A DNA stretch of 64,000 bases. It comes from Wolfiporia cocos. Its lineage: Eukaryota > Basidiomycota > Agaricomycetes > Polyporales > Phaeolaceae. Of this stretch, positions 1 through 64,000 are shown in pieces. Numbering within the stretch: the stretch's first letter is position 1; every line of letters begins with the position of its first letter. The notes beneath the pieces are model-generated. The model ran no database searches and was not told the origin of the DNA. It worked only from the letters and a program-made list of their open reading frames with translations. The position numbers were made by a program, and so were the translations under genes. Where the stretch lies: contig JACCLO010000022.1 in assembly GCA_029448655.1 (NCBI GenBank), positions 1 through 64,000 of the forward strand, given 5' to 3'.

Positions 1-445
1 GTCTGCTTTCTAGCGAGGTGGCACGTGCCCCAAGTGCCCACATCTGCCAGGGTCTAAAACCAGCTATGACCGGTCCAACTCGATTCACGTTTCATATGGT
101 CCAATCCAAGACATATCGGTTCTATCCAAACCCCATAACCACCCCACATCCACGTCACAACATCACAGAAGCCTCGGACAACGCCCCGATGAGCCCAATG
201 CTGCAAGGCCACCACAAGGCGCTATCGCAACACGAGGTTTGACAAACTCCTGATCTACCAGAGATATATATGGTCGAAGCCACGCAGACCTAAAGTTCAA
301 TCCTTCATCTGGTTGCACTTGGCAGGAGCATTCCTAAAGAACGTCGGAATCACCCATACACGTCAGGAAGCACTCATATAACTTTGACCTGATCACAATT
401 CAGGGATCGGTAAGTACACATGTTCACCGCACATCGCAGATCCCC
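1..445. other. No gene seen; unassigned repeat-like flank
   Basis: I find no convincing coding sequence here. The stretch ends in tcccc (441-445), the target-site duplication of the solo LTR that follows. It is probably older transposon debris, but I cannot assign it to a family. Confidence 0.4.
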
Positions 446-741
446 TGACACAAGCCCAAGACTCACTCTTGTAAGAGGTAAAGCACAAGGGATAGAGGAA
501 AACGCTCTATATGTCGAGTAAGGCTCAAGGTCATAAGCAGACGTGATGATGCACAGTAAGCTCGTTGTCGAGAGGTGATCGGGACTGAGTCCTAGATCAC
601 TTCGAGTACCGGTATATATACATGAGGCTAAGTACCCCCAACACTACACTAAGAACCTCTGGTACTCTAAGTAAACAACCGGGAGACCGGTAATGGTCAC
701 CCCCTAAGCTTGTGATACGGTCGAGTCAAAACTGACTAGCC

Positions 742-2172
742 AGTGGATGCAATCCACCCATCAAGTTGCGACGCGCGGATTGCTAACAATGCCAAACAAT
801 GCCATATTAGGGATCGTACAAGCGCCCAAGCATGACGCAACAGCAGGCTGTTCTAAGTCCATATAATACCCGAATGTGCTTTGTTATATCATATAAAATA
901 TACAACTGCACAACATACAAATTAACTAATCATGAACATGTCCCAAAACAATGAGTACAGCTATTCCATGTGAGAAATGAATGTTTAATCCTGCCCAATT
1001 GGACGACTCAACGCTGCACGCCTGGAGCTGTGGCCCATCACGTGATGAAGGTGTAGTCTTTGTTTGTTTTCTGAATACTTCTCCAACACTTGGCCACTTC
1101 CATAAATTGTTAGGAACTCCCTATACCTCCTACAGACACTTGAACCACAACTATGGATGCTGAAACACAAAAATGCGGCCGCTGCAAACAAGACTTGCCC
1201 TCCACAGACTTTCCTATAAAAACCAGGGGTGTTGGGGCTCATGACGAACCCTTCCACTTTACCAGCATCCTCTCCTATCAGCTTCCCCTGGCTCTCAAGT
1301 GGCCTCTCAAGATCCTGATGAAGGCTGCATGACTGATGTTGATGACCATGTTTAGCTGGGTGACCAGAATGTCCTTGCCACTGCAGAGTGGCATACCTAT
1401 GAGGGAGGTTCAACCCTTGGAAAGCAAAAGTGCTCATGGGGTCTGGAAGAAGACAGTCATGTGGCAGAAGAAGACAGTGGTGAGACAGCAATGGACACGG
1501 CCAGCAGTCCAATCACACAATCAGACAATGTGCTTGATAGTGATTCTGAGAATGAGGTTTATTTTGTGTACACAGAATACTAAAATTATATTGAATCTTA
1601 AGCTTGATGACAAGCTGGAACTGCTCCGTACATGTGCACGTGAGCTACGAGAAGCAGCGGACATAATCAAGGCACAGCTGCCACACCACAATCGTGTATG
1701 GATCAACAGTATGGTTGACCGGAACATTGGAGGGGATGTCAGCCAATTGGTAAAGTATATCCGGCATATGGAATCAACAGGCAGGTGCAGGCGGAATACA
1801 TGGCCCCGGACAGGTGACAGGGAGGCTATCAGGTGCTCCAGAAATACTATGGGTTATCAGCTCCGTGATTGTGCTTCCTTGCAGCCTCACGGCTGAGGCT
1901 TTCCTGGCTCAGCCTTGAGATGCAACAACTGCACTATAAAAGCTATTTCATTCTATTATGCAGTATTTCAAGGCTTTACAGTGTATATGGATACCAAGTA
2001 ATCAAATCATTCACTGTTTTAAGCTGAAAGCAATAGAACGGGCTAGAAAGATGAACTTAAGGCCAGTCCGCCATTGCGTCGCACTTGGGCGCTTGTACGA
2101 TCCCTAATATGGCATTGTTTGGCATTGTTAGCAATCCGCGCGTCGCAACTTGATGGGTGGATTGCATCCACT
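742..2172. mobile_element. Mutator-like (MULE) non-autonomous TIR transposon
   Basis: The ends are an 89-bp perfect terminal inverted repeat, 742-830 and 2084-2172, starting AGTGGATGCAATCCACC. A 9-bp duplication, tgactagcc, flanks it (733-741 and 2173-2181). Long TIRs with a 9-bp duplication are the hallmark of MULEs. At 1431 bp it is far too short for a transposase, so it must be mobilised in trans. It sits inside the solo LTR 446-2447 and is therefore younger than that LTR. The interior carries gene-like sequence, annotated separately. Confidence 0.85.
1153..1896 (+). pseudogene. Gene fragment carried inside the MULE (CxxC motif)
   Basis: An ATG at 1153 opens with MDAETQKCGRCKQDL, a zinc-knuckle-like CxxC start followed by PSTDF. 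This resembles the start of multicopy basidiomycete proteins of unknown function. A further open stretch at 1590-1896 contains a helical segment (ELLRTCARELREAADIIKAQ). The two parts are not in one frame, so this is either a spliced gene or, more likely, a decayed fragment. It could be a captured host gene piece (Pack-MULE style) or the remains of the element's own gene. I do not recognise the function. Confidence 0.35.
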
Positions 2173-2573
2173 TGACTAGCCAATCCCGTTGTAAGTGGTT
2201 AGATGATGACCTAGTGACGCGAGATGGTGTAATGGCGCCTAAGGCGCCAGAACATTGTGGAAGGTTCAAGCAAGTTCTACGGTGCATCACGTGATTGCTC
2301 TAGGTTAAACGGAGCCAAACAAGTAAGGTTCGGCCTTGTGGCACGAGCGCTAAACTGTGGCCCTAATTCCCACGTAGTGTGGCGGACTCGTACAAGTGGT
2401 CCTAAAAATAAGGGGAAAATGGTAATAAATCAGGAAAAACTGTGACATCCCCAGACAATACCACACACGTTCTAGACCACAGAAACCCTCGACAAAGATC
2501 TAGCAGAGTCTACTAGCTTTGGTCCACTACCTAGTCACCGCATAGCCATCACGGGTATGCGAGACACATAGTC

Positions 2574-2966
2574 TGACACGGAAACCTCCGTGCCCACCGC
2601 TGTGCGGGGAACCCCTATCCTATACCCTATAATCTGCCCTGATAGCCACCCACCCTCCAAAGGCAGAGAACAAGAAGGCCGTCGTCATCGGACGACGCCG
2701 CTTGACCCAGACCAGCAAGTATAAGAGGTAGAGTATGAGGCGCAATGAATAGGACCGAGGCAGGCGCACGCAGCAAGCAACCAAAAGAGGTGACCAGGGG
2801 ATGCGCCCCCTAGGCCTAGAATACTAATTCTGAGGTGCAACCTCGGACGTATGCTAGTATATATACATCACGGCGCATGTAACTACCACTTGTTGTCTAC
2901 CCTAAAGCGACGGTCCGTGCGCGGCGTAGCTACCGTGCCGTAACGTAGCAAACGTAAGATCATATC
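2574..2966 (-). repeat. Partial LTR remnant
   Basis: It begins tgacacgg (the reverse complement of an LTR 3' end) and has the usual minus-strand TATA (tatatatacat, about 2859-2869) and the adjoining ctgaggt...acctcgg imperfect palindrome seen in sister LTRs. Its U3 end is missing: at 2967 another LTR-like sequence begins. 2453-2573 holds nothing I recognise. Confidence 0.5.
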
Positions 2967-4091
2967 TGTCACAAGAAAGTACGTTTCCCCTTATTACCTA
3001 GATTACATGGTGTCTCCCCTAGAATACGGGCTATTCGGGCGCCCCCTTAAAGCCCTTAAGGCTTCTAGCCACCCTCGTGCCCATTACTGGACACGTAGGG
3101 CCTTAGATACTGACCCAGAGACTCACTTGTATGTGTCTTTTGTGGACGGTTAGTAAATCAAGCGATGTAACTGTGCAGCAGTAGATAGAAGAGCTAATGC
3201 AGCGTGGTAGAGCAATGAATTGTTCTAAGGCCGTAAGCCTTAGAGGAGCAGCTTATATACACATGTAGGAGCCGTTCAGATAAGCATGCCCTGAAGTAAC
3301 GGGCCTGTGCGCACCAGCGGTAATGCTGTGCGCTTACAGTGGAGAGAGTCACATTATCTAACTATAAGTCATTTGACGTGTGAGTCATAGGCCGATCGGT
3401 ATATACGACGGGCCGCTGACGAGAATGTTATGAGTCACTATTCTAGGACCTTCGAGAGGATTCGAGAAGAGCGACACTTCGTGGTTAAGGTTTCTAACTA
3501 CGTTGAATAGGACTTGTCGTAAGACAAGTCGGAGAAAATTGATATAAATTTGGGAAAAATTAGGTAAATGCCTAGAAAACTGTGACAGATACACGGCCAA
3601 TAGGTAGGCATGTGATCACGATGCGTAGACAGGTGACCGTGTAGCGGCACCTGATCTACAATGACTAGCGCCCAGCACCTGACAAGGTGTCTGGGGGCAT
3701 ATGAGTTCACAAGGTCCCATTACTGGGGCCTTGGCTACCATCATATCAGCCAGGCTTGATGCCAGGCTATGACCCAGCTTATGACCCAGTCCCCGTGCAG
3801 CCATTAGGGTGCACAGACCATGACTTCAGGGCCGGTGGTCACAGAGTAGTTACCTGGTCCTTCATGTATATAAGCCTTTGTCTGAAGTCGCTAGGACCTC
3901 AGACTATTGATAGTCATTTGGGCCTAAGCTGGCCCCTTGACCTCTATGCTGGTGATGCCCACCTCTGCTTCTTAGTTAGTACCTCAGAAGGCGACCTCTG
4001 CTCAACGACGAGCATGTCCTTGAGTTCTACCCCTATGCGACTAGCTAGGGGTATGTAAGGGCTTCCCTCACCTTCAGTGAGTCTTGTGTCA
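2967..4091 (+). repeat. LTR-like sequence interrupted by a nested solo LTR
   Basis: It starts TGTCACAAGAAAG, the same start as the LTR at 10013, has a TATA-like catgtatataagcc near 3864, and ends cttgtgtca at 4091. The LTR 3111-3587 is nested in it. The flanking pentamers (atatc on the left, gacag on the right) do not match, so the right boundary may belong to a recombinant or truncated element. Confidence 0.5.
3111..3587 (-). repeat. Solo LTR with TSD gatac
   Basis: 477 bp, ending (plus strand) in actgtgaca and flanked by the perfect 5-bp duplication gatac (3106-3110, 3588-3592). Its left end reads tgaccc instead of tgacac, one substitution in the terminal motif. It is inserted in the LTR-like sequence 2967-4091. 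Confidence 0.8.
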
Positions 4092-4155
4092 GACAGATGC
4101 CATCGGGTAGCGCTCGTAGATGCCGGCTTTGACGGTTTGTAAGGGGTCAGCTCCG

Positions 4156-4765
4156 CGTCACAAGAATTTCCTAGTTTCCTACTATTTTCTACTATTTCTC
4201 CGGTATTTCCACCAATTTATCTCGACTTTCTACACCTCTACACCAATAAGTAGCTTATCTGGTTCGTAACATTAGCGTTACATACAAGCCGAATGATGGC
4301 CACGTTATCAGGCCTCACGCGTGGTTATCTTATTTACCATCAAAGTCACATGTCTAGTTACAGCCAATCGGACATTCTCGTCCGTAGCAGTCAGCTCTTA
4401 CACGTCAGCGGACCGGGCTATGGTCACGCCCTTGGTTACCAATGACAATGCGCACTATACGCTATTCGCGTGGCTGCTGCCGCCTTTCTATATCCCGGTA
4501 TTGATCGCTGTATCCCTTTAATACGTATTACTCAGTACTTAGGTCTCTGGGGACTTGGACATACGAACACGGACATTAGTATCATCTAATAAGACTGTTA
4601 GGGGTCATATATTTCATGTATATATACTGGACTTGCTGAACGCTATTGCCTCATTTCTACTCATCGCATTCATACTACGAGTTAACGACTCATCGTATCC
4701 TGCTCGATTACTCTCTTATCTCGCAACCTCAAGCAAACATAACAAGCGAGTATTGTCTTGTGTCG
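4156..4765 (+). repeat. Solo LTR with mutated termini, TSD ctccg
   Basis: 610 bp, related to the LTRs at 7000-7646, 41721-42255 and 45560-46178. Both terminal dinucleotides are mutated (CG instead of TG at the start, CG instead of CA at the end), yet the duplication ctccg is perfect (4151-4155, 4766-4770). TATA-like catgtatatata lies near 4616. It interrupts the GC-rich satellite that resumes at 4766. Confidence 0.75.
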
Positions 4766-6831
4766 CTCCGAGCGCTTGTAAGGCTCCAGACGCTCGTGAG
4801 GGTCCCCTTCCGGGGCTTGTGTGGGCCGGCTTCAAGGGCCCGTGAGGCTTTGACAGTTTGTAAGGGTCGGCTTTGACGGCTCGTATCGGCTTCGAAGGCC
4901 GACTTTAGGGCGGGTCAAGCCCGAGCAGGTTGGCTTGAAGCACCCCTGAGGTTGGCTTGAAGCCCCCCCCCCCCCCTCCGAGGTCGGCTTTGAGCGCTCG
5001 TAAGGCTTCGAGGGTTTGTGTGGGTCAGCTTAAAGCGCCTGTGTGGCCGGCTCAAAGCGCTCGTAACGTCAGCTCAAAGCGCTCGCAAGGCCAGCCTGAA
5101 GCGCTCGTGATGCTTCAACCGTCTCTAAGGGTCGGCTTTGAGTGCTTGTGTGGGTCGGCTTCAAGCGCTCGTAAGGCCGGCTTTGAGCGCCAGCAATGTT
5201 GGCTTCGAGTGCTGGTGTCACGCCTTTGCAAATTTTTTGTTTTGGCGAATAACGCCTTGACCACGGGCCGTCAGCCTGTGGGACTTGTACTGTCGGACTC
5301 GCCCCGTCAAGGGCTTCCAGACGGATATAATCCCATATTGGGCGCTCGTATTACATAAGCGATGGGTGGTCACCTGAGACAGCTACCTAATTGGGGCATG
5401 CCACGCTTTAGGTGCCCCTGTGACCATGATGGCCATGCGGTGTCTTGTTGGGGTCAATAGGCGGTGCGTTTTGTATTATCCAGCTTGTATGGATCGGCTT
5501 TAAGGGTTTGCAAGGTTGGCCTCGGGCGCTCGCGACGCTTCAAGGGTTTGAAAGGGCCTCCTTGGAGGGCTTGTAAGGGCCAGCCTCAAGGGCTTGTAAG
5601 GCTCCGAGGGTTTGTATGGGTCGGCTCTGAGCACGAGTGTGCGCCACAGAGCGGTGAGGGTACGTTAAAAGTTGTGCAGAACCTTAGCCTCTTGACTTCA
5701 GCTCGTGCCACCAGTACCATCGGGTAGCCCCCATCGACCACTTTCAGATGACGGTGCATGTGGGTTGGGTGCCCCGATTACATAAGCAACGGGTTGTGGC
5801 CGCCGTCCGCTTCCTAATGAGGTGGAACGCAAAATAAGCGCCCGTGGGCGCCCATATGGTGTTGGACTTCAGGCGTTTGTAAGGATCGGCTTCAAGGGCT
5901 TGTATGGGCCCGCTCCAAGTGCTTGCATGGGCCGGCTTGAAGCGCTGGTAAGGCTTTGAAGGTTTGTATGGGTTGACTTGAAGTGCCTGTGTGGTCGGTC
6001 AGAAGCGCTCGTAAGGTCAGGTAGAAGCGCTTGCAAGGTCAGGTAGAAGCGCTTGCAAGGTCGGCTTGGAGCACTCGCGTGTGCCACAGAGCGGCGAGGG
6101 TACATTAAAAGTCGTGCAGAACCTTAGCCTCTTGGCTTCAGCCCACGCCGTCAGCACCGTCGGGTAGCCCTCATCGACCACTTTCAGACGAGGGTGCATG
6201 TGGGTTGGGTGCCCCGATTACATAAGCAACGGGTTGTGGCCACCATCCGCTTCCTAATGAGGTGAGACGCAAAATAAGCGCCCGTGGGCGCCCATATGGT
6301 GTTGGACTTCAGGCGTTTGTAAGGGTCGGCTTCAAGGGCTTGCATGGGCCGGCTTCAAACACTTGTAAGGCTTTGAGGGTTTGCATGTGTCACACGCCAG
6401 TTTCAAGCCTTTAGGCACAGTACCTTTTCCAATCATCCCAAGCCCTGCTACATGGATCACACCTCATACACGTACCACCTCGTCTGAACGCACCACGACC
6501 ACTAGACTCACGGCTAGGACCAAGTCCACCCAACCAACCGAACCCCATGCCTCCCGTCTCCACGGACTACAGCCATTACCGGCTACACGGTCATTACCAA
6601 CCACAGACTACACACCATTACTGGCACGAACTATATACGATACGGACTGGCCCACGAAAGGCCTTAAACTCCACAGCGCCCAGGTCTACGAGGAACACCG
6701 ACCTCGGGCAGCCCTTGTACGACCGAAAACCCTAGCAGTCACAAGGCGCTACGTACCGATCGCAGCCGATCACGCTCGATCGCCCTACATCATGCACGGA
6801 CCGTATTGGCCAGTCCACGTTTCCAGCTAAC
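4766..6831. repeat. Higher-order satellite array, block 1
   Basis: Many imperfect copies of a short unit of the form GGTCGGCTTGAAGCGCTCGT (about 20-40 bp spacing) fill 4766-5230, 5480-5640, 5870-6090 and 6300-6390. They alternate with a longer conserved segment (gccacagagcgg... through cccatatggtgttgg, about 240 bp) seen at 5643-5870 and 6072-6310. Open frames here come from repeat periodicity; none looks like a gene. A poly-C run is at 4966-4977. About 5640-6790 is duplicated at 8860-10012. Confidence 0.75.
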
Positions 6832-6999
6832 GCCACTTCTCAGTACCGATCCCTTGGGAACCTGGACCGCAGACGCCCCGATCATGGACTTAGAACCCCG
6901 CCATTACTGGCGAACCTCCGATCGACGAGAACCACCAACTCGGGCCTGATCCGCTGGGTCGCTATGGACATCACTGCTCCGGTGTCATTAACGGCTTAG

Positions 7000-7646
7000 T
7001 GACACAAGACTACTCACTTATGTTATAAGCGTTGAGGTTTGCTGGTTAGGCGTAAGCTTTGAAGGTTGTCGGTAGACAAGAACTTGTTAAGCGAGTAGAG
7101 CAGGGCGCGATGAGTTGTTGACTCGAAGTGCAGATGCAATGAATAGAATCTGAGGTGTTAACGCTCAGATATCGTAGTATATATACATGTTATATAAGAC
7201 CCCTAACAGTCTTATTACCTAATCTAATTACCCCAATACGGAGGACAGGTCCTCAGATACCTAAGTACTTAGTAATTACAAGTAAATACATATACCGATC
7301 AATACCGGGATATAGGTATGCGGCGTAGGCCGCGCGAATAGCGAATAGTGCGCAATCATTAGTCAGTTGGAGGCGTGACCAAACGCCGGTCCGCTGATCT
7401 AATGTGAGTGACGTTGTACGGACGAGATGTCCGATTGGCTACAAGAATAGACATGTGACTTTATGGGAACTTCTGTAGATTAGATACCGTCGTTACGGGA
7501 GATAAGACGGCCATCATTCGGCTTGTATGTAACGAATAGTTATAAACCGTTACCAACCAGTTAAGCCTTGGTTATAGGTATAAACCGTAGATAAATTCGT
7601 AGAAATATGGGAAAAATAGTATTAATACTAGGAAAATCTTGTGACA
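7000..7646 (-). repeat. Solo LTR with TSD cttag
   Basis: 647 bp, plus-strand boundaries tgacacaag...cttgtgaca, perfect 5-bp duplication cttag at 6995-6999 and 7647-7651. The minus-strand TATA is near 7179-7190. Same family as 4156-4765 and 45560-46178. Confidence 0.85.
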
Positions 7647-7651
7647 CTTAG

Positions 7652-8705
7652 TCACTCCACACCTACGGGCAACGTAGCTTGGACCCATCACACTGCGCCT
7701 ACTGCCCTTACCGGTGTCGGTCAAAAAAAAAATGCTCGGTTTCACCGGGTGTTAAAATTGCACCGGGCTATTCGAGTTGTTGTTCGTGGGGTCGATTTGG
7801 GTAGTTCCACAAGTGGGGAGACAAGGAGGATGGCTAAAGAGTGCAGCAGAATATTTGGTAGGAGTGACCAGATTACTTCAGGAGAAAGTTGACTTTAGTC
7901 TTGTAGAACTTGTGCCTCGTGCACTGCCTGTCCGGTAGGCATTCCAGGGAGACACTTCAGTCGTCTGAACTTCAGCTGGGTAACTTGATTCTCTGATTCT
8001 TTTTTTTTCTGAGGCCACTGGGGCCAATATATATACAGGAAAAATGGGGGACTAAAATATTGGTGGATAGGTACCCTAGTATTTTTCCCGAGCAAATTCA
8101 TAGGGTTTTGAGTCATGTAGAGCGATGAAACGCTATCGTATGGTTTGTTCAGAGCGGATAGGCAATTTTCTGAAACACGATCGTAGTGGGAGAAAGTATA
8201 AGAGATGAAACAGGGCATAAAAATACCGTAAAACATTTTTAAAGAGGGGCCGGGGTTGCACCTGGTCTTGGATAAATTTGTGGATATACGTTGAAGTATT
8301 TTGGGTCTAATGTAAATTTATGGGGGCGCGCTGCCCATGTTTGGGGGTCAGAGAGGTTGCGGGATGGAGAGGTGACAAGGATTAGCGCCGTCACGTGACT
8401 TGATTGGTGCTGTGGCTGAGCTTCCCAGATAGGTACTCCAAGCTTCCAGAGGCCATCCCGGGAGATCCGCTTGGTGGATTGTGATGATTAGGGTACGTAT
8501 AGATTCCCCTAACCTTGTAGTATTTTATTCTGACGTTATTCCCATGTGAAACAGTTTATTGGTCGGACACCGGCCACGCAGCATAACATGTACAAATAGT
8601 GTAGAGTTTATATAAACGCCAGACAGTCTTGAGCAAACCTCAGACTTGTCTTGGCCTCTTCAGCCTTAGATGCCCTAGACCAGGAAGGTGCCTTTGAGCG
8701 AGGCC
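7652..8705. other. About 1 kb with no recognisable gene
   Basis: This is flanking sequence of the solo LTR and the second satellite block. Poly-A (7726-7734) and poly-T (8000-8008) tracts and short open frames are present, but I recognise no domain, splice structure or repeat boundary. Confidence 0.4.
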
Positions 8706-10012
8706 CCTTCCCCCAGGTGTGTGTCTTAGGTTGTAGCGTGTGTCAGCATATGGATTGGCTCGAAGCGCCTACGTGGTCGGCCAGAAGCGCTTGTAAGGTC
8801 GGGTAGAAGCGCTCACACAGCCGGCTCGAAGCGCACGTGCGGTTGGCTTGGAGCGCTCGCGTGCGCCACAAAGTGGCGAGGGTACATTAAAAGTTGTGCA
8901 GAACCTTAGCCTCTTGGCTTCAGCCCACGCCGTCAGCACCGTCGGGTAGCCCTCGTCGACCACTTTCAGACGAGGGTGCATGTGGGTTGGGTGCCCCGAT
9001 TACATAAGCAACGGGTTGTGGCCGCCGTCCGCTTCCTAATGAGGTGGAACGCAAAATAAGCGCCCGTGGGCGCCCATATGGTGTTGGACTTCAGGCGTTT
9101 GTAAGGATCGGCTTCAGGGGCTTGTATGGGCCCGCTCCAAGTGCTTGCATGGGCCGGCTTGAAGCGCTGGTGAGGCTTTGAAGGTTTGTATGGGTTGACT
9201 TGAAGTGCCTGTGTGGTCGGTCAGAAGCGCTCGTAAGGTCAGGTAGAAGCGCTTGCAAGGTCAGGTAGAAGCGCTTGCAAGGTCGGCTTGGAGCACTCGC
9301 ATGTGCCACAGAGCGGCGAGGGTACATTAAAAGTCGTGCAGAACCTTAGCCTCTTGGCTTCAGCCCACGCCGTCAGCACCGTCGGGTAGCCCTCGTCGAC
9401 CACTTTCAGACGAGGGTGCATGTGGGTTGGGTGCCCCGATTACATAAGCAACGGGTTGTGGCCGCCGTCCGCTTCCTAATGAGGTAGGATGCGAAATAAG
9501 CGCCCGTGGGCGCCCATATGGTGTTGGACTTCAGGCGTTTGTAAGGGTCGGCTTCAAGGGCTTGCATGGGCCGGCTTCAAACACTTGTAAGGCTTTGAGG
9601 GTTTGCATGTGTCACACGCCAGTTTCAAGCCTTTAGGCACAGTACCTTTTCCAATCATCCCAAGCCCTGCTACATGGATCACACCTCATACACGTACCAC
9701 CTCGTCTGAACGCACCACGACCACTAGACTCACGGCTAGGACCAAGTCCACCCAACCAACCGAACCCCATGCCTCCCGTCTCCACGGACTACAGCCATTA
9801 CCGGCTACACGGTCATTACCAACCACAGACTACACACCATTACTGGCACGAACTATATACGATACAGACTGGCCCATGAAAGGCCTTAAACTCCACAGCG
9901 CCCAGGTCTACGAGGAACACCGACCTCGGGCAGCCCTTGTACGACCGAAAACCCTAGCAGTCACAAGGCGCTACGTACCGATCGCAGCCGATCACGCTCG
10001 ATCGCCCTACAT
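8706..10012. repeat. Higher-order satellite array, block 2 (copy of block 1)
   Basis: About 8860-10012 repeats about 5640-6791 with few differences, including the stretch of short CGGACTACAGCC-like sequence near the end. Within the block the ~240-bp segment occurs at 8865-9100 and 9303-9530, about 438 bp apart, the same spacing as in block 1. This is a segmental duplication of a higher-order repeat, separated from block 1 by the solo LTR and the unassigned kilobase. Confidence 0.75.
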
Positions 10013-10402
10013 TGTCACAAGAAAGTGAGTATCAACCTTTTCCCTCCTGAATACATGGACTATCCCTACGATATGGGTCCAAGGGTCCCCTTACAAAGCC
10101 CTAAAGGCTTAGCGCCAGCCAGCGCATCCATTACTGGGCATGTCAGACTTGTGTAGCATGCTGAAGGATAGCACGTGACCACGACGCATAGGCAGGTGAC
10201 CGCGAATAGCGCACCTGACCATACGATCACAACACCGCGTCTCTGATGCCTTGTCAATGACTCATCGGCGGCCGCCATTACTGGCCGGCCGCTTACATAA
10301 CCATCACGACATTCCTAGCAACACCGATGGGGGTGCGCATGGACCTTTTTGTCAGGGCAGGTAGTTACTGAGTAGTTACCTTGCCCCTCATGTATATATG
10401 TC

Positions 10403-11442
10403 TGACACAGACTTACTCTGTTGTCATGCGCCTATCTGACACAGACTCACTTCTGGGTCTACGGCCTATTGAGACATACCAGCACCGCTGGCAAGCACGG
10501 GGTACGGTGTCCTGAGTGTCGCGTACGATACTGCCTCAGAGACGGGACCACAGACAAGCACGGGGATATAGGGCAGAGGTCCTCGACCGTTGGTCGGCCT
10601 AGGAAGCACGCAGAGGAGAGGTTGAGTATGAGGGACACGCCCCAACGCTACAATAACTGTTCTGAGGCTAATCCTCAGAACGCAACAGACTATATACATG
10701 TGTGACAACACTGCCGCTAAGGCCACCCTAAAGGTGGCCCCTACGCTACGCGATAATCACCAAACGCTGGTAGATACGATAGAGGCTGTGTACATGTACG
10801 CTAATCTATAAGTCAGGTGACCATAGGGTAGATCATGTGATAGGGAGACGTAGATACGTGAGTTCGACCCCGGCGTATGGCAATAATAGGGTCATGGGAT
10901 TTAACCGTGACACTATCCCCTAAGTCCTATGGTTCGCCCTAATTGCGCAAGTCGAGGTCGTTGAGTAGAGGTCAACCACAGACAAGCGAGGGTATAAGAC
11001 AAGAGGCTGTGTCGCAGACGCAGACAAGGTAGAGATGATGATATGAGCCTGGGGGCACACGCGCCCCAAGACAGTTTAATTGGACTGAGGTTGTAAGACC
11101 TCAGTCATGGTATATATATACATGGGGAGCGTACACTACTAACGTTGAGACCCGCCCTAAAGGCATGGTCTGTGCACGCTATATGAAATACCCCTATGTA
11201 TCTAGAACGTTTGCATAAGTCATATGATATGGGCATAGCGATCATGTGCATAGGGTTATGTAAGTAGGTGGCGGTGCCAGGCGCTAACTACGTCCATTGA
11301 TATCTAATCTAATCTACTTAAGTCACGTGACTCACTGGCTAGGTGGACGTGGCTAAGGGGAAATCGCCGCTAGGGGAGCGGTTCAGGCTGTTGGTTTGAG
11401 CCCGGGAGGGGGCGTAAATTGAGGCCTAAGAAAACCGTGACA
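10403..11442 (-). repeat. Solo LTR (about 559 bp net) with TSD atgtc
   Basis: Boundaries tgacacagactt...aaccgtgaca, perfect duplication atgtc at 10398-10402 and 11443-11447. It is interrupted by the LTR 10437-10912 plus one duplicated pentamer. The minus-strand TATA (tatatatatacatg) is near 11111-11124. Confidence 0.8.
10437..10912 (-). repeat. Solo LTR with TSD ctatc
   Basis: 476 bp, boundaries tgacacagactc...aaccgtgaca, perfect duplication ctatc at 10432-10436 and 10913-10917. It is the innermost of a three-level nest (10013 > 10403 > 10437), which gives the relative age order. Confidence 0.85.
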
Positions 11443-11514
11443 ATGTCATAGTGCTGGGGCATTAGGCCCTCAGAACTAAGATTCTCATCGTTGGGGTTAG
11501 GCCCCTCGACAAAC

Positions 11515-11808
11515 TTACCTTCTGAGTGCCTCCCCTGCCTCGTCTTCCTCGACTGAGGGCTTGCCTCTGGAATACCATGCACTTGGGTCAACACCTCTTC
11601 GCCTATGCCAAATCAAGGCTACGCCTAGGGGTTTAGAGAGCATAGTGGGTGAGTCTTGTCTTGTGATACCTTTGCCTTTGTAATCAGCCTTGGCAGGCTT
11701 CGACGTGCTTTTTTCGGTGGTCTTGGCAGACCCCGACGACTCCTTCTTCTTTTTGTCCTCAAAGATCTTGCCTTTGAGCTTGTCCTGGGTATTGCCTCTT
11801 ATACACAC
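11515..11808 (-). pseudogene. Degenerate Gag C-terminal fragment
   Basis: The minus-strand reading contains DKLKGKIFEDKKKKESSGSA followed by a lysine/serine-rich stretch. It matches in position and composition the segment of Gag in the full-length elements that reads DKIKGSIFEKAGKKDSAPAE. It is diverged, so it comes from a different, older Ty3/gypsy family. No zinc knuckle follows: the rest is cut off on one side by the inverted-repeat end at 11811. Confidence 0.5.
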
Positions 11809-11810
11809 CT

Positions 11811-11905
11811 TTCAGTGACAGTAGATGACGGTTCAGGTCAACCGGCTTGTACCAACCCCTAACGGTTCAGGTCAGCCGGTTGTTGGCCCATGCCCTAACC
11901 GTTAG
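11811..11905. repeat. Terminal-inverted-repeat-like end
   Basis: The sequence from ttcagtgacag through the two ggttcaggtca-containing units is matched in reverse complement at about 41630-41720 (plus strand ...cgctgaa at 41720). It probably marks the end of a large DNA transposon whose subterminal array follows immediately. See the findings for the orientation problem. Confidence 0.6.
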
Positions 11906-11929
11906 GTCTACTGTTGGGTGGGCCCATGT

Positions 11930-12410
11930 CTTCTGCGACCAGACAGTAGTGACGGTTGTGGATGGGCCCACCACTGCCGTGACCAGACGATTATGATGGT
12001 TGCGAGTGGGCCCACAAATGCTGCGATCAGAAAGTTGTGATGGTCACAGGTTGGCCTACAACTGCCATAACTTGACGGTTGTGATGGTTGTGGATGGGCC
12101 CACCACTGCCATGACTGGACGGTAGCAACAGTCACGGGTCGGCCCACAACTTCCGCAACCAGACGATTATGACAGTCACAGGTGGGCCCATGACTGCCAC
12201 AACCTGACAGTTGTGACAGTTGTGGGTTGGCCCATGACTGCCATGACCAGACAATTATGATGGTCATGGGTGGGCCCATGACTGCCACAACTTGACGGTT
12301 GTGACAGCTGCGGGTGGGCCCACCAGCGCCGCAACCAGATGGGTGTTGCTGGTATGACGGTTGCGGGTGGGACCATGACCACTGCAATCTGACAGTTGTG
12401 GGCACTGGTA
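11930..12410. repeat. Subterminal tandem array, about 44-bp unit (about 10 copies)
   Basis: Imperfect units of the form GGGCCCACCACTGCCGTGAC followed by CAGACGGTTGTGA. Each unit contains short inverted motifs (gggccc, ggttgt/acaacc). The same unit makes up 40600-41630 in the opposite orientation. Long subterminal arrays next to a TIR are typical transposase-binding regions of large DNA transposons. Confidence 0.7.
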
Positions 12411-12639
12411 GAAGCCAACAATGGGATTGTGTGGCGGGCATTTGAGATTGTGCCATGGACTTGCCAGCTTTCTTCCTGGGGGGGGCCTGTCTCTGTACAA
12501 GGGCTTATCTCTGTATGGAAGCCAACCATATTTTCCCTTCCAGTTGGTTGTCATCATCTGTATTGGTAATCCAGTAGTCAATATTGCAGCTGTCAAAGCA
12601 GAACACCTCTTGCTCATCTGGACAGTCATTCAAGACCTC

Positions 12640-13470
12640 AGATCATGTTGTACTTGGCCCTTCATTATTTGCAACACTGTCCTGCTTATTTATTTCCCTC
12701 TTTGGTTTTCCTGGGAAGCAGCACTCCAGCATGGGCCCCTTACCTTGCTCCAGATCATTTTCTGAGAACCTACTTGGGTGCATTGCATTCATGCCAGGAA
12801 TTACATAGGCATTCACATGAAATGCAGTCAAGTGATATGGTTCCTTGAGGTATCCATTTGTTAGCAAGTGCACACAGAGCCACTCTGTGTCCTGTGGTTG
12901 TCCCATCATAATATCCAGTAATGCAAGAATTTCAGCAGCATTAATACAGTGCACTCACCTCCTTTAACAGGTCCACCTTGCCACCAGCAATGGTGTTGAG
13001 GTCTGCACAATCACAGTATGCCATGAGTGCTTCTGTCAAAATGCAAAGGAAACATGCATATAAAGTATGAAATGGTGGATCACACATCACAGGACACCCT
13101 TGTTGATTCCAAAGCCACATGCTAGCAAGGATCATTAGCACAAGTGCATCTCATGCACCAGTGTGTCTATCTACTTGTGGTTTCACAGACAACTTTGAGG
13201 TCTCCCCTGCTCCATTTCTTGTACAAGGCCTCCTTGTGACTTTCTCTGATGACAGAGTGGTACATGCCAGTCTTGATTCTGTGCTCACTCATGAGGTTCA
13301 GCTCTTGAGCAACTGTCTCTGCATCCTGTCATCAGACTTGGGGATCTCCCTCATGGCTACTGATCACAGAGACAGACAAAGCAATATTCCATTTAGTTTG
13401 TTATTCACACATCCAAGACTATATAGTACATCTACAAGCCCTCTACTCTACTTGCTCTTCCACAGCCTGC
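12640..13470 (-). pseudogene. RecQ-family helicase remnant
   Basis: Reading the minus strand, 13330-13190 gives a helicase C-terminal segment (TGMYHSVIRESHKEALYKKW then SRGDLKVVC). After a probable intron, FGINKG and VIHHF follow near 13110-13050, matching the RecQ segment AFGxGIDK...VIHH. About 12940-12780 reads CVHLLTNGYLKEPYHLTAF then YVIPG, like the RQC winged-helix region. Stops and frame changes between these parts indicate decay. The N-terminal ATPase lobe is not visible. RecQ-like genes are commonly carried by basidiomycete transposons; I infer that is the source. Confidence 0.55.
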
Positions 13471-13574
13471 TGCGAACCGAGTTGTAATAGGAGGAGGAGG
13501 AGACATCAGTCATATGATACAAATTGTCAACATTTCCCTGCACTCTGTCCAGAAGGCTGCATCCAGCAGCTTCC

Positions 13575-13943
13575 TCATCTGGATGATTGATGAGAATTAT
13601 CCAGGGAAATTTGCAGAAATAACTCACCAGACTCAGCCGCAAAGCGGACACATTTAATGCCCGATTTTGAGGTACCTTGTATATCGTCACCATCCAAGTC
13701 CATGGACGAATCAACAGCCCATCTGTTCCACTTTGGTGTTTTGTGAGGCTTGTGCAATGCAGATTTTCTGGCTACTGGAACTGCCACAACACCCAAAGGG
13801 GTCATGGGGGTTGTGAATGGCAGGGCAGGGGTGGTTGCGGTTGAGCTCGTGGGTGGCAGGGACTCTGGGTCAAAGTTCCAGGATGGATAGCGTTTTCTCA
13901 GAGCGTGAGTCATGTCGGTGGCAGATGGTGTGGTCGTGGTCAT
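13575..13943 (-). CDS. Unrecognised threonine/proline-rich ORF, possibly with an intron
   Basis: The reading from 13943 down begins MTTTTPSATDMTHALRKRYP. The motif KRYPSW recurs upstream at about 14085 (EKRYPSWSF), so the protein region is internally repeated. A GT-AG intron (gtgagtta near 13632 to atccag near 13583) could join it to a further 13580-13450 segment ending in WKSK. Its 5' side merges with the CG-rich minisatellite. I do not recognise a family; it may be a decayed accessory gene of the transposon whose end is at 11811. Confidence 0.3.
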   Translation of the reverse strand: MTTTTPSATDMTHALRKRYPSWNFDPESLPPTSSTATTPALPFTTPMTPLGVVAVPVARKSALHKPHKTPKWNRWAVDSSMDLDGDDIQGTSKSGIKCVRFAAESGELFLQISLDNSHQSSR

Positions 13944-14192
13944 GGTGGTGGTGGGTCACGAGGTCGCGATGGTCAAGGTGGTCGTGTTTGAGGTTGCGGA
14001 TGGCACGGTCGCGGGTGTGGTGGTTGTGGTAGAGGCCGTAGGTAGCAAGAGGTCTGGCATGAAACTCCAGGATGGATAGCGCTTTTCAGAGTGGGAGTTG
14101 CATTGGTGGTGGATGGTGTGGTCGTGGTCGTGGTGGTCGTGGTCTCGGTGGTCGCGGTCACGGTGGTCGCGGTCGCGGTGGTCGCGGTGGTC
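13930..14192. repeat. CG-rich minisatellite (GGTCGCGGT core)
   Basis: Irregular 9-18 bp copies of ggtcgcggt/ggtcgtggt. The array is split by the LTR 14193-14743 and resumes at 14744-14800. The same core recurs at many other loci in the window. Confidence 0.75.
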
Positions 14193-14743
14193 TAACACAA
14201 GTCGACATGCCTTGTGTACCCGGTCCTCTAGACCCTATCCTCATATGCCAAAGTAATTCTGTGAGGAAGTACCAGAGTGTACCGTTGTAACGTCGAGTGC
14301 AAGTCTTAGGCGCTAACCACTAGACTAGTCAGACGAGAGGAGAGGAGAGGCAGACGGTGCATGCAGAGGGTATAGCAACAAGGGGCCTTGAGTGCCCAAT
14401 GTTGAGAATGATAGTTCTGAGGTGTAAGCCTCAGAACTCTACGACTATATACATGGGGCGTATCAATGTACTACGACCTGCCCTAAACGATGTAGTCCGT
14501 GCGCGGCCTGTAAGGGCGTAGCTAAGGGGCATCGTCATGTATCTGTGTCAGGTGATGTAGTGACCTAGCGCTGACCAGGCGCTAGTCACTATGGTCATCT
14601 AATCTAATCTACCTATGGAGGCGCTGGATGGCGCGTAACACTGGTACGGATGCATGGAGGGTTAGGGTGCTCGCACAGAGCCTAAGACCTACAATAAATC
14701 GGTAAACATTAGGAGTAATGCCCAGACCTCTAGGTCTGTGACA
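14193..14743 (-). repeat. Solo LTR inserted in the minisatellite, TSD tggtc
   Basis: 551 bp, boundaries taacacaag (one substitution from tgacacaag) and gtctgtgaca; perfect duplication tggtc at 14188-14192 and 14744-14748. The pentamer also occurs throughout the array, so the duplication is weaker proof here than elsewhere. Minus-strand TATA near 14446-14455. Confidence 0.75.
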
Positions 14744-14807
14744 TGGTCGCGGTCGTGGTGGTCACGGTTGCAGTGGTCGTGGTCACGGTGGTCACATTTG
14801 AAGTCGC

Positions 14808-15063
14808 TGACACAGAACATACCACCCTTCCCCCCCTATCTCTAGTGTTCCGGCGTAGCCCCAAGGTGTGTCGGTTCTAGGCGTACGCGCATAGAAGGTA
14901 GAGGGGTCTCCCAGACTAGCATGACTTAAGGGTAATAGTCGCGCAGCGCACAGGGAGTTCCATGGGTGACAGTCCTGCCCCTCATCAGGGAGGACGTCGA
15001 GAGATTTCTAGTTCTGGGGAATAAGCCCCAGAACGCATAGGCTTATATACATGAGTAGACGCG
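14808..15063 (-). repeat. Truncated LTR (R-U5 side) fused to Gag sequence
   Basis: It begins tgacacagaac at 14808 and includes the minus-strand TATA tatatacatg at about 15045-15054. The U3 side is absent: at 15063/15064 the sequence passes directly into retrotransposon Gag. This is a deletion junction, not a clean insertion. Confidence 0.6.
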
Positions 15064-15338
15064 GACGTTTAAGGTGTCCTTGACCTTTTCGGGGAGTGTT
15101 TTGGTGAATTCCCACACCAGGGTCTCGTTGGCGGTTTCGGAGAGACGACCGAGGGTGCGGAATCGTGCGCAGTAATTGAAATAGTTTGATTCTGCGAGTT
15201 CCTTGCCCTTGGTACCGTAGTAACCGCGAATTTCCTTTTTCGCGATCTCCTTATCCGTCATCTTGCCGTATTGCACCATTACGGATTTGGTGAAATCCTC
15301 CCAGGTGCCGAGAGGTTCACCGTTTCCTGCCTTCTTGA
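15064..15338 (-). pseudogene. Gag fragment of the broken third retrotransposon copy (3' piece)
   Basis: The minus strand encodes the Gag segment KAGNGEPLGTWEDFTK through EKVKDTLNV, nearly identical to residues ~375-465 of the intact Gag proteins, with small changes (CARF for CERF, FTKTLP for FTETLP). It ends at 15338 in cttga, the duplication made by the small LTR element. Its upstream half ends at 46880 in tcaag, so 15064-15338 and 43.6-46.9 kb are one gene separated by that element and by the large inversion. The 3' end is lost at 15064. Confidence 0.85.
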
Positions 15339-15900
15339 TGTCACAAATTATTCTACTAATAGTTTGTACTCCCTCGCTATAGGACGCACGCACGGCGCTA
15401 GGCGTACGCCGCGTCTCTGCGCTGTAGCCACCTCCGGCGTCTCCCAGTTATTGCAGGTCACCTGGTCGTATGGTTAGCGCTGTAGGGTAGCGCGCGCCTC
15501 AGGTACCGTCACATATGGTCACATTGTTACATGTCTCGTTACCTAGCACATGACCCAGTAGATAGCGGTGCACAGACCACGTCTTTAGGGCAGTCTCGGT
15601 AGTAGATACAAGCATGTATATAATACGACGAGATGTGGGCTTACACCCCATCTCTCAGATTCTCGACAATGGTGTATCACCCTTTCTCGCTTATAGCTGT
15701 GTGATCTCCTGGCCCGGGGCCCGTATCTCTCCTACCTTGTCTGTAGGGTTATCAGCTATGTCGGCGTACACTAGGAATGCGGGGATGCCCCATCCATGTA
15801 GCCTCTGCGCTCACCGCTGGTTGGTGCCTTATGGCCTCGATTGTAGGCCTGTATGGATCCCCCTGAGCCCAGGGGTCGCACAGACAGTGAGTCTGTGTCA
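15339..15900 (+). repeat. Left LTR of a small non-autonomous LTR element
   Basis: 562 bp, TGTCACAAATTATTC...GTCTGTGTCA. It is the same as 46881-47442, which lies in opposite orientation. TATATAA is at 15617-15623, and atctctcagat, the inferred transcript start, at 15650-15660. The 5-bp duplication cttga (15334-15338) is matched by tcaag at 46876-46880. The element entered the Gag gene of the third retrotransposon copy. Confidence 0.85.
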
Positions 15901-15995
15901 TAATCTGAGAGATATCTTACCTCCCCTCCGGCGCCACCTGCGCTGGGGCCGAGGGTTCTCCACGTACAGGGTGCCATGGCAACGCGGCGGGGCAG
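15901..15995 (+). mobile_element. 5' internal part of the small LTR element, with self-primer site
   Basis: Two bases (ta) after the LTR comes atctgagagat (15903-15913), the exact 11-nt complement of atctctcagat (15650-15660) in the R region, as in Tf1-type self-priming. The stretch ggccgagggtt...gcggcgggg also occurs in the element at 34784-35331, pointing to related families. The last five bases, ggcag, are the duplication of retrotransposon copy 1. The rest of the internal region is at 47443-48112. Confidence 0.75.
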
Positions 15996-16694
15996 TGTCA
16001 CAGATTTGGGACATGCCACTATTTTTCCCGTATTTTTACCTATTTATCTGGTATTTCTACGACCTTGTAGACATTTACGCTGCTAAGCGCCCGTCTACAC
16101 GTACACGCAACCAAACAACACGTACACAACGCGGTATACGTCCACTTGTCATAACAACACGTACATAACACGCTTGTACGCGTCAATGACTCAGCGGACT
16201 AACCTTCGGTGTCACGCGCTTTACTCATATCCCGGTACCGGGCTATGTCCGTACGATTGGATAAGCGGCCCGCTCGTTATCACATGCCAATGCCCTTATG
16301 ATTACTCATATCCCGATGCCGGTATATAAGAGTCACATGCATGGCTTACTAACGTAGCTACAGCCACTTCCACAACATGGACCTACGGTCCAAACAAACG
16401 ATCTTACTGGTGCGGCCATTACCGGCGCACATGGTCTATTGTAGTTTACGACTTAACCATATTAGTTATGTCTGCGCACAGACCACCTTCATGTTTGGCT
16501 CCCTTACCGGTAACCAAACAAAGCATGTATATAAGTAGGGCTATCACTGCGGATAAGCCTTAGATTTGTTCTCTGCATTCGCACAGTCACATATCATCTC
16601 TGCTTGCGCCCACTAGTCTCCTCACCAACCTTCTGCAACTCCTTCAAGTCGCCTACAAGGTTATAGTGTGAGTCCCACAGTCTAGTCTGTGTCA
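15996..16694 (+). repeat. 5' LTR of copy 1 (type I)
   Basis: Diagnostic type I positions include ctaagcgcccgtc, accttcggtgtc and cctacaaggtt. These are shared with the LTR at 48113-48811 and differ from the two type II LTRs. TATATAA is at 16528-16534, and agatttgttct (16562-16572), 34 bp downstream, is the inferred transcript 5' end. Confidence 0.9.
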
Positions 16695-16696
16695 TA

Positions 16697-16707
16697 AGAA
16701 CAAATCT
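16697..16707 (+). other. Primer-binding site for Tf1-like self-priming
   Basis: agaacaaatct is the exact reverse complement of agatttgttct (16562-16572) at the inferred 5' end of the transcript, and starts two bases after the LTR. No tRNA-like TGG start is present. Fission-yeast Tf1 primes by folding the first 11 bases of its own RNA onto the PBS; the length and placement here match. Confidence 0.75.
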
Positions 16708-17704
16708 CCCCCCTACCCCCGCCCTTGCGCTTGCGCTTGGGTCTGGGTTTCTATCCTACAGGGGCTATTGCTCGTTGCTGCGCACATCCCTACTCTTGAC
16801 AAAGAGTTTGGGGTGATAGTTGAGATCTGGGGGATACAGCGCCATCCTCGGCAGAGGATTGGCAACCAGGGAAGCCACACCGCCTTTTTAGGCAGGAGGC
16901 CTACCTAACCCGGACTCCAGGGTCAAGGAGACATGGTCCTCGCTGACAAGCTTGGACTATGCGCGGTTAAGACCCGCCTGTGGAGAAAAGGGGACGGTCT
17001 GCCTGTGTGCGCCCAACCCCCTGTCATGGCAAGCGTTGTTCAGCGCCCCATCACTATCCATAGGGTCATCGTTATGATGGCATGGGAATTTTCCAAAGCC
17101 GCCTCCCAGGCGTAAGGGACCTGCTTTGAACCCGTTATGGGAAAAGCAGTGAGGGGGGTGACGTAAAAAATCACCCTGCCATAGGTCACTCGCGGTAGCC
17201 AATAGCATAAGTCCTCCGGGCAGCTCGGCGTGCGAGCATGGGTCAAACGGATTTGGGGCCCCATTGGAAGAGAAGCGCGTGGCCCACTCCTTCGGGATGT
17301 GGAGCGCTGCTGTCTCGTGATCTTAGAATCGACAATGGTTTTTTAGCCCTGATGTGACACCCATGTGGCTACAGACGGCAACCTCATTGTTGAAGCATGG
17401 ACAGGCTAAGGGATGTAAAATCCCAGCCACTTTCCGGCAGCGTCCCTCCGGGGCGGTGTCGTGTATCCGATTCCCAATCATCTGACCCAGGAACCGGCCT
17501 GGCAGTCAGCAACTCTACCCCTGGAGTCGGCGCCTCTGACCGTTAGGGTCATGCGAATATCCGCGCCGTCTCGGCACAGGGTTTGCGCGCAACATAAGAG
17601 TAATTATGCCCCGTAGTACACCTTCTTTGCTCCTGAAAAGGAGTCCACTACCCTACCTTACCTAATCCCTTTCTTGGACGTATCACTGGGAAACTTCGTT
17701 TCTC
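16708..17704 (+). other. Retrotransposon leader region
   Basis: About 1 kb between the PBS and ORF1. It has short open frames but none that I recognise. It probably holds packaging signals. The segment from about 17597 (gccccgtagtacacc...) to the ORF1 start is conserved in the otherwise different third copy (43519 onwards), suggesting a conserved element just upstream of ORF1. Confidence 0.5.
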
Positions 17705-18628
17705 ATGAAAGCTGCACTTTCTAGAATCATGCCCCGCGTTACCCGTCGCACCCGTGGCTCCTCCACTGCCCCTTACGTCAAACCGGCGAAGCGGTCCCTT
17801 CTCAGCCGCATCGACACCGCCGACATTCCTCGGGCAGAGGACGTCACCTACACGCTTCCTGTAAAGGAAGATTACACTGGGAAACTCCATCTTTGGGAGA
17901 TTCCCGTCCACATGCCAAAGCACATTGCTGAGGCTGGGAAACCCGCTCCTCGACCTCCCAAACCAGTCCCGCTCGCTAAGCGCATCTGGACAGAGGAAGA
18001 AAAGCTAGCCGCTTCCATTACCGCCATGGAAAATCTCATCGAACTCCGCGAACTCAACAAGCTCAAGCTCGCTCGCGATAAGCTGAATAAGCGAATCGCC
18101 GCCAAACAAGCCGCCAAGGAAGCCAAGCAAGCAGCTTCTTCACTGGCCCTCCGTCTCTCCAGCCCGGCAGTCGGACCTTCTGTTCCGGCCAACCACAAGA
18201 TCCTCGACCCTTCCCTCGTTTTCGGGAAGAAGAAACCCCTCCAAGCATGCGATCAAGTTATTCCCATGCTAGAAGGCACTCTCACTCGTCTTACCCCTCT
18301 CGCCAACCACCCCCCTAATTACCCAGGCTTCCATATGGAAAACGACATGCGTTTCCATACTATGGTAGTAGAATTGGAGGACTTGGTGGATAACGTAAAG
18401 GATAGAGCGAGACGAGGAAGGATCACCAATAGAGACTGGAGAATTATGAAAAAGTATTGCAAACAGCTTGGCAATATTTCCTTTTTGGATTGGCGTACGG
18501 ACTTAGCTCGTATCGTAGCAGAATGCGTAGCGCTACAAATTACTTTTGCCTTCGGTGTAACACCACCTGACAAGGTGGCAGGGCCCTCAACTACTTCGGT
18601 AGAAGAGGATATACTCGCGATTGTATAG
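17705..18628 (+). CDS. ORF1: extra conserved protein upstream of Gag, copy 1
   Basis: 307 aa, start ATG at 17705 (MKAALSRIMPRVTRRT). The N-terminus is basic and Arg/Lys/Pro-rich. Residues ~105-155 form a strongly helical, probably coiled-coil stretch (ELNKLKLARDKLNKRIAAKQ onwards). The C-terminal third (~205-295) is a helical acidic/basic domain containing VVELEDLVDNVKDRARRGRI and SFLDWRTDLARIVAECVAL. No zinc knuckle, protease or membrane segment is visible. It is conserved in copy 2 and, with one frameshift, in copy 3, where substitutions are mostly conservative, so it appears to be under selection. It ends 149 bp before the Gag ATG. It could be a second structural or nucleoprotein; I recognise no family. 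Confidence 0.8.
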   Translation: MKAALSRIMPRVTRRTRGSSTAPYVKPAKRSLLSRIDTADIPRAEDVTYTLPVKEDYTGKLHLWEIPVHMPKHIAEAGKPAPRPPKPVPLAKRIWTEEEKLAASITAMENLIELRELNKLKLARDKLNKRIAAKQAAKEAKQAASSLALRLSSPAVGPSVPANHKILDPSLVFGKKKPLQACDQVIPMLEGTLTRLTPLANHPPNYPGFHMENDMRFHTMVVELEDLVDNVKDRARRGRITNRDWRIMKKYCKQLGNISFLDWRTDLARIVAECVALQITFAFGVTPPDKVAGPSTTSVEEDILAIV

Positions 18629-18777
18629 TAGAAATACTATCATCTTTTAACTCTGAAATAGAGTGCGAGTGTGATCTATAACGAAAGTCGCAGCTTTCAA
18701 AACCCAATCCCTTCTTAAGAATCTAAGACAATGAGTAACCGGAAACTAACATTCGTCACAAACAGTATTCACAAAAA

Positions 18778-20781
18778 ATGTCTTCCACCTCCTCCGTCAG
18801 CACTCCCCTCGCTCCCCGCAAGATGCGCCTCCGCTCAGAAGGCCCGGTGACACCGGTAGCTGGTCCCTCGGGAACCCAGCAACTGGTGACGCTGGAGCAC
18901 CTAAGCGAGGGAGAAGAAGAAGAAGAGGAAGAGGAAGGAGAAGAGGAAATGCCGGAGTTTGCTCCCCCGCAAAGGGAATCTCCGACCAACCCCATGGGTA
19001 CACGCCCAGGCTCCCCCATTGCCGGATACCCACCGGCTCGTCGAACTCGCCCTATCGGGCCCGCCACCACCCTGGAAATGGAATTTTCGGGTCCGACACG
19101 ACAGACCAATGTCGCTGTCGAGAACAACCTCAAGGCGTACCTTCCTGAGGAGGAACACCACAAGGTGGATGGGTCCATACATGGGCCAATCATCGATGCC
19201 GCCGTACAACGAAGTGCGGCCATAAGCCATGACACCACCGACACCCTAGGTCGAATGGTGCACGCCCGCCTGGAGCGTATCCATGAACGAATCGATTCCC
19301 TGGCTGGGCAATCCAGGGCAATCGAACAGAAGGCCCAAGACGAGCTACACGAAGCGGTCAATTCGGTCCGCAACGAGGTGCTGTCCACTCTGGTGGACCT
19401 CGGCAAGGAACTCCGACAGGAGTACACCGCCAAGTTCACCACCCTGGAAAAGGAGCTCCGCAAGGACTACCGGTCCAGGCTCGACGACCTCGAGGACGCA
19501 TTCGCCGAACGAATGGAGAAGGTTGACGAGGAACTCCGGAGGATTCGCAAGAATCCCTCCGTCCCCAACCCTCCTGGCATCCGCACGCCTCCGAGCAACC
19601 CGGCACCTGCCCCCGGCAATGCCCAAACCCGTGCAGCCGATGCCGCTGCTGCCGCGCAAGCTGCAGCCGCTGCTGCAGCAGCCGTCGCCCCGCAGATTCC
19701 AGGTCTGCCTCAAAACCTGAAAATCCCCCCTCCCCCCGAATTCTCTGGGTCATCTGGAAAGGTGACTGCTCAGGAATGGGTGGAGAAGATGGGCCTGTAC
19801 TTCGGTACGCTCAGGGTCTACGACGACCATGACCGTATCACCACGGCCCTCTTCCGCGTCACAGGGGACGCATACAAATTTTTCTCGCCTCTCATCAAGA
19901 AGGCAGGAAACGGTGAACCTCTCGGCACCTGGGAGGACTTCACCAAATCCGTAATGGTGCAATACGGGAAGATGACGGATAAGGAGATCGCGAAAAAGGA
20001 AATTCGCGGCTACTACGGTACCAAGGGCAAGGAACTCGCAGAATCGAACTATTTCAATTACTGCGAACGATTCCGCACCCTCGGCCGTCTCTCCGAAACC
20101 GCCAACGAGACCCTGGTATGGGAGTTCACCGAAACACTTCCCGAAAAGGTTAAGGACACCTTGAACGTCCTCGGCAAGACCCCCTTCTTCAAGGCCCCAA
20201 CCGACATCGAGCCCCTCATCGACTTCGCCCTGGAAATGTACCAAACGTCATATCCAGACAAGATCAAGGGGTCGATCTTCGAGAAGGCCGGCAAGAAGGA
20301 CTCGGCCCCTGCCGAAAAGAAGGAGACGTCCTCCGCTTCTGCAAAGAAGTCGGAGAAGAAAAAGGACAAGGGAAAGGCGCCCGCCAAAGCCCCCGCCGAC
20401 ACCGCCAACGCCGTCTGCACTTACTGCAAGCAGACGGGACACTATTTCAACAAGTGTCCTAAGCTTGCCGCGGACAAGGCTGCGGGAACGTTCGTGCCTG
20501 CCGCTCAGCGGGCCGAACAACAAAGGGTGAAGGATGCAGATGCCGCGTCTGGAAAGACCACGGCTGCTCCTTCGGGTAGTGGAAAGGGACAGGCTTCTGG
20601 CAAGAAGCCGTACTCGGCGCCCCCCGCGGATGGCAAGACGTATCGTGCCCGAACGATCTGGGAAGAAGTGACAGCTGACTCAAGCTCAGCAGGACCCTCG
20701 GCCCCCGCCACCACCGTCGCCAATGTCGGGACCATCTCGGTTCCCCTCGCCCCAACCACACGTCTCGAAGACGTTCTGTGA
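18778..20781 (+). CDS. gag: Gag polyprotein, copy 1
   Basis: 667 aa. An acidic N-terminus (a poly-Glu run at ~45-55) is followed by a long helical region (~120-265) and an Ala-rich linker. The retrotransposon Gag capsid-like domain lies at ~330-470 (AQEWVEKMGLYFGTL, WEDFTKSVMVQYGKM, ETLPEKVKDTLNV). A Lys/Ala-rich segment and one CCHC zinc knuckle, CTYCKQTGHYFNKC from residue 547, follow. It forms the particle and packages element RNA. The stop overlaps Pol by 59 nt in another frame. An upstream ATG at 18731 in another frame (MSNRK) is less likely because the protein-level match between copies starts at MSSTSS. Confidence 0.93.
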   Translation: MSSTSSVSTPLAPRKMRLRSEGPVTPVAGPSGTQQLVTLEHLSEGEEEEEEEEGEEEMPEFAPPQRESPTNPMGTRPGSPIAGYPPARRTRPIGPATTLEMEFSGPTRQTNVAVENNLKAYLPEEEHHKVDGSIHGPIIDAAVQRSAAISHDTTDTLGRMVHARLERIHERIDSLAGQSRAIEQKAQDELHEAVNSVRNEVLSTLVDLGKELRQEYTAKFTTLEKELRKDYRSRLDDLEDAFAERMEKVDEELRRIRKNPSVPNPPGIRTPPSNPAPAPGNAQTRAADAAAAAQAAAAAAAAVAPQIPGLPQNLKIPPPPEFSGSSGKVTAQEWVEKMGLYFGTLRVYDDHDRITTALFRVTGDAYKFFSPLIKKAGNGEPLGTWEDFTKSVMVQYGKMTDKEIAKKEIRGYYGTKGKELAESNYFNYCERFRTLGRLSETANETLVWEFTETLPEKVKDTLNVLGKTPFFKAPTDIEPLIDFALEMYQTSYPDKIKGSIFEKAGKKDSAPAEKKETSSASAKKSEKKKDKGKAPAKAPADTANAVCTYCKQTGHYFNKCPKLAADKAAGTFVPAAQRAEQQRVKDADAASGKTTAAPSGSGKGQASGKKPYSAPPADGKTYRARTIWEEVTADSSSAGPSAPATTVANVGTISVPLAPTTRLEDVL

Positions 20782-23700
20782 AGAACACACCAGCCCCGCA
20801 GCGGCTGGGAGTGTACAGCGCCCCGAAGAAGCGCACCTCTACGAAGAGGCTTCACAGAGACCCCTTATCTTGTGGGAAGATAAGGCGGTCGTACGTCACC
20901 CGGTATCCCATCTCGGCATATTCGGTAACACGGCAATGGACTTTGCCCGGAGGACAAGGACACTAGCTACACGTGCCCCTCCTGTACAATACTTTTATCC
21001 TGACCCGCTCGCGCTGAAGTTTTTCACTTTGTATAATGTACATGGAAACGATTCTCGAGACGACAATAAATCGTTCTCTATCGAAGTGGAACTGTGGGTA
21101 TATGGAAAGAAAGTCAACGCCATGGCATTAATCGACACCGGTGCATCAATAAGCGTCATAGATAAGAAACTCGTACATGAGGAGAAATTAGTCACTCAGA
21201 AACTACCTTCACCTCTCGAGATTCGTAACGCCGACGGTACCTCTAATACTGCCGGTAATATCAATATGGCAGTAAAAGCTTATATGGTGCACGAGGAACA
21301 CAAGTCCACCGAATTCTTGTACGTAATGGACGTACAGAATGCGGATGTGATCCTCGGATATGACTGGTTCCTGAAACACAACCCGGACTTCAATTGGCCG
21401 GAAGGAACTTTCACATATCGGTGTACGGAAAAATGCAAACATGGCAAACAGGTTTCAATTTCTGAGGAAGAAGACGAAATTGAACCCCGCAACATCTATC
21501 AGATCATCAACGATTTTCCAATAGATTTTCTCGGCTTAGAGGAGCCTGAGAATCCCTTTATCGCTTGGGTGAACACCCTTAACGAAGGAACGGAACTCCT
21601 AGTCGATGCCATTCAGTCGATAACGGAGAAGTCGGATGATGAATTCCTGACAGATGCGGATCTCCAGAAATGGAAATCCTTGGTTCCGGAGGAATACCAG
21701 GAGTTTGGTCCCACGGTATTTTCTCAACGCGCATCCGAAAGGATGCCCGAGCGGAAACCATACGACCATGCCATCGACTTCCCCGATGACGCGGTACTAC
21801 CGCCCCCGAGTAAGGCATACAAGATGTCTCCTCAGGAAGCGAACTCGCTAGATCAGTGGATTCAGGAAGAGTTACGGAAGGGCTACATCCGACACTCAAA
21901 ATCTCCGATCGCGAGCCCGGTCTTCTTCGTCCCTAAAAAAGACGGCGGAGCCCGAATGGTAGTCGATTACCGGAAAGTAAACGACTTAACCATTAAAAAC
22001 AGGTACCCTCTCCCACGCATAGACGAGCTTATCGATAAGCTTAGCCAGGCTTCGATATTTACGAAGCTCGACTTGCGTTGGGGTTACAACAACGTAAGAA
22101 TCAAGGAGGGAGATGAATGGAAGACCGCATTCATTACGCCTAACGGCCTTTACGAAGCTGTAGTCATGTACTTCGGCTTTTGTAATGCACCCAGCACGTT
22201 CCAGCACATGATGAACGATATTCTAGGTGACCTTATCAGAGAAGGAAAGGTCATTGTCTACCTAGACGACATCCTTGTGTTCGGAAACGACCTGTTGGAA
22301 CACCGTCGTATTGTCAAGCAAGTATTACAAATCTTGCAAGACAACGACTTGTTCGCGAAGCCTGAAAAGTGCTTCTTCGAACAAAGCAGTATTGAATACC
22401 TGGGAATGATCATTTCCAAAGGAAAAGTCGAAATGGACCCTAAGAAGGTAGCCGGTGTCATGGACTGGCCTACACCTGCCAAGGTGAAGGACGTCCAAGC
22501 CTTTGTTGGCTTCGCCAACTACTACCGTCGGTTCATTAAAGATTTCTCCAAAGTGGTTAAGCCGTTAACCGAACTGTCCAAGAAAAACACGCAATGGAAC
22601 TGGGGACCCGAACAAGCGGAAGCCTTCCAAACTCTCAAGGAAGCTTTCACATCGGCTCCAATACTCCGGATCCCAGATCAGGAGTCCCCGTTCCGCGTGG
22701 AAGCGGATTCTTCCGATTACGCAACTGGTGCAGTGCTATCACAATACTCTTCGGAGGATAAGCTCTGGCACCCGGTAGCCTTTTACTCGAAATCTCTATC
22801 AGCACCCGAAAGGAACTATGAGATTTACGATAAGGAGTTGCTCGCAATCATCCGTGCACTAGAGGAATGGAGACATTACCTCGAAGGACACCCACACAAA
22901 TTTGAAGTATGGTCGGATCATCTCAATCTGACATATTTCAAATCGGCACAACGGCTAACCCGGAGACAGGCACGTTGGAGTCTTTACCTGACAAGGTTCA
23001 ACTTCACCATGTGTCACAAACCCGGTAAAACAATGCTCACGGCTGATCCTCTGTCACGGAGGCCAGACCATGAAGAGGGGGTGGAACTCGACAATCGCGA
23101 TCAAATTTTGCTGAAACCGGAATACTTTACGGTTAGGGCGCTAGAAGCGTCACAGCAGGAGATACAATCAGGCGACGAGGACCTTCTCCGACAAATCCGA
23201 CAAGCCCTCATGGACGATCAAATTACCAAGGATTACCAGGAACTACTGAAAAGTGGTCCCAAGGAATTCGGTAAAGATCTCCAGGAATGGAACATGGAGG
23301 CCGGATTACTCCTCAGACGAGGAAAAGTGTACGTTCCAAAAGAGCCTAAGGAATTGCGCACGAAGATTATGGAGTTACATCATGACCATGTGACGGCCGG
23401 ACACTTCGGACGATGGAAGACCTATGAACTTCTGTCACGTAATTACTGGTGGCCTGGAATGACCACGATGGTAAAGCAATACGTGGAAGGTTGTGACACA
23501 TGTCAACGCATGAAGAACCACAACCAGACCCCGTACGGACCCCTGCAACCGCTCCCAGTCCCGGAAGCACCTTGGGACACCGTCACAATTGACCTTATCG
23601 TCCACCTACCGCCCAGCGGCGAATTGAAACAATTCAATGCTATTATGGTAATAGTGGACCGGCTTACCAAGCGAGCGCACTTCATTCCCACATCAGACAA

Positions 23701-25258
23701 GATAACGGCGAAAGAATTAGCGAACCTCCTATACCTTCGGATCTATCCGAACCACGGACTTCCGAAACAAATCATTTCGGATAGAGGCCCGCAATTCGCA
23801 GCTGCCTTGTTTAAGGGATGGTGTGAACAATTGGGAATCCAACGGTCAATGACAACTGCCTATCACCCGCAAGCGGATGGCCAGACGGAGAGAGTTAACC
23901 AAATCCTGGAACAATATCTTAGATGTTACATCGATGTTATTCAGAAGGATAACTGGTCATGGTTTCTCCCTACGGCCGAATTCGCGTACAACAACGCGGC
24001 TAGTGAGACAACAAAGAATAGTCCATTCTTTGTCGAACTAGGAAGGCATCCCAACGCAGGACCTACGAATTTACGTCCAACACAATACGTGGACCTAAAT
24101 GTCATTGCTTACGAACGATGGTCAGCACAAGAACAAGCTAAGGCAGCAATGAAACTGGCTGCTGAACGCTGGTCTTGGTACTACGATCAACATAAGCGCT
24201 CGGTACCGTTTAAAGTCGGCGACAAAGTTCTCGTTGACGCCCGAAGCTGGCAAGACTCCGAAAGAAGTCTTAGTCCACGCTATTTGGGACCATTTAGGAT
24301 AATTGAACAATTATCTCCGGTCACCTTTAGGGTACACATGGACGAGCAATACAGGGCTTACCACCCAGTATTCCACGCTTCCAAGTTGGTCATGTACAAG
24401 GACCCGGTGCATCAGAAAAAACCAGAGCCTCAACCAGAAATGGTCGACGGCGAGGAGTTATGGGAAGTCGAGAAGATCTTAGATCATCGTCTCCGCGCAG
24501 GAAGAGTTGAATACAGAATCCGTTGGAAGGGATTCGGTATCAATGACGACTCCTGGGTACGCGAAGCGGATCTCGACTCGGCATACGACATTTTGCAGGA
24601 ATACAAGGCTTCACACCCTATTCCAATGCAGGATGTCCCCCTCAGGCGATCAGCTAGAAGGAAAGAAGCAGTTCATGTCTTCGACCCTGACAGCGACGAC
24701 TGGGAAGCCGACGAATGCACGTGGCCAGACGACTGGCCGCAGTATCGCGAAGAATTTGCGAAGGACCCTAAGCAACGCATGGTTAGACACCCCGACGGGG
24801 GATGGATGTCAGCGGACATTAACCAAAACGCGGATTTGAAAATTGTAGTCGGTGAAGGCGGCCGAATGCCGGAAAAAGGAACCAAGGACTCGGTTGGGTT
24901 TGACCTGTACACTGCAACAGGCGACGTTCTGCCAGCTCACGGGCAGACAGAATACAACACCAAACTGAAAATCCAGGTACCTTTCGGCACTTACAGACGT
25001 ATCGCCCCCCGCTCTAGTCTCGCACGCAAAGGCATAGACGTAATGGGTGGCGTCATCGACCACGATTATCAAGGCGAAGTAATCATCATTCTCCGGAATC
25101 ACTCCGACATATCTATCGATATTCGGGCCGGCGATAAGATTGCCCAGCTAATCTGCGAAGTTGCAAAGGACCCGCATATTACGCTACACGGAAAATCTTA
25201 CTTTGAAAAGATTAAATCCGAGCGCGGTACTGGTGGATTCGGCTCCACAGGAAAGTAA
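20723..25258 (+). CDS. pol: Pol polyprotein with C-terminal chromodomain and dUTPase, copy 1
   Basis: 1511 aa. Aspartic protease with DTGA at 138-141; reverse transcriptase with YLDD at 513-516; RNase H with EADSSDYATG (first Asp 662); integrase with an HHCC finger (HHDHVTAGHF from ~886, CDTC ~923) and a D957-D1020-E1056 (DD35E) core; chromodomain ~1245-1297 (ELWEVEKILDHR, YRIRWKGF, DDSW). A trimeric-type dUTPase follows at ~1371-1511 with all five motifs: VGFDLYTA, PRSSLA, GVIDHDYQGEV, RAGDKIAQLI, RGTGGFGSTG. The catalytic Asp and Tyr of motif 3 are present, so it looks active. The frame is +1 relative to Gag with a 59-nt overlap, as in Ty3-like +1 frameshifting; internal initiation at 20723 is the alternative. 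Confidence 0.95.
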   Translation: MSGPSRFPSPQPHVSKTFCEEHTSPAAAGSVQRPEEAHLYEEASQRPLILWEDKAVVRHPVSHLGIFGNTAMDFARRTRTLATRAPPVQYFYPDPLALKFFTLYNVHGNDSRDDNKSFSIEVELWVYGKKVNAMALIDTGASISVIDKKLVHEEKLVTQKLPSPLEIRNADGTSNTAGNINMAVKAYMVHEEHKSTEFLYVMDVQNADVILGYDWFLKHNPDFNWPEGTFTYRCTEKCKHGKQVSISEEEDEIEPRNIYQIINDFPIDFLGLEEPENPFIAWVNTLNEGTELLVDAIQSITEKSDDEFLTDADLQKWKSLVPEEYQEFGPTVFSQRASERMPERKPYDHAIDFPDDAVLPPPSKAYKMSPQEANSLDQWIQEELRKGYIRHSKSPIASPVFFVPKKDGGARMVVDYRKVNDLTIKNRYPLPRIDELIDKLSQASIFTKLDLRWGYNNVRIKEGDEWKTAFITPNGLYEAVVMYFGFCNAPSTFQHMMNDILGDLIREGKVIVYLDDILVFGNDLLEHRRIVKQVLQILQDNDLFAKPEKCFFEQSSIEYLGMIISKGKVEMDPKKVAGVMDWPTPAKVKDVQAFVGFANYYRRFIKDFSKVVKPLTELSKKNTQWNWGPEQAEAFQTLKEAFTSAPILRIPDQESPFRVEADSSDYATGAVLSQYSSEDKLWHPVAFYSKSLSAPERNYEIYDKELLAIIRALEEWRHYLEGHPHKFEVWSDHLNLTYFKSAQRLTRRQARWSLYLTRFNFTMCHKPGKTMLTADPLSRRPDHEEGVELDNRDQILLKPEYFTVRALEASQQEIQSGDEDLLRQIRQALMDDQITKDYQELLKSGPKEFGKDLQEWNMEAGLLLRRGKVYVPKEPKELRTKIMELHHDHVTAGHFGRWKTYELLSRNYWWPGMTTMVKQYVEGCDTCQRMKNHNQTPYGPLQPLPVPEAPWDTVTIDLIVHLPPSGELKQFNAIMVIVDRLTKRAHFIPTSDKITAKELANLLYLRIYPNHGLPKQIISDRGPQFAAALFKGWCEQLGIQRSMTTAYHPQADGQTERVNQILEQYLRCYIDVIQKDNWSWFLPTAEFAYNNAASETTKNSPFFVELGRHPNAGPTNLRPTQYVDLNVIAYERWSAQEQAKAAMKLAAERWSWYYDQHKRSVPFKVGDKVLVDARSWQDSERSLSPRYLGPFRIIEQLSPVTFRVHMDEQYRAYHPVFHASKLVMYKDPVHQKKPEPQPEMVDGEELWEVEKILDHRLRAGRVEYRIRWKGFGINDDSWVREADLDSAYDILQEYKASHPIPMQDVPLRRSARRKEAVHVFDPDSDDWEADECTWPDDWPQYREEFAKDPKQRMVRHPDGGWMSADINQNADLKIVVGEGGRMPEKGTKDSVGFDLYTATGDVLPAHGQTEYNTKLKIQVPFGTYRRIAPRSSLARKGIDVMGGVIDHDYQGEVIIILRNHSDISIDIRAGDKIAQLICEVAKDPHITLHGKSYFEKIKSERGTGGFGSTGK

Positions 25259-25284
25259 TCGTTCCATTAGGGACAATGAAACCT

Positions 25285-25297
25285 GAAGAGGGGGTAA
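25285..25297 (+). other. Polypurine tract of copy 1
   Basis: gaagagggggtaa immediately precedes the 3' LTR (TGTCACAG at 25298) and would prime plus-strand synthesis. The last two bases (aa) are the expected unprocessed overhang next to the LTR TG. Confidence 0.75.
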
Positions 25298-25996
25298 TGT
25301 CACAGATTTGGGACATGCCACTATTTTTCCCGTATTTTTACCTATTTATCTGGTATTTCTACGACCTTGTAGACATTTACGCTGCCAAGCGCTCGTCTAC
25401 ACGTACACGCAAACAAACAACACGTACACAACGCGGTATACGTCCACCTGTCATAACAACACGTACATAACACGTTTGTACGCGTCAATGACTCAGCGGA
25501 CTAACCTCCGGTGTCACGCGCCTTACTCATATCCCGGTACCGGGCTATGTCAGTACAATTGGATAAGCGGCCCGCTCGTTATCACATGCCAATGCCCTCA
25601 CGATTACTCATATTCCGATACCGGTATATAAGAATCACATGCATGGCTTACTAACGTAGCTACAGCCACTTCCACAACATGGACCTACGGTCCAAACAAA
25701 CGATCTTACTGGTGCGGCCATTACCGGCGCACATGGTCTATTGTAGTTTACGACTTAACCATATTAGTTATGTCTGCGCACAGACCACCTTCATGTTTGG
25801 CTCCCTTACCGGTAACCAAACAAAGCATGTATATAAGTAGGGCTATCACTGCGGATAAGCCTTAGATTTGTTCTCTGCATTCGCACAGTCACATATCATC
25901 TCTGCTTGCGCCCACTAGCCTCCTCACCAACCTCCAGCAACTCCTTCAAGTCGCTTATTAGGTTATAGTGTGAGTCCCACAGTCTAGTCTGTGTCA
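25298..25996 (+). repeat. 3' LTR of copy 1 (type II)
   Basis: 699 bp with type II diagnostic positions (ccaagcgctcgtc, acctccggtgtc, gcttattaggtt), shared with 57419-58117 and not with its own 5' LTR. Followed by cggag (25997-26001), the duplication that pairs with ctccg at 58118-58122. Confidence 0.9.
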
Positions 25997-27560
25997 CGGA
26001 GCTCATGCTTCGGATTGTTCCTGTAGGCGGTTGTGTATTTCTTGAATCGGAAGAGGACCGCACCGCTCCTGCCACTCTTGGCATACTCCCAGTGCTGTAG
26101 GATGGCAATGCAGTCCTCCTTTCTCATGTGATGTGGCTCGGCAAGGGAAATACCGTGCGGCATCATGGCATCGTCAAAGAAGCTCTCAGGCTCACTTGCC
26201 ATCAAGCCCCAGGGACAGGCACGGTCAGATGCTCCACAGGCCAGCTCTATTTGCAGCTCAGCAATCTAATTATAACTTTATGAGGAGGACCCACTCACGG
26301 TAATGTCTGTTAAGGAACAATCTGATAATTTGCCGCATTCTAGCTAGACGGAGCCGCTTTCTTGGATTATACGGAGGCAAGATTGGCAATCCCTCATCGT
26401 CCATGGGCAAGGAAAACTTCCTGTCATCATCCGAGTCTCCTGAGTCATCTTCCTCATCAGATCCTTGGGACGTCTTCTTGTCGAGAATCACCTCATGACT
26501 GTATGCCTTCCATTGCCCCCACAGGTCATTCTCCCACTCGGCCCTGTCTTTAAATGAAGGGGCCGAGTCAAAGGCATCATTAAAGTCATGACTGCCAAGG
26601 AATGAGCTCTGGGGTGACCCTAGTGATTTTAAACTCACAGCTCAACATAGGCTTGGTTGTCCTTGGGGTATGCCGTCAACACGAGCGTTCGGACACCAAG
26701 CTCAGTTGCCATTTGGTCTGCGAACGCCTTGCACCAACTATGCATCTTCCTATTTACTTTGCTATGGAAGATTGTCAGTCATGATGAATGGAAATGGGGC
26801 AGCCACGTGAGTTGCAGTTGCAGCACTCGCGAGAGTCGCAGCCGAGAAGGTCGCGATCGCGAGAGTCGCGAGATTCGCAAAGGTCGTGGGAGTCGCGGTC
26901 GCGGAGGCCGCGGAGGCCGCGAGTGTCGCGAGTGTTGCGGTTGCGAGTGTCGCGGAGGTCGCGGTTGCGAGTGTCGCGGAGGTCGCGGTCACAGAAACAT
27001 GCAGCTACTCACTTTGGCTGTACAGCTGCCATTGTCCCTTCACGACTCTTAACCTGTCCCTCAAACTCCTCTTGCTGCTCCTTCGTCAGCTCACCCCAAA
27101 GCTCCGTTCCCGCCCTGCCCCAGAAAACAACCTGATCCTTGGTTTCCTCGTTCGACTCTGCCATGAGCTTCGCCTGTCGAACCTTCACCTCGTCTGGATG
27201 CTCCTTGGCCCACAGTCTCCACATTGAAAGCTTCTTGCCAATTTGGACTTCCTCTTTTGATGACTGGCCTCCGATTGCTTTTGAATGGTTCCTCAGCCAT
27301 TCCCTCACTTTCTGTGGCCGAGCATAAGGCTGTAATGCTTCACATGCAGGAGACCCACTCACCGCTGCTAATACTGAGTCCTCCACCTCTGCCAGGTCCT
27401 CAAACTTGCTTTTTAGCTCCTGAGTGAGGGAGTTTGAGATTTCCGTTCTTTCCACCGAATATGTTGCCGCTTGCTGATAGTCGTGCAGCTTGGTCGCGAC
27501 CACCGCTTTTTGTGCCTCTGTTAGAGGCGGCGCAGAGCTCGCTTTGTCGTGCTTTGCCAT
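25997..27560 (-). CDS. KDZ-cluster accessory gene, 5' half (continues at 58118)
   Basis: Spliced model on the minus strand: exons 27560-27013, 26737-26639, 26591-26299 and 26246-25997, with three GT-AG introns (275, 47 and 52 nt), all in phase. The start is MAKHDKASSAPPLTEAQK. Around residues 95-170 a basic helical stretch (KKLSMWRLWAKEHPDEVKVR ... ELWGELTKEQQEEFEGQ) is reminiscent of an HMG-box, but I cannot confirm that. An acidic patch (GSDEEDDSGDSDDD) and PRKRLRLARMR follow. The frame runs into the retrotransposon duplication at KHELR and continues exactly at 58118 (LRNAIYRN). The gene is therefore intact in the ancestral order and split by copy B insertion plus the inversion. The first intron contains the CG-rich minisatellite. 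Confidence 0.7.
26818..26996. repeat. CG-rich minisatellite inside an intron
   Basis: Irregular copies of ggtcgcgga/gagtcgcga within intron 1 (26738-27012) of the accessory gene. Removing the array would leave an intron of about 95 nt, near the local norm. Confidence 0.75.
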
Positions 27561-28098
27561 TGTATTACAGGAATGTAGCAGGGCAAGGAGAATGCAGGAG
27601 GATCACAAGCAGATCACAGGCAGCTGTAAATTGAGAGCAGGGCAGAGGCGACAACAGCTAACAGACTCCCCAACTCGGCCAGAGGCACCGGAGCACATGG
27701 GCATTATCTGTAAACCAATGAGATTGCCCTGATAGTCCCGGGCCGACTTGTGGCGCTAACCGTATGGAGTGCGATCGGAGATTCGACTCGGCAGCTAATC
27801 CGAAATGGGCAATACAATGCTGTTTCAGGCTGGCACTACCGGTGCTCTGGTGCGCGCTAACCGCATTCGGCCCAGATCGAGATTAGTGCACATTGTAGAC
27901 ACTGTGCACCACATTTGTGGACGGAACGCGCGAGAGTGCAAGAGAGCATTGGTGTGCATGGCAGCAGCGTGTTTGCAATGCGCACCGCTGCCTCTCTCCA
28001 CGACCTCCGCGACCCCTTCCACCCGCGACCTCCGCGACCTCCGCGACCTCCGCGACCTCTGCAACCCTGCTACTTTTCCACTGAATTAATATCCAATC
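27561..28098. promoter_or_regulatory. Divergent intergenic region
   Basis: 538 bp between the start codons of the accessory gene (minus) and the TET/JBP gene (plus), likely carrying both promoters. A short minisatellite (cgcgacctc, about five copies) occupies 28017-28065, just upstream of the TET/JBP start. No obvious TATA box was found. Confidence 0.45.
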
Positions 28099-29430
28099 AT
28101 GAGCTCATCACCTGTCACTGGACTTGAGTTGGAGGCTCTGTGTGCATCATATTTCCGATCACTTTTTGTCTATTTCACTCGGTGCATCCGGGGCGAACAT
28201 CCGGCCATCCCACATGTTCCAGCGTCACTCTACATGTCCTGTGCGCTGGTGGTAGAGTGCACTAGCATTGCAGAGAAGTTGGCATTGGCATTTGCCAACA
28301 AAGGTGTGTGACCATCCTTCACTCCTAGCATTTTAGCTGCTGTAACCCTGCTGGTGTGGACCTCATAGTGTCTGTACCCTGGGACATTGACAGGTACACA
28401 GACATGCTTGGGAGCAGGCCAAGTGGTACCAATGATATGTTGGAGCTTCGGCTTGAAAGGAAGTGGGGTCCTGTGCAGCAGGGACCCCCGCTTGAGATTT
28501 CTCGTCCGTCCATCATTATGGATGAGCACAAGAAGATCCTCGCATGGTGCTTGCCATTTGTGCTCTCAGAGAGGCGTCAGGTATGTGTGCATGTAGAAAT
28601 GTGTTGACAAACACTAAATCTCCCTCACAGATATTGATGAAGGCTGCAACAATACATCTCAACCAGCAGCTCAAATTTAAGAAGACCCCAGATGATAGTG
28701 CAGAAGAGCCGTCAAGGAGCACAAGTTGGAGAACAGACAGACGGTATTTCAGAGAATGGAGCCAGCTCGAGCTTAATTCCGGTGTCGTCAACCTCTCCCC
28801 TGGGTGGCACCACCAAGGACATGAAGTAAGTCCTCTTGATGCTTACACCTGCTCTCCTCAATCAACTGTCCACATCAGGGACTGAATGATCCAATCTACA
28901 TCTCTGCCAGCCTCAGAGACAAGAACAAGCAGGCAGGCGATGAGTGGCTCCGCGACATACAAGAGTCGTCCGCCATTCTCTCCGGAATGATGGCGGTCAT
29001 GCACCCTGACCTGCATGCGGCGGGGCAGGAGTGCATGAGACGACTTGCACAGAATGGGGAGCTGAAGGATACCTTAAAACGGTGGGCTTCCATATTCAAT
29101 GGGGCACAGATCATAAGCAATCGTGTCACCCCGGCTCACCGCGACTCGAAAAGTCGCATGCAATGGTACGATCTGCTTGCCAGCATCGGTTCCTACCACA
29201 ATGCATCCCTCGACCTACATGGAGCCAACATTTCAATCAAAGATGGACCTGGAACTGTGATTGCCCTCTGTGGCACAGCAGTTCGACATTCATTGATGAA
29301 GTATGAAGGTGAAAGGTTATGTTATGCTTACTTCATGAGGGACAGTGTGCATGCTAGCATGCATGTGGAGGCGGCCGGCTGGTGCAAGACAGACCATGTG
29401 GAGGCACTTTTGATGTTGCAGGGGCTGTGA
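28099..29430 (+). CDS. TET/JBP-family 2-oxoglutarate/Fe(II) dioxygenase
   Basis: Spliced model: exons 28099-28307, 28394-28580, 28631-28825 and 28879-29430; all phases agree, giving 380 aa. The C-terminal half holds the double-stranded beta-helix core: ISNRVTPAHRDSKSRMQWYD with the metal-binding HxD at H284/D286, a conserved glycine-rich turn (SIGSYHNASLDL), the distal histidine H334 (VRHSL), and R343 nine residues later (GERLCYAYFMRD), which should bind 2-oxoglutarate. TET/JBP enzymes oxidise 5-methylcytosine or thymine in DNA and act in the nucleus. Genes of this family are known to travel with KDZ transposons in basidiomycetes, and the transposase gene is 580 bp downstream, convergent. All catalytic residues are present, so it is probably functional. 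Confidence 0.85.
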
Positions 29431-29433
29431 AGG

Positions 29434-29750
29434 TCGCAGAGGGAGGTCACGGAGATCGCGGAGGTCGCGAAATGAGGCCGCGAGGATCGCGAAGGTTGCG
29501 GTCGCGAAGGTTGCAGTGGCCGCGGTGGTCGCAGTGGTCGCGGTGGTCGCAGAAGGAGGTTGCGGTGGTCGCGAGGGTCGCGAAACAAGGTCGCGAGGGT
29601 CGCGGGTGGCAGTCGCGGGGCTGCAGCAGTCGCGGTGGCCGCGGTGGTCGCGGTGGTCACGGTGGTCGCGGAAGGAGGTCGCGGTGGTCGCGAGGGTCGT
29701 GAAACAGGGTCGTGAGGGTCGCGGGCGGCAGTCGCGGGGGTCGTGGAGAT
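29434..29750. repeat. CG-rich minisatellite directly downstream of the TET/JBP stop
   Basis: About 300 bp of ggtcgcggt/ggtcgcgga variants starting four bases after the TET/JBP stop codon, so in its 3' UTR or terminator region. Frames through it give meaningless Arg/Gly- or Ser/Arg-rich peptides. Confidence 0.75.
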
Positions 29751-30010
29751 CCATGGTGATATCTCTGTGGCTGCGATGCAGGTCATTCTAGTAGCAGTAG
29801 AGGTTGATATGGTGCCTATGTATACAGAACTGTTCTCCTTATGTACATGTCCTGACCAAGGCTTCTTTATGTTATGCGAATTGAGATTGAAAGCCACATC
29901 TGCTTTGGTTGAAGCTGAGACCTTGTTTCATGATCCCTGGTTCTCAGACTCATTTTGGATGTATTTTCCGGTGCTCATATACAAGTGAAACTCCTCATGG
30001 CTTTTCCTAT
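29751..30010. other. Convergent intergenic region
   Basis: 260 bp between the minisatellite after TET/JBP and the stop of the KDZ transposase. I see no further gene; terminators for both genes are expected here. Confidence 0.4.
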
Positions 30011-33000
30011 TTATGTGTGGCCCTTGAATGTGCTAGCTGCAGACTGAGCCATCTCTACCCACATTGCCTGCTGTTGAAAAGCATATGCCTCTGCTCCTCG
30101 TTGGGCTGTTCCATCTGCTATCTCCTGCCAATCCCTCGCCCTCTTCTCAAAATATCTCACCGTCCAATTCATCTCTGCCAGCACGATGGCATGCTCCTCT
30201 TTCCATCTATCATTTCTTGCCTTGGTCCTTAGCCAGTTCACCCGTTGCACTTTCAGCTCACATCAATAGGTGGACGTGCTGACCAGGACAGCTTGGAGAC
30301 TCACATTCAGCCAACCAGTCAGACTGGCTGGTGTCCCCTGCCACATCCACCGCCCAGATCCAGGACATGGGCTGGTTGTGCATGCCCTGGACTGTGTTGT
30401 CCATTATGTGAGTGATTGCCTTGAGGTCTTGTGGCTTGAGAACCTTGTACTTTGCCAGTATATCCCCGTTGGCCCCGAGCCGTTCCATTGCCCGTCTTGC
30501 CTGTGTATAGACCCGTGCGTGTCGAGCCACCATCTTGGCCACCACCTGCACTTCGCCCCATGCCCGTGTCTTTGTTTGCTGGCTGTTGGATGGCCTCACT
30601 CTGTTCCGGAACAGGAATGACTTGTGTCCGATCGCCACTCGGATCTCATGCAGGGCATCATTGGCCTGTCCTTGCCGTAGCTGTAGCTCCACCTCAGCGA
30701 TGTGCCCCCATCCTCTTCTCTCGATTGCTGATGCCCCGAGCTGTGAAGGTAATGAAAGGCACGACTCCTCTGGCTTGGCTTCTACCTCTTCATCACCGTC
30801 CTCACCTTCCTCACCATCTACCAATTCTGCATCCAGCTCATCATCTTCTTCTTCATCCATCCAATCATCGCCCCTGTACATATCGCGGCCCCCATCTTCC
30901 TCATCTATTCCAGGAAGGACTCCAAGGGCCTTGGCCTCAAATGCCTCTATTTGACGTTGTAGAACCTGTCGCTTTTCTTCAAGTTTCAACCGGTCCGACA
31001 GCATGCGCTTCCCTTGCAACCGCCTTGACACCTCACAAAGCTCCAGCCTGTCAAGTGTCATCCAAGGCAAGAGCCATCCAACATGAAAACCCACTGCTTC
31101 TCCTGTGCCTTCATTCCCATTGAAAGCCATGCAGTGACACCTCGCCCTTTTTTCCCTTGGGACTCCTCCTTCATCATCTTCAGCTGGATGGCCTGCCTGG
31201 TTGGAGCTGGAAGCAACCAAGTGTTCACACCACGGACAGCATAGAGGTGATCGACCGCTCACCCTTGTCAAACTGAACATTGTAAATGTCCATGGCAGAA
31301 ATTTCTTGGTGCCGTCGTGTCTGTGCATTTTCTGCAGCAGATCTCCACTCTGTGAGCTTTGTGTCGCTTGCTGTAGTCTCCAGGTCGTTGAGCTCATTTG
31401 TGCTGCTGATGACCCCGTCAACGGCTTTCTTCCACTTCCGGGCCAATGAGGGCACTGCACAGCCATATGATGAGACGGTCACGGTGGATGTCAACAGGAT
31501 CTACCCACCCAGCCCAGTCATCTTCTTCCAGTTCGAGTCGTTCATGTGGTCATCAATGACCTCCCTACGGTGAGCTGTGCTCATGCCTCTTGTACTTCCT
31601 GAAATGTTATTGAGAGGAGCCCACAAGGTCTCGATGACCTCTCCATCCAACTGTCCGGCACCTTCCATGAATGCAGGGGAATATCTGGGATAACACTCGG
31701 ACTGATGTCCATGAACATGAAACTGCCCAATCCCTCCCTGTATCTGGAGGCCATCTGGAATGCTCAAGTACGGATTGTCACGGAAACGGTCTTGAAGATG
31801 GACCCGATACTGGCACATAATGTCATACATCAGCAGCACCTTCCGCATACCTTTCATGGATGTCGCAGCCTGGCTGAGCACATAATCCATGTTCATCTGT
31901 CTGGAACTGGGGTTTGTGACAGCTCTGATGGTTGGGAAATAGCTCACCGTTCCCCCTTCTGAAAGTCAACAACCGAGTGAGGAAAGAAGCATCCGTGACG
32001 GCCACAAGCAGCAGCCCCAATTCCAGTTGCTTCCAGATTGTGCCTGTCTGCATTGGCCTGATTTACAGCACGATGATCGTGGCACGTTGACCTCTGAGAA
32101 CAATTGTCAGCATGCCCAATACCACGAGAGGCAACAACAGCTGCAACGACAACCACCGCGACCGCGACCACCGCGACCATCGCGACCACCGCGACCATCG
32201 CGACCACCGCGACCATCGCGACCACCGCGACCATCGCGACCACCGCGACCATCGCGACCACCGCGACCACAACCTCCGCGGCATTCGCGACCTCCGCGAC
32301 CGCGACCACCGCGACCACCACGACCATCGCGACTGCCACAACCTCTGCAGCCTCAGCAGCCAGTGGCTGCAACCACCTCATCCTCACTCTGTGCAATCTC
32401 CACAGCTGCCACAACAGTACTCCCTGCTCCCAAAGCACAACTCGAATCTCCCTGCCTAGGTGCTCCAAATGCCCTTTGTCGACCATGAAATGCCCCTTTC
32501 CCCATGATCTCTATCTGACATGTGAGATCGCTTCACCTGTTTGCTCTCCTTGGCCGCTGCCAAATGAATCTTGTATCTCGCCTCTGCTACCATGAACCCA
32601 TGCCCATCTCCCAGCCACACATCATCGTCTGGCCGCCTTGTTCTTAGGTGCTCTGCAGTAAAGTTACCGTCCATCACCATGCTTCTGCTGTACTTCCATC
32701 TGGAGCACCTCAGAGGTTTGGCCTTCAAAAATAGGGGCTACGCACTGGTCTGTATCCTGCTCCCATTCATCTTGTAGATTTAGATTGACCCCAGGCTGTG
32801 GACAGGCTGCACAGAAGATTGCCAGATCTCCCAAGCCAACCTTCCGTCCAAGGTCATGTCCAAATCCATGCCACTTCCGGTACTTTAGATTCCTCCACTG
32901 TCGTGATACCCTCAGCAGCTCCCGGTACCTATCCTGTAATCCAATTGTCATCTCCACCTAGAATGCTGGTATTATTTGATTTACGTACCGGTACCCGCTG

Positions 33001-36000
33001 TGGGAAAGCATTGTCCGTCACCCGACGGAGCCGGCTGTAGTAGCTCATGGCAGACGTCTTGCATTCTTTGTTCGTCAATAGATAGTCATCAAGCACCCGG
33101 AATGTGAAGGCGGTCTGTGGCTGCAGTGTACTCGCCGGATACAGTCCCATTGCAAGCAGCTGCTGGTCACGTGGTGGGCAGTTTTCACATCCACACCAGT
33201 TGACATCCAGATGGTGAATGCCCGTCATATCCACGACCATCAACATGCTGCCGTTCCGACCGGTGCCTCGGAATGGGCTTGATTCTGTGCGCAAGGTGTA
33301 CTCCTCCCTCTCCGCCTCAGCCCCCTGGTCGTCGTCGTCCTCCTCCTCCTCCTCCCCCTCCTTCTCCATTTCCATCAGAGTTTCACCAGAAATGTGATAT
33401 GGACACCGCCTTCCAGCATGCCCCAGCTCAAGCTTGATCCCAACCCCGTGTAGTGAGGAGCGAACAAAAAAGCGACCACCCCACTTTTGGACTCGATGGA
33501 ACGGATGCTGCAGATGCACTAGCTGACAGCAGTCGATGCATGTCACCGGTCGACCAAAGCATTCTAGACATTGCCAATCGCCCTGCCATGTGCCACACTT
33601 TGAGCATATCCTTGGGTCTGGTGGAGCATCAGAGTCGAGTAGTATAGCCAGGTATGCATCCCGATGGGGCAGCCAATCCCGTAGGAAATCATTCTGAGTC
33701 TAAAATGATTCCAAACATTAATTACAGCCTGAATAATGGATGCTGTCATGACCGCAACCTCTGCAACCTCTACAACTGTGACCATCGCGACCACCGCGAC
33801 CACCACGACCACCGCGACCGCGACCACCGTGGCCGCGACCTCCATGGCTGCTGTCACGGTTTTTACCGTGGCATGGGTTCGATCCCGTACCCTCCTAGAC
33901 ATGTAGTCACATGACGTGTTCGCCGTTTAGTGTAGTGGTCAATCGCCCCCGTAGCAGCGTAACTACTCACGTGCCTAGGTCGCCTTTGGCTCACGTTACT
34001 GTAGCACATGACTGACATGCGCGCACGGTCCCTTACTGTAGGGTAGGACTTACGTCGCGCCTCTGTAGTACAGCATGTATATAGTCTACTGCGCTGGGGC
34101 CTTACAGCCCCATGCTTGTTATTCTCGACGTTGGGGCTTGTCCCCCTGTATACCACCTCTACCACTGTGTGCGCCTGCTGGCTTAGCCAACTCTTAGTCT
34201 TGCTCGTCTGCGCCTCGTCACTGCGGTGTGGGGTTATCCCCAAAGGACTTGCGCGTTAGGTTGAGGGCCACTAGGACAGCAGTACACAGGTTATACGGTA
34301 TGAGCGTATATCTGTGTCATAAATGTCACGGTTTTCTACCTGACGTTGGGACAGTGTACTCCCCCGGGGTCGAACCCCGGTCCTCTTGGTATCTAGTCAC
34401 ATGTTAAGGCTGTTCCATAGTGTAGCGGTTATCTTCCATACCTTAGTTGTCACGTTACAGGGACACATGACTGTAGCTTAGTCATCGGCGGTTAGCGCCT
34501 GCGCACGGACTCTTACTTTAGGGTCGGTACTTACAGTAGTACGGTGCGCAATGACATGTATATAAGCTAGCGACTGAGGTCTTACAACCTCAGTCTAGTT
34601 ATTGTCGACATTGGGGCGTGTCCCACAGTCCATCACTTCTTGCGTGCTCTGCTGGCATAACCATCGACACTCTCTTTGGTCTTTGAGTCTCCCTCATAGC
34701 CAGCGCCACTAGGACGGTGGTACTTTAGGCATTGCGCCTTCGGTCCTAGGGCATAAGCAGTACGTCGTGAGATAACTGCGTCATAATAACTAGACTACTT
34801 TACCTCCCCCCCTTGGCATCGTTCTACGCCTTGGGGCCGAGGGTTTCCCACTCTATAGGTAGACGACGCGGCGGGGGCACCTCCTTGAACAGGAGGTCGG
34901 CATCAACTCGCCTGCCCCCCATACAAGCGTTGTCATGGCGACCACCCCTCCCTCTGCGCTCCTTCATGGGCGCGAGCCTTATCGTTAGGCATCAGGACGG
35001 TGGTACGTTATACCTTACAGAGGAGTGGAAGACGAAAGCCCGCCCTCGCTGTTGAGCGATAGCAGGACCTCACTGGTACGTTTGCAATAACGTACGTCCT
35101 GGGCGGCACGGACACCCCATGTCCCATGACCAGTGGGTATGTGAAGCGCTTCGGCGTAACCCCACACTTGACATGGTCGAACAACATGCGGACCGGTCAT
35201 TCAGTCGCATCAAACCCTCAGTGCAGGCGTCGCGCGGCGTGTTCGAGCAACACCGTATGAGCCGCATTCTAACGCGAAGTAGAGGGGCCCGACATCCTTC
35301 ATCGGGGCGATGAATGTAGAACAGGAGGTAATGTCACGGTTTTCTACCTGACGTTGGGACAGTGTACTCCCCCGGGGTCGAACCCCGGTCCTCTTGGTAT
35401 CTAGTCACATGTTAAGGCTGTTCCATAGTGTAGCGGTTATCTTCCATACCTTAGTTGTCACGTTACAGGGACACATGACTGTAGCTTAGTCATCGGCGGT
35501 TAGCGCCTGCGCACGGACTCTTACTTTAGGGTCGGTACTTACAGTAGTACGGTGCGCAATGACATGTATATAAGCTAGCGACTGAGGTCTTACAACCTCA
35601 GTCTAGTTATTGTCGACATTGGGGCGTGTCCCACAGTCCATCACTTCTTGCGTGCTCTGCTGGCATAACCATCGACACTCTCTTTGGTCTTTGAGTCTCC
35701 CTCATAGCCAGCGCCACTAGGACGGTGGTACTTTAGGCATTGCGCCTTCGGTCCTAGGGCATAAGCAGTACGTCGTGAGATAACTGCGTCAGCTGCAACT
35801 TCCTCCACCTCAACATAGTGGATACCGCACCTTACACTGTTGTCTCCGCACACTCTCCGAGACAGGCAGAAAGTCCATTCCTCCTCCACAATCCTCAACA
35901 ACATTGCTGCCGACCTTGCCAGGTGACTTTGATGGAGAGGAGTTCCTTGGGCCTTCAGGTGGCCTGTTCCGTTCTTTTGGAATAGGAATATAAGTTATTC

Positions 36001-36079
36001 CATGAAAGTTGCGTCGCTCCTTCCGCACAACATGTACCACCTTCTCCTTGGGGATAATAACGCGCCCCTTTGGTCCCAT
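30011..36079 (-). CDS. KDZ-class transposase, full length, 10 exons
   Basis: Minus-strand exons: 36079-35831, 33699-32989, 32933-32746, 32699-32537, 32093-31948, 31900-31509, 31454-31263, 31206-31095, 31047-30305, 30249-30011. All junctions are GT-AG and in phase, giving 1044 aa with no stop. Residues 115-151 form the cysteine cluster typical of KDZ proteins (CSKC, CLEC, CIDCC, HPFH). Next come the WCGCENC region and AACPQPGVNL. The RNase H-fold catalytic triad is visible as D393 (MVMDGNF), D512 (LMYDIMCQY) and E576 (GEVIETLW), with the conserved IGQFHVHGH between the last two. The C-terminal third is helical (GQANDALHEIR; RVNWLRTKARNDRW). It would cut and join the transposon ends in the nucleus. 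Intron 1 is 2131 nt because an LTR-element dimer entered it; introns 1 and 4 hold CG-rich minisatellite. Confidence 0.93.
32139..32337. repeat. CG-rich minisatellite in intron 4 of the KDZ transposase
   Basis: An 18-bp alternation of ccgcgaccat/cgcgaccac (about six clean copies, then variants) within the 443-nt intron 32094-32536. All other introns untouched by insertions are 46-56 nt. Confidence 0.8.
33779..33850. repeat. CG-rich minisatellite in intron 1 of the KDZ transposase
   Basis: About 70 bp of cgcgaccac variants, next to the insertion point (gctgc, 33847-33851) of the LTR-element dimer. Without the dimer, intron 1 would be about 185 nt. Confidence 0.75.
33852..34319 (+). repeat. LTR of family A, left part of an LTR-element dimer
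   Basis: 468 bp, TGTCACGGTTTTTACCG...ATCTGTGTCA, same family as the solo LTR 46352-46827. The left flank is gctgc (33847-33851); the matching gctgc is not at its right end but at 35792-35796, beyond the next element. Only taaa (34320-34323) separates it from the family B element. U3 carries tRNA-like GGTTCGATCCC and TAGTGTAGTGG motifs. Confidence 0.8.
34324..35791 (+). mobile_element. Complete small non-autonomous LTR element (TRIM-like), family B
   Basis: Two 460-bp LTRs, 34324-34783 and 35332-35791, apparently identical, enclose 548 bp without a coding gene. TATATAA is at 34559-34565; agtctagttat (34592-34602) is exactly complementary to ataactagact (34786-34796), the PBS two bases after the LTR, giving a Tf1-like self-primer. 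A purine tract gaacaggaggtaa precedes the right LTR. The internal start resembles that of the element at 15901. It lies in intron 1 of the KDZ transposase, same strand as the window and opposite to the gene. Confidence 0.88.
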
Positions 36080-36473
36080 CTTTGCTCCACAGCAAAGAAG
36101 AGTGCAGCACCCGGTGATGCTCAGAAGCAATGGGAAGCAACAATGGGAAGCAGAGGTGGGAAGCAGGGGTGGGAGGCCACAATAGAAAGGCAGTGACGGG
36201 AGGCAGTGACGGGAGAGAGCAATATTAGGATCAGGGACCACCGTCAGGGTGATACGGAGGATGAATATTTACCCATGGTCTTGGATGCCACAACCTCGGA
36301 CCGGCGGCCGGCACACATGTGCCGTGGCATCCCGCCACCCAGCGCAAGCCACTATCTTGGTAGTTGTACTGTGAACTTCCACCACGGTAGACAAGTGTGA
36401 CCGATTGAATACTAGATGCCTCTTCATCCGCCTCCTCCCACACTCATCGTCCTCATTCCTCCTCTCACCCACA
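36080..36473. promoter_or_regulatory. Divergent promoter region, KDZ transposase / small gene
   Basis: 394 bp between the ATG of the KDZ transposase (minus) and that of the 173-aa gene (plus). A short repeat gggaagca/gggaggca recurs five to six times at 36130-36212. No clear TATA box. Confidence 0.4.
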
Positions 36474-37097
36474 ATGTCCCCCAGTCCGGAACAGCTCAGG
36501 CAGGCGCACATCAGTGTCAACCGTGACCTGCTGTCCATCATCAGCTGGAGGTGTGAGTCTGCTCTCCATGCACTTCAACCTAGCACCCAAGACCATCTCA
36601 TCCGTTGGGAGAATGGTCTCAAGACGGAGCTTGTTTGTCTGCCATGTCCTTTGGTCTAGTCAGAAAGCTCATTTGATTTAGACTGCCGCCAGGAACGTTC
36701 TCGGAGAGCTGATGCTTGTGGGAGAATCCGTTCAAATCCCTCCTACCACCGAAGCCATTGCCGATGCCACCATCTGGTCCGAGGAACCTCACATCGATAT
36801 TGCTGCCATTGTCATTCCCAAGACCACCACCATTTCTGAAAACCTGTTAGGTCTTGCACAAGAGCATGCATGGTGGACCTGGAAGCAGGATCAAGGAGCG
36901 GATGCTCCTAGATGGTGGACGGACCCCCAGCATGCATCCGTGAGTGCCCCTCTCCATCGACTCTTCTCAATATTTGACTGAATTCTCCCAAGGGCTGGGG
37001 AAATGAAGGGAGCATCTCTCCTGTCCAGTCAACCAACTATCGCCAAACTATTAACCTCATCTCGGAGGATCTTGCTGCATTGCGTAAACAGCTTTAA
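36474..37097 (+). CDS. Hypothetical 173-aa protein divergent from the KDZ transposase
   Basis: Spliced model: exons 36474-36632, 36682-36939 and 36993-37097 with 49- and 53-nt GT-AG introns in phase, stop TAA at 37095. It begins MSPSPEQLRQAHISVNRDLL, is helical and soluble, and contains SEEPHIDIAAIVIPKT and the Trp-rich EHAWWTWKQDQGADAPRWW. It has no signal peptide or zinc motif. I do not recognise it. Its head-to-head position with the transposase suggests a KDZ-cluster accessory gene. The solo LTR 37110 lies 12 bp past its stop and could supply its 3' end. Confidence 0.55.
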
Positions 37098-37109
37098 GTA
37101 TTACGATTG

Positions 37110-38199
37110 TGTCACAGATTTATCTGGGGCTTACAGCATTTTTCCTATGATTATAGCAATTTACCTGGGATTTATACGTCTAACTACCAGTTATCTACGG
37201 GTTAACTCCCATTGCCACCACGACAAGCTCTTAACTGGGCTTATCAACCACATGACCAGCTTACGTAACGCTACGGTACAACCACGTCCAATAGCAACAC
37301 TACAGCTACGTCATACAGGTCTCGCCCGTCAGAGCAAGACCAGCCACGTCATAGATCCTAGATCATAATGATAGGCCGAGCGCGGCACGCTCGCATAATA
37401 ATGTCCACATGTACAAACAGTGCCTCGCGGCCTTGTACTATTGGGTCGGCCTTCCCGGCTTCCCACCGCTATAAGATCCTTGATCACAATGGCACCTCAG
37501 GCGCGCCACGCCTTCGCATAATAATGGCAACACGGCCAAATAGCACTATATTAGCACCAAGGCAATATCGCTATAGGCTCGGCCTTCTCGGCCATCCCAC
37601 GGACTCGACGTTCTCCAAGTCCCGGGCTTCTGCCATCACGGCGTTGCCCATACCCCGGACCTCGCCTCACGGCTAAGTCCAATACATGCCCCGGTAACCA
37701 TCCGGTCCGGGCTGTAACACATGCCACGGTACTTCCCGTCCAATGGCATAACGACCTCGGCGCCTCGCCTTGGTCATCCTACGAAGACCGGCCAATCGCC
37801 ATTATACCTCACGGTATCCGGCAACCGGCTTCCCTTATACCCGGGCTGCGCCCGCGTTTATAAGATAACATACACAAATCCCTCTCATACGATTGGTTCG
37901 GCCATTAGGGCCTTACCACGGCCATTCTATGTAGAGTCCATAAACAATAGATAAGATAAGCTTCGCCCTTTGGCAAAGCCACATAATCCGGAAAGGTAAC
38001 GACTAGCTAGTAGCACGTGACCTTCCCATAAACATGTATATAACTAGGGGCTTGACGCCCTATAACTCTAGTTCTATTATTCTCGGCTTGCGCCGTAGAA
38101 TAACCTCTCACATCCTGCTGCGCTGGTATTGTCTCCTCTCTAAGTCGCCTTATCTCAACAATATAGGCACTTGGTGAGTCCCACAGGCATACTGTGTCA
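37110..38199 (+). repeat. Large solo LTR (1090 bp), TSD gattg
   Basis: TGTCACAGATTTATCTGG...ATACTGTGTCA with the perfect duplication gattg at 37105-37109 and 38200-38204. TATA-like catgtatataac is near 38034. It is almost twice the length of the other LTRs and represents a separate family whose full-length element is not in the window. Confidence 0.85.
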
Positions 38200-38235
38200 G
38201 ATTGTAACATGTAACTGGGTAGCCAAAGCAGCTAC

Positions 38236-38340
38236 AGAGGTCGCGGAGGTCGCGGAGGTCGCGGAGGTCGCGGAGGTCGCGGAGGTCGCGGAGGTCGCGG
38301 AGGTCGCGGAGGTCGCGGAGGTCGCGGAGGTAGTGAAGGT
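38236..38340. repeat. Regular CG-rich minisatellite, 9-bp unit GGTCGCGGA
   Basis: About 11 near-perfect tandem copies, the most regular plus-strand array of this family in the window, lying 30 bp after the solo LTR. Confidence 0.85.
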
Positions 38341-38580
38341 TGTGGAGGTGGCGGTCTCAATAAAGGTAGTTTCAGGAGCGGTACCAATATCCAAAGCATA
38401 TAATTCAGTGTTGTCAAGTACCAGTTTACTTACCAGCCCTGAGCCCGAAATCTTCAAGGATTGCCCTAAGACAATAATTCTCGACCATCAGAGCTGAGAT
38501 CGCGCAGAGCTTGATTTCCCAACTTCAAGAGCAGATGTTAAGGTAGTGCCGTCCAGATGTCGTGCAGCATCACCGCGGTG

Positions 38581-39160
38581 GAACGAGCTAATGCGAAAGT
38601 GTTTGTGAGTTTGCAGAAAAATCTCTCGAGCGACAGGCTAGATCCCTACATCGTTTGAAGCGCAGAAGCTAGGCAAACGGCTGCAGGACGAGAAGACCTA
38701 CTATACCTCAGCAAGGCATAACGTGCGTTCGTTCAAACCAAGTCCGAGTCATATGTCACAGCTAAGAATACTATATATACGTTATCGGACTGCCAGAGGT
38801 AATATTTCCTGTCAGAACAGTTGCAGTGGTTGTGGCAGCTGCGGTGGTCGCGGTCGCGGTGGTCGTGGTGGAACGAGCTAATGCGAAAGTGTTTGTGAGT
38901 TTACAGAAAAATCTCTCGAGCGACAGGCTAGATCACTACATCGTTTGAAGCACAGAAGCTGGGCAAACGGCTGCAGGACGAGAAGGCCTACTATACCTCA
39001 GCAAGGCATAACGTGCGTTCGTTCAAACCAAGTCCGAGTCATATGTCACAGCTAAGAATACTATATATACGTTATCGGACTGCCAGAGGTAATATTTCCT
39101 GTCAGAACAGTTGCAGTGGTTGTGGCAGCTGTGGTGGTCGCGGTCGCGGTGGTCGCGGTC
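38581..39160. repeat. Tandem duplication of a 290-bp unit
   Basis: 38581-38870 and 38871-39160 are near-identical direct copies starting gaacgagctaatgcg. Each contains a TATA-like ctatatatacg and ends in a short CG-rich minisatellite (38841-38870; 39131-39190). The minisatellite at the unit junction may have mediated the duplication. Confidence 0.8.
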
Positions 39161-39204
39161 ACGGTGGTCGCGGCAGTAGCGAAGGTCGCGGTGACTGATC
39201 GCAG

Positions 39205-40560
39205 ATGTCAAGGTCATCCTTTCAAGTAATGTCTGCAGCCCAGATCCCCAGTTGGCCATTATTTTTGAACAATGCATTCACCCTTCCTTTGACAGTAGCC
39301 GTCACTGGCAACGGTAATGACGGTGAAGGTGACATAGACATTGGATGGCTTGTCAAAGAAATATGTGATCTTACGGAGGGAGGTAGGCCACGCGTTACAC
39401 TTCAAAAGAGCAGTGTAGTGCTAAAGCACACAAAGCATGGGAAATTGAACTACATAAATGGCTGGACCCAACATGATACCCAAGCTGTCATTGTAGCCCT
39501 TTTGGAGGAGTGGCTAAAGCACCATTCATTGGCACATCACATTGGGTCTGTGGCATGCCCCGTGATATGGCCAGGCATGCTGTGCATGGATGTAGATTTT
39601 TTTGTGGCCAAGTTTGTTCTGGTTGTACCTGTACATGAGAAAGAGCCTTTTGCAGTTGGATGTTTTATTTGTGCAGCATTTCTAGTATGCCACTTACATA
39701 GGCTTGCTGTTTCTGTCTTGATCCTGTCTACAATGAGCATAACCACTGAATTTCATACTGCATTGCTCCATTCCAGATCTTCCTGTGTAAGCTCGCTTTG
39801 GAGCATTCTCAGAGCAATTGCTGTAGCCTCTGTGCACTGGTCCGTTGCAGGTAATGAAGCAATAAAACATTGGTAGTGTGCTGTGTGTGGATGCAGATAT
39901 TTCTGCTGCCAAATTGGTTCTGAACAAGATCCAGCCTTTGAAAGAACACCAACGGATCAATTTGAAGTTTCCCAGTGGCATCGGTGATGAAATGCACGCT
40001 GAAGTTGAGTATCCTCCACAGCTTCACTCAAAGTAACTGATTAATCTCGGTGTCCTCACCTTCCTCATTATCATCCATGTATGGCCACACAAGGCCCAAA
40101 GTCCTGTACATGTATGGATTCTGGAATTCTGTGTTGACAGTCATGAGACAAGCAATGTCTATGAGTTGCTGGCTGTACCATTCATGGATGGAGAAATTGG
40201 ACAGTGTCCTAACAGGCATATCTTCTGCACCATCTCCTTTGGTGTCCCTGGCCACTAATGGTCTTGCCCAATACCATGAGGGAGTTGTCTTCTATGGCTT
40301 CCTTGATGATATCCCTGGCATCTGGTAGATGTGTTGGGATACCTGATACACATAAATTAAGAACTCACCATGGATGCATGTATCTGTACACTCCACATGA
40401 AGCATGATTGTGGTAATCCCAAGTCTTGAGGCTGTTTGGAATGGAACTTCTGAAGCTGTGGAATCTGTGACTGATGCATCAAACAATACAAGAATAATAC
40501 AGGTCATCACTCTTTTGCCAGCTCTCATCAACAAACCATCACCATGTCCCTTCCTGTAGT
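39205..40560. other. Unresolved gene-like region, unrecognised
   Basis: Both strands have medium open frames. On the minus strand, 40534-40292 reads MLMRAGKRVMTCIILVLFDA and 40255-40028 reads through SNFSIHEWYSQQLIDIACLM, with a possible short intron near 40330-40375. On the plus strand, a 223-aa frame (39205-39876) contains VDFFVAKFVLVVPVHEKEPF, and a similar segment (ADISAAKLVLNKIQPLKEHQ) recurs at ~39895-39955, an internal duplication. No single consistent gene model emerges. Its position just inside the subterminal array suggests transposon cargo, probably decayed. Confidence 0.3.
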
Positions 40561-40599
40561 TGACATTGTCATCGACTATGAAGGGGAAATCGCAGCATT

Positions 40600-41630
40600 G
40601 GTGGGCCCACCCACAACCATTGGGTCATGGTGACTGTGGGCTGACCAGTGACCATCACAACTGTCTGGTCGCGGAAGTGGTGGGCCGACCCGCAACCATC
40701 ACGATCGTTTGGTCACGGCATTGGTGGGCCGACCCATGACCGTCATGACCATGGAGTCGCAATGGTTGTGGGCCGACCCGCAACCGTCGCAACTGTCTGG
40801 TCGCGGAAGTGGTGGGCCGACCCGCGACCATCATGACCGTCAAGTCGCAATGGTTGTGGGCCGACCCGCAACCGTCGCAACTGTCTGGTCGCGGAAGTGG
40901 TGGGCCGACCCGCGACCATCATGACCGTCAAGTCGCAATGGTTGTGGGCCGACCCGCAACCGTCACAACCATCCGGTCGCAGCAGTCGTGGGCTGACCCG
41001 CGACCGTTACAACCATCCAGTCGTGATGGTCATGGGCCGACCCATGACTGCCACAACTGTCTGGTCGCGGAAGTCGTGGGCCGACCCGCAACCGTCACGA
41101 TCGTTTGGTCACGGCATTGGTGGGCCGACCTGCGACCGTCATGACCGTGGAGTCGCAATGGTTGTGGGCCGACCCGCAACTGTCGCAACTGTCTGGTCGT
41201 GGTTGTCGTGGGCCGACCCGCAACCGTCACAACCATCCGGTCACAGCAGTCGTGGGCCGACCCGCGACCGTCACAACCATCCAGTCATGATGGTCATGGG
41301 CCGACCCACTACTGTCACAACTGTCTGGTCGCGGAAGTCGTGGGCCGACCCGCGACCGTCATAACCGCCCGGTCGCGGCAGTCATGGGTCGACCCGCGAC
41401 CGTCATAACTGTCTGGTCGCGGAAGTGGTGGGCCGACCCGCACCCGTCGCAACTGTCTGGTCGCGGTTGTCGTGGGCCGACCCGCGACCGTCACAACCGT
41501 CCAGTCATGGAAGTCATGGGCTGACCCGCAACCGTCACAACCATCCGGTCGCAGCAGTCGTGGGCTGACCCGTGACCGTCATGACCGTCTGGTCATGGAA
41601 GACATGGACCCACCCGATGGTAGGCCTGAC
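40600..41630. repeat. Subterminal tandem array, about 44-bp unit (about 23 copies)
   Basis: Units of the form CTGTCTGGTCGCGGAAGTGG followed by TGGGCCGACCCGCGACCGTC. It is the reverse-complement counterpart of 11930-12410 but longer and more regular. Each unit contains an interrupted palindrome (ggtcgcgg...cccgcgacc). Open frames on both strands are periodicity artefacts. Confidence 0.8.
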
Positions 41631-41720
41631 AGTTAAGGCATGGGCCGACGACCGGCTGACCTGAACCGTTAGGGGTTGGTACAAGCCGGTTGACCTGAAC
41701 CGTCACCTACCGTCGCTGAA
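41630..41720. repeat. Terminal-inverted-repeat-like end, partner of 11811-11905
   Basis: The reverse complement reads ttcagcgacggtaggtgacg and then the same ggttcaggtcaaccggcttg segment found at the left end. The outside neighbour (from 41721) is a truncated LTR, so the transposon end appears to sit inside that LTR. Confidence 0.6.
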
Positions 41721-42255
41721 TGGGCTCTAACTCGTAGTATGAATGCAATGAATAGAACTGAGGCAATAGCGCTCAGCAAGGCTAGTATATATACATGATA
41801 AATAAGACCCCTAACAGTCTTATTAGATAATACTAGTGTCCGTTTTGTATGTACAAGTCCCCAGATACCTAAGTACTTAGTAATATACGATAAATACATA
41901 TGCCGATCAAAACCGGGATATAGAAAGGCGGCGTAGGCCGCACGAATGGCGTTTTGCGCTCTTGTCATTACAAAGATGGGGCGTGACCAAAGCCCGGTCC
42001 GCTGACGTTTATATGCTGACTGCTTCCGGACAGAATGTCCGATTGGCTGGAACTAGACATGTGACTGATGGTAACTACTAGTGATAAGATAAGACCGTTG
42101 TTACGGGAGATAACGCGGCCATCATTCGGCACGTATGTAACCGTTAACTTATGAACCCGATAAGCTAGTTATTGGTCTAGAAAGTCGTAGATAATTCGTA
42201 GAATTGCCGGAAAAATAGTAAGAAATATAGGGAAACTAGGAGAATTCTTGTGACA
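41721..42255 (-). repeat. Truncated LTR at the transposon end
   Basis: It matches 45660-46178 from tagtatgaatgcaatgaatag onwards and ends ttcttgtgaca at 42255. The U5 end is missing at 41720, where the inverted-repeat end begins. Minus-strand TATA near 41786-41797. Confidence 0.7.
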
Positions 42256-42647
42256 TACAATCAACCTCCAAAAAACAATACTCCGTTGTCTAGGCAACCA
42301 TCAGAAGCGAACAGGAATGCCCACCAAGCCCAAAAACTCACAACAATGTCCAACAAATTACCTACCCTATCGACCCCTCACCTATAAAGTCCAACGATCC
42401 CTGATAAGGGATTTTAGTCTCGAAACAAGACTAGGACCTATGGTAGAACCGTCAAAAGGGAAAAGTAACAACATACCGACAAATCATTGAGACAAAAGGC
42501 ATCGGGTTCACCGTCACGGTACCAATTTCTTAGGAAATCAAACCTACGGCATTTCCAAGTTCATAAACACACTTCAAACTAGGAGTACAATTAGCACGAG
42601 GAGTTCATTCTCTTCGTCGAGGTCGACAAAATCTGAAAAGGGGGTAA
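42256..42647 (+). other. 3' internal remnant of an unidentified LTR element
   Basis: No gene seen. It ends in the purine tract gaaaagggggtaa directly before an LTR, so it is what is left of an element's interior 3' end. Confidence 0.5.
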
Positions 42648-43187
42648 TGTCACAAAATCTCCCTATTTCCCTCTATTTTTCCCAATTTATTACAAGTCTC
42701 TGCGACACTTCTACAACGACTTATACGTTAAGCGCCCACACGTGCTCTCCATCTTATCTGTTATCACTATCGTCCACCTTATCTCATCTACACCTTATCT
42801 TATCTCGTAGCCACAAATACCAAGTAGATACAAACATCATCGCTTCCTGCCAGAACTCACATGACACATAGGGTTAGTGCCCTTGGATGACGGCGCTTCC
42901 CCTAGTCACAACACCTCGGGCACGATTACTCATGCCCCGACGAACTAGTATCACATGCTTACGACGTCTCCCTGCCTACGCACAGACCATGACACTTTAG
43001 GGCAGCCACATTAGCATTGCTGCCTCTCATGTATATAAGCCTACCTCTGAGTCACTTAGGACTCAGACTAGTTCATCTATCGACCACTGCTATAAGCCCT
43101 TAAAGCTCTTAGCACTTTAACCTCTGCTTTTACTGTCTTAAACCTCGCTCCAACACACCGACAAGTCTTCAAAGTAAGTCCGTGTCA
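42648..43187 (+). repeat. 3' LTR of a truncated element (540 bp)
   Basis: TGTCACAAAATCTCCC...GTCCGTGTCA, preceded by a polypurine tract. TATATAA is at 43032-43038. Downstream I find no complement to its expected transcript start, so it does not behave as the 5' LTR of the following copy. Confidence 0.65.
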
Positions 43188-43626
43188 ACCTCCCTCAGCC
43201 ACTTCCGACACCTCGCTGATGCTCGGTGTCGTCATCGCTTCGCTTGTGGTGCCTCATAAACCTCCCGGTTACTCTTAAATTTTCTAACAGGTATCTACAG
43301 TATACGCCATTTACGTTACAACATCCCCGTGGCGCAGCACAGGGAGGACGCGCAAAACACGGTCGAAAGGACTTGACTTGAACGCCGCACGCGCGTTGTA
43401 GGCGCCGTCCGTGGGAAATGGCACGGGGGTGGTGGCGCGCGCCCTACGGGCCAATGAATGCACGGTTGCCACGCGAGAACCACATGGTTCTCTTCCACAG
43501 CCCTTTAGTACTTAGATTATGCCCGTAGTACACCTTCTTTGCTCCTGAAAAGGAGTCCACTACCCTACCTTACATAAATCCTTTATATTCCGTTCTTGGA
43601 TGTATCACTGGGAAACCTAGTTTCTC
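43188..43626 (+). other. Leader of the third retrotransposon copy, mostly unlike copies 1 and 2
   Basis: 43519-43626 matches the sequence just upstream of ORF1 in copy 1 (17600-17704). 43188-43510 is unrelated to the copy 1 leader and contains no gene I recognise. A 5' LTR for this copy is not identified. Confidence 0.5.
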
Positions 43627-44549
43627 ATGAAAGCTGCACTTTCTAGAATCATGCCCCGCGTTACCCGTTGCACCCGTGGCTCCTCCACTGCACCTTACGT
43701 CAAACCGGCAAAGCGGTCTCTTCTCAGCCGCATCGCCACCAACGACATCCCTCGGGCAGAGGACGTCACTTACACTCTTCCTGTAAAGGAAGACTACACC
43801 GGGAAACTCCATCTTTGGAAGATTCCCGTCCACATGCCAAAGCACATCGCTGAGGCAGGGAAACCCGCTCCTCGACCGCCTAAGCCAGTTCTGCTTACCA
43901 AGCGTATCTGGACGGAAGAAGAGAAGTTAGCGCAGTCCATTACTGCCATGGAAGGTCTCCTGGAACTCCGGGAGATCAACAAGCTCAAGCTCGCTCGCGA
44001 TAAGCTGAATAAGCGAATTGCCGCCAAACAAGCCGCCAAGGAAGCCAAGCAAGCAGCTTCTTCACTGGCCCTCCGCCTCTCCAGTCTGGCGGCCGGACCT
44101 CCTGTCCCGGCCAACCATCAGATTCTCGACCCTTCCCTCGTCTTCGGGAAAAAGAAGCCTCTCCAAGCATGCGCGCAAGTTATCCCCATGCTAGAAGGCA
44201 CCCTCACTCGACTCACACCTCTCGCCAACCACCCCCTAATTACCCAGGCTTCCATATGGAAAACGACATCCGTTTCCATAATATGGTAGTAGAATTAGAG
44301 GACTTGGTGGATAACGTAAAGGACAGAGCGAGACGGGGGAGGATCACCAATAGAGAGTGGAGAATCATGAAAAAGAACTGTAAACAGCTCGGCAGCATTT
44401 CCTTTTTGGATTGGCGAACGGACTTGGCTCGTATCATAGCAGAATGTGTAGCGCTACAAGCCTCATTTGCATTCGGTGTAACACCACCTGACAAGGTGGC
44501 AGGGCCCTCGACTACCTCGGTAGAAGAGGATATACTCGCGATTGTATAG
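43627..44549 (+). pseudogene. ORF1 of the third retrotransposon copy, one frameshift
   Basis: Homologous along its length to the 307-aa ORF1. A single C is missing in a run near 44230-44235 (five Cs where copy 1 has six), shifting the frame at about residue 203; the rest is open to the same stop (EEDILAIV). Conservative differences elsewhere (ITNREWR for ITNRDWR; LLELREINK for LIELRELNK) mark a separate, older lineage. Confidence 0.8.
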
Positions 44550-44695
44550 TAGAAATACTATCATCTTTTAACTCTGAAATAGAGTGCGAGTGTGATCTAT
44601 AACGAAAGTTGCAGCTTTCAAAACCAAAAAACCCTTATTAAGAATCTAAGGCAATGAGTAACCGGAAACTAACATTCGTCATAAACAGATTCACA

Positions 44696-45559
44696 ATGTC
44701 TTCCATCTCCTCCACCAGCCCACCGCCCGCTCCCAAATCTCGCCGCATGCGCCTTCGTTCCGAAGGACCAGCATCGGAGGAAGCTGGGCCCTCAGGGACT
44801 CGACCTCTGGTCTCGCTAGAGAACCTAAGCGAGGGCGAGGAGGAAGAAGAAGAACCGGTGCTCCCTCGGGAATCACCCGCCAACCCCATGTGCACACGCC
44901 CTGAGACCCCAATCGCTGGGTACGCCCCAGCGCGCTACACTCGGGCCATCAGTCCGGTAGGAGAACTAGACGTGGAGTTCACCGCTCCCGTCCAATCCAC
45001 CGACACGGTGGTGGCCAACGGACTGGCCACGTACCTCTCTGAAGAAGAGAGGGCACAGATTAACCCCAGACTACATGGGGCAATCATCGACGCCGCCGTA
45101 CAACGAAGTGCAGCAATTGCCCACGACCAAAACACAACCTTGGGCAATGCAGTCCGCGCCCGCCTGGAGCGTATCCATGGCAGAATCGACTCCCTGGTTG
45201 GGCAATCCAGGGCAATCAAACAGATGGCCCAAGACGAACTACACGAGGCGGTTAGTTCGCTTCGGAACGAAGTTGTGTCCACCCTGGTGGACCTCGGCAA
45301 GGAACTCCGACAGGAGTACACCGCCAAGTTCTCCGAAATGGAGAAGCAACTCCGGGACGGGTACCGGACTCGGATCAACGATCTTGAGGATGCGTTTGCT
45401 GAGCGCATGGAAAAGGTTGAGGAAGAACTTCGGAGGAGTCGCAAAAACCCCTCCGTTCCCAACCCTCCCGGCGTCCGCACACCCCCGGAAGAACCCACAC
45501 CAGCCTGCACAACCGAGGCCGCTGCCGCCGCACCACCCGCAGCAACTGCTGCAGCAGCC
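44696..45559 (+). pseudogene. gag: Gag of the third copy, N-terminal piece
   Basis: Starts MSSISSTSPPPAPKS and follows the intact Gag to the Ala-rich linker, where a solo LTR (45560-46178, duplication cagcc) breaks it. The next pieces are 46179-46351, 46833-46880 and, beyond the small LTR element and the inversion, 15338-15064 on the minus strand. It was a working-length Gag before these insertions. Confidence 0.85.
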
Positions 45560-46178
45560 TAACACAAGATAACAACTTACTAGTTATTTTTGAGGTTTTG
45601 CTGGTTAGGCGAAAGGTAGTAGCTGTTAAGCAGGATACGACACGAGTGTTACTCGATAGTATGAATGCAATGAATAGAACTGAGGCAATAGCGCTCAGCA
45701 AGGCTAGTATATATACATGATAAATAAGACCCCTAACAGTCTTATTAGATAATACTAATGTCCGTATTCGTATGTACAAGTCCCCAGATACCTAAGTACT
45801 GAGTAATATGCGATAAATACATATACCGATCAAAACCGGGGTATAGAAAGGCGGAATAGTCCGCACGAATAGCGTTTTGCGCTCTTGTCATTACAAGGAC
45901 GGGGCGTGACCAAAGCCCGGTCCGCTGACGTTTATACGCTGACTGCTTCCGGACAGAATGTCCGATTGGCTGGAACTAGACATGTGACTGATGGTAACTA
46001 CTAATGATAAGATAAGACCGTCGTTACGGGAGATAACGCGGCCATCATTCGGCACGTATGTAACCGTTAACTTATGAACCGGATAAGCTAGTTATTGGTC
46101 TAGAAAGTCGTAGATAATTCGTAGAATTGCCGGAAAAATAGTAAGAAACATAGGGAAACTAGGAGAATTCTTGTGACA
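45560..46178 (-). repeat. Solo LTR in Gag, TSD cagcc
   Basis: 619 bp, boundaries taacacaag (one substitution) and ttcttgtgaca; perfect duplication cagcc at 45555-45559 and 46179-46183. Same family as 7000-7646. Confidence 0.85.
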
Positions 46179-46351
46179 CAGCCGTCGCACCGCAGATTCC
46201 AGGTCTGCCCCAAAACCTGAAAATCCCCCCTCCCCCCGAATTCTCTGGGTCATCTGGAAAGGTGACTGCACAGGAATGGGTGGAGAAGATGGGCCTGTAC
46301 TTCGGTACGCTCAGGGTCTACGACGACCATGACCGTATCACCACGGCCCTC
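46179..46351 (+). pseudogene. gag: Gag of the third copy, second piece
   Basis: Encodes VAPQIPGLPQNLKIPPPPEF through YDDHDRITTAL of the capsid domain, nearly identical to copies 1 and 2, between two solo LTRs. Confidence 0.85.
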
Positions 46352-46827
46352 TGTCACAGTTTTTACCGTGGCATGGGTTCGATCCCATACCTCCCTAGAC
46401 ATGTAGTCACATGACATGTTCGCCTCTTAGCGTAGTGGTATAATCGCCCCCATAGCAGCGTAGCTAACCACGTGATTAGGTCGTTCAGTAGTTATGTACT
46501 GTAGCATGTGATGTACTGCGCGCACGGTCCCTTACTGAAGGGTAGGACTACTCGCGCGCCTCTTAGTTACATTCATGTATATAGTCTCTGCGCTGGGGCC
46601 TTACAGCCCCATGCTTGTTATTCTCGACGTTGGGGCTTGTCCCCCTGTATACCATCTCTACCCCTGTGTGCGCCTGCTGGCTTAGCCACCCCTTACACCT
46701 GCTCGTCTGTGCCTCGTCACTGCGGTGTGGGGCGACCTCTACAAACCCCAAAGGACTTACGCGTTAGGATGAGGGCCACTAGGACAGCGGTACACAGGTT
46801 ATACGGTATGAGCGTATATCTGTGTCA
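46352..46827 (+). repeat. Solo LTR of family A in Gag, TSD ccctc
   Basis: 476 bp, TGTCACAGTTTTTACCG...ATCTGTGTCA; perfect duplication ccctc at 46347-46351 and 46828-46832. Carries the tRNA-like GGTTCGATCCC and TAGCGTAGTGG motifs seen in 33852-34319. Confidence 0.88.
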
Positions 46828-46832
46828 CCCTC

Positions 46833-46880
46833 TTCCACGTCACAGGGGACGCATACAAATTTTTCTCGCCTCTCATCAAG
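46833..46880 (+). pseudogene. gag: Gag of the third copy, third piece
   Basis: ttccacgtcacaggg onwards encodes the Gag segment VTGDAYKFFSPLIK; the break at tcaag (46876-46880) pairs with cttga at 15334-15338, where the next codons (KAGNGEP) are found on the minus strand. Confidence 0.85.
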
Positions 46881-47442
46881 TGACACAGACTCACTGTCTG
46901 TGCGACCCCTGGGCTCAGGGGGATCCATACAGGCCTACAATCGAGGCCATAAGGCACCAACCAGCGGTGAGCGCAGAGGCTACATGGATGGGGCATCCCC
47001 GCATTCCTAGTGTACGCCGACATAGCTGATAACCCTACAGACAAGGTAGGAGAGATACGGGCCCCGGGCCAGGAGATCACACAGCTATAAGCGAGAAAGG
47101 GTGATACACCATTGTCGAGAATCTGAGAGATGGGGTGTAAGCCCACATCTCGTCGTATTATATACATGCTTGTATCTACTACCGAGACTGCCCTAAAGAC
47201 GTGGTCTGTGCACCGCTATCTACTGGGTCATGTGCTAGGTAACGAGACATGTAACAATGTGACCATATGTGACGGTACCTGAGGCGCGCGCTACCCTACA
47301 GCGCTAACCATACGACCAGGTGACCTGCAATAACTGGGAGACGCCGGAGGTGGCTACAGCGCAGAGACGCGGCGTACGCCTAGCGCCGTGCGTGCGTCCT
47401 ATAGCGAGGGAGTACAAACTATTAGTAGAATAATTTGTGACA
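46881..47442 (-). repeat. Other LTR of the small non-autonomous element
   Basis: 562 bp, reverse complement of 15339-15900 with no difference noticed. Adjacent duplication tcaag at 46876-46880. Confidence 0.85.
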
Positions 47443-48112
47443 TTACCCCCCCTCTCGAAAAACGTCGTCCCTGACGTTCTACCTATCTTCCTACGACCCT
47501 CGCATCCTTGGTTAGCTTTTTAACACCTGGCCCATCCCTTACGACGTAGGGTGGGGAGCATCCAAATGTGCGGTCCGTCCGCCGGTGGAGCAGTGAAGAA
47601 AACGTCCCCGCATCCCGCAACGTGAGTGAACGAGGCCCTCCAGAGGTGAGCGGGCCCATCGGAGGTTGAGGTAATGTGACAAGCATTCCGCCTCCTAGGA
47701 CTGACGCCGACATGGATGAGCGTGGCGCACCGACCTCGGGGTATGTGGTTGGTTTTGTCGGAGAAGTAGTCGGTCGTCGAGGATTGCTTTCTGACCTTCG
47801 TGATCGTCGGTGTGGGGTTGGGTACCCTTGCGGGACCCTTCGCATACCCACTGATCATCAGTTCTTGGTGATACCCTGCCGCCCAGGGGTAAGTGGCCGG
47901 ACTGCCCTAGACCTCCACACGCGCGCGCATTCCCTTTGCAGGGGTGACGGCGGCGGGTCCTCAAACGGGGCTTACGTCGGTCGACCCCTTCTACCTTGCG
48001 TTCGAAAGGGGGCGGTCTTGCTTGCTCACTCCGTACGGGTACTTCGCCTGGTGTAACGCTTCGTGGGGGCTCGTAAAACTACGGACCTCTGGCGCTTCTA
48101 CCAGAGGCTGCC
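47443..48112 (-). mobile_element. 3' internal part of the small non-autonomous LTR element
   Basis: On the minus strand it ends in a purine tract (gagggggggtaa) just before the LTR at 47442. Its other end is ctgcc (48108-48112), the duplication of retrotransposon A. Joined in the ancestral order to 15901-15995 it gives an interior of about 760 bp and an element of about 1.9 kb. I see no real gene in it. Confidence 0.75.
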
Positions 48113-48811
48113 TGACACAGACTAGACTGTGGGACTCACACTATAACCTTGTAGGCGACTTGAAGGAGTTGCAGAAGGTTGGTGAGGAGACTAGTGGGCG
48201 CAAGCAGAGATGATATGTGACTGTGCGAATGCAGAGAACAAATCTAAGGCTTATCCGCAGTGATAGCCCTACTTATATACATGCTTTGTTTGGTTACCGG
48301 TAAGGGAGCCAAACATGAAGGTGGTCTGTGCGCAGACATAACTAATATGGTTAAGTCGTAAACTACAATAGACCATGTGCGCCGGTAATGGCCGCACCAG
48401 TAAGATCGTTTGTTTGGACCGTAGGTCCATGTTGTGGAAGTGGCTGTAGCTACGTTAGTAAGCCATGCATGTGACTCTTATATACCGGCATCGGGATATG
48501 AGTAATCATAAGGGCATTGGCATGTGATAACGAGCGGGCCGCTTATCCAATCGTACGGACATAGCCCGGTACCGGGATATGAGTAAAGCGCGTGACACCG
48601 AAGGTTAGTCCGCTGAGTCATTGACGCGTACAAGCGTGTTATGTACGTGTTGTTATGACAAGTGGACGTATACCGCGTTGTGTACGTGTTGTTTGGTTGC
48701 GTGTACGTGTAGACGGGCGCTTAGCAGCGTAAATGTCTACAAGGTCGTAGAAATACCAGATAAATAGGTAAAAATACGGGAAAAATAGTGGCATGTCCCA
48801 AATCTGTGACA
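48113..48811 (-). repeat. 3' LTR of copy 2 (type I)
   Basis: Reverse complement carries type I positions (ctaagcgcccgtc, accttcggtgtc, cctacaaggtt), the same as 15996-16694. Confidence 0.9.
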
Positions 48812-48850
48812 TTACCCCCTCTTCAGGTTTCATTGTCCCTAATGGAACGA

Positions 48851-51800
48851 TTATTTTCCTGTGGAGCCGAATCCACCAGTACCGCGCTCAGATTTAATCC
48901 TTTCAAAGTAAGATTTTCCGTGTAGCGTAATGTGCGGGTCCTTAGCAACTTCACAGATGAGCTGGGCAATCTTATCACCGGCCCGAATATCGATAGATAT
49001 ATCGGAGTGATTCCGGAGAATGATGATTACTTCGCCTTGATAATCGTGGTCGATAACGCCACCCATTACGTCTATGCCTTTTCGGGCAAGACTAGAGCGG
49101 GGGGCGATACGTCCGTAAGTGCCGAAAGGGACCTGGATCTTCAGTTTGGTGTTGTATTCTGTCTGCCCGTGAGCTGGCAGAACGTCGCCTGTTGCAGTGT
49201 ACAGGTCAAACCCAACCGAGTCCTTGGTTCCCTTTTCCGGCATTCGGCCGCCTTCACCGACTACGATTTTCAAATCCGCGTTTTGGTTAATGTCTGCTGA
49301 CATCCATCCCCCGTCGGGGTGTCTAACCATGCGTTGCTTAGGATCCTTCGCAAATTCTTCGCGGTACTGCGGCCAGTCGTCTGGCCACGTGCATTCGTCG
49401 GCTTCCCAGTCGTCGCTGTCAGGGTCGAAGACGTGAACTGCTTCTTTCCTTCTAGCTGAGCGCCTGAGGGGGACATCCTGCATTGGAATGGCGTGTGAAG
49501 CCTTGTATTCCTGCAGAATGTCGTATGCCGTGTCGAGATCGGCTTCGCGTACCCAGGAGTCGTCATTGATACCGAACCCTTTCCATCGGATTCTGTATTC
49601 AACTCTTCCTGCCCGGAGACGATGATCTAAGATCTTCTCGACTTCCCATAACTCCTCGCCGTCGACCATTTCTGGTTGAGGCTCTGGTTTTTTCTGATGC
49701 ACCGGGTCTTTGTACATGACCAACTTGGAAGCGTGAAATACTGGGTGATAAGCCCTGTATTGCTCGTCCATGTGTACCCTAAAGGTGACCGGAGATAATT
49801 GTTCAATTATCCTGAATGGTCCCAAATAGCGTGGACTAAGACTTCTTTCGGAGTCTTGCCAGCTACGGGCGTCAACGAGAACTTTGTCGCCGACTTTAAA
49901 CGGTACCGAGCGCTTATGTTGATCATAATACCAAGACCAGCGTTCAGCAGCCAGTTTCATAGCTGCCTTAGCTTGTTCTTGTGCTGACCATCGTTCGTAA
50001 GCAATGACATTTAGGTCCACGTATTGTGTTGGACGTAAATTCGTAGGTCCTGCGTTGGGATGCCTTCCTAGTTCGACAAAGAATGGACTATTCTTTGTTG
50101 TCTCACTAGCCGCGTTGTTGTACGCGAATTCGGCCGTAGGGAGAAACCATGACCAGTTATCCTTCTGAATAACATCGATGTAACATCTAAGATATTGTTC
50201 CAGGATTTGGTTAACTCTCTCCGTCTGGCCATCCGCTTGCGGGTGATAGGCAGTTGTCATTGACCGTTGGATTCCCAATTGTTCACACCATCCCTTAAAC
50301 AAGGCAGCTGCGAATTGCGGGCCTCTATCCGAAATGATTTGTTTCGGAAGTCCGTGGTTCGGATAGATCCGAAGGTATAGGAGGTTCGCTAATTCTTTCG
50401 CCGTTATCTTGTCTGATGTGGGAATGAAGTGCGCTCGCTTGGTAAGCCGGTCCACTATTACCATAATAGCATTGAATTGTTTCAATTCGCCGCTGGGCGG
50501 TAAGTGGACGATAAGGTCAATTGTGACGGTGTCCCAAGGTGCTTCCGGGACTGGGAGCGGTTGCAGGGGTCCGTACGGGGTCTGGTTGTGGTTCTTCATG
50601 CGTTGACATGTGTCACAACCTTCCACGTATTGCTTTACCATCGTGGTCATTCCAGGCCACCAGTAATTACGTGACAGAAGTTCATAGGTCTTCCATCGTC
50701 CGAAGTGTCCGGCCGTCACATGGTCATGATGTAACTCCATAATCTTCGTGCGCAATTCCTTAGGCTCTTTTGGAACGTACACTTTTCCTCGTCTGAGGAG
50801 TAATCCGGCCTCCATGTTCCATTCCTGGAGATCTTTACCAAATTCCTTGGGACCACTTTTCAGTAGTTCCTGGTAATCCTTGGTAATTTGATCGTCCATG
50901 AGGGCTTGTCGGATTTGTCGGAGAAGGTCCTCGTCGCCTGATTGTATCTCCTGCTGTGACGCTTCTAGTGCCCTAACCGTAAAGTATTCCGGTTTCAGCA
51001 AAATTTGATCGCGATTGTCGAGTTCCACCCCCTCTTCATGGTCTGGCCTCCGTGACAGAGGATCAGCCGTAAGCATTGTTTTACCGGGTTTGTGACACAT
51101 GGTGAAGTTGAACCTTGTCAGGTAAAGGCTCCAACGTGCCTGTCTCCGGGTTAGCCGTTGTGCCGATTTGAAATATGTCAGATTGAGATGATCCGACCAT
51201 ACTTCAAATTTGTGTGGGTGTCCTTCGAGGTAATGTCTCCACTCCTCTAGAGCGCGGATGATTGCGAGCAACTCCTTATCGTAAATCTCATAGTTCCTTT
51301 CGGGTGCTGATAGAGATTTCGAGTAAAAGGCTACCGGGTGCCAGAGCTTATCCTCCGAAGAGTATTGCGATAGCACTGCACCAGTTGCGTAATCGGAAGA
51401 ATCCGCTTCCACGCGGAACGGGGACTCCTGATCTGGGATCCGGAGTATTGGAGCCGATGTGAAAGCTTCCTTGAGAGTTTGGAAGGCTTCCGCTTGTTCG
51501 GGTCCCCAGTTCCACTGCGTGTTTTTCTTGGACAGTTCGGTTAACGGCTTAACCACTTTGGAGAAGTCTTTAATGAACCGACGGTAGTAGTTGGCGAAGC
51601 CAACAAAGGCTTGGACGTCCTTCACCTTGGCAGGTGTAGGCCAGTCCATGACACCGGTTACCTTCTTAGGGTCCATTTCGACTTTTCCTTTTGAAATGAT
51701 CATTCCCAGGTATTCAATACTGCTTTGTTCGAAGAAGCACTTTTCAGGCTTCGCGAACAAGTCGTTGTCTTGCAAGATTTGTAATACTTGCTTGACAATA

Positions 51801-53386
51801 CGACGGTGTTCCAACAGGTCGTTTCCGAACACAAGGATGTCGTCTAGGTAGACAATGACCTTTCCTTCTCTGATAAGGTCACCTAGAATATCGTTCATCA
51901 TGTGTTGGAACGTGCTGGGTGCATTACAAAAACCGAAGTACATGACTACAGCTTCGTAAAGGCCGTTAGGCGTAATGAATGCGGTCTTCCATTCATCTCC
52001 CTCCTTGATTCTTACGTTGTTGTAACCCCAACGCAAGTCGAGCTTCGTAAATATCGAAGCCTGGCTAAGCTTATCGATAAGCTCGTCTATGCGTGGGAGA
52101 GGGTACCTGTTTTTAATGGTTAAGTCGTTTACTTTCCGGTAATCGACTACCATTTGGGCTCCGCCGTCTTTTTTAGGGACGAAGAAGACCGGGCTCGCGA
52201 TCGGGGATTTCGAGTGTCGGATGTAGCCCTTCCGTAACTCTTCCTGAATCCACTGATCTAGCGAGTTCGCCTCCTGAGGAGACATCTTGTATGCCTTACT
52301 TGGGGGCGGTAGTACCGCGTCATCGGGGAAGTCGATGGCGTGGTCGTATGGTTTCCGTTCGGGCATCCTTTTGGATGCGCGTTGAGAAAATACCGTGGGA
52401 CCAAACTCCTGGTATTCCTCCGGAACCAAGGATTTCCATTTCTGGAGATCCGCATCTGTCAGGAATTCATCATCCGACTTCTCCGTTATCGACTGAATGG
52501 CATCGATAAGGAGTTCCGTTCCTTCGTCAAGGGTGTTCACCCAAGCGACAAAGGGATTCTCCGGCTCCTCTAAGCCGAGAAAATCTATTGGGAAGTCATT
52601 GATGATCTGATAGATGTTGCGGGGTTCGATTTCGTCCTCTTCCTCAGAAATCGAAACCCGTTTGCCATGTTTGCATTTTTCCGTACACCGATATGTGAAG
52701 GTTCCTTCCGGCCAGTTGAAGTCCGGGTTGTGTTTCAGGAACCAATCATATCCGAGGATCACATCCGCATTCTGTACGTCCATTACGTACAAGAATTCGG
52801 TGGACTTGTGTTCCTCGTGCACCATATAAGCTTTTACTGCCATATTGATATTACCGGCGGTATTAGAGGTACCGTCGGCGTTACGAATCTCGAGAGGCGA
52901 AGGTAGTTTCTGAGTGACTAACTTTTCCTCGTGGACGAGTTTCTTATCAATGACGCTTATTGATGCACCGGTGTCGATTAATGCCATGGCGTTGACTTTC
53001 TTTCCATATACCCACAGTTCCACTTCGATAGAGAACGATTTATTGTCGTCTCGAGAATCGTTTCCATGTACATTATACAAAGTGAAAAACTTCAGCGCGA
53101 GCGGGTCAGGATAAAAGTATTGTACAGGAGGGGCACGTGTAGCTAGTGTCCTTGTCCTCCGGGCAAAGTCCATTGCCGTGTTACCGAATATGCCGAGATG
53201 GGATACCGGGTGACGTACGACCGCCTTATCTTCCCACAAGATAAGGGGTCTCTGTGAAGCCTCTTCGTAGAGGTGCGCTTCTTCGGGGCGCTGTACACTC
53301 CCAGCCGCTGCGGGGCTGGTGTGTTCTTCACAGAACGTCTTCGAGACGTGTGGTTGGGGCGAGGGGAACCGAGATGGTCCCGACAT
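48851..53386 (-). CDS. pol: Pol polyprotein with chromodomain and dUTPase, copy 2
   Basis: 1511 aa, collinear with the copy 1 Pol and about 99% identical by eye. Differences include HGKRVS for HGKQVS, AWVNTLDEGTELLI for AWVNTLNEGTELLV, GAQMVVDYRK for GARMVVDYRK, DTAYDIL for DSAYDIL and TYGRIAPRSS for TYRRIAPRSS. The protease, RT, RNase H, integrase, chromodomain and all five dUTPase motifs are intact. The R-to-G change lies just before dUTPase motif 2. The +1 frame relation and the 59-nt overlap with Gag are the same as in copy 1. Confidence 0.95.
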   Translation of the reverse strand: MSGPSRFPSPQPHVSKTFCEEHTSPAAAGSVQRPEEAHLYEEASQRPLILWEDKAVVRHPVSHLGIFGNTAMDFARRTRTLATRAPPVQYFYPDPLALKFFTLYNVHGNDSRDDNKSFSIEVELWVYGKKVNAMALIDTGASISVIDKKLVHEEKLVTQKLPSPLEIRNADGTSNTAGNINMAVKAYMVHEEHKSTEFLYVMDVQNADVILGYDWFLKHNPDFNWPEGTFTYRCTEKCKHGKRVSISEEEDEIEPRNIYQIINDFPIDFLGLEEPENPFVAWVNTLDEGTELLIDAIQSITEKSDDEFLTDADLQKWKSLVPEEYQEFGPTVFSQRASKRMPERKPYDHAIDFPDDAVLPPPSKAYKMSPQEANSLDQWIQEELRKGYIRHSKSPIASPVFFVPKKDGGAQMVVDYRKVNDLTIKNRYPLPRIDELIDKLSQASIFTKLDLRWGYNNVRIKEGDEWKTAFITPNGLYEAVVMYFGFCNAPSTFQHMMNDILGDLIREGKVIVYLDDILVFGNDLLEHRRIVKQVLQILQDNDLFAKPEKCFFEQSSIEYLGMIISKGKVEMDPKKVTGVMDWPTPAKVKDVQAFVGFANYYRRFIKDFSKVVKPLTELSKKNTQWNWGPEQAEAFQTLKEAFTSAPILRIPDQESPFRVEADSSDYATGAVLSQYSSEDKLWHPVAFYSKSLSAPERNYEIYDKELLAIIRALEEWRHYLEGHPHKFEVWSDHLNLTYFKSAQRLTRRQARWSLYLTRFNFTMCHKPGKTMLTADPLSRRPDHEEGVELDNRDQILLKPEYFTVRALEASQQEIQSGDEDLLRQIRQALMDDQITKDYQELLKSGPKEFGKDLQEWNMEAGLLLRRGKVYVPKEPKELRTKIMELHHDHVTAGHFGRWKTYELLSRNYWWPGMTTMVKQYVEGCDTCQRMKNHNQTPYGPLQPLPVPEAPWDTVTIDLIVHLPPSGELKQFNAIMVIVDRLTKRAHFIPTSDKITAKELANLLYLRIYPNHGLPKQIISDRGPQFAAALFKGWCEQLGIQRSMTTAYHPQADGQTERVNQILEQYLRCYIDVIQKDNWSWFLPTAEFAYNNAASETTKNSPFFVELGRHPNAGPTNLRPTQYVDLNVIAYERWSAQEQAKAAMKLAAERWSWYYDQHKRSVPFKVGDKVLVDARSWQDSERSLSPRYLGPFRIIEQLSPVTFRVHMDEQYRAYHPVFHASKLVMYKDPVHQKKPEPQPEMVDGEELWEVEKILDHRLRAGRVEYRIRWKGFGINDDSWVREADLDTAYDILQEYKASHAIPMQDVPLRRSARRKEAVHVFDPDSDDWEADECTWPDDWPQYREEFAKDPKQRMVRHPDGGWMSADINQNADLKIVVGEGGRMPEKGTKDSVGFDLYTATGDVLPAHGQTEYNTKLKIQVPFGTYGRIAPRSSLARKGIDVMGGVIDHDYQGEVIIILRNHSDISIDIRAGDKIAQLICEVAKDPHITLHGKSYFERIKSERGTGGFGSTGK

Positions 53387-55325
53387 TGGCGACGGTGGTG
53401 GCGGGGGCCGAGGGTCCTGCTGAGCTTGAGTCAGCCGTCACTTCTTCCCAGATTGTTCGGGCACGATACGTCTTGCCATCCGCGGGGGGCGCCGAGTACG
53501 GCTTCTTGCCAGAAGCCTGTCCCTTTCCACTACCCGAAGGAGCAGCCGTGGTCTTTCCAGACGCGGCAGCTGCATCCTTCGCCCTTTGTTGTTCGGCCCG
53601 CTGAGCAGCAGGCACGAACGTTCCCGCAGCCTTGTCCGCGGCAAGCTTAGGACACTTGTTGAAATAGTGTCCCGTCTGCTTGCAGTAAGTGCAGACGGCG
53701 TTGGTGGTGTCGGCGGGGGCTTTGGCGGGCGCCTTTCCCTTGTCCTTTTTCTTCTCCGACTTCTTTGCAGAAGCGGAGGACGTCTCCTTCTTTTCGGCAG
53801 GTGCCGAGTCCTTCTTGCTGGCCTTCTCGAAGATCGAGCCCTTGATCTTGTCCGGATATGACGTTTGGTACATTTCCAGGGCGAAGTTGATCAGAGGTTC
53901 GATGTCGGTCGGGGCCTTGAAGAACGGAGTCTTGCCGAGGACGTTTAAGGTGTCTTTAACCTTTTCGGGGAGAGTCTCGGTGAATTCCCACACCAGAGTC
54001 TCGTTGGCGGTTTCGGAGAGTCGGCCGAGGGTGCGGAACCGTTCGCAGTAATTGAAATAGTTCGATTCTGCCAGTTCCTTGCCCTTCGTGCCGTAGTAGC
54101 CGCGAATTTCCTTTTTGGCTATCTCCTTATCCGTCATTTTCCCATATTGCACCATTACGGATTTGGTGAAGTCCTCCCAGGTGCCGAGAGGTTCACCATT
54201 TCCTGCCTTCTTGATGAGAGGCGAGAAAAATTTGTATGCGTCCCCTGTGACGCGGAAGAGGGCCGTGGTGATACGGTCATGGTCATCGTAAACCCTGAGC
54301 GTACCGAAGTACAGGCCCATCTTCTCCACCCATTCCTGTGCAGTCACCTTTCCAGATGACCCAGAGAATTCGGGGGGAGGGGGGATTTTCAGGTTTTGGG
54401 GCAGACCTGGAATCTGCGGGGCGACGGCTGCTGCAGCAGCAGCTGCAGCTTGAGCGGCGGCAGCGGCCTCGGCTGCTCTGGCTTGAGCATGACCGGGGGC
54501 CGGTACCGGGTCTTCCGGAGGCGTGCGGACGCCGGGAGGGTTGGGAACGGAGGGATTCTTGCGGATCCTCCGGAGTTCCTCGTCAACCTTCTCCATGCGT
54601 TCTGCGAACGCATCCTCGAGGTCGTCCAGCCGGGACCGGTAGTCCTTTCGGAGCTGCTTCTCCATTTCGGAGAGCTTGGCGGTGTACTCCTGTCGGAGTT
54701 CCTTGCCGAGGTCCACCATGGTGGACAATACCCCGTTCCGGACCGAATTGACCGCTTCGTGTAGTTCGTCTTGGGCCTTCTGTTCGATTGCCCTGGATTG
54801 CCCAGCCAGGGAATCGATTCGTTCATGGATACGCTCCAGGTGGGCGTGCACCATTCGACCTAGGGTGTCGGTGGTGTCATGGCTTATGGCCGCACTTCGT
54901 TGTACGGCGGCATCGATGATTGGCCCATGTATGGACCCATCCACCTTGTGGTGTTCCTCCTCAGGAAGGTACGCCTTGAGGTTGTTCTCGACAGCGACAT
55001 TGGTCTGTCGTGTCGGACCCGAAAATTCCATTTCCAGTGTGGTGGCGGGCCCGATAGGGCGAGTTCGACGAGCCGGTGGGTATCCGGCAATGGGGGAGCC
55101 CGGGCGTGTACCCATGGGATTGGTCGGAGATTCCCTTTGCGGGGGAGCGAACTCCGGCATTTCCTCTTCTCCTTCCTCTTCCTCTTCTTCTCCCTCGCTT
55201 AGGTGCTCCAGCGTCACCAGTTGCTGGGTTCCCGAGGGACCAGCTACCGGTGTCACCGGGCCTTCTGAGCGGAGGCGCATCTTGCGGGGAGCGAGGGGGG
55301 TGCTAACGGAGGAGGTGGAAGACAT
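53328..55325 (-). CDS. gag: Gag polyprotein, copy 2
   Basis: 665 aa, two Glu shorter than copy 1 in the acidic run. The helical region differs at several sites (KLSEMEKQLRKDY for KFTTLEKELRKDY; GVRTPPEDPVPAPGHAQ for GIRTPPSNPAPAPGNAQ), and some of these match copy 3, hinting at gene conversion or mosaic ancestry. The capsid domain and CCHC knuckle are intact. Confidence 0.93.
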   Translation of the reverse strand: MSSTSSVSTPLAPRKMRLRSEGPVTPVAGPSGTQQLVTLEHLSEGEEEEEEGEEEMPEFAPPQRESPTNPMGTRPGSPIAGYPPARRTRPIGPATTLEMEFSGPTRQTNVAVENNLKAYLPEEEHHKVDGSIHGPIIDAAVQRSAAISHDTTDTLGRMVHAHLERIHERIDSLAGQSRAIEQKAQDELHEAVNSVRNGVLSTMVDLGKELRQEYTAKLSEMEKQLRKDYRSRLDDLEDAFAERMEKVDEELRRIRKNPSVPNPPGVRTPPEDPVPAPGHAQARAAEAAAAAQAAAAAAAAVAPQIPGLPQNLKIPPPPEFSGSSGKVTAQEWVEKMGLYFGTLRVYDDHDRITTALFRVTGDAYKFFSPLIKKAGNGEPLGTWEDFTKSVMVQYGKMTDKEIAKKEIRGYYGTKGKELAESNYFNYCERFRTLGRLSETANETLVWEFTETLPEKVKDTLNVLGKTPFFKAPTDIEPLINFALEMYQTSYPDKIKGSIFEKASKKDSAPAEKKETSSASAKKSEKKKDKGKAPAKAPADTTNAVCTYCKQTGHYFNKCPKLAADKAAGTFVPAAQRAEQQRAKDAAAASGKTTAAPSGSGKGQASGKKPYSAPPADGKTYRARTIWEEVTADSSSAGPSAPATTVANVGTISVPLAPTTRLEDVL

Positions 55326-55472
55326 TTTTGTGAATACTGTTTGTGACGAATGTTAGTTTCTGGTTACTCATTGTCTTAGATTCTTAAGAAGGGATTGGTT
55401 TTGAAAGCTGCGACTTTCGTTATAGATCACACTCGCACTCTATTTCAGAGTTAAAAGATGATAGTATTTCTA

Positions 55473-56396
55473 CTATACAATCGCGAGTATATCCTCTTCT
55501 ACCGAAGTAGTTGAGGGCCCTGCCACCTTGTCAGGTGGTGTTACACCGAAGGCAAAAGTAATTTGTAGCGCTACGCATTCTGCTACGATACGAGCTAAGT
55601 CCGTACGCCAATCCAAAAAGGAAATATTGCCGAGCTGTTTGCAATACTTTTTCATAATTCTCCAGTCTCTATTGGTGATCCTTCCTCGTCTCGCTCTATC
55701 CTTTACGTTATCCACCAAGTCCTCCAATTCTACTACCATAGTATGGAAACGCATGTCGTTTTCCATATGGAAGCCTGGGTAATTAGGGGGGTGGTTGGCG
55801 AGAGGAGTGAGACGAGTGAGAGTGCCTTCTAGCATGGGAATAACTTGATCACATGCTTGGAGAGGCTTCTTCTTCCCGAAGACGAGGGAAGGGTCGAGAA
55901 TCTTGTGGTTGGCCGGAACGGGAGGTCCGGCCGCCGGGCTGGAGAGACGGAGGGCCAGTGAAGAAGCTGCTTGCTTGGCTTCCTTGGCGGCTTGTTTGGC
56001 GGCGATTCGCTTATTCAGCTTATCGCGAGCGAGCTTGAGCTTGTTGAGTTCGCGGAGTTCGATGAGATTTTCCATGGCGGTAATGGATTGCGCTAGCTTC
56101 TCTTCCTCTGTCCAGATACGCTTAGCGAGCGGAACTGGTTTGGGAGGTCGAGGAGCGGGTTTCCCAGCCTCAGCAATGTGCTTTGGCATGTGGACGGGAA
56201 TCTCCCAAAGATGGAGTTTCCCAGTGTAATCTTCCTTTACAGGAAGGGTGTAGGTGACGTCCTCTGCCCGAGGAATGTCGGTGGTGTCGATGCGGCTGAG
56301 AAGGGACCGCTTCGCCGGCTTAACGTAGGGGGCAGTGGAGGAGCCACGGGTGCGACGGGTAACGCGGGGCATGATTCTAGAAAGTGCAGCCTTCAT
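55473..56396 (-). CDS. ORF1: extra conserved protein upstream of Gag, copy 2
   Basis: 307 aa from the ATG at 56396 (MKAALSRIMPRV). A start three codons upstream (MFL) exists but is not conserved in copies 1 and 3. Differences from copy 1 are few (DTTDIP for DTADIP, KLAQSITA for KLAASITA, AAGPPVP for AVGPSVP), and the last two agree with copy 3. The spacing to Gag is 147 bp. Confidence 0.8.
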   Translation of the reverse strand: MKAALSRIMPRVTRRTRGSSTAPYVKPAKRSLLSRIDTTDIPRAEDVTYTLPVKEDYTGKLHLWEIPVHMPKHIAEAGKPAPRPPKPVPLAKRIWTEEEKLAQSITAMENLIELRELNKLKLARDKLNKRIAAKQAAKEAKQAASSLALRLSSPAAGPPVPANHKILDPSLVFGKKKPLQACDQVIPMLEGTLTRLTPLANHPPNYPGFHMENDMRFHTMVVELEDLVDNVKDRARRGRITNRDWRIMKKYCKQLGNISFLDWRTDLARIVAECVALQITFAFGVTPPDKVAGPSTTSVEEDILAIV

Positions 56397-57418
56397 GAGA
56401 AACAAAGTTTCCCAGTGATACGTCCAAGAACAGGAATGAAAGGGATTATGTAAGGTAGGGTAGTGGACTCCTTTTCAGGAGCAAAGAAGGTGTACTACGG
56501 GGCATAATTACTCTTATGTTGCGTGCAAACCCTGTGCCGAGACGGCGCGGATATTCGCATGACCCTAACGGTCAGAGGCGCCGACTCCAGGGGTAGAGTT
56601 GCTGACTGCCAGGCCGGTTCCTGGGTCAGATGATTGGGATTCGGATACACGACACCGCCCCGGAGGGACGATGCCGGAAAGTGGCTGGGATTTTACATCC
56701 CTTAGCCTGTCCATGCTTCAACAATGAGGTTGCCGTCTATAGCCACATGGGTGTCACATCAGGGCTAAAAAACCACTGTCGATCTAAGATCGCGAGACAG
56801 CAGCGCTCCACATCCCGAAGGAGTGGGCCACGCGCTTCTCTTCCAATGGGGCCCCAAATCCGTTTGACCCATGCTCGCACGCCGAGCTGCCCGGAGGACT
56901 TATGCTATTGGCTACCGCGAGTGACCTATGGCAGGGTGATTTTTTACGTCACCCCCCTCACTGCTTTTCCCATAACGGGTTCAAAGCAGGTCCCTTACGC
57001 CTGGGAGGCGGCTTTGGAAAATTCCCATGCCATCATAATGATGACCCTGTGGATAGTGATGGGGCGCTGAACAACGCTTGCCATGACAGGGGGTTGGGCG
57101 CACACAGGCAGACCGTCCCCTTTTCTCCACAGGCGGGTCTTAACCGCGCATAGTCCAAGCTTGTCAGCGAGGACCATGTCTCCTTGACCCTGGAGTCCGG
57201 GTTAGGTAGGCCTCCTGCCTAAAAAAGGCGGTGTGGCTTCCCTGTTTGCCAATCCTCTGCCGAGAATGGTGATGTATCCCCCAGATCTCAACTATCACCC
57301 CAATCGCCTTGTCAGGCAGAAAGGGATGTGCGCAGCAACAAGTAATAGCCCCTGTAGGATAGAAACCCAGACCCAAGCGCAAGCGCAAGGGTGGGGGTAT
57401 GGGGGAGATTTGTTCTTA

Positions 57419-58117
57419 TGACACAGACTAGACTGTGGGACTCACACTATAACCTAATAAGCGACTTGAAGGAGTTGCTGGAGGTTGGTGAGGAGGCTAG
57501 TGGGCGCAAGCAGAGATGATATGTAACTGTGCGAATGCAGAGAACAAATCTAAGGCTTATCCGCAGTGATAGCCCTACTTATATACATGCTTTGTTTGGT
57601 TACCGGTAAGGGAGCCAAACATGAAGGTGGTCTGTGCGCAGACATAACTAATATGGTTAAGTCGTAAACTACAATAGACCATGTGCGCCGGTAATGGCCG
57701 CACCAGTAAGATCGTTTGTTTGGACCGTAGGTCCATGTTGTGGAAGTGGCTGTAGCTACGTTAGTAAGCCATGCATGTGATTCTTATATACCGGTATCGG
57801 AATATGAGTAATCGTGAGGGCATTGGCATGTGATAACGAGCGGGCCGCTTATCCAATTGTACTGACATAGCCCGGTACCGGGATATGAGTAAGGCGCGTG
57901 ACACCGGAGGTTAGTCCGCTGAGTCATTGACGCGTACAAACGTGTTATGTACGTGTTGTTATGACAGGTGGACGTATACCGCGTTGTGTACGTGTTGTTT
58001 GTTTGCGTGTACGTGTAGACGAGCGCTTGGCAGCGTAAATGTCTACAAGGTCGTAGAAATACCAGATAAATAGGTAAAAATACGGGAAAAATAGTGGCAT
58101 GTCCCAAATCTGTGACA
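57419..58117 (-). repeat. 5' LTR of copy 2 (type II)
   Basis: Reverse complement carries type II positions (ccaagcgctcgtc, acctccggtgtc, gcttattaggtt), the same as 25298-25996. The self-primer site (reverse complement of agaacaaatct) is at 57406-57416. Confidence 0.9.
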
Positions 58118-59688
58118 CTCCGCAATGCCATCTACAGGAACCTACCGAGTAGTGTGCCCCCAGCAAAGAAGCCCCAGACCAAAGAATATGTCGAGATTGA
58201 TGAGGCTGGACCTGGAAGCAGCATGGCAGCTGGAGGACCTTCTGTCAGTGGGACACAGGCACTGAGAAGGAGTGAAAGTGATGATGAGCAGATGGACGGT
58301 GGCCTTGCCAAAAATGAAGTAGGTCGCGAAACTCGTGGCCGCAGCAGTCGCGGAGGTCGCGGAGGTCACGGAGGTCGCGGAGGTCGCGGAGGTCGCGGAG
58401 GTCGCGGAGGTCGCGGAGGTCGCGGAGGTCGCGGAGGTCGCGGGGAAGATCGCGGTGGCCAAGACAAGTCCAACGAAGATGTCAATGCCTCAAGTGACAG
58501 TGACCCCAACATGGCCATGAATCGTCCTCACCAATGGACACAATCTGAGCCTCTCACATTGTCAGGAAAGGGAAAAGGTCGTGCACGCATCACCATCACT
58601 GACTGGGTCGACAATTGGGGTGCCACCGACCAAAGCGACAATCCCGAAAATATCCGTCATCTCCCTCCAGTGTGGGCTCTCATGAGTCCAACCCGCCGAC
58701 AAAACTATCTCCTTGCTCTTGGCACTGGGGAATCATACAAGACCATGGTGGTGAAGTGCTCCGAGCTCATCGTATGAATGTCCTCCTTGATTGTCTCCCA
58801 CCACTGACCCTTGGTGTTCAGGGAAGCCAGGTACTTTTCAGCAAAGATGAAGATGGTCCTCATTGGGCATCCTGGACCTGGGAGCATCACAGAAGGGCTG
58901 ACATTCATGGTCCCTCTGGACTTGACGAAGTTGCCTACTGGCTTCGACATGATCAGCCCATGAAGGACGATGAATGCAAGTTGACTTCTGACAAGGCATT
59001 GATCCAGCGCATCGTATTGACGATCGGCATCCTCTACCGGGAGATGGAGGATGCTCAATTTGTTTGGGTCGAGCCAGATGTCCCTAGGGAAGGGGCGCCT
59101 CAATACCTCATCGACAGCCAGATTACGATGGATTCTAACCCCGAAGGCATTTCCATTGGAGCTTTGGACATGCTGGTGTCTGTCATGATCAGATTGCTTG
59201 ATGGGAAGTCTGTTCTGGCCCCATTGTGGCAGAATCCAGAGTTCCAATCCCTGTGGGATTTCTCATCTGATGATGAGGGCAGAGGTCAGGTCATTGAACA
59301 AAATTCAGATGCAACTGGAATGGTAGGGGCCTTGGTGACCACTGACACCAGGGCTCACACAGATGTTGAGGGCATTGTAGAAGTTGAAGGAGATGTCACA
59401 GATGCTAGGGCAGAGGTTGTTGAGGGGGCAGGTAGGGTTGGAGATGGATCTGGAGATGGTGATGCTCAGGAAGAAGGCTCGGGTGGAGGGGAAGGAGGCA
59501 GCATATCTACAGCACAACTTGGGGCCAAACGTCAGAGGGATGTGATGCGGATGAAAGGTGAAGTCGAGCCAGCACCGAAACGGCAGGCAACCCACAGGCG
59601 TGTCAAGCATGCTACCAGATCGGACACTGCAAGGTCCCCATCACCTCGCCGACTTAGATCTAAAGGGAAGGATGGCCACCATTCCTAG
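58118..59688 (+). CDS. KDZ-cluster accessory gene, 3' half (continues from 25997)
   Basis: The frame opens directly at the LTR boundary (LRNAIYRNLPSSVPPAKKP) and has no start of its own, as expected for the continuation of the gene at 27560-25997. A 50-nt intron (58772-58821) joins KCSELI to GSQVLFSKDEDGPHWASW; the stop is after GKDGHHS at 59688. The middle holds a Gly/Arg repeat (GGRGGRGG) made by the CG-rich minisatellite, either translated as an RGG-like linker or removed as an intron (GTAGGT at 58319 could be a donor). The C-terminal part has DNPEN...WALMSPTRRQNYLLALG, an acidic/Gly-rich linker and a basic tail. Function unknown. Confidence 0.7.
58322..58460. repeat. CG-rich minisatellite, 9-bp unit GGTCGCGGA
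   Basis: About 11 regular copies at 58348-58446 plus variants on the left. The period is a multiple of three, so the frame stays open through it. Confidence 0.85.
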
Positions 59689-61486
59689 ATGTGGCATATT
59701 GTTTGCTTGGTAGTTGGTAATTAGATTGCCTCACTACTTAAATATTTGGTGTGCCTACTTGCTGTACTGATCATAGATAATAAACTTGAGATGTGGGTCT
59801 CCAGCTCTACTTGCAGGATTGACCTTGACATATGCAATCAGCCACCCCGACCTCCGCGACCACAACTCTCACAACGTTCGCGACGTTTGCGACCGCGATG
59901 TTCGCGACCTCCGCGACCGCAGTCCCCGCACTTCTCGTGACCTCCGCGACCGTGCCCCCTGCACCTCTCACAACCTTTGCAATTGCAACCTCTGTGACCG
60001 CCACATTCACAACCACCACAGCTGCTGTGACCACAGTAATCTCTGCAACCTACAGTTGGGGACAGTCAAACACAGTAAATATTTTGATGAGTTATTCCAG
60101 CCATTAAGCATAACAGTATCGCTATCAGCAAAATACATTGAGCAAATCATGTTATAGAAGTTTGTCATGTTTCATCCTTAACATCTTTGCCATTCTGTAA
60201 TGTAACCTCAGAAGCATGAAAGTAACTGACCTGGCTTGAGGATCAAGTATAGAGCCCCTTGCAACCTGTGCAGGACTCTGATTCTGGATGTGAGGGAGAT
60301 TCTCACCTCCATCTTGACAGCCTAAACCCAGGTTGTTTCTCAGAGCTTGCACTCTGAGGGTCTGAATCATGAGACAAGTCAGACTGAGAGGACTTTGGAA
60401 ATGAGATTTTCTTGCAGTCCATGATATTTATGGCAGAAGAGGATGAGGATTGGATTCCTGAAGTGCAATAGAGATTGAGAAAACATGCTACACAAGTACC
60501 ACACACTGTCACAAAACTCATCATAATACAGCCATGATGCAGTAACTGCTATGCCCCAAGGGCAAAACACCAACTCAGTTGGCATGAGTGGGTACGAGCA
60601 CTCTGAGCTTACATTGTGACATGTGGTCATGACTGTCTGATAGCTCTCTTTTGGAATGCCTGTGATGTTAAAATAACTGGGCATAGAAAATCATGCTCAC
60701 ATAGAGCAGTGATACAAGCTGACACTTGTATAACCATCCAAAACATCCAAAAGTGTTTACCAAAGGTTGCAACATTGGTAGCATGTCAAAATGTACTTGG
60801 CTGCACCATTGGAAACTGCTACAGGAGTCCAGGGTCAGCTTTGAGCTTTGATCTTGGGTTCCATCTCATCCATTGCTTACTCTTTTCATGATACAGTGTT
60901 GCTGTACACAATGCCTTTGGGAGCTGATGGGATTGCCCCTGCAAATTCAAAAATCTGCTTAATTGAGTTGGAATTGTGATTGTGATAGCTCTGGTGCCAT
61001 ATGTTGGCATCTCCGAATACAGATGCCCACAAGTGCTCGTGAGATGCCCTAAAATTGCCTGTGAAACACCCAGTGAAATCTGCCCAAAATTTAGGCACAG
61101 CTCATATTTGTGGGTAAAATCTCAAAAGTGGTTTATTTAGAGGTTTTCATACCTTCTGAGTCTATTTATGGTATTGGTGTGACACTAAAAACTTGCATTC
61201 GCCTGGTATCAAATCTACTGTGTTTGCTTGTCCCTAACTGTACATGCCCAACGTGGCTATGGCCTGCATGACTGCTGTGCCTGCAGCAGCTGCTGGCCCT
61301 GAAATGTCATTGGCTTTACATAATTCCAAGATGAAGCAAAACCTGTTGCTTTACATTCCAGTTTATTCTCTTGAATGGTTCCAAGTGGCTTTTCATCTCA
61401 TAATAAAGCAATGAAAGACTCATATATTTCTCATACATTTGCATGAACAACAAGTAGTGATACAAATGAAAGCCAACCAGAACCAC
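59689..61486. other. AT-richer region with fragmentary open frames and a minisatellite
   Basis: 59847-60055 is another CG-rich minisatellite (cgcgacctccgcgac variants, decaying rightwards). The remainder has several 60-100 codon frames, mainly minus strand (for example 60684-60379, MPSYFNITGIPKESYQTVMT; 61098-60886 with SVFGDANIWHQSYHNHNSNS). These suggest a decayed or intron-rich gene, but I cannot link them or name a family. Confidence 0.35.
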
Positions 61487-64000
61487 TCAGTCAGACCCAT
61501 CTGTATCCATATCCATGGGCTCATCAATATTCGCGGGCTCATTGATTGTGGTTGCATCGGTCGCGAGAGTTGCAGGGGCCATGGTTGCGGAGGTCGCAAG
61601 AGGCGCTTCAGGCAGGATTGCAGAGGTCGTGGGGGCTGCGGTCACAGAGGTCGTGAGAGGCGCCTCAGGCGGGATCACGGAGGTCGCGGGGGCTGCGGTC
61701 GCGGAGGTCGCGGGGGCCACAGTTGCGGAGGTCACGAGAGTCGCGGGGGCCGCGGTCACGGAGGTCGCGAGAGGCCCCTCAGCAGAGGCCACGAGAGGCA
61801 GGGTCCCGGAGGTCGAGAGAGGGGCCTCAGGCGGGGTCGTGAGAGTCACGGGGTCCACGGTTGCGGAGGTTGCGAGAGGTGCAGCGGCCATGGTCGCGGA
61901 GGCTGCAAGAGGCAGGGTTCCAGAGGTCGAGAGAGAGGCCTCAGGCGGGGTCGCGAGAGTCGCGGGGGCCACGGTCGCGGAGGTCACGAGAGGCACCCCC
62001 AGCGCTACCTGTTGCAGGGCCTCAAGCTGCGCCTGCAGCCCCACCTGCCCCACCTGCATCTCATGGACGGTCTCTTGGAGGATGTCCACCTTATGGACGA
62101 GCTGATTAAGCATGCCACTCATTTGAGTGACCGCCTTCAACAGCTCGTCCCGGTCATCCCCCACCTGGCTGCGGTAGCGATTGTACCCGCCCTCCTTGTC
62201 CGCTATATATAGATATGTGAAGGCTATTTATTAGAATAGAGTGATCAAGATTTTTTTTGCTCACCTGATGGCTGCTCTGCCTGAACATGGACACTTGCTT
62301 GTGAGGTCTCACGGTGCTCACGCTCAGCCAACCTCGTCGACCGTCGGGACACCTCTTTTCCCTTGCCATCGTGTCTTGTGGTCGAGGGGCCAGCAGAAGG
62401 GCCCGCTTCCTCCTCATCACCCGTCTCTATGTTGTCGTCATGCCTGAGGTTCCGGAAAGCCTTGACAACCGACGCGTCAGTCTCTGCCCCACCAGATCTC
62501 ACCTCCTCATCCTCGTCCAACTGATCCTGCTCATCTTCCTCTAAGTCACTGTCTACCTCACTTGCCTGCTTCTTTCCCTTGCTCTTTGAGCCTGTTTGAG
62601 AACCCCCCAAAAATATAATCAGTACATAATCAAAAATGATAAGACTTTGACTCACCTTTGACTGGGAAGTCTGCAAGCTCCTCCTCAGTGTACCGAGTGG
62701 TGTCATCGATAATGAATTTCTTGGTGTTGGGGTTGTAGACGACAAGTTTGAGCTTCTCCAATTTGGGTGCTTGTCTGGCGGGACTGTCGAACTTCTTCTG
62801 AAACATACGTGCCAGCTTTAATGACCTCGCCCCTTTCGTGGACTCGTATTCTCCCTTGCTGTTCAGCTCCTTGGGCACCAAGTTGCAGGCGAGGCTGTTG
62901 CCCGAGCACCTCTCGCACCTCGTCCGAATTTCGACATCGATAGTGCAGACAGTTCCAATACGTCTGCAGTTGGAACATGTTAGTGCCTGACAAAAAAGGA
63001 GGTCAGCGCTATGTCTGCAAACAAATTAAAAGCTTACGGAGCGAAGCGGATGATCCGATGGCTTGGGCCTTGGTTTAGTTGCTTTGACTTGAGCACCCTT
63101 TGATGCCTTCCGCCCCTTGGTCAGTTTTGAACGGCCTTTGCGAGAGGGGGGAGGGCTGGCCGAGTTCGAGCTTGGCGACGGTCGCGCAGTCGCCGATGAC
63201 TTGCTGCCAGTCCGCCTGACTTTTGACGGCCTTTTTTCGGCAGACTTTGACCGTGTGCGAGTCGTGACACCGGTTGATGTGGTGGCGCTGCGAGATTTGG
63301 CGCGACCCTTGCGACGTTCGGCGCGACCCTCGCGACCTTCGTCACTACTCTCGCTACCCTCGCGACCCGTCTCGCGACCCGTCTCACGACCCGTCTCGCG
63401 ACCCGTCTCGCGACCCGTCTCGCGACCCGTCTCGCGACCCGTCTCACGACCCGTCTCGCGACTCTTGCGTCCCTTACGACCCTCGCTCCTTCCTCGACGT
63501 TCGTCCTCCTCCTCGATTACCTCCCCATCTTCCTGACTGTTCTCCTCCTCCTCGTTGTCTTCCGAATCCGTGCTGTCCTTCTCGAAATCCTCACGGGGCC
63601 TTTTCTTTTGGGTGCGCGGGGCAGTCGGCCTGCCCTCATTAGATTCTCCTGTAAGTATACTCAATAAATGTAGACTTGCAAAGGATTTGAATGAGTACAT
63701 ACCTGTGACCCACCACTGGTCGGGTCCTAGGTCTTCCACCACTGGGAGGGGTTTGGCGTCATCCACTATTGGAGCGATTTTGGGGTGAGTCCTAATCCTC
63801 TGATCCGTTTCCTCGATGCAAATGGAGTTGAACTCTTCATCTTCTTTCTCATTGACGAATTCGTATTCTGCCAGTATACTGGCATAGAGAATGGGTAGCC
63901 TGTACCCCTGCTTAATGGCCTCGTACGGGAACACCTTGATGGTGTTTGACTGAGATATCCTAGTTAAAACTCCTTGAGTTGAGTGGAAAAAAAAATTACT
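61487..64000 (-). CDS. Zn2Cys6-type DNA-binding protein, partial at window end
   Basis: Minus-strand exons: >64000-63703, 63648-63038, 62986-62656, 62591-62265 and 62202-61487, with 51-64 nt GT-AG introns in phase; the 5' end is outside the window. Order: a globular segment (FPYEAIKQGYRLPILYASIL); a Glu-rich region; a GRET tandem repeat encoded by a 12-bp minisatellite; a basic Ser/Lys region; then CSNCRRIGTVC...CERCSGNSLAC (C-x2-C-x6-C-x9-C-x2-C-x6-C), a perfect fungal binuclear zinc-cluster pattern. A coiled-coil (RDELLKAVTQMSGMLNQLVH ... LQAQLEALQQ) and a long Ala/Thr/Pro repeat tail follow. The zinc cluster sits mid-protein rather than near the N-terminus. A transposon-borne DNA-binding protein is likely; target unknown. 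Confidence 0.7.
61556..61998. repeat. CG-rich minisatellite encoding the Ala/Thr/Pro tail
   Basis: Variants of ggtcgcgggggc, 9-12 bp steps, also organised in larger blocks (gaggtcgagagag... recurs about every 125 bp at ~61810 and ~61925). On the minus strand it encodes ATSATVAPATLAT-like repeats inside the last exon of the Zn2Cys6 gene. Confidence 0.7.
63296..63470. repeat. 12-bp coding minisatellite (cgcgacccgtct)
   Basis: About nine near-perfect copies in the middle, with looser cgcgaccctt-like copies on the left. On the minus strand it encodes a GRET repeat in the Zn2Cys6 gene. The core cgcgac is shared with the intronic arrays. Confidence 0.8.

Follow-up and report, generated by a model that had tools for sequence, protein, structure and literature searches.

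The window analysed here, 64,000 nucleotides from the beginning of Wolfiporia cocos contig JACCLO010000022.1 (C15), raises the question why two closely related retrotransposons in opposite orientation each carry two ends that do not belong together.

Two opposed chromovirus copies with crossed ends

Copy 1 (15996..25996, forward strand) and copy 2 (48113..58117, reverse strand) align on opposite strands over a length of 10,024 with 97.2% identity, and tracts of 486 and 541 bp are identical in both. The pol reading frame of copy 1 (20723..25258, forward strand) codes for 1511 aa with no internal stop and comprises protease, reverse transcriptase, RNase H, integrase, chromodomain and a C-terminal dUTPase; the Pfam order was RVP_2, RVT_1, RNase H, H2C2, rve, SH3 and Chromo. 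That of copy 2 (48851..53386, reverse strand) has the same length and likewise no internal stop, the Pfam domains being read in copy 1 only. The LTRs start with TG and end with CA, and the target duplications have 5 bp, as expected for chromoviruses. Domain order (in copy 1), LTR ends and duplication length thus place both copies among the Ty3/Gypsy chromoviruses by sequence criteria.

Read directly, copy 1 is flanked by GGCAG on the left (15991..15995, forward strand) and CGGAG on the right (25997..26001, forward strand), copy 2 by CTGCC on the left (48108..48112, reverse strand) and CTCCG on the right (58118..58122, reverse strand). Within a copy the flanks differ; across the copies CTGCC is the reverse complement of GGCAG, and CTCCG that of CGGAG. 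Two prescribed agreements of 5-mers have a chance of 4^-10, about 1e-6. The first pair represents the two halves of the target duplication of one insertion, named element A, the second pair those of another, element B. The LTRs, all four 699 bp long, cross in the same manner. The 5' LTR of copy 1 (15996..16694, forward strand) is identical at 699/699 positions to the 3' LTR of copy 2 (48113..48811, reverse strand), and both are of type I. The 3' LTR of copy 1 (25298..25996, forward strand) and the 5' LTR of copy 2 (57419..58117, reverse strand) are of type II and differ at one position. Inside one copy, 20 (copy 1) and 21 (copy 2) differences separate the LTRs. Among the 21 variable LTR columns, 20 sort as I/II/I/II along the window and one is private to the LTR at 57419. 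The original prediction had described this crossing of duplications and of LTR types, and both were borne out with its coordinates exact; it had also named a failure of the LTR differences to sort into types as a check, and the types do sort, here and in 20/20 control copies. Copy 1 presents itself as a chimera of a 5' part from A and a 3' part from B, according to its duplications, LTR types and interior split; duplications, LTR types and interior split of copy 2 identify the reciprocal chimera, with a 5' part from B and a 3' part from A. Reverse transcription makes both LTRs of an element alike. Once the types are re-paired, with LTR differences of 0 and 1, both elements are young.

Split insertion targets

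Both insertion sites lie inside repeats of which uninterrupted copies exist elsewhere in the genome. Element A had hit a short LTR element. Its left half (15334..15995, forward strand) consists of the duplication CTTGA, an LTR (15339-15900) and 95 bp of interior, its right half (46876..48112, reverse strand) of 669 bp of interior, an identical 563-bp repeat (46881-47443) and the CTTGA duplication, as the reverse complement of 46876-46880. The LTRs of this short element are identical at 563/563 positions and pair across the flip, and the halves of its CTTGA duplication are about 31 kb apart owing to the same flip. In other copies of the short element the flanks of A adjoin: empty sites with a single 5-mer matched at 114, 113 and 113 of 115 bases.

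Element B had hit a KDZ DNA transposon. One half of it, together with other insertions, occupies 25997..37110 (forward strand), in the order also found on contig C75 and other contigs; the other half (58118..64000, forward strand) continues past the window end to about C15:66938. The flanks of B meet with an overlap of exactly 5 bp at 20/20 non-self places, these being, among the matches listed, those in which the right-flank match starts at the first base. Three of these empty sites were checked base by base, and each had a single CTCCG copy and agreed at 115/115 bases (3/3). Since the uninterrupted target copies show these joins, position 25997 was once joined to 58118, and 15995 to 48112. 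The split targets are an independent proof of the flip, beyond duplications and LTR types.

The segment between the elements (25997..48112, strand not assigned) has 22,116 bases and consists of repeats in the stretches examined; the flipped DNA also includes the part of each element that lies between this segment and the exchange point. Three Pfam scans of 10 frames each, two frames being scanned twice, were applied to window reading frames. The first ten frames gave matches in pol only. The second and third scans revealed, within the KDZ transposon, fragments of a TET/JBP dioxygenase (28987..29430, forward strand; PF12851, E 1e-10) and of a KDZ transposase (31501..31947, reverse strand; PF18758, E 2.9e-32), and a CxC2 zinc cluster associated with KDZ transposases (32929..33546, reverse strand; PF18803, E 5.7e-29). 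According to these three domains and the repeat order, the target of B combines a KDZ transposase and a TET/JBP gene inside one repeat. No host gene was recognised among the window reading frames scanned with Pfam, so no phenotypic effect is suggested; a search of the window against Rfam returned 0 matches.

Probable inversion by ectopic recombination

Crossing-over between the two inverted copies is probably the origin of the present order, and the original claim that such recombination flipped 25997-48112 is supported by the crossed duplications, the crossed LTR types and the split target elements. On this view A and B, both from the same young family of Ty3 chromoviruses, would have inserted in opposite orientation, A with type I LTRs into the short LTR element and B with type II LTRs into the KDZ/TET-JBP DNA transposon. 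An ectopic, non-allelic homologous recombination between the inverted copies would then have flipped the intervening segment. After such a crossing-over the 5' and 3' parts of each surviving copy would stem from different elements, and the duplications would be exchanged.

Copies of the same family elsewhere in the genome served as controls. Matching 5-bp duplications flanked 26/26 other paired copies examined, namely 20 (19 as cut, one after a boundary shift of 1 bp) plus 6. From the LTR listings 27 other paired copies were readable; C3:964777/975459, whose LTRs are nested and partial, was omitted, and LTRs without a listed mate were also excluded. In all of the 20 controls fetched whole, both LTRs agreed at all 20 typing columns and differed at 0-1 of 699 positions. 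C15 itself carries another inverted pair, with 23.4 kb between its members (C15:257292 and C15:290654), each of which had matching duplications; the first was typed base by base as type I, the second was listed in the search for type II LTRs.

Mixed LTRs could in principle arise without any inversion, by double gene conversion or by template switching during retrotransposition, and the family is internally mosaic. The agreement of the LTRs in all 20 relatives speaks against such an origin, and the crossed flanks refute both processes, neither of which exchanges chromosomal duplications or splits two targets; the probability of such an origin is negligible.

A misassembly is the alternative that the original prediction itself had named. 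The segment between the inverted repeats might have been walked in the wrong direction, with a switch between the copies inside an identical tract, while the real chromosome carries two ordinary elements. A wrong walk of this kind would leave the same reciprocal signature, reads or graph nodes shorter than the tracts without differences (486 and 541 bp) could be misjoined, and C15 is a small contig (309,862 bases) amid megabase contigs and may represent a hard region. Against this stand the undisturbed duplications of the control copies and of the similar inverted pair on C15 itself. Many of the contigs seen measure 2.6-5.3 Mb, which in such a repeat-rich genome would imply long reads, and a divergence of 2.8% over 10 kb would then be resolvable. 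Furthermore, copies 1 and 2 kept separate alleles and were not collapsed. On balance a real inversion is favoured, and a misassembly is considered unlikely. We infer an intrachromosomal crossover that took place in the organism and was not produced by the assembler.

Inverted repeats of 10 kb can recombine again, so both orders could coexist within one culture, either between the two nuclei of a dikaryon or between cells. A polymorphic or recurrent inversion is a form of the crossing-over explanation and not opposed to it. The youth of the repeats (LTR differences of 0 and 1) and their distance of 22 kb would favour repeated exchange. On the other side, the assembly presents a single arrangement and no second haplotype contig was seen: the left outside DNA (14800-15333) matched only itself among 40 scored candidates, and a search with part of the inverted segment retrieved repeat relatives only among the scored candidates. 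A polymorphism is improbable on present evidence. Equally slight is the prospect that the 10-kb inverted elements let the segment flip back and forth in living mycelium, with nuclei of one colony differing in the order of the region. In that case each flip would part or rejoin the halves of the KDZ/TET-JBP transposon and of the small LTR element.

Comparison with known systems

The Ty elements in Ty-mediated inversions are those of yeast and, unlike the elements described here, are not dUTPase chromoviruses. Ty-mediated inversions are mentioned as ectopic recombination in PMC2775673, and they too involve LTR retrotransposons. Ectopic recombination is known to leave chimeric inverted elements whose duplications have been exchanged, and the inversion 2z3 of Drosophila buzzatii, generated by Galileo, has been explained in this way (PMC2775673). 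Three features of that account recur in the W. cocos locus: homologous copies facing opposite ways at the ends of the inverted segment, target duplications that have been swapped, and a chimeric structure of both copies. Chromosome rearrangements of this kind are well known, and the flip adds a clean example. Galileo is a DNA transposon, and for 2z3, a polymorphic inversion, sequences of uninverted chromosomes were also obtained (PMC2775673), whereas here LTR retrotransposons border a 22 kb segment and only paralogous empty sites serve for comparison. PosPlaTy3-4 of Postia placenta, likened here by its description, is likewise a chromodomain Gypsy element with a dUTPase at the Pol C-terminus (PMC2864245). 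The target of B resembles the TET+ Kyakuja transposons of Agaricomycetes, which combine a KDZ transposase and a TET/JBP gene in one transposon; Kyakuja elements have 7-bp duplications and CA..TG ends (PMC12730594), and the likeness concerns gene content alone.

One rearrangement is documented here with unusual completeness, by duplications, LTR types and two split targets that agree with one another. The locus offers a clean test of whether inversions of this kind are errors of assembly, have become fixed, or differ between the nuclei of a fungus.

Site of the exchange

The exchange can be assigned to a likely tract, and its substrate would be young dUTPase chromoviruses. The exchange most likely occurred near the 486-bp tract at the junction of ORF2 and pol, identical in copy 1 (20674..21159, forward strand) and copy 2 (52950..53435, reverse strand), with statistical support from allele frequencies and disagreement from a second statistic. 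Type II relatives had an excess of copy-2 alleles up to about 4.7 kb and an excess of copy-1 alleles beyond 5.2 kb. The best split of this contrast had a permutation p of 0.0004, and the best splits adjoin or fall in the 486-bp tract. Right of the tract the contrast was uneven in 500-bp bins, two of which (3 sites and 1 site) were reversed. The haplotypes copy-2-left and copy-1-right were linked in 13 relatives, six of which rank in the top 15 on both lists; the combinations as assembled were linked in 11 (one in both top 15) and 7 (none). The reciprocal haplotype, copy-1-left and copy-2-right, corresponding to element A, occurred only four times, once within both top 15, which counts against the proposed exchange.

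A local copying model placed the best join at the edge of the 5' LTR (element position 662-717), with a gain of 5.4 to 7.4 nats over four settings and a gain of about 0 in the 486-bp tract, at odds with the allele-frequency contrast. A real inversion with its exchange at this edge would require copy-1 alleles to be commoner in type II relatives across the whole interior; left of 4.7 kb the mean difference was +0.115 towards copy-2 alleles (permutation 0.0076), and this location is the less probable one, although it deserves some weight. Since the family is mosaic, the exchange point near the 486-bp tract is not certain. A further point on the opposing side is that C1:162847, one of the nearest relatives in the copy-1-left kilobase, seems, judging from where it lies, to be part of a copy with a type II LTR (C1:157506).

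Structure of the locus

The Wolfiporia cocos assembly comprises 64.4 Mb in 76 contigs, and the window is situated at the start of one of these, C15 (309,862 bases). Two opposed copies of one Ty3 chromovirus family, copy 1 (15996-25996, forward strand) and copy 2 (48113-58117, reverse strand), share 97.2 % identity over 10,024 aligned columns, with 265 mismatches distributed along the whole element. Both carry LTRs of 699 bp, reading TGTCACAG...CTGTGTCA, and three large reading frames without internal stop, the first frame of copy 2 being listed from a TTG start. The pol domains of copy 1 are protease, reverse transcriptase, RNase H, integrase, chromodomain and a C-terminal dUTPase; similar elements ending in dUTPase are known from Postia placenta (PMC2864245).

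Copy 1 is flanked by GGCAG and CGGAG, copy 2 by CTGCC and CTCCG. Within each copy the 5-mers mismatch; crosswise they match as reverse complements, GGCAG with CTGCC and CGGAG with CTCCG. The LTR types are crossed likewise: 20 of 21 variable columns sort as I/II/I/II over the LTRs at 15996, 25298, 48113 and 57419, the remaining one being private. The type I LTRs (15996, 48113) are identical at 699 of 699 bases and the type II LTRs (25298, 57419) differ once, against 20 and 21 differences within the copies. Both crossings had been claimed in the original prediction, and its reading as an inversion of 25997-48112 is borne out by them together with intact control copies and the splitting of both target elements.

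Split target elements

Before the exchange, element A (type I LTRs) would have resided in a short LTR element. Its halves are the left flanks 15338-15995 and 48112-46881, with identical 563-bp repeats and outside each a CTTGA duplication, pairing across the flip. Among 15 non-self places whose match reaches the insertion point, eight had a second LTR 656-688 bases past it, the corresponding distance here being 669 less the 5-bp duplication; in the other seven, no second LTR was present at that distance among the matches listed. Empty sites of A matched at 114, 113 and 113 of 115 bases. The short LTR element (15338-15900, 46881-47443) shares with the chromovirus its terminal sequence (TGTCACA..CTGTGTCA) and, ahead of the 3' LTR, a G-rich tract; it may thus be mobilised by the chromovirus.

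A single repeat, the target of element B (type II LTRs), is split between the right flanks 25997-28500 and 58118-60600. Its halves meet with an overlap of exactly 5 bases in all 20 non-self places (listed first-half matches starting at base 1). Three junctions were read: the expected empty site matched at 115 of 115 bases, the as-assembled joins at 72-73. On contig C75 the order is the 35800-37110 segment, 28500-25997, 58118-59920 and then a segment found at C15:65149-66938. Fragments of KDZ transposase and TET/JBP are encoded in this repeat, along with a CxC2 cluster. In KDZ transposase and TET/JBP it resembles the TET+ KDZ transposons that occur in Agaricomycetes (PMC12730594). This large DNA transposon covers 25997-37110 together with 58118-64000, extends as far as about C15:66938, and has many genomic copies (93-99 % over long stretches). 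By match coordinates, two copies on C4 are mirror-imaged around about 2,838,430. Identical 462-bp direct repeats (34322-34783, 35330-35791; 546 bp apart) may mark the insertion of a further short LTR element, about 1.5 kb long, into the KDZ half.

Control copies and assembly

Two LTR searches, 40 candidates scored in each, provided at least 27 other paired copies. C3:964777/975459, with nested and partial LTRs, and LTRs without a listed mate were left out. The 26 remaining copies all had matching 5-bp duplications, C1:970007 once its boundary was shifted by one base, the 19 others of its batch of 20 as cut. In 20 controls retrieved whole, the LTR pairs were concordant at all 20 typing columns, with 0 or 1 differences per 699 bases. 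The same-contig pair C15:257292 (typed I base by base) and C15:290654 (taken from the type II LTR listing) is opposed, 23.4 kb apart, and has matching duplications in both copies. A misassembly through the two copies would be favored by the small size of C15 and by identical tracts of about 0.5 kb between them, but all 26 controls are normal, the same-contig inverted pair included, the assembly has megabase contigs and the alleles of the two copies are uncollapsed. The inversion is therefore probably real. The near-identity of LTRs across copies (0.0053 and 0.0080 as upper 95 % limits on divergence) indicates a flip younger than the insertions, themselves recent.

Proposed mechanism and place of exchange

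Crossing-over between two inverted homologous copies would flip the intervening DNA and leave chimeric copies with exchanged duplications. LTR retrotransposons are not known to have an aberrant transposition route. That other route to inversions is described for transposons with two ends moved together (PMC2775673). Opposed copies, exchanged duplications and chimerism, which together with an uninverted homologue are the criteria applied there to the Drosophila inversion 2z3, were all found here (PMC2775673). The locus adds a well documented example to an already known kind of rearrangement.

Family interiors (16695-25297 and relatives) are mosaic between copies, yet the LTR pairs are nearly identical, which suggests that co-packaged genomes served as switching templates. 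Such switching may account for the mosaicism; it fails to explain the within-copy LTR differences or the exchanged chromosomal flanks.

For the crossing-over, alleles at 224 interior sites differing between the copies were contrasted between nine type II and eleven type I relatives. The contrast was positive in three bins left of 4678 (mean +0.115) and negative in three bins right of 5165 (mean -0.246; permutation p 0.0004, 20,000 label permutations); in finer bins, two right-hand ones (3 sites, 1 site) had the opposite sign. The best splits were 4660-4678 (score 37.1) and 4678-5165 (36.9), on a plateau from about 4220 to 5190. The latter split corresponds to a tract of 486 bp that is identical in both copies (copy 1, 20674-21159; copy 2, 52950-53435), second in length to one of 541 bp. 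Linkage was searched with one kilobase on each side of the tract, among the best 39 non-self matches per search. At least 13 relatives linked copy-2 left to copy-1 right, as expected for B, six of them ranking among the top 15 in both searches. For the as-assembled combinations the numbers were at least 11 (one in both top 15s) and at least 7 (none), and for the combination expected for A at least 4 (one). Unlike the frequency contrast, a copying model puts its preferred join at the edge of the 5' LTR, and among the close relatives of the copy-1-left stretch there is one that is apparently a type II copy; the tract is thus the likelier place of exchange, not a proven one.

Other repeats

Diverged fragments of a related element (43516-45496; 82-88 % to the interiors of copies 1 and 2) are located inside the inverted segment. 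Arrays of 44-base units occur in the left outside DNA (11915-12339) and the inverted segment (40635-41616) alike. A direct duplication of 1.15 kb (5639-6790, 8861-10012) has 97.6 % identity.
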